Part shown: piece by piece, positions 1 to 39,768 of the stretch
Layout of the letters: every line of letters starts with the position of its first letter
Numbering within the stretch: position 1 is the first letter of the stretch
Origin: an uncultured Prevotellaceae bacterium
GTDB taxonomy: Bacteria > Bacteroidota > Bacteroidia > Bacteroidales > Bacteroidaceae
Direction: 5' to 3'
Assembly: GCA_900318115.1 (NCBI GenBank)
Contig: ONJJ01000032.1
Span: forward strand, 1 to 39,768
Length of the DNA stretch: 39,768 nucleotides
Notes under the pieces: model-generated
Database searches by the model: none
The model's input: the letters and a program-made list of their open reading frames with translations, nothing else
What the model was told of the DNA's origin: nothing
Program-made: the position numbers and the translations under genes

Positions 1-567
1 GCCGGTGATTGTCGGAGACTCTTTAATGAGATTGAGGATTTTCTGCTGACGCTCAGTGAGTTTCGTCTCCGACACGTCTCCGTCATGGTCTCCGACATTA
101 GAGGTGTCGGAGGAGGCGAAGATGACGGTCTGGAATTGGGTTGGAGTAGATTTGAACACAGGCTTCAGCTCGTCTTTATAACCTTCCAAGGCTTTGGTCT
201 CATAACAAATGCGTGTAAGACCGCTACCTCGCTTTTCCATATAATCCAATTGAGCCATTACGTTTGCAAGTATGGGATTACGTCTTTCAGAAGAAACGTC
301 TGCGATGTCCAAGTCCTGTATCAACATACCATTGTACATACCACCAGGAGAGGTAACAGTAAGCCGGTCATCGTATATGTCAAGATGCACTTCACCACCC
401 ATTACGGTGTAGTCACGATGGATGAAATGGTTTACCATTGCTTCAAGAACTGCACGTTCTGCATACTCTGGTTTATTCTTTCGCCCATCAAGCAGTTTCT
501 CCCAGCCTCGCTTGGTGTTTGACTTCACAAAGTTCATTGCTTCACGGAGCAACATGAGGTGATTCAT
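1..567 (-). pseudogene. C-terminal remnant of AlbA/HATPase_4-type ATP-binding protein (runs off left edge)
   Basis: Reading leftward from an ATG at 567, the product carries the signature of the HATPase_c_4 domain of AlbA_2/RecG-like transcriptional regulators: a stretch resembling RAVLEAMVNHFIHRDY, then a strand with IYDDRLTVTSPGGM, then VSSERRNPILANV and MEKRGSGL. A winged-helix-like tail with ERQQKILNLI begins near the window edge. Members of this family usually have an N-terminal AlbA_2 (Schlafen-like) DNA-binding domain of roughly 150-200 residues ahead of this part. Here an in-frame stop lies only 12 codons upstream of the ATG (604-606), so that domain is missing. I read it as a 5'-truncated gene, although the remaining fragment could still be expressed. 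The C-terminus lies outside the window. Domain identity is secure; pseudogene status is an inference. Confidence 0.65.
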
Positions 568-603
568 TTTACCGCCATTTGATTTTTTAAATGCCCAAAA
601 TGC

Positions 604-719
604 TCATTTTTGCCGTTTTTCATTTTTCGCTGGGCTTGAAAAGGTTCATTTCGTTCACTTCAAATTTTCGTTGTGCCTCAAATCTCTCATTTCGGCCGTT
701 TTCTTTTTTCGTTGGAGCT
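604..719. repeat. Degenerate AT-rich direct repeat between the truncated gene and the first RNA element
   Basis: Two similar stretches, 612-636 (GCCGTTTTTCATTTTTCG then CTGGGCT) and 695-719 (GCCGTTTTCTTTTTTCG then TTGGAGCT), lie about 83 bp apart, with a weaker third resemblance between them. No coding signature is visible from 568 to 862; the short ORFs there have no family resemblance. Confidence 0.35.
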
Positions 720-862
720 TTCCCGTCTCGGTTCAGCCATTTTCAGTCGCAAATTTAGTCAAAAATCTACGATTTCCTACGTATCTGAACACTTTTCTGC
801 TAAAATCAAATCACATTTAGCACTTTTTTATATAATATGGTGGCAATACGGAGATTTTTGAC

Positions 863-870
863 TACTTTTG
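863..870 (+). promoter_or_regulatory. Bacteroidota-type -7 box (TACTTTTG)
   Basis: TACTTTTG matches the TAnnTTTG -7 consensus of the Bacteroidota primary sigma factor and ends 3 nt before the first hairpin of the downstream structured RNA. A clear -33 TTTG is not obvious. The position suggests that transcription starts at the RNA element. Confidence 0.6.
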
Positions 871-873
871 CAA

Positions 874-1056
874 CGTGTTTCAGATGAGACACGACATTTT
901 TTGCTCAACTTTCCGTGAACGAACTACCACCTCGATACCGGGAGAAACGAGCAATCTTAATATCCAAGGAGTGTACGCTCTACAGCGTAGACTTCACCAT
1001 TGGATATTAAGGGCTGTGGTAGGCCTGTTCACGGAAATGGTGGGTCTGCGCTGTTT
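874..1056 (+). ncRNA. Structured RNA element E1 (long interrupted hairpin plus pseudoknot), leader of the repeat-lipoprotein gene
   Basis: It opens with a small hairpin, CGTGTTTC/GAGACACG (874-881 with 886-893). The main helix has stem A TTCCGTGAAC 911-920 with GTTCACGGAA 1027-1036 (10 bp), internal loop GAA (921-923) opposite GCCT (1023-1026), stem B CTACCAC 924-930 with GTGGTAG 1016-1022, a side hairpin CTCG/CGAG (931-934 with 948-951), and stem C CTTAATATCCAA 956-967 with TTGGATATTAAG 1000-1011 (12 bp). A further pairing, AGCGTAGAC 984-992 with GTCTGCGCT 1044-1052, is helped by CACCA 995-999 with TGGTG 1038-1042; it crosses the main helix and is followed by GTTTCTGTT, so it resembles a terminator. 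Elements at 17160 and 17555 share the loops and the topology. It may belong to a known Bacteroidales RNA family, which I cannot check here. Function unknown. Confidence 0.7.
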
Positions 1057-1131
1057 CTGTTCTCTAGAATGTTAGTGCTGACTTCCATAGGGATGAATGA
1101 AGTAAAGTATTAACATAAAAAGTAAAGAACT

Positions 1132-3684
1132 ATGAGTAAAGTATTTCATTTCAAGAACATGCTACCATCATTGATGTTAGCACTGATGAGTGTCGCTCTT
1201 TTTTCATGCAGCGGTGATGACGATGAGAAACTTGATGATGGCAGCAGCAACACGACAGACGTTGCCGTGACGAGTAACTTGTCTAAACTGGGTATTACTT
1301 ACGCTCACATCGATGGTTATGTAAACCTTAATCTGATTACGTCGACTTATACCAGCCAACAGGTGGGTATTGAGTTATCTATGAACGAGGATTTCGACAA
1401 TCCGAAACGAGCAGTCTCAAAAGGATTGGAGGGAAACAAACTAACTGTAGTCATAGACACTTTAAGCGCCCAGACGAAATATTTCTATCGTACATTCGTA
1501 AAAGTAAACGACTTAAACTATTACGGAGAGAAGCGCTCTTTTACTACAAAGGATTTCTCAAACATTACTTCGACGGGTAGTGCCTCTGATTTAACCTTTA
1601 CATCAGCCACTATCAAATGCAGTGGTGATGCAAGTTCTATCGACAAAGAAAACAACTATGTCATAGGCGTTGCATATTCCACATCAAAGACTCGGCTTCA
1701 TCCAGACAGTGCCTACATAGGCTATGACCCCTACTATGGGTATTATTCAAGAGGCTTTAATGTAGTTGTGAGTCCTCTTGACAGCATCATAAAAAACAAG
1801 TCATTCAAGAATACAATCTCTCGCTTACAGACAGGAACGACTTATTATTATTGCTCGTTCACACGCGCAGGAAAGAAATATAAGTTAGGAGAGATTAAGA
1901 GTTTCGCCACGAAAGCATTATCAGATGCCCAGCTATTAACTGGTGATGCCACAGATATAACCTTTACTTCTGCAACGGTAAGAAATACCTCTACTATAGC
2001 CAGTATGTACCCGAAAGGGACAAGCATCCAATATGGCATCAGGTATGGAGTATCACAAGATGCTTTGTATGAAACAGCCTATGCCACATCCCTAGAAGGG
2101 GAAGCATTTACCGTACAACTTCGCAATCTTGTAGCAGGCAAAACTTACTATTATTGTGCTTATGTTAGTGTAGATGGGGTATCTTTAACAGGAAGCACCA
2201 AAAGCTTTACCACGAAGTCAGGCAATTCATATCTTACAACAGAAGATGCAACTGACATCACATTAACGTCTGCCACATTGAAAGGTAAGACGACACTGTC
2301 TACTCTTTATGGAAATAACGAATCCTCCATCCGATATACTATCCGTTATTCGAGAAATAGTAGCAACATTAATGACCAATATGGATATAATTATGAAACT
2401 GCCAATCCTCAAAAGAATGGGAATGACTTGACCGCCTCTCTTACAAACCTTCAAATGAACACAACTTATTATTATTGTGTTGTTGCCTATGTGGATGGTT
2501 ATTATGTATTCGGTGACGTGAAGAATTTTACGACCAAATCTGGTACAGATTATCTTACAACGGGAAATGCATCAGACATTACTTTGACTTCTGCTACACT
2601 ATCGGGAACAACCACATTGTCTTCTATTTATCCAAGCAATACGTCTATCCAGTATTCTATCAGATACGGAACATCAAGTACTAATTTGAATTCTACAATC
2701 AGCAACGTTTCACTAAATGGGAATAACATTTCTGGAACTGTGTCGAATCTGAAAAGCGGAACAACTTACTATTATCGTGTTTCTGCTTATGTTGGTGGAA
2801 CGACTATATATGGCGAAACGATGAACTTTACAACCAAATCGGGTGCTGATTATTTGTCAACAGGGGCAGCATCAAACATTACGATGACCTCGGCAACAGT
2901 AAAAGGAACGACTACACTGTCTTCTGCTTATCCCAGTAACACAACCATTCAATATAGAATAGTGTATGGCACGTCAAGTTCCTCTCTAACATCATCTTCA
3001 AGTTCTTCATTGGCAACGCCAGAATTGAGTGGAACAGCACTTACTGCTGAGTTGTCAGACCTCGTTATAGCAACAACATATTATTATTGCATAAGAGTAT
3101 CGGTGAATGGAAGCTACTATTATAGCGACACAAATAGTTTCACAACAAAGGACATACAACAAACAGGTTATGTCGACTTGGGAGTGAGTTGTAAATGGGC
3201 GACATGTAACCTGGGAGCGACAGTTCCAGAAGACTTCGGTGACTATTTTGCATGGGGAGAAACGGAAACCCGTACATTCTTCTATTCATCAAATTATAGC
3301 TATCAAAGATCTCAAGTTCCTGATGATATAAGTGGAACAGATTATGATGCAGCACGCAAAAAATTAGGCGAACCTTGGAGAATGCCAACAAGAACAGAAT
3401 TCCAAGAAATACTTAATAGTTGTTTCTGGAAAGAAGTAACGTATAAGAATGTGAGAGGCTATTTAGTAACAGGAAAGAATGGAAATGCAATATTTCTTCC
3501 TAAAACAGGGTACAAATCAGGCAATCGAACAAATGACGGGTATGCCAATTGGACGGGCTCTGGCTACTATCGCCCTGAAACCTCTTATAATTGGGAAAAA
3601 AATGAAAACTATTATTGGTCTGGTACTACCATTTCATCAACAAAAGACTACTATTCTGGAATGACTATTCGTCCTGTAAGATAA
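1132..3684 (+). CDS. Surface lipoprotein with six fibronectin-III-like repeats and a C-terminal FISUMP domain
   Basis: An 850-residue exported lipoprotein: the N-terminus MSKVFHFKNM leads into a hydrophobic stretch ending in the lipobox LFSC (Cys26), followed by SGDDDE, an acidic +2 region typical of surface-exposed Bacteroidales lipoproteins. Residues from about 43 to 665 hold six related units of about 95-120 residues. From the second unit on, each begins with a variant of ASDITLTSATLKG and ends with TTYYYC...FTTK; they look like fibronectin-III-type beta sandwiches. Residues from about 673 to 850 match the Fibrobacter succinogenes major paralogous (FISUMP) domain, seen as GYVDLGVSCKWATCNLGA, WRMPTRTEFQEI and YYWSGT. 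Ligand and role are unknown; adhesion or glycan binding is a guess. The gene is AT-richer than the core genes at 4834-15749 and sits behind RNA element E1, which suggests accessory DNA. Confidence 0.85.
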   Translation: MSKVFHFKNMLPSLMLALMSVALFSCSGDDDEKLDDGSSNTTDVAVTSNLSKLGITYAHIDGYVNLNLITSTYTSQQVGIELSMNEDFDNPKRAVSKGLEGNKLTVVIDTLSAQTKYFYRTFVKVNDLNYYGEKRSFTTKDFSNITSTGSASDLTFTSATIKCSGDASSIDKENNYVIGVAYSTSKTRLHPDSAYIGYDPYYGYYSRGFNVVVSPLDSIIKNKSFKNTISRLQTGTTYYYCSFTRAGKKYKLGEIKSFATKALSDAQLLTGDATDITFTSATVRNTSTIASMYPKGTSIQYGIRYGVSQDALYETAYATSLEGEAFTVQLRNLVAGKTYYYCAYVSVDGVSLTGSTKSFTTKSGNSYLTTEDATDITLTSATLKGKTTLSTLYGNNESSIRYTIRYSRNSSNINDQYGYNYETANPQKNGNDLTASLTNLQMNTTYYYCVVAYVDGYYVFGDVKNFTTKSGTDYLTTGNASDITLTSATLSGTTTLSSIYPSNTSIQYSIRYGTSSTNLNSTISNVSLNGNNISGTVSNLKSGTTYYYRVSAYVGGTTIYGETMNFTTKSGADYLSTGAASNITMTSATVKGTTTLSSAYPSNTTIQYRIVYGTSSSSLTSSSSSSLATPELSGTALTAELSDLVIATTYYYCIRVSVNGSYYYSDTNSFTTKDIQQTGYVDLGVSCKWATCNLGATVPEDFGDYFAWGETETRTFFYSSNYSYQRSQVPDDISGTDYDAARKKLGEPWRMPTRTEFQEILNSCFWKEVTYKNVRGYLVTGKNGNAIFLPKTGYKSGNRTNDGYANWTGSGYYRPETSYNWEKNENYYWSGTTISSTKDYYSGMTIRPVR

Positions 3685-3704
3685 GAAACAAAACCGTCAA
3701 ACAT

Positions 3705-3968
3705 ATGAACGATTCAAATTTTATTCTCAAAGACTTTGACCTTGACAATCTCTCAGGTCAAGCTCAAACAACATGCACCAGTTCTTCTAACGCAGCAAGT
3801 GAACTTGAAGCTATCCAACAAGCTTGCCGTAGTCAGTCTCAACAAATGCCTGAAGGCTACAAAGTAGATTATGATGGTCGTGAGTTCAGCACCGCAAAAA
3901 GACAAAGTGCTTCTGGCGAGAAAGTCACCGATATCACCTTTGGTTTTGAATTAAAAACAGATGAATAA
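3705..3968 (+). CDS. Small hypothetical protein (87 aa)
   Basis: An ORF starting at ATG 3705, 20 bp after the lipoprotein stop codon, encodes 87 residues beginning MNDSNFILKDFDLDNLSG. The sequence is polar, with a Thr/Ser-rich segment around the first Cys (TTCTSSSN), a second Cys in QQACRSQSQQ, and a C-terminal part that looks like two beta strands (VDYDGREF, VTDITFGFEL). No signal peptide or transmembrane segment is visible and I do not recognise a family. The tight spacing suggests co-transcription with the lipoprotein gene. A reading frame 30 codons longer overlaps the lipoprotein gene and looks like an artefact. Real-gene status is moderately likely on composition. Confidence 0.5.
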   Translation: MNDSNFILKDFDLDNLSGQAQTTCTSSSNAASELEAIQQACRSQSQQMPEGYKVDYDGREFSTAKRQSASGEKVTDITFGFELKTDE

Positions 3969-3989
3969 AGCTTGGCCTTTAAGATAATG

Positions 3990-4070
3990 AAGCCGATAGC
4001 TGCAAGAGCTGGGTGGAAGTGGGTTGGAATCGGCTTCGCATCCCAGTGTCACAGGGAGAAGGATGTGACA
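3990..4070 (+). terminator. Two consecutive hairpins after the small ORF, possible terminator region
   Basis: AAGCCGAT (3990-3997) pairs with ATCGGCTT (4029-4036). TGTCACA (4047-4053) pairs with TGTGACA (4064-4070), followed by an AT-rich stretch with no clean T-run. CTGGG (4009-4013), inside the first loop, can also pair with CCCAG (4042-4046) outside it, which would give a small H-type pseudoknot. A terminator role is likely only from position, downstream of the 1132-3968 gene pair. Confidence 0.4.
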
Positions 4071-4310
4071 TAATTAGATAATTATAAAAAACCATAATTC
4101 CTATGGTAAACAAATTATTTAGTTAGGTTGGGCATGAGATTGCCCAACTTAGCAATAGGCTGAGAGGGCTTGACCTCTTGAAACTCCTTGGGTTGATAAA
4201 TGCAGTCGTTGATTTGCTGGCATTGATTGTGAAATACACATCATGCGGCAATCTCACTACGATTGATTTCCTATAGGGAGTGGAAGACATTCGTACTATC
4301 GTACTGTATG
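4071..4310. other. Intergenic stretch with a perfect 8-bp inverted repeat
   Basis: No supportable gene. GTTGGGCA (4127-4134) pairs with TGCCCAAC (4141-4148) around a 6-nt loop. A plus-strand reading without a start codon, from 4127 to 4276, gives a hydrophobic peptide (LLKLLGLINAVVDLLALIVK) that may be a decayed gene end. Confidence 0.4.
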
Positions 4311-4763
4311 TCACCAAAAAGAGAGGAAATGTTTAACCCTCCGAGGGTAGCTGTAAATGCTACCCTTTTCCATGTAATACAGAAGCCAAATATGGCAAAC
4401 TATGCTGACATCCTCGGCCTCTTGTATCCTCTGCCAGTCAGTATCGCATACTGTTACAGTCAATTTCAATTTTGTGGGCGCATCTTCCATGACTTGGGCT
4501 ATGTGCTTATTGATTGTGTCAACCTTGTCACTGATGGTATTCACGGCAGCACCGAGCACTCCTTCTTCACGCTGGGTTTGGCGGATAGAAGATTCCAAGG
4601 ACAGCTTGGCATTGATGACGGCAGTTGTTGCCTTGTCAATGTCGGTACTCAACTGTTTGATTTCGTTCGATGAAGTGCTGCACGGCGTTGCACCGCACAC
4701 ACCTTGCACATCGATGTCCTGCTGGAAGGTGAGCTGCTTCTGCCGCATCATAAACGATATCAC
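4311..4763 (-). CDS. Hypothetical coiled-coil protein, possibly decayed at its C-terminus
   Basis: Encodes about 146-150 residues; the start is either GTG at 4763 or ATG at 4751. The middle (IKQLSTDIDKATTAVINAKL...VNTISDKVDTINKHIAQVM) is heptad-like and polar, suggesting a coiled coil, followed by KLKLTVTVCDTDWQRIQEAEDV. The last 30 or so residues (aromatic and Tyr-rich, ending KHFLSFW) do not fit the style of the rest and may reflect a frameshift. The protein resembles small accessory proteins of mobile elements, but I recognise no family. It lies 70 bp downstream of the PAP2 gene on the same strand. Confidence 0.4.
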   Translation of the reverse strand: MISFMMRQKQLTFQQDIDVQGVCGATPCSTSSNEIKQLSTDIDKATTAVINAKLSLESSIRQTQREEGVLGAAVNTISDKVDTINKHIAQVMEDAPTKLKLTVTVCDTDWQRIQEAEDVSIVCHIWLLYYMEKGSIYSYPRRVKHFLSFW

Positions 4764-4833
4764 TTCACGACCACTTTCCGCGTCGTGCCGTCGCTCATGC
4801 GGATGATGTTAACGCTGCGATGAGGTGCTGCAA

Positions 4834-5451
4834 TCAGAACTTCAGGATGATGCCGACGAAGCCGAGGAGGATGCCGAGGAAGGTGCCGGCGAGGACTTGC
4901 CAGAGGGTGTGCTGGCGCAGGAGCATGCGGCTGCTGCCGACGAGGCCGGCGATGATGATGCAGAGCGAGAGCCACCACACGGGATTGAAGTTGAAGAGGA
5001 GGCTGAAGGCTACGACGGCACCGATGATGCCTCCGGCACCTGCGGAGTGCACGGAGACCTTCCACCAGATGTTGATGAGCAGGCAGGCGGCCTGTATCAT
5101 CAGTGAGCTGACGAGGATGCCGCCCATGTAGAAAGGCAGGTGGAAGCGGGCAAGGAAGTGGAGGGTGAAGGCGTAGAAGAGCAGAAAGACGAGGTAGGGG
5201 AAGGAACGATGCTCGCGCAGGCGGAGGTGATGGAGCTTCAGGCCGTTGGTCTGACGCCAGATACGGATGGTAAGCCGGGGCAGCAGCAGGGTTCCCATGA
5301 GCACGATGATCATGATGAGTGCCTTGAAGCTCAAGGGCAGCAGGCTGAGGTAGGTGAACAGGAACAATGCCAGAAAGCCCACCAGCGGGAAGTACTGGGG
5401 GCGGAAGATACTGGAGAGGGCGCGTGCGCCCCAGAGGAGTGCTTTGTTCAT
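4834..5451 (-). CDS. PAP2-family membrane phosphatase-like protein
   Basis: A 205-residue integral membrane protein with several hydrophobic segments (FPLVGFLALFLFTYLSLLPL, SFKALIMIIVLMGTLLL, LVFLLFYAFTLHFL, and two more near the C-terminus). Two of the three PAP2 (acid phosphatase/lipid phosphatase) signatures are visible: HSAGAGG for the second motif, and SRMLLRQHTLWQVLAG for the third, with the expected Arg and His. The first motif (KxxxxxxRP) is absent, so catalytic activity is uncertain; divergent Bacteroidetes PAP2 proteins often look like this. The likely substrate class is a lipid-linked phosphate or diphosphate at the inner membrane. It is 15 bp downstream of rpoN and probably in the same transcript. 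Confidence 0.8.
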   Translation of the reverse strand: MNKALLWGARALSSIFRPQYFPLVGFLALFLFTYLSLLPLSFKALIMIIVLMGTLLLPRLTIRIWRQTNGLKLHHLRLREHRSFPYLVFLLFYAFTLHFLARFHLPFYMGGILVSSLMIQAACLLINIWWKVSVHSAGAGGIIGAVVAFSLLFNFNPVWWLSLCIIIAGLVGSSRMLLRQHTLWQVLAGTFLGILLGFVGIILKF

Positions 5452-5466
5452 GATGTTGCCATCTAC

Positions 5467-6954
5467 TTATTTTCTTAGTCTTGCTACGGGGATGTTTAGT
5501 TGTTCGCGATACTTCGAGACGGTGCGGCGCGCTACGTCGTAGCCGCGCTGCTGGAGTTCGCGTGCGATGGCGTCGTCGGAGAGTGGGGCGTTGTGGTCCT
5601 CGTTGTCCACGATTTCCTGCACGGCAGCCTGGATGTTGCGCACGGAGACTTCGTCGCCGCCCTGCAGACGTGCTGCGGAGGTGAAGAACCAGCGCAGGGG
5701 ATAGATGCCGAAGGGTGTCTGCACCCACTTGCTGTTGCTCACGCGCGAGACGGTGGAGAGGTGCAGTCCGGTGCGCTTGGCGACGTCCTCGAGCGTCATG
5801 GGAGCCAGCAGGGTCTCGTCGCCGCTCTCGAAGAAGGGTCGCTGCATCTTCATGATGGCTTGCATGGTGGTGCTGAGGGTCTGGCGGCGCTGGCGCAGGG
5901 CTTCGATGAAGCCTTGTGCCTTGTCCACGCGGTCGCGCAGGTAGGTGACGCCGTCGCGCTCGGAGCGCGAGAGCTCTTTGGGGTCACGACCCTCGTAGGT
6001 GTTGAGGAAGTCGATGTCGTCCTGGCTGACGTGGAGGGGTGGCAGGTGGCCGTTGTTCAGTGTGAGGGTCAGCCGTCCTTCGGCGTCGGTATCGACGTAG
6101 AAGTCGGGTGTTATCTGCTGGATGTTGCGCCCGATGGCTTCGCCCATGGAGCTGCCGGGTCGGGGATTCAGTCGGTGTACCTCTCGCTTGAGGCGGCTGA
6201 CGTCGGCATCGCTCAGGCGCATGGTGCGCTGGATGCGGTCCCAGTGCTTGAGCATCAGGTCGTCGAAGTGGTTCTTCAGCAGCGAGAGCAGTTGTTGCTT
6301 GACGGGAGATTGGCTGTCGGGGGCGTGCTGGACCTGCAGGATGAGGCATTCCTGGAGGCTGCGGGCTCCTATGCCTGCGGGCTCGAAGTTCTGCAGGATG
6401 CCGAGGATGTGCTCCAGTTCTTCGGGTGAGGTGGGGATGTTGTGATAGACTTCCAGTTCATCCTGCAGCTGCTGGAGTGAGACGTGCAGGAGTCCGTCGT
6501 CATCGAGTGAACCGATGAGGTAACGCAGGATCTCTTCTTCGTGGGGTGTGAGGTGGAAGAATCCTATTTGTTCTTCCAGTTGGTCGTAGAAGGACTGTGT
6601 CTCCTGGGTATAGGATTCGCCTACGTTGGAGCGGTCCGAGGGCATGTTGTCGGGGATGTCGTCGGGGCTGCTGTAGTCGGCAGCGTAGTCGGCGGCGGCA
6701 TACTCCGAGGAGTCTGCGTAGTCCGGGGAGTCGGAGTTCTCGTCGTAGTTCTCGTCCACGGTAGCGTCCGGGCCGTCGGCATAGTCTGAGGTCTCTGAGC
6801 GGTCGGCCTCCAGCGAGACATTTTCCTTCAGCTCACGGTCCACACGCTCGTAGAGGGCTTCTGCGGGCATTTCCACCAGCTCGCTGACGAGCAGCTGCTG
6901 GGGATTCAGGACTTGGACCTGAGACTGGAGTTGTACGTTGACTTGGGAAGACAC
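5467..6954 (-). CDS. rpoN: RNA polymerase sigma-54 factor
   Basis: The 495-residue sigma-54 directs RNA polymerase to -24/-12 promoters and needs an AAA+ enhancer-binding activator. The N-terminal activator-interacting region is Gln/Leu-rich (QLQSQVQVLNPQQLLVSELV), then comes a long acidic Asp/Tyr/Ser-rich linker at about residues 45-120, then the core-binding region, a helix-turn-helix (LEDVAKRTGLHLSTVSRVSN) and the diagnostic RpoN box ARRTVSKYRE at residues 475-484. Length is normal. It lies between the porin gene and the PAP2 gene on the same strand. No sigma-54 activator gene occurs in the window. Confidence 0.97.
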   Translation of the reverse strand: MSSQVNVQLQSQVQVLNPQQLLVSELVEMPAEALYERVDRELKENVSLEADRSETSDYADGPDATVDENYDENSDSPDYADSSEYAAADYAADYSSPDDIPDNMPSDRSNVGESYTQETQSFYDQLEEQIGFFHLTPHEEEILRYLIGSLDDDGLLHVSLQQLQDELEVYHNIPTSPEELEHILGILQNFEPAGIGARSLQECLILQVQHAPDSQSPVKQQLLSLLKNHFDDLMLKHWDRIQRTMRLSDADVSRLKREVHRLNPRPGSSMGEAIGRNIQQITPDFYVDTDAEGRLTLTLNNGHLPPLHVSQDDIDFLNTYEGRDPKELSRSERDGVTYLRDRVDKAQGFIEALRQRRQTLSTTMQAIMKMQRPFFESGDETLLAPMTLEDVAKRTGLHLSTVSRVSNSKWVQTPFGIYPLRWFFTSAARLQGGDEVSVRNIQAAVQEIVDNEDHNAPLSDDAIARELQQRGYDVARRTVSKYREQLNIPVARLRK

Positions 6955-6969
6955 GGGGGGGAATTTTAT

Positions 6970-7034
6970 AGATTTGTGAAATATCGAAATTACGAAATTA
7001 CGAAATAATGAATTTATTGATTTACTGATTTGTC
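6970..7034. repeat. Short degenerate tandem repeat (about 8-bp units) in the rpoN-porin spacer
   Basis: The spacer is largely made of octamers of the type GAAATATC, GAAATTAC, GAAATTAC, GAAATAAT. Similar short-period arrays fill three other spacers in the window (11191, 29122 and 33941). Confidence 0.6.
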
Positions 7035-8091
7035 AGAATCGCCAGTAGACTTGGATGTCGGCGGTGTGGTAGCGGGTGTCGGCGGCGTTCTTGTTGACGT
7101 GGAACGCGTAGTTGGCCTGAAACATGAGGTTGGTGAAGAGTGAGTGTTGCACCGAGAGTCCGTACTGGCTGTGGGCTCCGTCCCAGCTCTTGCGGTTTCG
7201 TAGGACGTCGTAGTGGGCGTAGATGCGTGTGCGGTAGAAGGATGGTGAGCCGAGTGTGACGTACCAGGCATCGGCTTTCGCTCCTGCGTTGTCCACGGCA
7301 AATTCCGTGCGCAGGTTCCAGTCCTTGTTGTAGTTCAGCCCCACGCTGTAGCGTCTGCGCTCTATGGTCTCGTTGTCGGCGTTGACGTAGTTGCCCGTCC
7401 ATCCGAATACTCCGATCTGCAGTTCACTCAGGGGTGAGATGATGAGTCCTCCGATGAGGTCCTTGCGCGAGTTCTTGTCGGAGAAGTTGATGCCCTGTCC
7501 GGTGTAGATGCCTGCCTGGTAGTGGATCCATCGGTGGCCGTCGGTGCCTCCTGGCAGGAGGTCGCCCTGGAACTGGAGTCCGAAGTCGCGTCCGTTTGAG
7601 GAGTGTTCGCCGGTGAGGTCATTGAAGCCCGCCAGTTTGTCGGCCAGCTGGGAGTAGGCTCCGCCTCCGATGAGCCAGGGGTGCATGGGGTTCTCGAAGG
7701 TGAAGCAGCGCTTGAACTGTCCGAACTTCACCCGGAACTCCTTCCAGTGCTGCCACTCTGCCCAGGCATCGACGATGCGCGGGCCATTGACGCCGCTGGT
7801 GTTGCCGTTGACCTGCATCTGCAGCTTGAAGGCGAAGTCGCCCAAGCGTGTGTCCACGTACAGTCGCACGAGTCGCAGCCCCAAGTCTGCCTGGGCTTTG
7901 GCGTCGTCGCTGGTGGTGCCGTTGACCTTGGCGATGACGTATCCGCCGAAGCTGGTGTTCTGCTTCAGCTGCTCGACAAAGGTGCCGTGCCCCTTCGGTT
8001 CCTGATCAGGGAGGGGGGTAGTCTCCTCTGCAGAGAGGGATGATGCTGCGAGCAGGAAGCTGAGGAGGAGAAGGCTGTTCTTTTTACGCAT
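7033..8091 (-). CDS. Outer-membrane porin (phosphate-selective porin O/P-like)
   Basis: A 352-residue outer-membrane protein. Residues 1-21 (MRKKNSLLLLSFLLAASSLS) are a signal peptide. The rest alternates polar and aromatic residues in amphipathic strands (GDFAFKLQMQVNGNTSG, FRVKFGQFKRCFTFENP, YAHYDVLRNRK) and ends in a C-terminal aromatic strand, YWRF, as expected for a beta-barrel. FGQFKRCFTFENPMHP is typical of the OprO/OprP-like porin family of Bacteroidetes. The transported solute cannot be told; the phosphate label is a family name. The start is 14 bp downstream of the lgt stop. Confidence 0.82.
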   Translation of the reverse strand: MRKKNSLLLLSFLLAASSLSAEETTPLPDQEPKGHGTFVEQLKQNTSFGGYVIAKVNGTTSDDAKAQADLGLRLVRLYVDTRLGDFAFKLQMQVNGNTSGVNGPRIVDAWAEWQHWKEFRVKFGQFKRCFTFENPMHPWLIGGGAYSQLADKLAGFNDLTGEHSSNGRDFGLQFQGDLLPGGTDGHRWIHYQAGIYTGQGINFSDKNSRKDLIGGLIISPLSELQIGVFGWTGNYVNADNETIERRRYSVGLNYNKDWNLRTEFAVDNAGAKADAWYVTLGSPSFYRTRIYAHYDVLRNRKSWDGAHSQYGLSVQHSLFTNLMFQANYAFHVNKNAADTRYHTADIQVYWRF

Positions 8092-8105
8092 TATAGCTGT
8101 TGTTT

Positions 8106-9005
8106 TTATGTATTGCTCTTAGCACTCCGGCTGCCTCTCCAGATGAAGTAGGCGCCCAGCAGGACGAAGGGAACGGAGAGCAGTTGACCCATGTTGAAGA
8201 GCATACCGTTCTCGAAGCTGACCTGCACCTCCTTGGTGTACTCGATGAAGAAGCGGAAGGTGAAGATGAGGAAGATACAGAGTCCGAAGAAGAATCCCGT
8301 GCCCACGCGCTCCGGACGACGGCGATAGAACCACCATCCGATGAAGAAGAAGAGCAGGTAGGCCAGCGCTTCGTAGAGCTGTCCGGGGTGACGTGGCAGC
8401 TGGTCCACGCGCTCGAAGATGAATGCCCAGGGCACATCGGTGGGTTTGCCGATGATCTCGGAGTTCATCAGGTTGCCCAGTCGGATGGCAGCAGCGCAGA
8501 TGGGGGTGACGATGGCGATGTTGTCCAGCGCCGTGAGGAAGGGTACCTTGGTGCGGCGGCTGTAGAGCCAGAGGGCGACGATGAACATCAGCGTTCCGCC
8601 GTGGCTGGCCAGACCCGTGTAGCCCGTGAAGTGCCAGGCGCCGTCGGCTCCCTGCTTGAAAGGCAGGATCATCTCCACAGCGTGGGACCATGAGCTGAGG
8701 AAGTACTCAGGCTCATAGAAGATGCAGTGCCCCAGACGGGCACCGATGAGGATGCCGAGGAAGGAGTAGAGGAACAGCGGGTCGAACTTCTCGTCGGGAA
8801 TCTGCTGCTCCTTGAACAGACGCTGCTCCAGGAGGAAGACTGAGAGCAGGCCGATGCACCAGCACAGCGAGTACCAGCGCACGCCGAAGGAACCGATGCT
8901 GAAGGCGATGACGTCGGGGTTCCAGTGGATGAAGAGGAGCCCCCTCCCAACCTCCCCCAAGGGGGAGGAAGCTAATTGTGACAATAATGGAATGAGAAGT
9001 GACAT
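8106..9005 (-). CDS. lgt: Prolipoprotein diacylglyceryl transferase
   Basis: Lgt transfers diacylglycerol from phosphatidylglycerol to the lipobox cysteine of prolipoproteins in the inner membrane, the first step of lipoprotein maturation, and so acts on lipoproteins such as those at 1132, 10279, 25337 and 35945. Visible family signatures are GYTGLASHGGTLMF, IRLGNLMNSEIIGKPTDVPW and HPGQLYEALAYLLFF, with about seven membrane segments. The 299 residues are slightly long because the first 20 or so (SSPLGEVGRGLL) are encoded by a REP-like palindrome. The conserved part starts at about FIHWNPDVIAFSIG, and no ATG or GTG lies between the REP and that point, so translation must begin upstream of the repeat unless a TTG inside it is used. 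Confidence 0.95.
   Translation of the reverse strand: MSLLIPLLSQLASSPLGEVGRGLLFIHWNPDVIAFSIGSFGVRWYSLCWCIGLLSVFLLEQRLFKEQQIPDEKFDPLFLYSFLGILIGARLGHCIFYEPEYFLSSWSHAVEMILPFKQGADGAWHFTGYTGLASHGGTLMFIVALWLYSRRTKVPFLTALDNIAIVTPICAAAIRLGNLMNSEIIGKPTDVPWAFIFERVDQLPRHPGQLYEALAYLLFFFIGWWFYRRRPERVGTGFFFGLCIFLIFTFRFFIEYTKEVQVSFENGMLFNMGQLLSVPFVLLGAYFIWRGSRSAKSNT
8939..8972. repeat. REP-like palindromic element, copy 1, inside the 5' end of lgt
   Basis: CCTCCCCC AA GGGGGAGG (8951-8968) is a perfect 8-bp palindrome with an asymmetric tail, AGCCCCCTCCCAA, on its left. The reverse complement of copy 2 (9031-9066) has the same palindrome and tail, so the two form an inverted pair like a bacterial interspersed mosaic element. 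Confidence 0.75.
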
Positions 9006-9030
9006 ATTGGTTTTATTTACTGCCTACCTA

Positions 9031-9066
9031 TTCCCCTCCCCCTGGGGGAGGTCGGGAAGGGGCTAT
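9031..9066. repeat. REP-like palindromic element, copy 2, overlapping the ychF stop codon
   Basis: CCTCCCCC T GGGGGAGG (9035-9051) is followed by the tail TCGGGAAGGGGCT. The last bases of the element overlap the TAG stop of ychF. It is in inverted orientation to copy 1, about 70 bp away. The hairpin could also act as an mRNA stabiliser or attenuator between ychF and lgt. Confidence 0.75.
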
Positions 9067-10166
9067 ACATTAAATCTGAAGTGCATGATGTCGCCGTCCT
9101 GCACGACGTAGTCCTTGCCTTCGACACCCATCTTTCCGGCCTCGCGCACGGCGGCCTCGGAGCCGTAGCGGATGTAGTCGTCGTACTTGATGACCTCGGC
9201 GCGGATGAATCCTTTCTCGAAGTCGGTGTGGATGACGCCGGCACACTGCGGTGCCTTCCATCCGCGGCGGAAGGTCCACGCCTTCACTTCCATCTCGCCG
9301 GCGGTGATGAACGTCTGCAGTCCGAGCAGGGAGTAGATGGCCTTGATGAGGCGGTCGCATCCGCTCTCGCTGAGTCCCATGTCCTCGAGGAACATCTGCT
9401 TCTCCTCGTAGCTCTCGAGCTCGGCGATGTCGGCCTCGGTCTGTGCGCTGATGATGAGCAGGGCGGCCTGCTCGTCCTTCGTGGCCTCGCGCACGGCATC
9501 GACGTAGGCGTTGCCGCCTGCGGCAGAGGCGTCATCGACGTTGCAGACGTAGAGGACGGGTTTGGTGGTCAGCAGGAAGAGGTTCTTGGCGGCGGCCAGC
9601 TCGTCCTCGGTCTCGAAGGTCACGGTGCGGGCACTGCGGCCCTCGACCAGCGCAGCCTTGTAGGCTTCGAGCACGCCCAGTTCTATTTTTGCCTGCTTGT
9701 CGCCGCCCACGCGGGCTTGTTTCTCCACGCGCTGCATGCGGCTCTCGATGGTCTCGAGGTCCTTCAGCTGCAGCTCGGTGTCGATGATTTCCTTGTCGCG
9801 GACGGGGTCCACGCTGCCGTCCACGTGGACGATGTTGGGGTCGTCGAAGCAGCGGAGGACGTGGATGATGGCGTCGCACTCGCGGATGTTACCCAGGAAC
9901 TGGTTGCCCAGGCCCTCGCCCTTCGAGGCGCCCTTGACGAGTCCGGCGATATCCACGATCTCGCACGTGGCGGGAACGATGCGGCCGGGGTGTACGAGTT
10001 CGGCCAGTTTATTCAGGCGCTCGTCGGGGACGGTGATTTGTCCCATCTGGGCGTCGATGGTGCAGAAGGGGAAGTTAGCTGCCTGCGCCTTGGCGCTCGA
10101 CAGACAGTTGAAGAGGGTGCTCTTGCCCACGTTGGGCAGTCCTACAATGCCAGCTTTCAATGCCAT
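9063..10166 (-). CDS. ychF: Redox-regulated ATPase YchF (Obg-family P-loop NTPase)
   Basis: A 367-residue universally conserved P-loop NTPase related to Obg but preferring ATP; it associates with ribosomes and is linked to stress responses. The P-loop GLPNVGKST is at residues 9-17, with NFPFCTIDAQMGQITVPDERL just after. VDIAGLVKGASKGEGLGNQFL is the switch II/G3 region, and VCNVDD replaces the NKxD guanine-specificity motif, as is normal for YchF. The C-terminal TGS-like domain (TFRRGWKAPQCAGVIHTDFEKGFIRAEV) is complete. It is probably the first gene of the run ychF-lgt-porin-rpoN-PAP2, with a promoter box about 30 bp upstream. Confidence 0.97.
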   Translation of the reverse strand: MALKAGIVGLPNVGKSTLFNCLSSAKAQAANFPFCTIDAQMGQITVPDERLNKLAELVHPGRIVPATCEIVDIAGLVKGASKGEGLGNQFLGNIRECDAIIHVLRCFDDPNIVHVDGSVDPVRDKEIIDTELQLKDLETIESRMQRVEKQARVGGDKQAKIELGVLEAYKAALVEGRSARTVTFETEDELAAAKNLFLLTTKPVLYVCNVDDASAAGGNAYVDAVREATKDEQAALLIISAQTEADIAELESYEEKQMFLEDMGLSESGCDRLIKAIYSLLGLQTFITAGEMEVKAWTFRRGWKAPQCAGVIHTDFEKGFIRAEVIKYDDYIRYGSEAAVREAGKMGVEGKDYVVQDGDIMHFRFNV

Positions 10167-10194
10167 ACTTTATGTGTTTATTCGTTTACGGGGT

Positions 10195-10203
10195 GCAAAG
10201 TTA
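10195..10203 (-). promoter_or_regulatory. -7 box (TAACTTTGC) of ychF
   Basis: On the minus strand TAACTTTGC matches TAnnTTTG and lies 29 bp upstream of the ychF ATG, giving a leader of about 20-25 nt. It probably drives the run ending at the PAP2 gene. Confidence 0.7.
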
Positions 10204-10278
10204 AGCATAAAAACTGAGATAGTGGCTCTCGTGGCGGCTTTTAATACTTTTTAGACCTTCTTTGGCGTTGATTTGTGG

Positions 10279-11160
10279 TCAGAAAGTGACTTCTTCGCCC
10301 TGTTCCCACGCTCCATCGGCCTTTAATCCGAAGGAAATGTCCTCGGATTCAGCAGTGTTGACGAAGAAGTTGCCGGTGTAGGTGGTGATGGCGTTGCGGC
10401 GCACGGGCACTCCCTCGAACACGCGTTCGCCGACGGTGTTGCCGTTGGCGTCCAGGGCGCTGATGGTCATCTTCAGGCTGCCCGTCTCGTCGCGGGGGAT
10501 GGTATAGACCTCGAACTGGCGCTGCCCAGGGGTCACCTCTAACTTGGCGCTTTGGGTTCCGCTCGTCGTAGATCCATAAGAGGTGAGGGCGCTGAAGGTA
10601 GTGCATCCGCCGGTGTAGGAAAACTGTAGTTGACGAACCTCCTCCGGGATTTCTTCATCTGTCAGCGTGAGGCGAAATTTTGCAACGATGCGCTTGAGGG
10701 TCACGTCATGAGTGACCTTCTGGTCTGTGACTTCCAACTCCTCGCAGTAGAGGAACGAGTCCTTGAGACCTTTGAGGGTAATTTTTTCCAGGGAGTTGAC
10801 TGTGCAGCCATCGCCGTTGTATCCGATGATGGCCACGGTGTACTTGCCCTGCGGCAGGGAGAAGGCTGCTGTGCCGAAGTCCTCGTCGCCCTGCTTCTGC
10901 GCCACGGAGCGTAGCTTGGTCTCGCCCTCGTAGATGACGAAGGTCAGGCGTGTGCAGAGGTCTGTGACGGCCTGTTCGGCGCGAGTCTCGGGATTCAGGG
11001 AGGCGGAGGTGCCGTCGTCGAAGGGAATGACCTGGAAGCCAGTGACCTGCAGCACGCAGTTGGCATCCTCTTCCTCGATAGCTGGTTCGCCCACATAAGG
11101 TGCTTCGCAACTGAGAAGCAGCAGGCAGGAGGTGAGTAAGGTAAGAAGTCGGGATGACAT
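10279..11160 (-). CDS. Mfa2/FimB-like fimbrial accessory lipoprotein
   Basis: A 293-residue lipoprotein with lipobox LLSC (Cys18 from the ATG at 11160). A longer frame back to 11316 runs through a short tandem repeat and lacks a signal peptide, so I reject that start. Features typical of FimB/Mfa2-family proteins are LTFVIYEGETKLRS, SLPQGKYTVAIIGYNG, VKFRL-like VAKFRLTLTDEEI, and a late strand ITTYTGNFFVNTAESEDISF. In Porphyromonas, FimB and Mfa2 anchor and terminate fimbriae at the outer membrane. No fimbrillin gene is adjacent, so this may be an orphan cell-surface protein of the same fold. Confidence 0.7.
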   Translation of the reverse strand: MSSRLLTLLTSCLLLLSCEAPYVGEPAIEEEDANCVLQVTGFQVIPFDDGTSASLNPETRAEQAVTDLCTRLTFVIYEGETKLRSVAQKQGDEDFGTAAFSLPQGKYTVAIIGYNGDGCTVNSLEKITLKGLKDSFLYCEELEVTDQKVTHDVTLKRIVAKFRLTLTDEEIPEEVRQLQFSYTGGCTTFSALTSYGSTTSGTQSAKLEVTPGQRQFEVYTIPRDETGSLKMTISALDANGNTVGERVFEGVPVRRNAITTYTGNFFVNTAESEDISFGLKADGAWEQGEEVTF

Positions 11161-11190
11161 ATAAGTGAAGTTAGTCGGTTTTGTTAATTG

Positions 11191-11270
11191 TCGAGTTCTC
11201 GAAATGCCGAAATATCGAAATATCGGAACATCGAGATATCGAGATTCCGAGATGTCGAGATTCTGAATGG
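11191..11270. repeat. Degenerate 8-bp tandem repeat upstream of the Mfa2-like gene
   Basis: Consecutive octamers CGAAATAT, CGAAATAT, CGGAACAT, CGAGATAT, CGAGATTC, CGAGATGT, CGAGATTC occupy the spacer between the M16 stop and the lipoprotein start. Slippage could change the distance between the lipoprotein gene and any upstream signal. Confidence 0.75.
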
Positions 11271-11334
11271 AAGAAGAGTGGGAAGTGGAAGCCTGTTCTT
11301 GCTTCGCACTTCCCACTCGTTACTTCTTCAGGGA

Positions 11335-14226
11335 TTAGTTTGTGGCGCTCTTGGCGGCCTCCATCGATTCTGCATCAGGCAGCATGACCACGGTGACGCG
11401 GTTGTTGTTGTCGCTGATGGTGCGTGCCAGCTGCTTGACGCTGGATGGCGTGATGGCGCGCACGATTTCCTCGTAGTTCTCGGCGGAGTCGTAGCCTCGG
11501 TAGGCGATGCCCTCGATGCGGTTCATCCACCAGCGGTTCTCGCGCTGGTTCTGGGTGTAGGTCTTCAGGAGGTATTCCTTGGCCTTGTTGACGCTTTCCT
11601 CGCTGACGCCGTTGGCTGCCACGCGGTCGAAGACGTCGAGGACGATCTTCATGCAGGTGTCGGTCATCTCAGGCTTCAGGGGGAACACGGCCTGGAGGAC
11701 GTAGCGCGGACGGTCGTCGCTGCCACGGGTGATGAAGCCGGCGCACTGGGTGCTGTAGGCAGCGCCGAGTTCCTCGCGGATCTTCTTGAGGTAAACCTCG
11801 CCGAGGCAGGTGCTGAGCACATCGACCAGCACTTCGTTGCGCACGGTCATCTCGATGTCACCCGTCCAGGCATAGACGGCGAAGCTCTGCGGCGTCTGCA
11901 TCTTCTTCTCGAAGATGTTGTCGTGCACGCCGGTGGCGAAGTTCAGGTGGGCGTCCACGGGGGTGTCGTCGCGCTTCTTCATCTTCGGCAGGGTGGCCAG
12001 ATACTGCTGGATGTGGAATTTAATCAGCGGCTCGTCGATGTTGCCGACGAAGAGGAAGGTGAAGTCCGAGGCGTCGCCGAAGCGGTCGGCGTACATCTCC
12101 TGGATGCGGTCGTAGTTGATGAGGTCCACCTCAGACTCCTTCAGCGGAGTGATGCGGGGATTGTGGTTGTACAACGTGGCCTGGATGCTGTCGCTGATGC
12201 TGGACATGGGGTTCAGTGCCTTGTTGCGCAGGGCTTCCTTCATCTGTTCCTTGTAGGCGCCGAAGGCGTCCATATCCTTCCCGCGGGGCTGGAAATGGAG
12301 GTAGATGAGTTCGAACAGCGTGGCGATGTCCTTGCGGGAGCAGTGACCGCTGAGGCTCTCGGTGCGGAGGTCAGCGCTGAAGCTCACGCCCACGTTGCGG
12401 CCGGCCAGTGCCTTGGAGAGCTCCGTCTTGGTGAAGTCGCCCAGCTTGCTGAGGTCCATCACGTCGTCCCATGCTCCGAGGTCTATGCGCTCGCTGTCGG
12501 GATAGCGTCCCAGTCCGCCCTTGCTCCATGCGGTCATCAGGATCTCGTCGTCCTTGTAGTCCGTGGGTTTCAGGATGACGCGCACGCCGTTGGAGAGTGT
12601 CAGGATCTTGGATCCGCAGGGACCTTCCTGCTCCTTGACGATCTCGCCGGGTTTCTTCAGCTGTTCCATGGGCACCAGGGGACCGGTCTTCACGTTGTCC
12701 ACCCATGCCTCGAGCTGCATGCCCTGTGCGGCGTGGATGGCGTCGAGCAGCTGTTGCTCGGTGGGGATTTCCAGTCCTTCCTTCTCAGGATTCAGGGCGA
12801 GCACGACGAGGTTGGAGTCGGTGCGCGAGATGACTTCTTTCAGGTACTCGTTGTATCCTTCCACGGGCAGCTGGGGCAGCATCTGGCTGACGAGCTGGTA
12901 CTCCACTTCGATGCCGGGGATGGCTTCGTTGTCGAGGAACGAGCGGTAGTATTCGTGGGCGAAGTTGATGCTCTTCTGCTTGTCGCGGTTGTTGTAGAGC
13001 TGTTCCATGCCGGAGACGATGTCCATGACCATGCGTCCGGCCTCGCCCTCCGTAATGCCGTATTGCTGAGCGCGATAGACCTCAGCCATCACAGCCTGCA
13101 CGGCTTCCTCCACGCGACCTTCCTTCGGAGCCACCTGGATATTCACGGATTCCGTGACCTTGCTGGAGAGCAGGAAGTCGTCGTCGTCGATGCTGGCTCC
13201 CTTGAAGGGGCACTCGGGCTTCAGCGACAGCTCGCCCAGGCGTTGGTTCAGCGCGCGCAGGGCCACAGCCTTGATGCGGTTCTCGAGGTAGGTGCCGAGT
13301 CGGTTGTTCAGGCTGTCAGGCGTGGCGGGGTGCTTCATGGAAATCATGACCATCTGGGTGGTGACTTCCGGATCCTTGTCGCTGACCACGATGGCCTCGT
13401 CGTTGTCCGGCACGGAGTAGTACTCGCGCTTGGCCACGGGCTGGCTGACGGTGATGGGCGAGAAGAGCTTCTTGATCTTGCCTTCCACCTGGTCCACGTC
13501 GATGTCGCCAACGACGATGATGCCCTGCAAGTCAGGACGATACCACTTATGATAGTAGGCGCGCAGCGTGTCGTAGGGGCACTCATCGACCACGGACATC
13601 AGACCGATGGGGAAGCGGCGGCCGAAGCGGCCGGGCATCAGCTTCTCCAGGTTGCGGACCAGGATGCGGGTGAAGCCCGTGTTGCGCATGCGCCATTCGC
13701 CGTGGATGACTCCGCGTTCCTTGTCGATTTCCTTGCCGTCCAGCGTCAGGTCGTGGCTCCAGTCGTGCAGGATGAGCAGGCAGGAGTCGATGGCTCCCTC
13801 GCGCGCAGGTACATTATCTATATTGTAAACCGTTTCTTCCACGCTGGTGAAGGCGTTCAGCTGTTCGCCGAACTTCACGCCGATGCTCTCGAGGTACTCG
13901 ATGAGCGTGCTGTCGGGGAAGTGCGTGGTGCCGTTGAAGCACATGTGCTCCAGGAAGTGTGCCAGACCGCGCTGGCTCTCTTCCTCCTGGATGGAACCCA
14001 CCTTCTGGGCGATGTAGAAGAAGGCCTGATCCTTCGGTTCCTCGTTGTGGCGGATGTAGTACGTCAGTCCGTTGTCGAGGCGGCCGATGCGCACTTTCTG
14101 GTCCACGGGCAGCGGCTGCATCAACATCTGCCGCTGCATCTCTTCCATCTGCTCGGGCGTCTGGGCAGCAGCGGGAGCGGCGGCCAGTGCCAGCAGCGAA
14201 AGAGCAAAAAGTTTCTTGAGTTTCAT
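11335..14226 (-). CDS. M16-family zinc metallopeptidase (two-domain, exported)
   Basis: A 963-residue peptidase with signal peptide MKLKKLFALSLLALAAAPAAA, so it probably acts in the periplasm. The inverted zinc motif HxxEH is HFLEH at residues 90-94, with the third ligand expected in the downstream helix IDKERGVIHGEWRM. The sequence has two M16 halves: the active N-terminal half and a C-terminal half beginning around VRVILKPTDYKDDEIL that lacks HxxEH, as in pitrilysin-like clam-shell enzymes. Substrates are probably peptides trapped in the chamber; the physiological one is unknown. It lies between the CotH-kinase gene (68 bp upstream) and the Mfa2-like gene. Confidence 0.93.
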   Translation of the reverse strand: MKLKKLFALSLLALAAAPAAAQTPEQMEEMQRQMLMQPLPVDQKVRIGRLDNGLTYYIRHNEEPKDQAFFYIAQKVGSIQEEESQRGLAHFLEHMCFNGTTHFPDSTLIEYLESIGVKFGEQLNAFTSVEETVYNIDNVPAREGAIDSCLLILHDWSHDLTLDGKEIDKERGVIHGEWRMRNTGFTRILVRNLEKLMPGRFGRRFPIGLMSVVDECPYDTLRAYYHKWYRPDLQGIIVVGDIDVDQVEGKIKKLFSPITVSQPVAKREYYSVPDNDEAIVVSDKDPEVTTQMVMISMKHPATPDSLNNRLGTYLENRIKAVALRALNQRLGELSLKPECPFKGASIDDDDFLLSSKVTESVNIQVAPKEGRVEEAVQAVMAEVYRAQQYGITEGEAGRMVMDIVSGMEQLYNNRDKQKSINFAHEYYRSFLDNEAIPGIEVEYQLVSQMLPQLPVEGYNEYLKEVISRTDSNLVVLALNPEKEGLEIPTEQQLLDAIHAAQGMQLEAWVDNVKTGPLVPMEQLKKPGEIVKEQEGPCGSKILTLSNGVRVILKPTDYKDDEILMTAWSKGGLGRYPDSERIDLGAWDDVMDLSKLGDFTKTELSKALAGRNVGVSFSADLRTESLSGHCSRKDIATLFELIYLHFQPRGKDMDAFGAYKEQMKEALRNKALNPMSSISDSIQATLYNHNPRITPLKESEVDLINYDRIQEMYADRFGDASDFTFLFVGNIDEPLIKFHIQQYLATLPKMKKRDDTPVDAHLNFATGVHDNIFEKKMQTPQSFAVYAWTGDIEMTVRNEVLVDVLSTCLGEVYLKKIREELGAAYSTQCAGFITRGSDDRPRYVLQAVFPLKPEMTDTCMKIVLDVFDRVAANGVSEESVNKAKEYLLKTYTQNQRENRWWMNRIEGIAYRGYDSAENYEEIVRAITPSSVKQLARTISDNNNRVTVVMLPDAESMEAAKSATN

Positions 14227-14294
14227 AATTGCTGTTTTGTTATTTTGAGATAGAGGTTATTGTTTTCTTCTGTCGATTAATAGCGGACGGGCAA

Positions 14295-15749
14295 TTAATG
14301 TGACCCTGGCTCGGGGATATTCTCGATGAGGTTCCCCAGGAATTGTGCCCTGTTCTGCAGCCACAGGTGCATCTGCAGCAGCTCCTTGCGGAAGTTGAAG
14401 CCGCGCACGGGCCAGCGCTGGGCCTCGCGGTCCATGGCACCCTGGCGCAGGCCTTCGGCATAGCGCTCCACCTCCTGCCAGGGACGGCTGACGATGCTAT
14501 CGGAGTACTGGCGCCACGTCTGCTTGTACAGCTCCACGAACTCCTGGGTGCCGAAGAGGTCGGTGAAGAACTGAGGCACGTCCGGGTAGTTGCCGTTGCG
14601 GCGGACGGGATTCGTGCCCATCACCGTCTCCTTGTAGTTCGAGAAGTAGCCGTGGCCGCGGTACATGTCAGACCAGTCGAAGTCGTAGCCCGCATCGAAG
14701 TCCCACAGCGGACCCATCACCCACTTGCCGTCGCCGTCCTTGTGGAGGAACACGCTGCGCGGAGCATCGATCTCCACGTTGTACACCAGCTCCTGGATGA
14801 TCAGGTAGCGCGCCAGACTCTCCATGTCCAGCAGCTGCGACGCCCACTGGTAGTCCTGCCACATGATGGCCATCTCCAGCTCGGCAAAGACGTCGCGGAT
14901 GCTGTCGCGCAGCTCGGGCGTCAGCAGCTCCTCGTCGGGGTACTTCACGGCAGCCGGCATCCTGTAGCCGCTGGTCCAGAAACTGCGCTCCGATGCCGAA
15001 CCGCCGCGTGGACCGTCGTCCACGTCCAGCGAAAGCAGGATGCCGCGGTCGTCGCTGACCGCCACGCGGTTGTCGCCCTGCTGCACCTGCTCCGTCAGCT
15101 GATAGACACCCAGGTACTCGCCGTCCATCAGCAGTTCCACGTAGCGCGTGTGGTTCGTGTAGGGCATACCCATCATGCGTCCCAGCTCGAAGACGAAGGT
15201 GTTCATCATGTCCGTCAGGTCGCGGTAGTTCGCCAGCAGCACCCAGCTCTTGGCCTTGTCCATGCCCAGCACCTTCTGCTTCTGCTCGAACTTGATGCGG
15301 TAGGGCTTCTTGTCGTACCACTCCCAGGTGCTGTTGCCCCGGCCTCGGATGCCCGCGCGCTGCCAGCGGCAGGCGTAGCTGTCGCCGCCGTTGATGCCCA
15401 CGTAGCAGGGCACGTACTCCTCCTTGGAGTGCACGCCCTGGCCGTCCTCTGTATAGACGAAGAGTTGGAAAACCTGGTATTTATTCTTCTCCTCGGCTTC
15501 GAACACCTGCTCGAAGTTGATACTGTCCACATCACTGATGCTCAGCGGCACGGCGAATCCGTCGTGCATCTCTGCCCGCAGCACCTTCTGGGCGTCGGTG
15601 ACGCGCATCTCCTCGATGCTGTCGACCATCACGGGCAATGTCCACGGAGTGTCGAATGCCCGATGGTGCACCCGCATCCATTCCTGCGCCACCGCTGTAG
15701 TGCCCGAGAGCAGTGCCAGCAGGGCACCTGTCACTAATCGCTTGTTCAT
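14295..15749 (-). CDS. CotH kinase family protein (exported)
   Basis: A 484-residue protein with a signal peptide (MNKRLVTGALLALLSGTTAVAQ). Residues from about 130 on match the CotH kinase fold: RGRGNSTWEWYDKKPYRIKF, MDKAKSWVLLANYRDLTDMM, GEYLGVYQLTEQVQQGDNRV and GPLWDFDAGYDFDW, the last corresponding to the DFD-type metal-binding segment. CotH proteins are atypical protein kinases first studied in Bacillus spore coats; Bacteroidota homologues are secreted and their substrates are unknown. A promoter box lies about 25 bp upstream, making it the first gene of the run CotH-M16-Mfa2-like. Confidence 0.88.
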   Translation of the reverse strand: MNKRLVTGALLALLSGTTAVAQEWMRVHHRAFDTPWTLPVMVDSIEEMRVTDAQKVLRAEMHDGFAVPLSISDVDSINFEQVFEAEEKNKYQVFQLFVYTEDGQGVHSKEEYVPCYVGINGGDSYACRWQRAGIRGRGNSTWEWYDKKPYRIKFEQKQKVLGMDKAKSWVLLANYRDLTDMMNTFVFELGRMMGMPYTNHTRYVELLMDGEYLGVYQLTEQVQQGDNRVAVSDDRGILLSLDVDDGPRGGSASERSFWTSGYRMPAAVKYPDEELLTPELRDSIRDVFAELEMAIMWQDYQWASQLLDMESLARYLIIQELVYNVEIDAPRSVFLHKDGDGKWVMGPLWDFDAGYDFDWSDMYRGHGYFSNYKETVMGTNPVRRNGNYPDVPQFFTDLFGTQEFVELYKQTWRQYSDSIVSRPWQEVERYAEGLRQGAMDREAQRWPVRGFNFRKELLQMHLWLQNRAQFLGNLIENIPEPGSH

Positions 15750-15773
15750 TTATAGATAAACACTTTTGCGGGT

Positions 15774-15782
15774 GCAAATTTA
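15774..15782 (-). promoter_or_regulatory. -7 box (TAAATTTGC) of the CotH-kinase gene
   Basis: On the minus strand TAAATTTGC matches TAnnTTTG, 25 bp upstream of the ATG at 15749. Confidence 0.65.
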
Positions 15783-15876
15783 CAAATAATAGTTGATTCC
15801 GTGCGCGAAACCCACTATTTTTCAGCCTCCAACCCGAAAAATAACCCAAATTCCACGACTAATTCTGCCAAACAGC

Positions 15877-15950
15877 ACCTGAACCGCCATCAAATAGCAT
15901 CATCTTGTCCATCTAAAGCCCCTGCACCGCCATCTCGAAGTCTCATCTTA
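15877..15950. repeat. Two-copy 43-bp direct repeat
   Basis: CCTGAACCGCCATC (from 15878) and CCTGCACCGCCATC (from 15921), each followed about 10 bp later by CATCTT, give a degenerate tandem duplication. Confidence 0.5.
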
Positions 15951-16130
15951 TCCTCCCTTCCGCCCGGAATCGTTCACTGAAAATGTCTCGCGCGCATGAA
16001 AATAACGATTTTTACTACACAACTACACAAAATATTTTATATATTGCTGATATTCAATAGTTAGACGTTTTTAGAATAATGTAGTTTACTGCATAATAGG
16101 TGCAAAAATGGGCTTTATTTGTGTACTTTT

Positions 16131-16370
16131 GCCGTTTATATGTGTACTTTTATGCCCTATCTATGTACTTTTATGGCACTACCACATCATTTCTTGGCAT
16201 TCCTTTTTATGTTTTTGCCGTTTATCTGTGTACTTTTGTGCCCTATCCATGTACTTTTATGGCACTACCACATCATTTCTTGGCATTCCTTTTTATGTTT
16301 TGACGTTTATTCGTGTACCGTAGTGTCCTATAGTGTACTTTTATGGCACCACCACATCATTCTCTGGATA
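16131..16370 (+). repeat. 86-bp tandem repeat, about 2.8 copies
   Basis: Units start at 16131, 16217 and 16302. The first two are nearly identical, including TGTACTTTTATGGCACTACC and ACATCATTTCTTGGCATTCC; the third is diverged and truncated. Each unit contains GTGTACTTTT-like words. The overlapping ORFs (MxYFxGTTTSFLGIPFYV) are in all three frames and have no independent coding signal. Confidence 0.85.
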
Positions 16371-16455
16371 TTTTGTCCAGTTCCCTCCATTCTACTAATC
16401 CTTACGACGAACTAAAGAAACAGAAAGCCCCCTAATTTTATCATTAAATCCACAA

Positions 16456-16560
16456 TTTCGCACTTAGTAAGCCTATTTTTGCACTCATTCGACCCTAATT
16501 TTGTGCTAATATAGCCCTTCTTTGTGCAAGTATAGCCTGTTTTTGATGTAGTATTAGCCA
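16456..16560 (+). repeat. 21-bp tandem repeat, five degenerate units
   Basis: Units begin at 16456, 16477, 16498, 16519 and 16540, with examples TTTTGCACTCATTCGACCCT, ATTTTGTGCTAATATAGCCC and TCTTTGTGCAAGTATAGCCT. Each carries a TTTTG/TTTGTGC core and an AGCC tail spaced two helical turns apart. Confidence 0.7.
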
Positions 16561-16577
16561 AAACTACACAAAACTAA

Positions 16578-16831
16578 TTTCGTCAAAGCGCACACAATCA
16601 GCAATATACGAAAAATTCCGTGTAGTTGTGTACCAACGAACCCTACTTTTTTTCTGCAAAAACGGCATTTTCGCTTTGACGACCCTTGGGGCGTCAAAGC
16701 ATACATCAGGCTGAAAGCCGAAAAATATCCAGCAGTTTCCTTTGACGACCCAAGGGACGTCAAAGCACACATCAGGACGCATAGCAAGAAAGATCCGTAT
16801 CTTCTGCTTGACGACCCAAGGGGCGTCAAAG
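16578..16831. repeat. 66-bp tandem repeat carrying a CGTCAAAG palindrome
   Basis: The palindromes CTTTGACG...CGTCAAAG are at 16674-16699, 16740-16765 and 16807-16831, with inner sequence ACCCTTGGGG, ACCCAAGGGA or ACCCAAGGGG. The 40-41 bp between them are also related (A[TC]ACATCAGG just after each palindrome), and a half-unit precedes them at 16578. Spacing of 66-67 bp equals 22 codons, so the minus strand reads as a 22-residue repeat (FDAPWVVK type) without an independent start or signal. Confidence 0.8.
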
Positions 16832-16860
16832 GAAAGCTCCCCACGTTGGCACTGCTCCAG

Positions 16861-16927
16861 CCCGCCGCATCCTGCATCATCTCTCGTCGCATCCTGCATC
16901 ATCCCCCGCCGCATCCAGCATCACCCC
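16861..16927 (+). repeat. 22-bp tandem repeat, three units
   Basis: CGCCGCATCCTGCATCATC, CGTCGCATCCTGCATCATC and CGCCGCATCCAGCATCACC follow each other at about 22-bp spacing. Confidence 0.75.
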
Positions 16928-17148
16928 TAATAATTGGAGAGTTCGTCTCAAGACGTAACCCTCCCTTTTTCCCATGTCCTCATACTCTCCACTTCATACT
17001 CCATCACGAAGAATGAAAGGGTGCTTGGAGGATAGACGGTCTATAATGCCGAAGTGAAATCACCTCCTTTCCGAAACAAAAACACACCCTTTCCTCTCCT
17101 CCATTGCATTTTTTCCCGTTTTTCTTTCTTCAACTCCCCCCTTTTTAC

Positions 17149-17156
17149 TACTTTTG
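17149..17156 (+). promoter_or_regulatory. -7 box (TACTTTTG) upstream of RNA element E2
   Basis: The same octamer, TACTTTTG, as in front of element E1 (863-870). It is the nearest strong promoter candidate upstream of the restriction-modification operon, about 570 bp before the first methyltransferase. Confidence 0.6.
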
Positions 17157-17159
17157 TCC

Positions 17160-17471
17160 CGTTGAAGCCGTGAAGTGAGGCCTTCGGGGACACAGATCGA
17201 GCTGAGACCTACATATTGAAAGGCGTTACTGACGCTTTGTTTTTGGCTGTTCCGAAATTACCACATCCGAATTGCTAATCAAAGACAAAGACGAGTGACT
17301 GCCACGGAGGTGGTATATTCACGTCCGTAGTGTGCAGCGAGGGTACGTGTACCCTCACGCACACTTTACGGGTGTACTATATTCTCCAAAGTGGATGCTC
17401 TCTGATTGTTCATTAGCATGGCTGTGGTAAGCCACGGAAGCGAACGATAGAGGTCAGCATCCACTTTTTTT
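17160..17471 (+). ncRNA. Structured RNA element E2 with terminator-like pseudoknot stem
   Basis: Stem A TTCCG 17250-17254 with CGGAA 17435-17439; loop AAA opposite GCCA; stem B TTACCAC 17258-17264 with GTGGTAA 17424-17430, preceded by GGCT; stem C TGCTAAT 17273-17279 with ATTAGCA 17412-17418. Inside the apical loop is a well-formed arm: CCGTA/TACGG (17325-17329 with 17367-17371), GTGTGC/GCACAC (17330-17335 with 17359-17364) and GAGGGTAC/GTACCCTC (17339-17346 with 17349-17356). A crossing stem joins GTGGATGCT (17391-17399) and ATTGTTC (17405-17411) to GAACGAT (17442-17448) and AGCATCCAC (17456-17464), followed by seven T. Layout and loop sequences match E1 and E3. The 5' part holds a small GCGT/ACGC hairpin near 17223-17235. 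Confidence 0.7.
17391..17471 (+). terminator. Intrinsic terminator-like hairpin with large structured loop (part of E2)
   Basis: GTGGATGCT pairs with AGCATCCAC and is followed immediately by TTTTTTT (17465-17471). The loop contains a second helix (ATTGTTC/GAACGAT) and the small hairpin GTGG-TAAG-CCAC. That last hairpin uses the 3' arm of stem B, so full terminator folding and the A-B-C hairpin cannot both form as drawn unless as a pseudoknot. Confidence 0.65.
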
Positions 17472-17554
17472 ATGTTGATAGTGATAACCAATAAACGAAT
17501 TAACAATAACAAAAAAGAAAAGATTAAAGAGTTCGATTTCATCCTTGATTTGAC

Positions 17555-17702
17555 TGATTAACCAGAATTAGGACCTCAGGAAACACGTCAGTCGGACAAG
17601 CAACTGGATGTTTGCGCTCATTGGGGCGTGGACATAAAGATTGTTGTCTGATGTGGGCTGTCCTAAGCCTTGGTTAAACACCTCTCTTCCACGCCCCCTT
17701 TT
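17555..17702 (+). ncRNA. Structured RNA element E3, immediately upstream of the methyltransferase operon
   Basis: Stem A TTAACCA 17558-17564 with TGGTTAA 17671-17677; loop GAA 17565-17567 opposite GCCT 17667-17670; stem B TTAGGAC 17568-17574 with GTCCTAA 17660-17666, preceded by GGGCT (17655-17659); stem C GACAA-g-CAA 17595-17603 with TTGTTGTC 17641-17648. A crossing stem, GGGGCGTGGA 17623-17632 with TCCACGCCCC 17688-17697, precedes CTTTT. Loop sequences are identical to E1 although all helices differ, which is covariation. A short reading frame of 29 codons (17472-17561) ends with a TAA that overlaps stem A; it has no visible ribosome binding site. Confidence 0.7.
17623..17702 (+). terminator. 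Terminator-like stem with 55-nt loop (part of E3)
   Basis: A perfect 10-bp GC-rich stem (GGGGCGTGGA with TCCACGCCCC) is followed by C and four T, 27 bp before the methyltransferase start. The loop contains the 3' arms of stems A, B and C. If it terminates, expression of the operon would depend on antitermination or read-through. Confidence 0.55.
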
Positions 17703-17712
17703 CAAAATAACG

Positions 17713-17720
17713 AAAGGAGG
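17713..17720 (+). promoter_or_regulatory. Ribosome binding site supporting a GTG start
   Basis: AAAGGAGG lies 8 nt before the GTG at 17729. Such a strong Shine-Dalgarno is unusual for Bacteroidota and supports the GTG start; it also hints that the operon was acquired. Confidence 0.7.
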
Positions 17721-17728
17721 GCTTTTTA

Positions 17729-18814
17729 GTGGCAAAGAAAAAATTTAAAGTTTTGGATTTGTTTTGTGGTTGTGGTGGTATCAGCGAAGGCTACGCACTT
17801 GCAGGTTTTGAGATTGCAGGAGGTATTGACTTCAACGAACATGCAACAATGACCTTTATGCACAATTTCCAAAAAGCAAAAGTGCATAATATTGATATTA
17901 TAACATTCCCGGATGACAAAATAGATGAAGAATACGGGGATGTTGATATAATAGTTGGTGGACCGCCATGTCAGGGATTCTCATCTGCAAATAGATGGCA
18001 GAAGGAGATGGAAGACCCACGGAATAAATTATTCTTTGAATATATCCGCTTCGTTCAAAGGATTCATCCTAAAGTCATTATGATAGAAAATGTTCGTGGG
18101 CTATTAACTCGCGACAATGGGTATGCAATAAGACGAATTGAAGAAATACTTGGTGCAGAAGAATACAATATCAGATATCAGATACTTGATGCGTCAGAGT
18201 ATGGCGTTCCACAAAATAGGAAAAGGGCTATTATCATCGGTATTAGAAAGGATTTCAAAGATATCTACTTTGATTTTGACACCATAGAGAAGAAAGAAAA
18301 GACCACGGTCGAGGATGCTATAGGAGAACTATATTGTTTTGAGAATAGTGCTGATGGAGTGAAACATATAGAAACACCACCTAACACTATTCTAAGGGCA
18401 TTCTTCAGGACAAAAGATAATTCCATATTAGACCAAGATATTGTTTATCCTGCTCAAAACGTTCAAGAGAGAATTAAATATGTTCCTCAAGGAGGCAATT
18501 GGAAGGATGTTCCAGAGGATTTATGGCCGACTAATAGGAAAAACAGACATTCATCTGCATATAAGAGACTTGATCCAAACACTCAATCATGTACGATTGA
18601 TACAGGCAACGCTCATAGTAATTACTTTCATCCCATTTTCAATAGGATTCCGACTATAAGAGAATCTGCCAGACTGCAGTCTTTTCCTGATAGTTTTGAG
18701 TTCCAAGGTCCAAGGGGAAGTAAGTATAGACAGATTGGTAATGCAGTTCCCCCACTAATGGCAAAGGCAATAGCTGATGCGATAATGAAAATAATAAGAG
18801 ATGAAAATAATTGA
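17729..18814 (+). CDS. DNA (cytosine-5) methyltransferase, first of two
   Basis: A 361-residue m5C methyltransferase. Motif I is LDLFCGCGGISEGY (residues 9-22), motif IV is GGPPCQGFSS with catalytic Cys81, motif VI is IENVRG (Glu120), motif VIII is PQNRKRAIIIG, and motifs IX/X are RESARLQSFPDSFEF and QIGNAVPPLMAKAIA. The target-recognition region lies between about 200 and 300. The GTG start is backed by a strong Shine-Dalgarno. It overlaps the second methyltransferase by 14 bp. Paired m5C enzymes usually modify the two strands of one asymmetric site, as in LlaJI. Base composition is clearly AT-rich compared with the core genes, which suggests transfer. Confidence 0.95.
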   Translation: MAKKKFKVLDLFCGCGGISEGYALAGFEIAGGIDFNEHATMTFMHNFQKAKVHNIDIITFPDDKIDEEYGDVDIIVGGPPCQGFSSANRWQKEMEDPRNKLFFEYIRFVQRIHPKVIMIENVRGLLTRDNGYAIRRIEEILGAEEYNIRYQILDASEYGVPQNRKRAIIIGIRKDFKDIYFDFDTIEKKEKTTVEDAIGELYCFENSADGVKHIETPPNTILRAFFRTKDNSILDQDIVYPAQNVQERIKYVPQGGNWKDVPEDLWPTNRKNRHSSAYKRLDPNTQSCTIDTGNAHSNYFHPIFNRIPTIRESARLQSFPDSFEFQGPRGSKYRQIGNAVPPLMAKAIADAIMKIIRDENN

Positions 18815-19820
18815 TATGTTTTGTGGTATAGGTGGATTAAGTCTCGGCTTCGAACAAGCTGGGTTTGAAGTTGTTTCTGCAGTTGATATGTGGAAAGATG
18901 CCGTTGTTACCTATAATCACAATAGGAAAAAGAAGATTGCAAAAGTTGAAACCGTCGAAATCTTCAATGATAAAGAGTTGCCAGAGTTGATAAAGTCGGA
19001 GCATATTTCGGGCATTATAGGAGGACCACCTTGTCAGGGATTCAGCACAGTGGGTCGAAGAGAAGTTGACGATCCTCGTAATAAAATGTACTTGGAATTC
19101 TACAAGGCTGTAAAATTGGCTTCCCCAGACTTTTTTGTAATTGAAAACGTCAAGGGCATGCTTACACTTAACAAGGGAGCATTTGTGAAAGACTTGATAG
19201 AGCGTTTTGGCTCCAACGGTTTGGGGTATAATATAACCTATCAATTGCTAAATGCTGCAGATTATGGTATACCCCAAAATCGATATCGTGTTTTTTATGT
19301 TGGAATAAAAAATAAAACTTTTGAGTTCCCTAAGCCATTAAATATAATCCTTACGGCCAAAGATGGTATAAGCGATTTGGAAGGTGCCGATAATAATCAT
19401 TATGGTTCAGCACCACAGAATGAGTTTCAAAGGACGTTGAGAGGTAAATGTAAACACCCAGTAAACCAAGATTATACATCTCATACGCAGCAGACTATAG
19501 ATATTATTCGTCAAGTCCCTGATGGAGGAAATATTAGGGATCTTCCAAAAGAAGTGTGGGAGATTAGAAAATACAATAAGGCTTTCGAGAGAATGGGATC
19601 ATTTAAACCTTCAAATACAATAGACACTGGACACCGAAATTATTTCCATTATTCGGAGCCCCGAATTCCAACAGTAAGAGAGTCTGCTCGTATTCAATCA
19701 TTCCCTGATGATTTTGAAATTGTAGGAACACGCGGAAGCCAATATAAACAAGTCGGTAATGCCGTTCCTCCAATGCTTGCAAAAATTATAGCAGAAAAAA
19801 TAAAGGAGACCATATTATGA
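18801..19820 (+). CDS. DNA (cytosine-5) methyltransferase, second of two
   Basis: A 339-residue m5C methyltransferase with motif I IDMFCGIGGLSLGF at the very N-terminus, motif IV GGPPCQGFSTVG (catalytic Cys78), motif VI IENVKG (Glu115), motif VIII PQNRYRVFYVG, and the C-terminal pair RESARIQSFPDDFEI and QVGNAVPPMLAKIIA. It is clearly related to the first enzyme, but the middle (target-recognition) part differs, in keeping with a different half or strand of the recognition site. The start overlaps the first gene and the end overlaps the next gene by 4 bp (ATGA), so translation is coupled. Confidence 0.95.
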   Translation: MKIIDMFCGIGGLSLGFEQAGFEVVSAVDMWKDAVVTYNHNRKKKIAKVETVEIFNDKELPELIKSEHISGIIGGPPCQGFSTVGRREVDDPRNKMYLEFYKAVKLASPDFFVIENVKGMLTLNKGAFVKDLIERFGSNGLGYNITYQLLNAADYGIPQNRYRVFYVGIKNKTFEFPKPLNIILTAKDGISDLEGADNNHYGSAPQNEFQRTLRGKCKHPVNQDYTSHTQQTIDIIRQVPDGGNIRDLPKEVWEIRKYNKAFERMGSFKPSNTIDTGHRNYFHYSEPRIPTVRESARIQSFPDDFEIVGTRGSQYKQVGNAVPPMLAKIIAEKIKETIL

Positions 19821-20557
19821 ATATTGTTTTATCAGTAGATAGTTATAAGGGTGTTGATGGTAGCAGTTTGTCACCAACTCGTTGCTCCCAAATTGTTCAA
19901 GTTTATGAAATGCTAGAGGAACTCGGGACAAAGACTATCACCTATATAGGAATACAGGAAGAGGCTGCACGAAGAAAATTATTTGGAAAGACTCAAGCTA
20001 AAAGTGCAATAAGAACTTTTTTCCCTCTCCTAAAAAAACTTGATTTTGTCGATTATGAAGGTAATTTTGCTGCAAACATGTGTTTTACTGAATTAGGAAC
20101 ACAATTCGTCCTTGCATGTAGGGCTTTGGCAAATGTAACTGATGAAACTCCACACAAAGATGAGATTGTTTCAAGACTCAAGAGTATAAAAAGAAATACA
20201 CAACAGAAAGGCCTTGTAAATATGTACAAAGATCCCGAATGGAAGCATCATAATATGTGGATTGCTCTAAAACTACTAAAAACATTTAGGATCATGCATT
20301 GGAACGAATTCCTATACACATTGCATTATATAGAAATAGGTAAAACCATAGAAGATGCAATAATACAAATCAAAGCAAATAAGAAAAAAATAGATTCGAT
20401 TATTTTCTTAAATGAGGATAATGAAATACTTCCAAACACATGTTATTCTTATTTGAGAAGCTTTTTAGAAGAAGCGGGGTTAATCTCTAAAGTTTCTTCA
20501 TTGGAATCAAAGCTGCTTGATGGCTCCGATTTATTTTTCTCACAAATTGGTATGTAA
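19817..20557 (+). CDS. Unknown protein of the restriction-modification operon, candidate DNA-recognition subunit
   Basis: A 246-residue protein that I cannot assign to a family. The first 100 residues look helical and winged-helix-like: SPTRCSQIVQVYEMLEELG, then AKSAIRTFFPLLKKLDFVDY followed by a short beta wing (EGNFAANMCFTELGTQFV). The C-terminal half has more helices (NMWIALKLLKTFRIMHWNEF) and a final helical hairpin. There is no nuclease or NTPase motif. It is translationally coupled to the methyltransferase (ATGA overlap) and lies 2 bp before the GTPase gene (stop 20557, next ATG 20560). Because the McrB-like subunit lacks a large N-terminal domain, I infer that this protein may supply target binding; that is a hypothesis. 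The gene is very AT-rich (15 G+C of 60 at 20401-20460). Confidence 0.8.
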   Translation: MNIVLSVDSYKGVDGSSLSPTRCSQIVQVYEMLEELGTKTITYIGIQEEAARRKLFGKTQAKSAIRTFFPLLKKLDFVDYEGNFAANMCFTELGTQFVLACRALANVTDETPHKDEIVSRLKSIKRNTQQKGLVNMYKDPEWKHHNMWIALKLLKTFRIMHWNEFLYTLHYIEIGKTIEDAIIQIKANKKKIDSIIFLNEDNEILPNTCYSYLRSFLEEAGLISKVSSLESKLLDGSDLFFSQIGM

Positions 20558-20559
20558 TT

Positions 20560-21810
20560 ATGGGTGTATATGATTCAAATATTAAGAGAGATGTTGATGA
20601 AATCAACAAATTATTGAGAGGTATCAAACCTTCTTCATTGAAAGTTGGGACTGGGATTAATGTAAAATATCGTCGGTATTTAACCGCCATCAAATCCAAG
20701 CCATTCCTTCTTCTGGCAGGCATCTCTGGCACAGGCAAATCTCGCATCGTTCGTGAACTGGCGCGAGCTTGCTGGGAGGTGGGTTCAAAAGAATATGAAG
20801 AGCCAAGGCCAAAGAACTTCGAGATGGTGCAAGTGAAGCCGAACTGGCACGATTCGAGTGAGTTGATAGGTTATGTGAGCCGTGTGAGTGGAGAACCTGT
20901 GTTTGTGGCGGGCGACTTCCTGAAGTTTGTGGCCCGGGCTTGGGAGGAACCGGAAGTTCCTTTTTTCCTGTGTCTCGACGAAATGAACCTGGCTCCTGTG
21001 GAACAGTATTTTGCGGAATATCTGAGTGTGGTGGAAAGCAGGAAGGCTGATGCTGAAGGGAATATCACGACAGATCCGATTCTGAAGAAGAGTAAGGAGG
21101 ATTGGTATCGTGTTTTGACAGGAGAATTGACGGACAATGACGATGTACGGCATCGTTTCCTCGAAGATGGCATCTGTCTGCCTCCAAACCTCATTGTTAT
21201 TGGCACGGTGAACATGGACGAAACGACTTTCTCGTTCTCGCGCAAGGTACTCGACAGAGCCATGACCATCGAGATGAATGAAGTGGATCTGAAGGGCGGC
21301 CTTGACTCCCGACACGACATGATAGGGAAACTCGGAAAGGAGGAACTGATAGGCACCGCCGTGGAGGGCGTGGATGTGTATTCCGGATTTAAAGATGTTT
21401 GCGATACGGCGATTACTTACTTGCAGAAAGTCAATGCAAAGCTGGAAGGTACTCCGTTCAGGATTGCCTACAGGACGAGGAATGAAGTGCTGCTCTATGT
21501 TGTCAATAATCTGCCATATGACAAGATAGAAGGTGACGAGGAATCAACGTATAAAGAAGAGTTTGTCGTGGCTCGTGCCTTGGACGAAATCACCTGCATG
21601 AAGATTCTTTCGCGCGTTGAGGGCGATGAGTCCAAAGTGAGCAAAGACTTCCTGAAGGGTCTTAGAGAAACGATAAAAGAAGGACTTGAAGAGGTTTTTC
21701 AAGACCTCTTTGATGAAGAAGACAAAAAAGGCTACAAATCAGTCTCTCTTGCCAAGTTGGATGAAATGATTAAACGCCTGGATTCGGGCTACACCAGTTT
21801 CTGGAGCTGA
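20560..21810 (+). CDS. McrB-like AAA+ GTPase, restriction motor subunit (LlaJI.R1-like)
   Basis: A 416-residue AAA+ protein. Walker A is GISGTGKS (residues 54-61), Walker B is FFLCLDEMNLAPVEQYFAEYL (Asp140, Glu141), and the sensor/consensus region is GTVNMDETTFSFSRKVLDRA (about 215-234), corresponding to the MNTADRS-type element of McrB-family GTPases with the motif altered to VNMDETT. Only about 45 residues precede the AAA+ core, whereas LlaJI.R1 and McrB carry an N-terminal DNA-binding domain of 150 or more residues. The likely role is nucleotide-driven translocation in complex with the downstream nuclease. Base composition switches from AT-rich to GC-richer near 20690, inside this gene. 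The stop is 6 bp before the next ATG. Confidence 0.9.
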   Translation: MGVYDSNIKRDVDEINKLLRGIKPSSLKVGTGINVKYRRYLTAIKSKPFLLLAGISGTGKSRIVRELARACWEVGSKEYEEPRPKNFEMVQVKPNWHDSSELIGYVSRVSGEPVFVAGDFLKFVARAWEEPEVPFFLCLDEMNLAPVEQYFAEYLSVVESRKADAEGNITTDPILKKSKEDWYRVLTGELTDNDDVRHRFLEDGICLPPNLIVIGTVNMDETTFSFSRKVLDRAMTIEMNEVDLKGGLDSRHDMIGKLGKEELIGTAVEGVDVYSGFKDVCDTAITYLQKVNAKLEGTPFRIAYRTRNEVLLYVVNNLPYDKIEGDEESTYKEEFVVARALDEITCMKILSRVEGDESKVSKDFLKGLRETIKEGLEEVFQDLFDEEDKKGYKSVSLAKLDEMIKRLDSGYTSFWS

Positions 21811-21816
21811 TAAGGT

Positions 21817-23982
21817 ATGGAATTGCTGACGATACATCACGAGGACTTCACGCTGTATGTGGAGTGTTCGAAGTATGATGCCATCTGGGGGAAGGCTGTG
21901 AGGAATGTGGGCAGCGAGAATCTGCTTACGACTTACACCTGGACGGACGGCGTCACGTCGGCAAAGCTTGGGGACGAGGCTCTCGAGAATGGAGGGCGGG
22001 CGAGGGCGGTGTTCTTCGACAACGCGGAATATCCCGTCTGGGTGGACTTTGGCACGCATGTCAGCAAGGCACAGTTCGGCTCTGCAATTCAGGCGGACAA
22101 CGACCGTTTCAGTTTCCGAGGTCATACGTTGGCAGGCTTCATCAACTATGGCAACGAGATAGGCCGGAGCGAACTGCAACTGGTATATAATATAGGTAAA
22201 GAGCAGCGGCACTTCAAACTTGGTTATGAGGTGCTGAGCACGAAACTGAACTACCACGAACACTGGAAGAAGATTGTGGAGGACATCGAGGCGGAGTACC
22301 GAATGCTCTCGCTCGACTATATGAGGCGGACTTTTCATGGATTCTCGCCAAATGCAGAGGGCGACACGCCAGAACTGATTTGGTGGAGCATCTTTGCGGG
22401 TGAGCAGGAGAAGTTCATCAAGGCTTGCCGGGGTATCATAGAACGGCCGCGGCACAGGTTAAGGGGCTATGAGGTGTACTTGCGGGCCGACAAGTTGAAG
22501 CGGGTGCCTGTCAGCATAGAGAACGAACTGGCAGAGCATCGCCGAGAGCAGGCTCACCTGTATCGAGTGGAGGAGCATCTGCAGTCCAACGACACGCAGG
22601 AAAATCGCTTCCTGAAATATGCACTGAATCAGATATCCAGCAAATATGAGAGGTTGAAGCGGCGAATAGAATCCATTCAGAATACATCCAGCGTGATGAA
22701 GCAAAAGATGGACGATGTTGAGAGAACGCTGACACACCTGAAGCGTCATCCTTTCTTCAGAACAGTAGGGCGGTTCAAGGGGCTGAATCAGGAAAGCCTT
22801 GTGCTGCAAAGAGCTACGGGCTATAGCCAGATCTATAGGACCTGGCAGTTGCTGAGGCGTGCCTATTCGCTGTATGATGGTATGTACAGATTGCAGACGA
22901 AGGATATTGCCACGCTCTACGAGATATGGTGCTTCATCGAGGTGAGCCATATCGTGAGGGAGCAGATGGGAGTTGATGTGGATGTGGAACATCGGAACCG
23001 CATGGAGATGAACGGCGTGTTTACGTGGGAATTGGGCAAGGGTGAGCACTCGCGAATCCTGTTTCGCAAAGACGGCGTAGAGCTGGCGGAACTGGTCTAT
23101 AATCCGAAGCATACAGACAGCGGGAATGAAGATATCGGACTGGCGAACATAGAAAGTAGGACAGTTCCCCAAAAGCCAGATATCGTGCTGCAACTCACGA
23201 AGAATGATCTGCAGAAGGGGATGAAGATGACCTATCTGTTTGATGCCAAGTACCGCATCAGCGACCGGACAAACGAAGGGGTGGATACTCCCCCGGATGA
23301 TGCCATCAACCAGATGCACCGCTACCGCGATGCCATCTACTATAAGGAACATTCTTCCAAGGAGTTGAAGAAGGAGGTGATTGGCGGCTACATCCTGTTC
23401 CCTGGTGATGGCCAAAGGGCTGACATCGAAGTGTCGAAGTTCTACAGGGCCATCGGCGAGGTGAATATCGGTGCATTCCCGCTTCGACCAAAAGATGCGG
23501 AAAACAGGAAGTTGCTGGAGCAATTCATACAGGGGCTGATAGGTAGGGCTTCTGCTGACATCTTGGATGATAGTATTCCTCAGAAAGGACTCTACTATAC
23601 GCAGGAGGAGCCGAAGGATGCTGTGTACATGATTCTTACCATCGACCAGGAGGTGAACGAAGGCTTTGAGTCGATAATAAATGGACTGGCCTCATCCATC
23701 ATCATGGGCAAGAAAGGTATGGAAGAGGCCAAGGATATTCAAACAGTTCGCTACATCGCTCCCATCGTTCCTGGTGGTTATATTCAGGGTTATTACAAAG
23801 TCGTGCGGGCGAACCTTAAGCGGGTCGAGGATGCTAATTATCCAATCCGAATTAAATTCGATGTTGCAGACTGGACCTTACTGGAGCGGCCTGCACGATT
23901 CGGAATGGCAAGGGCTGCTTATCGGGGTTTCTGCAAGACGCGCGATGAGTTCTTCAGGCATTGTCAGGAACAGGCGGTTTAA
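21817..23982 (+). CDS. DUF2357 / PD-(D/E)XK nuclease subunit (McrC-like, LlaJI.R2-like)
   Basis: A 721-residue protein. An N-terminal beta-rich DUF2357 region (about 1-240) is followed by a coiled-coil-like part (about 240-310) and the nuclease core. LYEIWCFIE is at 367-375, KPDIVL carries Asp455, and YLFDAKYR carries Asp476-x-Lys478: the PD...DxK arrangement of PD-(D/E)XK nucleases. QMHRYRDAIYY follows (about 499-509). Residues from about 595 to 721 form an extra C-terminal domain (ILTIDQEV...GGYIQGYYKV...IRIKFDVADWTLLE) with a beta-barrel look that could be a PUA/EVE/ASCH-like module; this is tentative. With the GTPase just upstream it should form the cleaving complex. Composition is close to that of core genes, unlike the methyltransferases. 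Confidence 0.88.
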   Translation: MELLTIHHEDFTLYVECSKYDAIWGKAVRNVGSENLLTTYTWTDGVTSAKLGDEALENGGRARAVFFDNAEYPVWVDFGTHVSKAQFGSAIQADNDRFSFRGHTLAGFINYGNEIGRSELQLVYNIGKEQRHFKLGYEVLSTKLNYHEHWKKIVEDIEAEYRMLSLDYMRRTFHGFSPNAEGDTPELIWWSIFAGEQEKFIKACRGIIERPRHRLRGYEVYLRADKLKRVPVSIENELAEHRREQAHLYRVEEHLQSNDTQENRFLKYALNQISSKYERLKRRIESIQNTSSVMKQKMDDVERTLTHLKRHPFFRTVGRFKGLNQESLVLQRATGYSQIYRTWQLLRRAYSLYDGMYRLQTKDIATLYEIWCFIEVSHIVREQMGVDVDVEHRNRMEMNGVFTWELGKGEHSRILFRKDGVELAELVYNPKHTDSGNEDIGLANIESRTVPQKPDIVLQLTKNDLQKGMKMTYLFDAKYRISDRTNEGVDTPPDDAINQMHRYRDAIYYKEHSSKELKKEVIGGYILFPGDGQRADIEVSKFYRAIGEVNIGAFPLRPKDAENRKLLEQFIQGLIGRASADILDDSIPQKGLYYTQEEPKDAVYMILTIDQEVNEGFESIINGLASSIIMGKKGMEEAKDIQTVRYIAPIVPGGYIQGYYKVVRANLKRVEDANYPIRIKFDVADWTLLERPARFGMARAAYRGFCKTRDEFFRHCQEQAV

Positions 23983-24018
23983 CCTCTTGCTTCGAGGTGG
24001 ATTCGTTTACTTTCTTGC

Positions 24019-24079
24019 GTGGCGTTGCATTTTTCTGTGCTTTCATGGAGTCTGTTTCGCAGAAAAGTGGTATCTTTGC
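24019..24079 (+). repeat. 61-bp perfect direct repeat, left copy, containing a promoter box
   Basis: Identical at all 61 positions to 25205-25265. It ends with TATCTTTGC (24071-24079), a TAnnTTTG -7 box that would fire rightward, antisense to the truncated Crp/Fnr gene. Its left boundary is 36 bp after the stop of the nuclease gene. Confidence 0.9.
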
Positions 24080-24417
24080 AGCTCGCGTCCGCTGATGATG
24101 CGCACCTCGCAGGGCATGTCCGCCTCGATGCTCACCTCCGACACGTCGCCGTCGAGGCAATAGGGGAAGTCGGCCACAAACTCGCCCTCGAAGGCGAAGC
24201 CCGTGCAGTAGTCCTTGCCTTCCTCGTCGTTGTGCACCATGTACTTGAAGCAGCCCCGCTCCACGAAGGCCACCCACTGCGCCGGCTCGCCCGCCTCTTC
24301 CAGCGTCTCGCCCCGCAGGAACGTCCGCCGCTCCCCGTGCTCCATGCAGTACTCTCGCAGGAACTCCAGGTCCAGTCCCTCCTTGTAGGTGTTGAATTGC
24401 TTGTTATCTTTCACCAT
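24043..24417 (-). pseudogene. Truncated Crp/Fnr-like regulator (cyclic-nucleotide-binding domain only)
   Basis: Encodes 124 residues that begin normally (MVKDNKQFNTYKEGLDLEFL) and contain a cNMP-binding beta-roll typical of Bacteroidetes Crp/Fnr proteins (FLRGETLEEAGEPAQWVAFV, FKYMVHNDEEGKDYCTGF, EVSIEADMPCEVRIISG). Family members have about 190-230 residues with a C-terminal helix-turn-helix. Here the frame leaves the family just after SGREL, exactly where the 61-bp repeat begins, and ends in translated repeat sequence (RYHFSAKQTP). The DNA-binding domain is missing, so it is unlikely to regulate transcription. A good promoter box remains upstream. Confidence 0.8.
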
Positions 24418-24477
24418 ATCGCTATAAACAAAAACACCCGACAGCTTGAAATTCAGAGGCTGCCGGGAATGAACGCT

Positions 24478-24486
24478 GCAAAGTTA
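24478..24486 (-). promoter_or_regulatory. -7 box (TAACTTTGC) of the truncated Crp/Fnr gene
   Basis: On the minus strand TAACTTTGC, with a TTTG (-33-like) about 20 bp upstream, is a good match to the Bacteroidota promoter. It lies 60 bp before the ATG at 24417. Confidence 0.65.
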
Positions 24487-24583
24487 GGCATAATATCCGA
24501 ATCTTGCAAATATTTTGCGATGTATTTTTGTTTTTTTGTGTGCTCTTGTGTGACTTTTTATTTTGATTTTGAAGATTTGGGGA

Positions 24584-24991
24584 CTAAATCGACATAATTT
24601 TGTTGCTTGATTGACCTACATGGTCGAGTCCATATAATAATGCGCCACTGTCAATGCCCATCCACTGGAAGAGCGTCATGATGTGGGCATAGATAGTAAG
24701 ACAATATGAAGTATCTATCGCGCCGGTTGCCTTGTTGAAACAGATGGGTTCGTGGTGAGCAATACGGTTGCGCATGTTGTTCACACTGTCAAGCACTGAA
24801 AACATGTAGGAATTGTCGTAATGCTGGGTACGGGTGGAACGTGGCTTGTTGGGAAATACTTGCAGAAGCACCTGGCCAGTCAAAGCATAGTGAACATTTG
24901 AGTAGAGGTATTTCCAAATGCCGAACTCCATTTTGGAGAGCAATTGAGAATGGTCGTAACTATGTTTGCGGACGAGTTCTCGATAAAAGGC
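24584..24991 (-). pseudogene. C-terminal remnant of an Abi-family (AbiD/AbiF-type) protein
   Basis: The open frame from 24991 down to 24584 reads HSYDHSQLLSKMEFGIWKYL then NNMRNRIAHHEPICFNKATG, which matches the end of the Abi_2 family: a sequence around the first conserved helix, then the RNxxAHHE motif and a final helical segment (YCLTIYAHIMTLFQWMG). The first half is missing, since an in-frame TAA lies at 24992-24994. An overlapping reading in another frame upstream (25000-25080) gives a basic peptide that may be the frameshifted continuation. Abi proteins are phage abortive-infection factors with HEPN-like RNase motifs. The ATG-initiated part is 119 residues. It is probably inactive, and it is a sign that this locus has hosted several defence genes. 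Confidence 0.7.
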
Positions 24992-25204
24992 TTATCTCTT
25001 TCGTTTTACGCCATTTCCGCCTACCATCTTTGAAGTTTGCAACAAACATATTCTGAGGGGGCTTCCTTTTCTTCATCAGGGTTGCGCCCATTCCATAATC
25101 AGCTATAGGGAAGTGGTGTCTTCACTGCTCATTTCTCAGTTAGAGATGTTGTAATATGGACATTTATTCTTGCTTCCATAGGAGCCTCCTGAGGTGAAAA
25201 AGGA
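24992..25204. other. Gene-free stretch between the Abi remnant and the right 61-bp repeat
   Basis: No supportable gene. Apart from a possible frameshifted upstream piece of the Abi remnant (to about 25080), I see no repeat, promoter or stable hairpin. Confidence 0.5.
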
Positions 25205-25265
25205 GTGGCGTTGCATTTTTCTGTGCTTTCATGGAGTCTGTTTCGCAGAAAAGTGGTATCTTTGC
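25205..25265 (+). repeat. 61-bp perfect direct repeat, right copy, promoter of the DUF4251 gene
   Basis: Identical to 24019-24079. The TATCTTTGC box at 25257-25265 is correctly placed to drive the lipoprotein gene at 25337, so this is probably the original copy and the left one the derivative. Confidence 0.9.
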
Positions 25266-25336
25266 GGCGTGATTCCGAGGGAGATGTTGCTCTTGGAAGG
25301 CGAAGTGTTTTGTTTACTTAACTAATAAATAAAGGT

Positions 25337-25894
25337 ATGACTATGAAAGCTGGATGGTTGAAGAATAGTATGACTAAGAATGCAGAAAGATGGAAAAATC
25401 TGGGACGCAGGCTGGGGACGTGGCTGCTGGCAGCCATGGCAGTTCTGGTGACGTGGAGTGGGTGTGCCACTTCACAGGAACGTGCAGAGCGGCAGGCTCA
25501 GTTGCAGGCGGCAGTGAACGAGTTGATGGGTGGTCGGCATTGGCGGATCCGCATCACGACGATGCACTCGGCGCGCTATGGCGTGCGGCGGATGTCGGAT
25601 GGCTACTGCCTGGAGGTGAAGGGGGACACGCTAGTGAGCTACCTGCCCTATGTGGGGCGTGTGTATCACTCGGGGTTCTACTCCTCGAATGGCTTGGACT
25701 TCGAGGCTCCTATCCGCAGTTACCGGGTGAGCCGCCCGAAGGATAAGTTCTTCAGGGCAGAGGTGCAGGTGAAGCTGCTGGATGAGGTGTTCGACTACGT
25801 GGTGGATGTGTATGACTCGGGGCAGGCACAAATCCGGGTGCGCTCACAGGGCCGGGAGGCGGTGAGCTTCGATGGGGATTGTGAGCTGGAGTGA
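25337..25894 (+). CDS. DUF4251 domain lipoprotein
   Basis: A 185-residue lipoprotein in which a basic N-terminus and a hydrophobic stretch (LLAAMAVLVTW) lead to the lipobox WSGC (Cys43). The start is uncertain because Met1, Met3 and Met12 are all in frame; starts near Met12 give a more usual signal length. The mature part has the DUF4251 pattern: a helix (QAAVNELMGGRHWRIRI), VKGDTLVSYLPYVGRVYHSG, LDFEAPIRSYRVSR, and paired strands with FRAEVQVKLLDEVFDYVVDV. DUF4251 lipoproteins are common in Bacteroidales and have no known function. It is transcribed from the promoter in the right 61-bp repeat. Confidence 0.85.
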   Translation: MTMKAGWLKNSMTKNAERWKNLGRRLGTWLLAAMAVLVTWSGCATSQERAERQAQLQAAVNELMGGRHWRIRITTMHSARYGVRRMSDGYCLEVKGDTLVSYLPYVGRVYHSGFYSSNGLDFEAPIRSYRVSRPKDKFFRAEVQVKLLDEVFDYVVDVYDSGQAQIRVRSQGREAVSFDGDCELE

Positions 25895-25950
25895 GAGAGG
25901 TGGGGGAGGAAGGGGCCTTCGGGGAAACCCTCAGGCACCGCTGCCTCAAT

Positions 25951-26092
25951 GGGAGAGGAGGAAAGGGGAGAGAGGAGAGAGGAGAGAAAAGATAAAAGAT
26001 AAAAGAGAAAAGATAAAAGAGAAGAAGAGAGGAAAGAGGAGGAAGAAAGGGGAGAGAGGAAAGGGGAGAGAAGAAAGGGGGAGGGAGGGGAA
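25951..26092 (+). repeat. 142-bp nearly pure purine tract
   Basis: The plus strand is A/G throughout except for three T residues, each within GATAAAA. It has GGGGAGAGA- and GATAAAAG-type iterations and lies between the DUF4251 stop and the convergent porZ stop. Such homopurine runs can form triplex DNA and can stall polymerases, which might serve as a termination zone between the two convergent genes. Confidence 0.85.
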
Positions 26093-28486
26093 TTAGTGGA
26101 TGACGACGATGCGGGTGACGATGGCGGAGTTGCCGCTGGGGTCGTTGGCTACGACGTGATAGACGCCGGAGGCGACGCGGCGTCCTTGTTTGTTGCATCC
26201 GTCCCAGGTGACCATGCCGCCGTTGGAGTGGCCAGTCCAGATGAGGCGTCCGGAAGAGGAGAGGATCTTCACTTCGGAGTCGGCGACGAGACCCTTGATG
26301 GCGATGGGTCCCGTGTAGTCGGGCGAGACGGGGTTGGGGTAGGCGATGACGTTGTCCTTGGAGAGCTCGTCGGCCGGTGTGGTGGCATCGGAGAGGTAGC
26401 TGCAGATGCCCTTGTCGGTGGCGAAGAAGACACGCCCGGTCTGCCCGTCGATGGTGATGTCGTAAACGTTGTCGGAGATGAGCGGTGAGTTGTCGGTCTT
26501 GAAGTGGTGTATTTCCTCCTGATAGTCAGCGCTGATGAGGTACACACCGTTGTTCTGTGTGCCGAACCAGAGTCGTCCGCCTCCGTCGATGGCGATGCAG
26601 AGGATGGGGACTCCGTTGAGGAGGTAGTCGGCGAGTCCGCTGCCGTCGTTGCGCGAAACCTTGATCTGCTCGAAGGTGAAGCTGTTCTCGCGGAACTTCT
26701 GAGGCTCGGCGATGAGGAAAGGTCCGTCGTTGGTGCCAATCCATATCTGTCCCTGTGCGTTCTCGGTGATGCAGTAGAATTCGTTGGGGTTGTAGCTTGT
26801 GCCGTCCTGGTTGGTGATGGTGGAGCGCAGCTGCCGTTTGTCGTCGTTGGAGCGTGCCACGGTGCCGTTGTAGTCCAGCAGTAAGATGCCTCGCTGATCC
26901 ATTCGCCGGCTGTTGAGCCACGCCCATCCTCGGCTGTCGAAGAAGATTTTGTCCACGGTGGATGCCTCCTTGATTTCCGGGCAAGGTATTCCCGTCCAGG
27001 TACCGTTCTTGAGGCGTACGCGCAGGGTGGTGTCCTCTCGGCCTTGTGTGTCGTTGAGGACCCATAGGTTGCCATCGTCGTCGAACTGAATGCCATCTGC
27101 CACGACGAAGTAGTTGGGGTAGTCGCTGTTGGGGAGTATGGATTGGAGCGGGCTGTTTTCGAGTCCGATGTGGCCTGTGCACTGTTGCTGTTTGAACTCA
27201 AAGATGCCGCTGCGCGCGGTTCCGATGTAGAAGTGTTCCGCGTCCTCGGGGTCCTTGGCGATGGAGGTCACGTCAATGAAGCGTTCTTTGGGGAATGCCT
27301 TGGTGGCCGAGGCGGCATCGAAGTTCACCCACTGGTTGTCAGCAGTGAGGAGCATGATGGTGCCGGGACGGCTGCTGGTGGAATAGTTGCGGTTGCCGCC
27401 CACGACGTAGATGCCCTCGGGCTGCTGGTGGAAGTAGAGGCTGTAGTCGTGCAGGGGGCTGTTGGGATGCAGCTTGGATGTACGGAGCTGGAAGGTGTTG
27501 TCGGCGAGTTCGTAGGACTGCAGTCCTTCTGCTCCGTCGCTGGCCCAGTAGGTGTTGCCTCGTTTGTGGAGGTCGGTCCACGTGCCATTGGCGGGGTAGG
27601 AGTCGGAGTGGTCTGCGTCGGTGAAGACGGTGACCTCCGATGTGTTGCCGTAGATGAGGCAGTTGTCGGAGAGGTTCATGTAGGTCGCAGCCAGAGTCTT
27701 GGCGCTGGTGAACGAGGCGAGGTTGGCGTCGGAGACGTAGAGTGTGCTTCCATGTTGCGCCCAGATGCGCTGGTCGAAGTATTCCATGCGGGCTGGCCGT
27801 AGGTTGGCATTGACGAGTTCCCATGCGGCTTTCTCCTGAAGGTTCTTGGAGAGATCGCCTCGCCAGATGCCGGTGGAGGTGCCGAGGAAGATGGCATCCT
27901 CGGTGGCTGCGCAGGAGTTGACGGCGAACTGGAGGTTGTAGGTGTTGGTGATGACGCCCTGCTGCATGTCCACGCAGAGTAGTCCGAATCCGGTGCATAC
28001 GTAGGCCATGTAGCCTGCGACCTGCACATTCAGCACTTGCTTATTCTGCAGGGTGCTGTTCTTCAGCTGCGAGAGGTTGATGACATCGTTGTCGTCTTCG
28101 GTGGAGAGGAGGTCGATGTTGCCGTTGTCATAGATGAGAATGAGGCGGTGGGCCTGTGGGCTGTGGTGTATGAAGGCGATGCTGACGTCGTTGAGCTGTC
28201 GTTGCCAGTCGAAGGTGGTGATGGTCTCGTCCTCGGTGTCGTAGGCTATGAGTTTGCTCTCCATGAGGCCGTAGATACGATTGTCGGCGGGGATGTTGCG
28301 GGTGCAGACGGTGTAGGCCGGGTAGATTTGCCAGGATCCGATGGTGGCACCTCCTACCTCCTGTGCTCGCAGGGGTAGGGTGAAGAGTGAGGAATGAAAA
28401 GTGAGAAAGAGGAGTATGCACAGAATGGACAGGCGCCAGCGCAGGTGCCTTTCCGTTGTCGATGGTATGTAATGAAGTGGTGTCAT
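26093..28486 (-). CDS. porZ: PorZ-like type IX secretion sorting component
   Basis: A 797-residue exported protein in which a long signal region (LSILCILLFLTFHSSLFTLP) precedes the mature start near QEVGGATIGSWQIYPAYTVC. The opening IYPAYTVCTRNIPADNRIYG, IYDNGNIDLLSTEDDNDVIN and LQNKQVLNVQVAGYMAYVCT closely resemble PorZ, the beta-propeller protein of the T9SS attachment complex that presents anionic LPS to the PorU sortase. Two propellers of the two-component-regulator type run to about residue 700 (VYDITIDGQTGRVFFATDKG). The end has a T9SS C-terminal domain (YPNPVSPDYTG...SGVYHVVANDPSG). It is the last gene of the run leuS-yitT-rdgB-porZ. No other T9SS gene is in the window. Confidence 0.88.
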   Translation of the reverse strand: MTPLHYIPSTTERHLRWRLSILCILLFLTFHSSLFTLPLRAQEVGGATIGSWQIYPAYTVCTRNIPADNRIYGLMESKLIAYDTEDETITTFDWQRQLNDVSIAFIHHSPQAHRLILIYDNGNIDLLSTEDDNDVINLSQLKNSTLQNKQVLNVQVAGYMAYVCTGFGLLCVDMQQGVITNTYNLQFAVNSCAATEDAIFLGTSTGIWRGDLSKNLQEKAAWELVNANLRPARMEYFDQRIWAQHGSTLYVSDANLASFTSAKTLAATYMNLSDNCLIYGNTSEVTVFTDADHSDSYPANGTWTDLHKRGNTYWASDGAEGLQSYELADNTFQLRTSKLHPNSPLHDYSLYFHQQPEGIYVVGGNRNYSTSSRPGTIMLLTADNQWVNFDAASATKAFPKERFIDVTSIAKDPEDAEHFYIGTARSGIFEFKQQQCTGHIGLENSPLQSILPNSDYPNYFVVADGIQFDDDGNLWVLNDTQGREDTTLRVRLKNGTWTGIPCPEIKEASTVDKIFFDSRGWAWLNSRRMDQRGILLLDYNGTVARSNDDKRQLRSTITNQDGTSYNPNEFYCITENAQGQIWIGTNDGPFLIAEPQKFRENSFTFEQIKVSRNDGSGLADYLLNGVPILCIAIDGGGRLWFGTQNNGVYLISADYQEEIHHFKTDNSPLISDNVYDITIDGQTGRVFFATDKGICSYLSDATTPADELSKDNVIAYPNPVSPDYTGPIAIKGLVADSEVKILSSSGRLIWTGHSNGGMVTWDGCNKQGRRVASGVYHVVANDPSGNSAIVTRIVVIH

Positions 28487-28525
28487 ACTGCGGGAATCTA
28501 TTTTTCGCTCTCTTGCTATTTCACT

Positions 28526-29119
28526 TTATTCATTCTTCAGGAGGAAGTGCGCGAGTTTCTGCGTGGCTCTTCCGCGGTGGCTGATGGCATTTTTCTCTTG
28601 GACAGCCATCTGTGCGAAGCTGATGCCGCGTCCTTCTGGCGCGAAGACGGGGTCGTAGCCGAATCCTTCGTCGCCATGGCGCTCGGGGAGGATTTCACCT
28701 TCCACGATGCCTTCGAAGAGGTGCTCTTCTCCTTTATATAATAACGCGATGACGGTGCGAAATCTTGCGTGGCGGTCTGTTTTATTTGCTAAATTATGCA
28801 AAAGGAGGTTCATATTGGCGTTGCTGTCGTGCGTGGCTCCGCTACCGAAGAGCTCTGCATATCGGGCCGTGTGTACGCCAGGTGCTCCGTCGAGTGCGCG
28901 CACTTCCAGCCCCGTGTCGTCGGCAAAGCAGTCGAGTCCGTAGTGCTCCTTGACATAGCGTGCCTTCTGCAGGGCGTTGCCCTCCAGGGTGTCGGCCGTC
29001 TCGGGTATGTCTTCCGTGCAGCCTATGTCGCTGAGTCCGACGACGTCGAAGCGGTTGCCCAGGATCTGCCGCACTTCCTGAAGCTTGTGGGCGTTGTTGG
29101 TGGCAAAGACTATTTTCAT
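28526..29119 (-). CDS. rdgB: RdgB/HAM1-family non-canonical purine NTP pyrophosphatase
   Basis: A 197-residue house-cleaning enzyme that hydrolyses dITP/ITP and XTP to the monophosphate, keeping them out of DNA and RNA. Family signatures are the N-terminal [36 protein letters not shown] with the metal-binding acidic pair, [19 protein letters not shown], and [20 protein letters not shown] followed by [15 protein letters not shown]. Length is normal. The stop is 39 bp before porZ. The 118-bp spacer to the upstream yitT gene is almost entirely a tandem repeat. Confidence 0.97.
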
Positions 29120-29121
29120 GA

Positions 29122-29233
29122 TGAATTATGAATTGCCAATTATGAATTATGAATTGTCAATTATGAATTATGAATTGTCAATTATGAATTATGAATTGTC
29201 AATTATGAATTATGAATTGTCAATTATGAATTA
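29122..29233. repeat. 21-bp tandem repeat built of heptamers, filling the yitT-rdgB spacer
   Basis: Units are AATTATG, AATTATG, AATTGTC, repeated about five times with near-perfect identity (one unit has AATTGCC). It begins 3 bp from the rdgB start codon and ends 5 bp from the yitT stop, so any rdgB leader is made of repeat. Perfection suggests recent expansion or ongoing slippage. Confidence 0.95.
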
Positions 29234-29237
29234 ATCC

Positions 29238-30131
29238 TTAGGTCTTAATGTGGTCAAATCCTTCGCCATAGACGCCGACGACCTTGGTCATGGTGACGAA
29301 GGCCTTGTTGTCTATGCGTTTGATGAGCCGGAATATCTGCTGGCTCTCGCGGCGGCGTGCCATGACGATGAGCACCCGGCGTTCCTGCTTGGAGTACCAG
29401 CCCTGGCCGTGGAGTTCAGTGACGCCACGCTGTACCTCCTCGCCAATCCTGCGGGCAATCTCCTCGTGCTTGTCCGAGATGATGGTGAACTGCACGCTCT
29501 GGGTGGCAGAGGTCATCGTGTAGTCAAGCAGGATCATGGAGATGAGCAGGATGACATAACCCGTGACCACCTTATTCCAGTCGTGGAAGACGAAGAAGCT
29601 GCAGGAGACGATGATGAAGTCCAGCCACATCAGCACACGCCCCATGGAGAAGTTGCGGTACTTGTTGACGATGGCGGCGATGATGTCCGTGCCACCCGTG
29701 GAGCCATTGTTGATGAACACGAGTGCCAGCGCCGCACCCTCGATGCAGGCACCCAGGACGGCAGCCATGAAGGGTTGGTCGCCGACGACCTGCGGCAGGG
29801 TGCCGTCGGACTGGCGAATCAGGTCCTGGATGATGCCCAGGAAGAAGGTGATGTTCAGCGTGGCGTAGATGGTCTTGGTGAAGAACTTGAAACCAAGGAT
29901 CTTCAGTCCGATGGCCAGCAACACGGCGTTGATGATGAAGTAGCTGTACTGGGCCGGGAAGCCTGTGGCGTAGTAGATGATGGCAGACACACCCGTCATG
30001 CCGCCCGGAGTGAACTCATAGGGCAGCATGAACAGGCAGAAGCCAACACAGTAGAAGGCACAGCCCAGTGAGATGAAGAAGTAGTCTTTTACTTCGTCTA
30101 ATAGCCAACTCGCTTTCATTGGGAAATTCAT
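29238..30131 (-). CDS. YitT family membrane protein
   Basis: A 297-residue protein. The N-terminal YitT_membrane region has about five to six hydrophobic segments, starting with YFFISLGCAFYCVGFCLFML followed by TPGGMTGVSAI, then YFIINAVLLAIGLKILGF and FMAAVLGACIEGAALALVF with NNGSTGGTDIIAAI. The C-terminal soluble DUF2179 domain (about 205-290) includes ITELHGQGWYSKQERRVLIV-like sequence. The exact transport or signalling role is unknown. It is 52 bp downstream of leuS on the same strand and probably co-transcribed. Confidence 0.92.
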   Translation of the reverse strand: MNFPMKASWLLDEVKDYFFISLGCAFYCVGFCLFMLPYEFTPGGMTGVSAIIYYATGFPAQYSYFIINAVLLAIGLKILGFKFFTKTIYATLNITFFLGIIQDLIRQSDGTLPQVVGDQPFMAAVLGACIEGAALALVFINNGSTGGTDIIAAIVNKYRNFSMGRVLMWLDFIIVSCSFFVFHDWNKVVTGYVILLISMILLDYTMTSATQSVQFTIISDKHEEIARRIGEEVQRGVTELHGQGWYSKQERRVLIVMARRRESQQIFRLIKRIDNKAFVTMTKVVGVYGEGFDHIKT

Positions 30132-30183
30132 GATGAGTGTTTCTTTTTAGAGAGGTGGATTAGCTGATGTGTTTGTGCGTCGT

Positions 30184-33018
30184 TTATTTCATGACGATGT
30201 TGATCATGCGCTTGGGCACAATGATGACTTTCACGATCTGCTTGTCCTCGAGGTACTTGGGTGTGAGCTCGTGGGAGCGTGCCGCAGCCTCGATGGTGGC
30301 GTTGTCGGCATCGGCGGGGAAGTCGATGCTGAAGCGTGTCTTTCCGTTGAAGGCGACCATCATCTTCACGGTGTCCTCGACGAGGTATTTCTCCTCGAAC
30401 TGAGGCCACTGTGCGTCGCAGACGGAGGTGGTGTGTCCCAGCCTTTCCCAGAGTTCCTCGGCGATGTGGGGCGCGAAGGGAGCGATGAGCACCACCATGG
30501 GTTCCAGCACGGCGCGCTTCTGGCACTTCAGCTGGGTGAGCTCGTTGGTGGCAATCATGAAGGCCGGAATGGAGGTGTTGTAGGAGAACACCTCGATGTC
30601 CTCGGTCACCTTCTTGATGAGCTTGTGCAGTGCCTTCATCTCAGCGGCGGTGGGCTGGTCGTCGGTGACGGCGAAGGTCTCCTTCTGCCAGAACATATTC
30701 CAGAATTTCTTCAGGAAGCGGTGGCTGCCGTCGATGCCGTTGGTGTCCCAGGGCTTGGCCTGTTCCACGGGACCCAGGAACATCTCGTAGAGGCGCAGCG
30801 TGTCGGCACCGAACTTCTCCACGATCATGTCGGGGTTGACGACGTTGAACATCGACTTCGACATCTTCTCCACAGCCCATCCGCAGACGTACTTCCCATC
30901 TTCGAGGATGAATTCGGCGGTGGCGTACTCCGGTCGCCAAGCCTTGAAGGCTTCGAGGTCGAGCACATCGCCACTGACGATGTTCACGTCCACGTGCAGG
31001 GGAGTGACGTCATACTGGTCCTTCAGTCCGAGGCTGACGAAGGTGTTGGTGTCCTTGATGCGATAGACGAAGTTCGAGCGCCCCTGAATCATACCTTGGT
31101 TGACCAGCTTCTGGAAGGGCTCTTCCTTGCGGCTGACGCCGAGGTCGAAGAGGAACTTGTTCCAGAAACGGCTGTAGATGAGGTGACCCGTGGCGTGTTC
31201 CGAGCCTCCCACGTAGAGGTCCACGGACTGCCAGTACTCGTCGGCTTCAGGCGAGACGAGGGCCTTGTCGTTGTGTGGGTCCATGTAGCGGAGGTAGTAG
31301 GCCGAACTGCCGGCGAAGCCTGGCATGGTGTTCAGTTCCAGGGGGAAGACGGTCTCGTTGTCGATAGCTGAATTATCGACCACCTGTCGGTTCACGGTAT
31401 CCCATGCCCATTTCTTGGCGTTGCCGAGTGGCGGTTCGCCGGTTTCGGTGGGCAGGAACTTATCGACGTCGGGCAGCTGCAGGGGCAGGCACTCCTCGGG
31501 CAGCATCTGTGGCATGCCGTCCTTGTAATAGACGGGGAAGGGCTCGCCCCAGTAGCGCTGGCGCGAGAAGATGGCGTCGCGCAGGCGGTAGTTGACCTTC
31601 ACGCGGCCCAGCTGGTGCTCCGTGACGAACTTCTTGGTGGCGGCGATGGCTTCCTTCACGCTGAGGCCGTTGAGGCTGAAGCCATCCAGTGCGGTCTTGC
31701 CGGCGGCAGGGGAGTTCATCACCGTGCCTTCCTTGGCGTCGAAGCTCTCCTCGCTGACGTCGGCACCCTCGATGAGGGGGATGATGGGCAGGTCAAAGTG
31801 CTTGGCAAAGGCATAGTCACGCGAGTCGTGGGCGGGCACTGCCATGATGGCGCCTGTGCCGTAGCCTGCCAGCACGTATTCTGAAATCCAGATGGGGATG
31901 TTGTCGCCCGTGAAGGGGTTCACGGCATAGCTGCCGGAGAAGACACCCGTCACCTTGCGGTCGCTGATGCGGTCGCGCTCCGTGCGTTTCTTCACGTAGG
32001 CGAAGTACTCGTCCACGGCAGCCTGCTGCCCGGGTGTCGTCAGCTGCTTCACCAACTCGCTCTCTGGCGCCAGCACCATGAAGGTGACGCCGAAGATGGT
32101 GTCTGCACGGGTGGTGAAGATGGTGAATTCGATGTCGGAGTCGGCCACCTTGAACTGCATCTCCGTACCTTCAGAGCGACCAATCCAGTTGCGCTGTGTC
32201 TCCTTCAGGGAATCTGTCCAGTCGATGGTCTCCAGTCCGTCGAGCAGTCGCTGTGCGTAGGCCGAGACGCGCAGGCACCATTGCTTCATCCGCTTCTGCA
32301 CCACGGGGAAACCGCCTCGCTCCGATACTCCGTCCACGACCTCGTCGTTGGCCAGCACCGTTCCCAGCTGGGGGCACCAGTTGACCATGGTCTCGCCGAG
32401 GTAGGCGATGCGGTAGTTCATCAGCACTTGCTGCTTCTCCACGTCGCTCATGGCGTTCCACTCGTTGGCGGTGAAGGTGAGTTCCTCGCTCTGTGCCACG
32501 TCGAGGTTGGCCGTTCCTTCGTGCTCGAAGTGTTCGATTAGTTTCTCAATGGGCTGGGCGCTCTGGCACTTGTTGCAGTAGAAACAGCCGAACATCTTCT
32601 GGAACGCCCACTGTGTCCAGTGGTAGTATCCGGGCTCGCAGGTGCGCACCTCGCGGCTCCAGTCGAAGGAGAAACCGATCTTGTCCAGCTGCTCGCGGTA
32701 GCGGGCGATGTTGGCTTCCGTGGTGATGGCAGGATGCTGCCCCGTCTGGATGGCATACTGCTCTGCGGGCAGGCCGTAGGCGTCGTAGCCCATGGGGTTC
32801 AGGACGTTGAACCCCTGCAGGCGCTTGTAGCGGGCGTAGATGTCGCTGGCGATGTATCCGAGGGGGTGCCCCACGTGCAACCCTGCACCGCTGGGGTAGG
32901 GGAACATATTCAGGACGTAGAACTTTTTGCGGTTCGTGTCTTCCGTGACTTTATACGTTTGTTGTGCCACCCACCGTTGGTGCCACTTTTTTTCGATTTC
33001 TCTGAAGTTGTATTCCAT
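30184..33018 (-). CDS. leuS: Leucyl-tRNA synthetase
   Basis: A 944-residue class I aminoacyl-tRNA synthetase. The HIGH motif is HVGH at residues 48-51 after FPYPSGAGL, the CP1 editing domain occupies the middle ([22 protein letters not shown] includes the conserved editing-site Thr and Asp region), and KMSKS occurs in [15 protein letters not shown]. The anticodon-binding and C-terminal domains are complete ([15 protein letters not shown]), with a length usual for Bacteroidota LeuS. It is the first gene of the run leuS-yitT-rdgB-porZ. Confidence 0.98.
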
Positions 33019-33048
33019 ATTTGTGACCTTAATTTATATAATTCGGGC

Positions 33049-33057
33049 GCAAAGTTC
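33049..33057 (-). promoter_or_regulatory. Weak -7 box (GAACTTTGC) upstream of leuS
   Basis: On the minus strand GAACTTTGC differs from TAnnTTTG at the first position and is preceded by a poly-A/T run. It lies 30 bp before the leuS ATG, a position similar to that of the ychF box. Confidence 0.4.
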
Positions 33058-33132
33058 GCTTTTTTTTTCGAGATAAGGAAGAAGAAGCAAAAAAATGGCA
33101 CGTATTTTTCCGTTTTTCTCGTTTTTATTAGC

Positions 33133-33141
33133 TAACTTTGC
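33133..33141 (+). promoter_or_regulatory. -7 box (TAACTTTGC) of the GDSL hydrolase gene
   Basis: TAACTTTGC matches the consensus and leaves an 88-nt leader before the ATG at 33230. Confidence 0.7.
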
Positions 33142-33229
33142 AACCAGAAAGGCGAAAATCGCGTCTTAATCTTGTGTAAGCACGCCAAGAACTAACACTT
33201 ATCATACAAAAAATTAAAAACCTACAGTA

Positions 33230-33913
33230 ATGAAAAAACTATTCACTTTGATGTTGCTCGTCCTTGCCACGGCAACTTCCATGCGAGCTCAACAGGATTT
33301 TGGTAACTTCGGTCGCTTCGAAGCAGACAACGAACGTCTGGCTGCCGAACCCAACAATGGCAAGCGTGTGGTCTTCATGGGTAATTCCATCACCGAAGGA
33401 TGGATCAACAAGCACCCGCAGTTCTTCGCTGACAATGGCTACATCAGCCGTGGCATCAGCGGACAGACCAGCTACCAGATGTTGCTTCGCTTCACGGAGG
33501 ATGTCATCAACCTGAAGCCCGCTGCCGTGGTCATCAACGCCGGCACGAATGACATCGCCATCAACAACCATCCCTATTCCGAGCGCCGCACCTACGAGAA
33601 CATCGTCGCCATGGCCACGCTGGCTCAGGCTCACGGCATCAAGGTCATCCTCACCAGTGTGCTGCCCGCCGACAGCTTCGGCTGGCGTCCCGAAGTGAAG
33701 GACGCTGCCGACAAAATCGCCAGCCTCAATGCTCGCATTCGCCGCTATGCCGACAAGAACGGATTCGAATACGTGGACTACTACGGAGCCATGGTTTCCG
33801 GCGAGAAGCGCGAGCTGGATCCCCGCTATCAGACTGACAGCGTGCATCCCAACGAAGCCGGCTACGACGTGATGGAGCCCCTGGTGCAGAAAGCCATCAG
33901 GCGAGTGCTCTGA
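33230..33913 (+). CDS. SGNH/GDSL-family hydrolase (exported esterase)
   Basis: A 227-residue protein with signal peptide MKKLFTLMLLVLATATSMRA. All four SGNH blocks are present: block I GNSITEG with nucleophile Ser53, block II GISGQTS with Gly, block III AGTNDIA with Asn107, and block V DSVHPNEAGY with Asp203 and His206. These proteins act as esterases, lipases or carbohydrate deacetylases; the neighbouring GH2 gene on the same strand makes deacetylation of plant or host glycans a reasonable inference. The gap to the GH2 gene is a short tandem repeat. Confidence 0.93.
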   Translation: MKKLFTLMLLVLATATSMRAQQDFGNFGRFEADNERLAAEPNNGKRVVFMGNSITEGWINKHPQFFADNGYISRGISGQTSYQMLLRFTEDVINLKPAAVVINAGTNDIAINNHPYSERRTYENIVAMATLAQAHGIKVILTSVLPADSFGWRPEVKDAADKIASLNARIRRYADKNGFEYVDYYGAMVSGEKRELDPRYQTDSVHPNEAGYDVMEPLVQKAIRRVL

Positions 33914-33940
33914 GGAATGAGGATTGCTTCTCCGGCATTC

Positions 33941-34029
33941 CGATAATTCGATAATTCTGATTACTCTGAGTACTCCGACAACTCTGATAACTCCGATTAT
34001 TCCGATTATTCCGATAACTCCGATAATTT
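33941..34029. repeat. Degenerate 9-bp tandem repeat between the GDSL and GH2 genes
   Basis: About ten nonamers of the type CGATAACTC, CGATTATTC, TGATAACTC and TGATTACTC fill the spacer, ending 16 bp before the GH2 start codon. Confidence 0.85.
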
Positions 34030-34045
34030 AAAGAAAATCCTCGAT

Positions 34046-35851
34046 ATGAAGAGATTACTTCTTTCTCTTGCCGTGGCGCTCAGCTTCGTGCTCAGTGCCC
34101 ACGCCGATGCTCTCCCGCGTGCTGAGTATCCCCGTCCGCAGTTTGTGCGCGATGCCTGGCAGAACCTCAACGGTCAGTGGACCTATGAGTTTGACTTCGG
34201 GCTCTCTGGCTTGAACCGCGGCCTGCAGAACAGCCAGGGCTTCGGCAGCCAAATCACCGTTCCTTTCTGCCCCGAGAGCAAGCTCTCCGGAGTGGAATAC
34301 AAGGACTTCATCGCCGGAATGTGGTACCATCGCACCATACGGAGGCCTGCTGAGTGGGCAGGCAAGCGCGTGCGCCTGAACTTCGGTGCCGTGGACTATT
34401 TCTGCGCCGTCTATATCGACGGAGCACTCATCGGTCACCACTGGGGCGGCAGCAGCAGCTTCAGCTTCGACATCACCGACGCCGTGGCCGACGGTGCCGA
34501 CCACAACCTCGTCGTCCGCGTGGAGGACGCTACGCGCTCCAACGAGCAGACCACCGGCAAGCAAGCCCACGACTACGCCTCCTCCGGATGTATGTACACC
34601 CGTGTGACGGGCATCTGGCAGAACGTGTGGATGGAGGCCGTCAGCCCCTTTGGCCTCAAGAGCGCCTACATCGTGCCGGAGCTGGACGAGAAGCGATTCG
34701 TCGTGCAGCCTGAGTTCTTCGGTCTCCAGGCTGGACAGACCCTGGAGGTCATCGTGCGCGACGGACAGAAGGTCGTGGCACGCCAGCAGCAGCGCGCTGC
34801 CACACCCATGAACGTCATCCTCACCCTGAAGAACGTCAAGACCTGGTCCCCGGAGTCCCCCTTCCTCTATGATATAGAGATGAACGTGCGCGCACAGGAT
34901 GGCACCCTCCTCGACCACGTCACTTCCTACGCCGGTATGCGCAAGATTCACATCGAGGGCAACCGCCTCTTCCTCAACAACCGTCCCATCTACCTCCGCA
35001 CCGTGCTCGACCAGGGCTACTATCCCACGGGCGTCTGGACAGCACCTTCCGATGCCGACCTGCGTCGCGACGTGGAGCTGGGTCTGAAAGCCGGTTTCAA
35101 CGGTGCCCGTCTCCACCAGAAAGTCTTCGAGGAGCGCTACCTCTACTGGGCAGACAAACTCGGATACCTCGTCTCGGCCGAGAGCGCCAGCTGGGGAATG
35201 AACATGCAGGGAATCACGGCCGCACGCAACTACCTCACCGAGTGGAAGGAAATCGTCGTGCGCGACCGTAACCACCCCTCCATCATCATGTGGACACCCT
35301 ACAACGAGACCTGGAGCCGCAGCCGCGACCGCGAGGCAGCACGCCAGCACGACCGGCTGGTCAGTGATGTCTTCTACCTCACCCACGACCTCGACTATCG
35401 TCCCATCGACGACTGCAGCGGCGGCAACCACGTCGTGGCAGACATCTGGAGCCTGCACAACTATTCGCAGTCCGGCAAGGACCTCGCAGAGGTGCTCCGC
35501 TGGAAGGACGGCAAGGCACCCCAGCTCAATGAGTATGAGGCACGCTACAGCGGTCAGCCCTATTTCCTCGACGAGTACGGAGGCATCAAGTGGGTGGTCG
35601 GACAGCAGTTTGCAGAGAACACCTGGGGCTACGGCGAAGGACCCAAGACCCTCGAGGAACTTTATGCCCGTCTGGAGGAACTCACGCGCACCATCATCAG
35701 CTTCGACTACATCTGTGGATTCTGCTACACCCAGCTGACCGATGTGGAACAGGAGCAGAACGGCGTCTATAACTTCGACCGCTCCGAGAAGTTCGACATG
35801 AAGCGCATCCACGGCATCTTCAGCCTGCAGCCCGAAGAGTATAACAAGTAG
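34046..35851 (+). CDS. Glycoside hydrolase family 2 enzyme (exported)
   Basis: A 601-residue protein with signal peptide MKRLLLSLAVALSFVLSAHA. The sugar-binding jelly-roll domain (about 28-200) begins YPRPQFVRDAWQNLNGQW and includes GMWYHRTIRRP; an immunoglobulin-like domain follows (about 201-300); the TIM barrel has acid/base Glu421 in WTPYNETWS and nucleophile Glu510 in FLDEYGG, both consistent with GH2. It is shorter than classical LacZ and resembles the compact GH2 enzymes of Bacteroidales. The substrate could be beta-galactoside, mannoside or glucuronide; the sequence does not decide. It probably forms a unit with the GDSL gene. Confidence 0.92.
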   Translation: MKRLLLSLAVALSFVLSAHADALPRAEYPRPQFVRDAWQNLNGQWTYEFDFGLSGLNRGLQNSQGFGSQITVPFCPESKLSGVEYKDFIAGMWYHRTIRRPAEWAGKRVRLNFGAVDYFCAVYIDGALIGHHWGGSSSFSFDITDAVADGADHNLVVRVEDATRSNEQTTGKQAHDYASSGCMYTRVTGIWQNVWMEAVSPFGLKSAYIVPELDEKRFVVQPEFFGLQAGQTLEVIVRDGQKVVARQQQRAATPMNVILTLKNVKTWSPESPFLYDIEMNVRAQDGTLLDHVTSYAGMRKIHIEGNRLFLNNRPIYLRTVLDQGYYPTGVWTAPSDADLRRDVELGLKAGFNGARLHQKVFEERYLYWADKLGYLVSAESASWGMNMQGITAARNYLTEWKEIVVRDRNHPSIIMWTPYNETWSRSRDREAARQHDRLVSDVFYLTHDLDYRPIDDCSGGNHVVADIWSLHNYSQSGKDLAEVLRWKDGKAPQLNEYEARYSGQPYFLDEYGGIKWVVGQQFAENTWGYGEGPKTLEELYARLEELTRTIISFDYICGFCYTQLTDVEQEQNGVYNFDRSEKFDMKRIHGIFSLQPEEYNK

Positions 35852-35872
35852 GCTATACCTTAATTTATCACA

Positions 35873-35922
35873 CATACGCGCAGAGGCACGGAGTACTATC
35901 TTCCGTGCCTCTGCGCTTCGTA
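35873..35922. terminator. Strong bidirectional hairpin between convergent GH2 and serpin genes
   Basis: GCGCAGAGGCACGGA (35878-35892) pairs with TCCGTGCCTCTGCGC (35902-35916) around a 9-nt loop, and CATACG/CGTATG extends the base. No long T-run follows on either strand, but the position between two convergent stops fits a shared terminator. Confidence 0.75.
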
Positions 35923-35944
35923 TGATATTGTGACTTTGTCGGAC

Positions 35945-37225
35945 TTAGTCGCCTAAGTACTGACCGATGAAGAAGATGGTGCCGGTGGAGAGCTCGCTGA
36001 TGACGTAGAGGAAGGGGCGGTTGGCGTGGAAGTTGACGTGCTGGGGTTCAGAAGGCATTGCTGTTACTGTCATCTCAGCGACGGTGACAGCAGCAGCTTC
36101 GGTGCCTTCCTCATCCAGCTTGATGCGTGCCACTTGCTTCATCATGCTAATGAAAGTCGGTACGTTGCAGAAGTTGGGGAACTCGGCAGAGTCGGTGAAG
36201 GCTCTGGGCATTCCGAGGTCGGACATGAGACTTTTGAGGTTGACATCGCTATTGGACTCAAAACGCGGCAGTTTCACGTCCACGATGGCCTCGCCCATCC
36301 GCCGGAACCGCTCCCAACTCTCGGCATTCAGCGTCTGCAGCACATCCCCCACCGTCTTGCCCTCGCGCGGCAGCAGGATGGTCATGGCGTAGGCATTGTT
36401 GCCGTAGGGTAGTTGCAAGGCTTGGCACAGCTCGTTCTCGGAGTAGCTGAATTCGTGCTCCTGATGCATCATCGGCACCTTCTGCTCCCGTCCCTCGAAG
36501 GCCTCGTCGCGGGTGTTGTCCTTGTCGAATTTCTCTGCCCAGGCACCCTTGAAGTAGGTGGCGTTCAGCAGGTAGCTGACGGCTTCGGGGTTGAACTCAT
36601 ACTCTGACATCACCTGATTAATCATGTGTCCGGTGTGGTCGCTGGCCCATTGGTTGATGACATCAAGGGTCTTTCCGTCGGCGAAGTCGCGCGTCTCGGG
36701 CTGTGCGTCGTAGTAGTCGTTTGCTTTCTGGACGAAGGAGGGCAGGAGGTGATAGTCCTTGTTCACGTAGAGGGTGTTCGCAATCATAACCTTGGTGAGC
36801 TTGTCGAGCTGGGGTGCCTCAGAGAGCATCTTCTGGCAGAACGCGTTGATGCCGTCGGCCCCCGTCTCTCCGAAGCCCAGCACCTGGTTGATCTGCTGCT
36901 GCGTCTCGCCGGCAGCGCCGTTGTTCAGCATTCCGAGGGCGTAGGTGATGCTGATGGGGGAGAGGATGGTGCTCCGGGGTGTGGCGTCGCAGGGTCCGGC
37001 GGGACCACCCAGCGTGGTCCGGCGGAAGAGGTTGAAGGCGAAGTCGTTGCTCTGGTTCACCAACTGTCGCTGCTCGGCAGTGAGTCGGATGGGTTTCAAC
37101 TCGTTGTTGGTGTTGTCCAAGGGGATGTCTGGATTCGGTTCTACGCTGTTGTCATCGCCGCACGAGGGCAGTGTGGCGGTCATTATCAAGGCAGCCGCGG
37201 CTGCCCAAAGCAAGTTCTTTTTCAT
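35945..37225 (-). CDS. Serpin-family lipoprotein (protease inhibitor)
   Basis: A 426-residue serpin beginning MKKNLLWAAAAALIMTATLPSC, a lipoprotein signal with Cys22; an upstream in-frame Met at 37291 gives a poor signal peptide and is not preferred. Serpin-fold signatures are present: SNDFAFNLFRRT, SPISITYALGMLNNGAAG, YLLNATYFKGAWAEKFD, and the hinge EEGTEAAAVTVAEMT before the reactive loop, ending in FHANRPFLYVI and GTIFFIGQYLGD. The small-residue hinge predicts an inhibitory serpin. By counting from the hinge, P1 falls near the Thr-Ala-Met of TVTAMPSEP. Related Bacteroidales serpins, such as miropin of Tannerella, inhibit host or bacterial proteases. Surface anchoring suggests defence against external proteases. 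Confidence 0.93.
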   Translation of the reverse strand: MKKNLLWAAAAALIMTATLPSCGDDNSVEPNPDIPLDNTNNELKPIRLTAEQRQLVNQSNDFAFNLFRRTTLGGPAGPCDATPRSTILSPISITYALGMLNNGAAGETQQQINQVLGFGETGADGINAFCQKMLSEAPQLDKLTKVMIANTLYVNKDYHLLPSFVQKANDYYDAQPETRDFADGKTLDVINQWASDHTGHMINQVMSEYEFNPEAVSYLLNATYFKGAWAEKFDKDNTRDEAFEGREQKVPMMHQEHEFSYSENELCQALQLPYGNNAYAMTILLPREGKTVGDVLQTLNAESWERFRRMGEAIVDVKLPRFESNSDVNLKSLMSDLGMPRAFTDSAEFPNFCNVPTFISMMKQVARIKLDEEGTEAAAVTVAEMTVTAMPSEPQHVNFHANRPFLYVISELSTGTIFFIGQYLGD

Positions 37226-37366
37226 TTCTTTCTGTTTTTGTAGATGTGTGACTTTGTACATTCTCTCATACACACATCGAAGGGAAAACATTACAAAGAC
37301 GCCTCACTTTATAGCCCTTTTATGTTGCAGAACATGAAATGTGCGCACTTATCGCTTCTTCCGTGC

Positions 37367-38701
37367 CTATTCCGTCATAACCACCCGCAGGCTGTCTGCC
37401 TCTGTGCGGGCGCGCAGCCAATCGCTCAACTGCGCAATCTGGCTTGCCGTGAGTCGGTGGGAAGGTGCGGTGCCTACGAGCGCCACGGTGATGGGCAGCG
37501 TGGCCGTCGTGTCCGAGCGCACTTCCAGGGTGCGGGCCAGCGTGAAGGTGCGGATAGCGGGGTAGAGCACCTGCAGTTCCGGCCGGATGGCAACAGCCAT
37601 CTCCTCCAGGTGCTCGTATTGGCCCAGTGCAGCCTCCAGATCGTGGATTTGCTGGGATTGCTGCAGCACTGTCTTCTTGTAGTCGCTGCGCGAGGTCTCG
37701 ATGCGGCTGACGCGCTGCAGGAGGCTGTCGGATTGCACGCCCTGGATGAGCACCAGCCGGTAGTCTGCAAGGTGATAGTTGGGCAGTTGCTGCTCTGCCA
37801 GACGCTGCTGCACGCTGTCCACCTCGGCACCGATCACGGCCACGTGCAGCACCTGCTCCTTGCGGTCCACCCGGTGGGAGATGATCTGCGTGCCCGTCCA
37901 GTTCAGCTGTTCGTCGATGAAGGAGGTCACGTTCTGCTTGAAGAAACTTTGGCGGACCAGGCTGAAGGTGAGGATTGCGGCGGGCACCATGGTCAGGATG
38001 ACCAGTCCCATCATCACCCTCCGCGCCTTCATCGCCCGTTCGCGCGTCACATTCTCCACCGTCCTGAAACTCAGCACCCGCACACCCAGGAAGGTGGCCA
38101 GGGAGATGAACACCGTGTTGATGAAGAAGAGGTAGAAGGCACCGAGGAAGAACATCCACTGGCCCGTGGCCAGGCCGTAGCCCGCCGTACACAGAGGGGG
38201 CATCAGCGCAGTGGCGATGGCCACGCCGGGAATGACATTGCCCTTGCCCTTCGTACACAGGGCGAGGATGCCCGCTGCACCGCCGAAGAACGCTATCATC
38301 ACATCGTACAGCGTGGGCGACGTGCGCGCCAGCAGTTCGCTCTGCGCTTCCTTGAAGGGCGAGAGGAGGAAATAGACCATCGCCGTGAGGATGCTGACCA
38401 CCGTGGCCACGGCGAAGTTCTTCATCGAGGACTTCAGCAGGTCCAGGTCGTTGATGCCCACCGCCAACCCCATGCCGATGATGGGACCCATCAGCGGCGA
38501 GACGAGCATGGCACCGATGATCACCGCTGTGGAGTTCACGTTCAGACCCAGCGAGGCTATGAAGATGGCGAAGATGAGCACCCAGAGGTTGGCGCCCCGG
38601 AACTGCGCTCCGGCGCGGATGCCCTCGATGACCTCTGCCTCCGACTCCTTGTCGGGCATGAGGTCGAAGTATTCACGGAAGAAACTCCTGAAGTTGGACA
38701 T
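37367..38701 (-). CDS. DUF389 / TIGR00341-family membrane protein
   Basis: The start at 38701 (MSNFRSFFREYFDLMPDKES) is preferred to 38740, giving 444 residues. The DUF389 core is clear: FRGANLWVLIFAIFIASLGL, then NSTAVIIGAMLVSPLMGPII, AFFGGAAGILALCTKGKGN, and VIPGVAIATALMPPLCTAGY, with about six hydrophobic segments. The C-terminal soluble part (about 265-444) is not part of the usual domain and contains heptad-like stretches. Function unknown. It lies 41 bp downstream of msrA on the same strand and is probably co-transcribed. Confidence 0.88.
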   Translation of the reverse strand: MSNFRSFFREYFDLMPDKESEAEVIEGIRAGAQFRGANLWVLIFAIFIASLGLNVNSTAVIIGAMLVSPLMGPIIGMGLAVGINDLDLLKSSMKNFAVATVVSILTAMVYFLLSPFKEAQSELLARTSPTLYDVMIAFFGGAAGILALCTKGKGNVIPGVAIATALMPPLCTAGYGLATGQWMFFLGAFYLFFINTVFISLATFLGVRVLSFRTVENVTRERAMKARRVMMGLVILTMVPAAILTFSLVRQSFFKQNVTSFIDEQLNWTGTQIISHRVDRKEQVLHVAVIGAEVDSVQQRLAEQQLPNYHLADYRLVLIQGVQSDSLLQRVSRIETSRSDYKKTVLQQSQQIHDLEAALGQYEHLEEMAVAIRPELQVLYPAIRTFTLARTLEVRSDTTATLPITVALVGTAPSHRLTASQIAQLSDWLRARTEADSLRVVMTE

Positions 38702-38742
38702 AGGCTGTTGCTGTCTTTTTCTTATTTGTGGCACACACACAC

Positions 38743-39252
38743 TTAGCGCTGCATCCGTGCCTGCCGGGCGAAGGCGAAGAGCTCCACGGGCAGGTGGCAG
38801 TATCCGTCGGGGTTCTTGTCGAGGTAGTCCTGGTGGTATTCGTCGGCTGGGTAGAAATTGCGCAGCGGCTCCACCTCCACCACGATGGGCTCCGCCAACT
38901 GCGCTTGCTGCTCGGCGAAGACCTTGCGGATCACGGGGAGGTCGGCCTCGGAGGTGTAGTACACACCCGTGCGGTAGCGTGTGCCCTCGTCGTGTCCTTG
39001 GCGGTTGAGGCTGGTGGGGTCTATGGCCTTGAAGAACATCTGCAGCAGGAACTCCAGGTCCGCGCGTTGCTCGTCGTAGCGGATGCGCACCGTCTCGGCA
39101 TAGCCCGTCTGGTCCGTGTACACCTCTTTATAGGTAGGTGCCTCTGTCTCGCCGTTGGCGAATCCCACTTCGGTCTCCGTCACGCCGTCTATTTGCTTGA
39201 AGAAATGCTCGGTGCCCCAGAAGCAGCCACCGGCCAGATAAATCTCTTTCAT
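38743..39252 (-). CDS. msrA: Peptide-methionine (S)-S-oxide reductase
   Basis: A 169-residue MsrA that reduces the S-epimer of methionine sulfoxide in proteins. The start MKEIYLAGGCFWG is used because the catalytic Cys10 sits in GCFWG near the N-terminus, as usual; an earlier Met at 39282 is not needed. Other signatures are VGFANGETEAPTY, IDPTSLNRQGHDEGTRYRTG and FYPADEYHQDYL. No MsrB domain is fused. The promoter overlaps a perfect 11-bp palindrome. Confidence 0.97.
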   Translation of the reverse strand: MKEIYLAGGCFWGTEHFFKQIDGVTETEVGFANGETEAPTYKEVYTDQTGYAETVRIRYDEQRADLEFLLQMFFKAIDPTSLNRQGHDEGTRYRTGVYYTSEADLPVIRKVFAEQQAQLAEPIVVEVEPLRNFYPADEYHQDYLDKNPDGYCHLPVELFAFARQARMQR

Positions 39253-39272
39253 CGTATGAATCATTAAAAGTT

Positions 39273-39302
39273 GTGGCGGCAAAGGTAATCTTTTGCCGCC
39301 AC
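39273..39302. promoter_or_regulatory. Perfect 11-bp inverted repeat overlapping the msrA promoter
   Basis: GTGGCGGCAAA (39273-39283) and TTTGCCGCCAC (39292-39302) are separated by 8 bp. The minus-strand -7 box TACCTTTGC at 39279-39287 lies across the left arm, so a dimeric regulator bound here would block or modulate msrA transcription. Confidence 0.55.
39279..39287 (-). promoter_or_regulatory. -7 box (TACCTTTGC) of msrA
   Basis: On the minus strand TACCTTTGC matches TAnnTTTG, 27 bp upstream of the msrA ATG at 39252. Confidence 0.65.
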
Positions 39303-39352
39303 ACTATGCGTCATTTAGCAGAATTTAACTTGACGCCGGCGCCGTTTGAGTG

Positions 39353-39437
39353 CTATTTCTTCAGAAACTCCCGCTTGCCGTTGATCCAGCTCTTCAGTTT
39401 GGTAAAGTTGCGGGGCATCCACAAAGGATTTTTGCCA
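39353..39437 (-). pseudogene. Possible C-terminal gene remnant between msrA and the KilA-N gene
   Basis: The minus strand reads TGKNPLWMPRNFTKLKSW and INGKREFLKK before a stop, a basic ending that looks like a genuine protein C-terminus, but an in-frame stop lies about ten codons upstream and no start is seen. I cannot name the family. The rest of 39303-39639 holds no supportable gene. Confidence 0.3.
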
Positions 39438-39639
39438 GTCAAAAGAGAGAAGATAAAGCATCAAAATGGGGGGCATTTGTACCGACCTTGTACCTCGCTT
39501 GCTCTAAGTGTCTGGGATTCAATGGCGGATAATAATTCAATGCCAAGTCTGGTATGTCATTTTCGCTCATTTTTGAGAAAATGGGGCACAGCTCCATGTT
39601 AAAGTCTGTAATTCCAGCTCTACTTTGATGAAAATTCAG

Positions 39640-39648
39640 TAACTTTGC
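39640..39648 (+). promoter_or_regulatory. -7 box (TAACTTTGC) of the KilA-N gene
   Basis: TAACTTTGC matches the consensus, 29 bp before the ATG at 39678. Confidence 0.65.
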
Positions 39649-39677
39649 AACGCAAAGTATGCAATACGGCAGACAAT

Positions 39678-39768
39678 ATGGCAAAGATAACAGTACAGAA
39701 TACGCAGATAACGGTCATAAAGCAGAATGAAGATGACTATATCAGCCTGACAGACATGTTGAAGGCGA
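39678..39768 (+). CDS. KilA-N domain protein (5' part only)
   Basis: The first 30 residues are visible, MAKITVQNTQITVIKQNEDD followed by YISLTDMLKA, which is the start of a Bacteroidales KilA-N domain protein. KilA-N is a DNA-binding module of phage and mobile-element origin. The rest lies outside the window. Confidence 0.75.
   Translation, partial: MAKITVQNTQITVIKQNEDDYISLTDMLKA

Follow-up and report, generated by a model that had tools for sequence, protein, structure and literature searches.

Restriction-modification genes can be controlled by C proteins or by antisense RNA. The locus described here would resemble those systems in the timed expression of a methyltransferase/nuclease locus, and differs from them in the regulator, which is a protein or an antisense transcript in the former, and a conserved structured leader RNA at the E2-E3 elements described below. 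Among orphan leader RNAs, the crcB and pfl motifs were described as having terminators that overlap the conserved motif (PMC2864571). The present family is similar, in that a conserved fold upstream of genes is overlapped by a putative competing terminator. Unlike crcB and pfl as portrayed there, it serves a diverse set of defence and exported-protein genes, not confined to a single pathway, and has no Rfam 15 match at the tested elements. Tandem riboswitches have also been described (PMC9481103), and the E2-E3 pair, two consecutive leaders of the same family ahead of one gene, is reminiscent of that arrangement; in contrast to it, E2 and E3 are of different subtypes, with no ligand assigned. 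RNA candidates exclusive to Prevotella have been placed near uvrC (PMC8040213). No published family was recognised as this leader RNA in the literature searched, which comprised titles and abstract openings.

The window, the whole 39,768-nt stretch analysed, from an uncultured Prevotellaceae bacterium, carries three elements, E1, E2 and E3, which a first-pass annotation had grouped into one structured-RNA family and tentatively compared with Bacteroidales-1 (RF01693). Like E1-E3, the latter is a structured RNA present in this genome, and its model, with 179 positions, is close to them in size; unlike them, it occupies a separate single locus on contig C38 (C38:124976-125164, 131.6 bits), its single match in this genome up to E = 10. 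The window contains no match to RF01693 at E values of up to 5, and identity with it was rejected. A scan of the window against Rfam 15, which the annotation had proposed, gave no family match at any of the three elements, and the six weak matches up to E = 5 all lie elsewhere. The few Rfam 15 matches listed for the window and for 22 related loci all fell below the gathering scores of their families and, with positions judged by eye, none coincided with an element. Neither tRNA nor tmRNA was found in the window. The parts of the elements, with the suffixes 5 and 3 marking the two strands of a helix, are as follows.

863-870, forward strand: promoter -7 box of E1, TACTTTTG, a TAnnTTTG-type box.
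874-893, forward strand: hairpin 5' of E1, between the promoter box and E1, from folding.
900-906, forward strand: strand U5 of E1 (TTTGCTC), which pairs with U3 at 949-954.
910-1037, forward strand: core of E1 (folding, descriptor, and covariance model R2 at 117.5 bits).
E1 core, 5' half, forward strand: A5 910-920, RAA 921-923, B5 924-930, U3 949-954, C5 956-965, H5 971-979.
E1 core, 3' half, forward strand: H3/T5 984-1001, C3 1002-1011, D5 1012-1014, B3 1016-1022, D3 1023-1025, A3 1027-1037.
1036-1058, forward strand: putative terminator arm T3 of E1 and U-rich tail, 17 bp with 984-1001 (-24.8 kcal/mol as a duplex); the first two bases of T3 overlap A3.
17149-17156, forward strand: promoter -7 box of E2, TACTTTTG.
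17221-17245, forward strand: conserved E2-type (type III) 5' block AGGCGTTACTGACGCTTTGTTTTTG, the 3' part of which is U5 (17235-17245).
17250-17439, forward strand: core of E2 (descriptor and sequence comparison; D3 from sequence).
E2 core, 5' half, forward strand: A5 17250-17254, B5 17258-17264, C5 17272-17279, U3 17280-17290.
E2 core, 3' half, forward strand: T5 17388-17411, C3 17412-17418, D5 17420-17422, B3 17424-17430, D3 17431-17433, A3 17435-17439.
17442-17474, forward strand: putative terminator arm and U-tract of E2; T3 (17442-17467) and T5 form a 23-bp duplex of -27.7 kcal/mol.
17541-17558, forward strand: upstream strand of E3 (ATCCTTGAT..GACTGAT), complementary to C5 and H5 of E3.
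17558-17677, forward strand: core of E3 (folding, descriptor, and covariance model R1 at 55.6 bits, E3 being among the four source cores of R1).
E3 core, 5' half, forward strand: A5 17558-17564, B5 17568-17574, C5 17584-17593, H5 17606-17619.
E3 core, 3' half, forward strand: H3/T5 17623-17635, C3 17646-17655, D5 17656-17658, B3 17660-17666, D3 17667-17669, A3 17671-17677.
17688-17698 and 17694-17727, forward strand: arm T3 of E3 and a second terminator-like hairpin, overlapping each other.

The membership of E1, E2 and E3 in one structured-RNA family with a common core fold was confirmed. All of the parts listed by the first-pass annotation were found in place, including the same TACTTTTG box before E1 and E2. 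The core was also written as a descriptor (AA, B of 6-8 pairs, NTC, GGCT, B', GCC); scanning the window with it gave matches at the three elements only, and none on the other strand. The core measures about 120 nt. Folding z-scores were -6.2 for E1 and -4.9 for E2, with 0 of 200 shuffles folding as well in either case, and -2.1 for E3 (6 of 200). The same genome contains a fourth copy, E4, at another place, and a partial fifth match is found at the start of contig C15.

Because direct full-length MAFFT alignment of E1, E2 and E3 misplaced the helices, covariance model R1 was built from four cropped cores. It matched 45 of 139 genomes of the same genus, and a longer model of the type I subtype matched 132 of 399 genomes of the family, in 16 of 30 genera. 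E2 was missed by both R1 and R2; its assignment to the family rests on hand alignment and on a group of E2-like copies, two of which (L072 and L099) were matched weakly by R2 (E of 0.0021 and 0.011). An order-level match (L298), 62 nt long and with the flanking features of the family absent by eye, was judged spurious.

Compensated helices had been claimed for the family, and a lack of homologues with significant covariation had been named as evidence against it. Covariation in 100 type I copies was evaluated with a tree-based null, and the outcome favoured the family. Significant pairs were found in A (6/7), B (5/7), C (8/8) and H (1/5), so that A, B, C and one pair of H show the covariation of a conserved structured RNA; the 22 pairs at E < 0.05 comprise 20 in these four helices and two cross pairs within B. 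The fitted structure had 97.2% of its cells paired, with 924 double-change cells compared to 255 in shuffles. No pair of U, T1, T2, D or W passed the tree-based test in the same 100 rows. U, T and D, which had been left out when the model was built, were jointly 92.0% paired, with 95 double-change cells compared to 33.9, a count reached by 0 of 500 shuffles; T2 was just 79.5% paired. In a partner-swap test, which ignores the relatedness of the copies, the own-partner score was reached in 0 of 2000 permutations for each of U, T1, T2, D and H, and in 1923 and 334 of 2000 for the negative controls. Helix W, between the outer part of A5 and the B-U junction, also beat swapped partners (0/2000), and is retained as an idea only, owing to its failure in the tree-based test. 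The lengths of helices A and C, compared as a hint of T2 bridging two stacked arms, showed no correlation (rho 0.04).

The loops that the first-pass annotation took to be constant, GGCT and GCC(T/A), are in place, but they are not mere loop bases: GGC is paired with GCC, and the two co-vary, as GGU/ACC in some copies. Since they pair mutually, the 3' strand of B forms the loop of hairpin D, and B is a pseudoknot. An arm downstream of the core, which is complementary to the apical strand in each of E1, E2 and E3, was left out. This pairing and the downstream arm able to form a terminator are what is new here; the earlier account was incomplete because it missed the GGC/GCC helix and the terminator arm, the best clue to function, and its interpretation as a whole is partly supported.

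The helix T predicted between H3 and T3 consists of about 13 pairs and is followed by U's; in 97 of 100 type I copies, the 8 nt after T3 include at least four U's. A script detected a clear T helix in 15 of 17 E2-like elements, and inspection by eye in three phage contigs; in E2 itself, the T5/T3 helix is present in the free fold. At one position of H3, the base can pair with H5 and T3 alike, the combinations being G-C-G in 70, A-U-A in 15 and A-U-G in 8 of 100 rows. Because the H3 strand is common to both, H and T would be mutually exclusive. An attenuator is marked by a terminator-like helix one strand of which also belongs to an alternative conserved hairpin, and as predicted from these pairings, H3 and T5 are one and the same strand. 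The existence of two alternative folds, one of them terminator-like, suggests that the RNA likely helps to switch genes on or off. The mRNA might instead carry the elements at its 5' end as a passive or self-processing segment, whether a stabiliser or a self-cleaving ribozyme, with T as no more than a closing helix. Several pseudoknots and a few invariant unpaired bases would be in keeping with a ribozyme, and the high stability of the A/B/C fold and the diversity of the associated genes also fit, but a stabiliser has no need of a helix of this length that is followed by U's and has a strand in common with another conserved hairpin, and we consider this explanation improbable.

When type I copies are folded with nested energy models, A/B/C/H comes out more stable than T every time (100 of 100; median difference 13 kcal/mol), and no free fold of these copies held half of the T1 pairs. 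Formation of T would therefore depend on kinetics, on a factor or on a pseudoknotted state outside these models. In E3, where T3 overlaps the second terminator-like hairpin, T could be an antiterminator.

The position of the element relative to promoter and gene was evaluated at the type I loci. A TAnnTTTG box was found upstream of 92 of 100 copies (shuffled mean 8.2), and between T3 and the start codon it occurred at chance level (7/99; shuffled mean 3.3, maximum 10). Stems between the box and the core averaged 6.6 bp, compared to 4.7 bp in shuffles (92 leaders). In a count that took in ORFs on both strands, the longest downstream ORF shared the strand of the element at 86 of 90 evaluable loci and was opposed to it at 4, and upstream ORFs showed no bias (17 and 19, respectively). 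Spacing, orientation and box counts are consistent with an element situated between promoter and gene. They bear on the idea of an independent non-coding RNA, about 190 nt long, acting in trans from its own promoter and terminator, with the next gene having its own promoter. Such an RNA would account for a promoter box, a compact conserved fold and a U-tailed terminator in the right order, and for the apparent end of E2 at a terminator of its own, some 85 nt short of helix A in E3. It is nevertheless unlikely, given the co-orientation of the downstream gene, the chance-level occurrence of the box in the gap, and the second hairpin of E3, which leaves one base before the GTG start codon.

Two other explanations were weighed. 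The foldback could be used as DNA, for example as a gene-cassette boundary or recombination site; the same 5' block precedes differing genes, most clearly differing methyltransferases, and one E2-like copy (L321) has a serine recombinase gene downstream. G-U pairs are, however, common in some helices (one T pair is C-G in 58 and U-G in 40 copies), and the orientation relative to box and gene is nearly fixed, which makes a DNA-level role very hard to credit. By raw count, ATG frames of at least 8 codons occur in 57 of 92 leaders, and ATG/GTG/TTG frames of at least 8 codons that end within the leader in 81 of 92, as a leader peptide with translation-coupled attenuation would require; the peptides and stop positions vary among copies, with no conserved start-stop pattern, and this mechanism is highly unlikely.

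Sequence analysis demonstrates the family, helices A, B and C, the shared H3 strand, the spacing of promoter box and gene, and the gene classes. E1, E2 and E3 are probably leaders of a new Bacteroidales cis-regulatory RNA family that acts by transcription attenuation. In the proposed mechanism, RNA polymerase would start just after the TAnnTTTG box, and a pseudoknotted core would be made, consisting of helices A, B and C and the apical hairpin H, with the 3' strand of B in the loop of the small GGC/GCC hairpin D. T3, which is followed by U's, could then pair with H3 at the tip to give an intrinsic terminator, T, which would terminate in vivo, so that formation of H or of T would decide whether the gene is transcribed. 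A signal may bind the conserved A/B/D core (RAA, AC, MTC, GGY-GU, RCC) and tip the balance between H and T, and the E2-E3 tandem may be a two-step gate on a restriction-modification locus. Weighing against attenuation are the greater stability of A/B/C/H than of T in the energy models, the diversity of the genes served, unlike most metabolite riboswitches, the lack of tree-supported pairs in U, T1, T2, D and W, and the failure of both models to find E2.

The elements had been said to precede variable accessory genes, and diverse exported-protein and defence genes are indeed found downstream. Those in the window are as follows.

1132-3684, forward strand: gene after E1, encoding a protein of 850 aa that carries fn3 / Pur_ac_phosph_N domains and, judged by eye, starts like a lipoprotein.
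17729-23982, forward strand: genes after E2-E3, namely C5 DNA methyltransferases at 17729-18814 and 18801-19820, then others.

Besides the methyltransferases, the E2-E3 locus encodes an unknown 246-aa protein, an AAA protein and a DUF2357/PDDEXK_7 nuclease, a locus for which McrBC-like may serve as a label. Proteins encoded downstream of type I elements are mostly exported, with signal-like N-termini in 78 of 99 by a crude test; among non-overlapping ORFs of at least 150 aa, 53 of 67 targets were signal-like, compared to 56 of 155 other ORFs (p = 3e-9). Their commonest class comprises BspA-type repeats (16/98). Known or candidate anti-phage genes lie downstream of 17 of 17 E3-like and 16 of 17 E2-like elements, and 10 of the 17 E2-like elements, that of the window included, stand in an E2-E3 tandem. 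The subtypes sort by gene class, type I with mostly exported or surface proteins, and types II and III with anti-phage genes. No candidate ligand emerged from the lists of downstream genes. Searches for similar DNA found none in phage collections for one phage element or the E2-E3 stretch, and none in a plasmid collection for the E2-E3 stretch; of the 19 stretches obtained in three additional pattern scans of IMG/VR, none had an R1 match.

A broader proposal, which we offer tentatively and regard as doubtful, is that a new RNA switch class common in Bacteroidaceae ties the expression of anti-phage systems, chiefly restriction-modification, and of surface or secreted proteins to one shared cellular signal, with some phages carrying a copy, and tandem copies gating newly acquired restriction-modification loci in two steps. 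Carried by 132 of the 399 genomes sampled from a family prominent in gut and rumen, and with no Rfam 15 match at the tested copies, this would be a frequent, uncharacterised leader RNA. If the switch is real, it would provide a handle on the timing of restriction-modification and surface variation, and on the signal that is used.

The first-pass annotation had placed three members of one structured-RNA family in the window, and a sequence check bore out all three elements, with their stems, at the positions proposed. A descriptor search for the shared core returned the same three places and no others, with no core match on the other strand of the window. Folding z-scores were -6.2 for E1, -4.9 for E2 and -2.1 for E3, and the numbers of shuffled sequences folding equally well were 0/200, 0/200 and 6/200, respectively. 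In all three elements, the stretch 3′ of A3 (helices are lettered, and 5 and 3 denote their strands) is complementary to the apical strand, with which it forms helix T.

Elements of the window (forward strand) and their helix T
E1, core 910-1037 (type I); T pairs 984-1001 with 1036-1052, 17 bp
E2, core 17250-17439 (type III); T pairs 17388-17411 with 17442-17467, 23 bp
E3, core 17558-17677 (type II); T pairs 17623-17632 with 17688-17697, 10 bp

A blast search with E1 against the assembly containing the window (3.33 Mb in 74 contigs, the window being contig C71) revealed a fourth copy, E4, at C38:121180-121326, and a partial fifth copy lies at C15:1-106. The suggestion that the elements might be Bacteroidales-1 RNAs was excluded: the Bacteroidales-1 locus of this genome is at C38:124976-125164 (+) (L315, 131.6 bits), not at E1-E3. 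Its position on the same contig as E4, about 3.6 kb away, is probably a coincidence. Neither the window elements nor those of 22 related loci coincide with an Rfam 15 match, and no description of the element family was recognised in the available portions of the literature, including PMC2864571, PMC8040213, and PMC10994844.

Homologues were found in related genomes by a covariance model built from four cropped cores (R1), which matched 45/139 genomes of the same genus (E <= 0.1, own genome counted). A longer type I model (R2; 158 positions, built from 12 copies) matched 132/399 family genomes in 16/30 genera (E <= 0.01, own genome counted), with up to at least seven copies per genome; these copy numbers are lower bounds, because seven candidates were scored per genome. 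Prevotella sp. ne3005 (L081) is a named record with a copy. Two wider draws were run with stricter Infernal filters. R2 matched the own genome only among 395 genomes of the phylum, and R1 matched 8 of 393 genomes of the order, the own genome counted; one of these order matches (L298) looks spurious and was set aside, so that six genomes in four other families remain. Ten IMG/VR stretches carry the pattern GGCTGTGGTAGGCCTG, and three of them hold near-identical, shortened elements that include a T-like arm.

Short element versions in IMG/VR contigs
L176, 6756-6888 (-)
L178, 3285-3416 (+)
L181, 6026-6158 (-)

Downstream of the short version, these contigs carry an SNF2-helicase-like gene (PADLOC match) and, as seen by eye, ParB-like and PAPS-reductase-like genes.

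The R2 alignment of 101 matches gave the type I order U5 - A5 - RAA - B5 - MTC - U3 - C5 - H5 - H3 - C3 - D5 - B3 - D3 - A3 - T3 - U's. Pairing percentages and shuffle counts were taken on all 101 rows, and the E3 row was dropped for the tree-null, swap, triplet, context, and energy counts, leaving 100. The fitted structure was 97.2% paired, compared with 24% to 49% in slid controls. The compensated changes by which the family had been recognised extend beyond a tree-based null (a script of our own, not R-scape, in which columns evolve on a FastTree phylogeny; 11,935 pairs, 40 simulated alignments), with 22 pairs at E < 0.05: 6/7 in A, 5/7 in B, 8/8 in C, and 1/5 in H, plus two cross pairs within B, these helices being favoured in the test because they are part of the fitted structure. 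Helices U, T1, T2, and D lie outside it. Jointly they were 92.0% paired, versus 25-48% in slid controls, with 95 double-change cells versus 33.9 in shuffles; T2 by itself was 79.5% paired, and in the tree-based test none of the pairs in these four reached significance. Among all pairs, the highest-placed one of D (CG 56, UA 33, UG 10 of 100 rows) came 23rd.

GGCT and GCC(T/A) had been described as constant loops. They are not purely loops; GGC pairs with GCC, and the pair appears as GGU...ACC in L033, L052, L054, and several E2-like copies. This helix, D, closes a hairpin whose loop is B3, which makes B a pseudoknot. Constancy outside the helices was highest at RAA, MTC, and the base following GGY, and the inner end of helix B, AC/GU, is almost invariant.

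At least four U's lie in the 8 nt 3′ of T3 in 97/100 type I copies. A script detected a clear T arm in 15/17 E2-like elements; in the remaining two, L099 and L323, it ranked a different helix as the longest. In type I, the apical strand of T, H3, also pairs with H5 as hairpin H, and H and T are mutually exclusive, because both use this strand. The H5/H3/T3 column triplet is G-C-G in 70, A-U-A in 15, and A-U-G in 8 of 100 copies, with joint changes on all three sides in part of the copies, and both H and T are conserved. In a comparison confined to nested pairs, A/B/C/H was more stable than T in 100/100 type I copies, the median difference being 13 kcal/mol; a joint A+B+T state is a pseudoknot. 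In no type I copy does the free fold include as much as half of the T1 pairs. Transcripts ending at A3 are predicted to adopt A/B/C/H in 99/100. Within the window, T is present in the free fold of E2, and A/B/C in those of E1 and E3. Upstream strands complementary to the B5-H5 stretch (U in E1 and E2; in E3, an ATCC..GACTGAT strand) might fold early into a hairpin enclosing A5 and B5. The T3 of E3 overlaps a second terminator-like hairpin (17694-17727), and T may therefore be an antiterminator in this element.

A TAnnTTTG box lies within 90 nt upstream of 92/100 type I copies (shuffled mean 8.2, maximum 14). Counting the same strand only, 99/100 are followed by an ORF of 60 aa or more whose start is no farther than 350 nt away (median 68 nt). 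When both strands were considered, 10/100 loci were not evaluable; among the other 90, the longest downstream ORF (at least 100 aa) runs with the element in 86 and against it in 4, compared with 17 and 19, respectively, on the upstream side. The gap from T3 to the start codon contains a box in 7/99 (shuffled mean 3.3, maximum 10). Signal-like N-termini, called by a crude script and not by SignalP, were present in 78/99 downstream products and a lipobox in 24/99, compared with 55/161 and 10/161 background ORFs, some of them overlapping. When the comparison was limited to ORFs of 150 aa or more that do not overlap, 53/67 targets versus 56/155 others were signal-like (p = 3e-9). A Pfam scan of the first 350 aa of 98/99 proteins (one with undetermined residues was excluded) identified BspA-type LRR_5 in 16/98, WG repeats in 4/98, and OMP_b-brl in 3/98. 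By eye, the T3-to-start gap of many type I leaders holds an inverted repeat, GTTAGTGC...GTATTAAC or GCACTAAC (window 1071-1114), for which a start-codon-proximal hairpin and a protein site are candidate readings. Two type I copies from another family (L300, L301) were seen by eye to precede an EcoRI-type-methylase-like protein.

Type III (E2-like) elements were picked by a conserved 5′ block, not by their genes. The block, ACATATTNNAAGGCGTTACTGACGC (window 17221-17245, up to 2 mismatches), occurs at 20 places in 18/301 family genomes and 8/30 genera; 14 of the places have the element, and six (L316, L326, L332, L333, L334, L335) lack an intact one or are cut short. Together with L072, L099, and L309, the set comprises 17 elements, and the longest ORF starting within about 1.2 kb was a cytosine methyltransferase in 15/17 as a raw count. 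The type II (E3-like) set, also of 17, consists of 11 found by regular expression, E3, which the expression missed, and five behind E2-like elements (L317, L322, L323, L324, L331); the longest ORF that follows was a DNA cytosine methyltransferase in 14/17, likewise a raw count. A type II element lies directly behind the type III element in 10/17, window included.

Other genes following type II and type III elements
Type II, L041: AIPR/MzaE-like protein
Type II, L047: MutH-type restriction enzyme
Type II, L313: PADLOC candidate defence protein PDC-M33A
Type III, L330: TdeIII nuclease
Type III, L321, 2054-2740: resolvase / serine recombinase, in place of restriction-modification

Behind E2 and E3, window 17729-23982 encodes a pair of neighbouring cytosine methyltransferases and, after them, an uncharacterised protein, an AAA protein matching PADLOC PDC-M26A, and a nuclease with DUF2357/PDDEXK_7, an arrangement that we take to resemble a McrBC-like defence locus.

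Attenuation is the simplest account of the leader. The leader would be transcribed first, ahead of the gene, and H and T would compete for H3 while the polymerase is still at the U-tract. As with an aptamer and its expression platform, the most conserved part (A/B/D) is apart from the switching strands. No named class is assigned here to the element family, which would act in the manner of an attenuator or a riboswitch-type leader.
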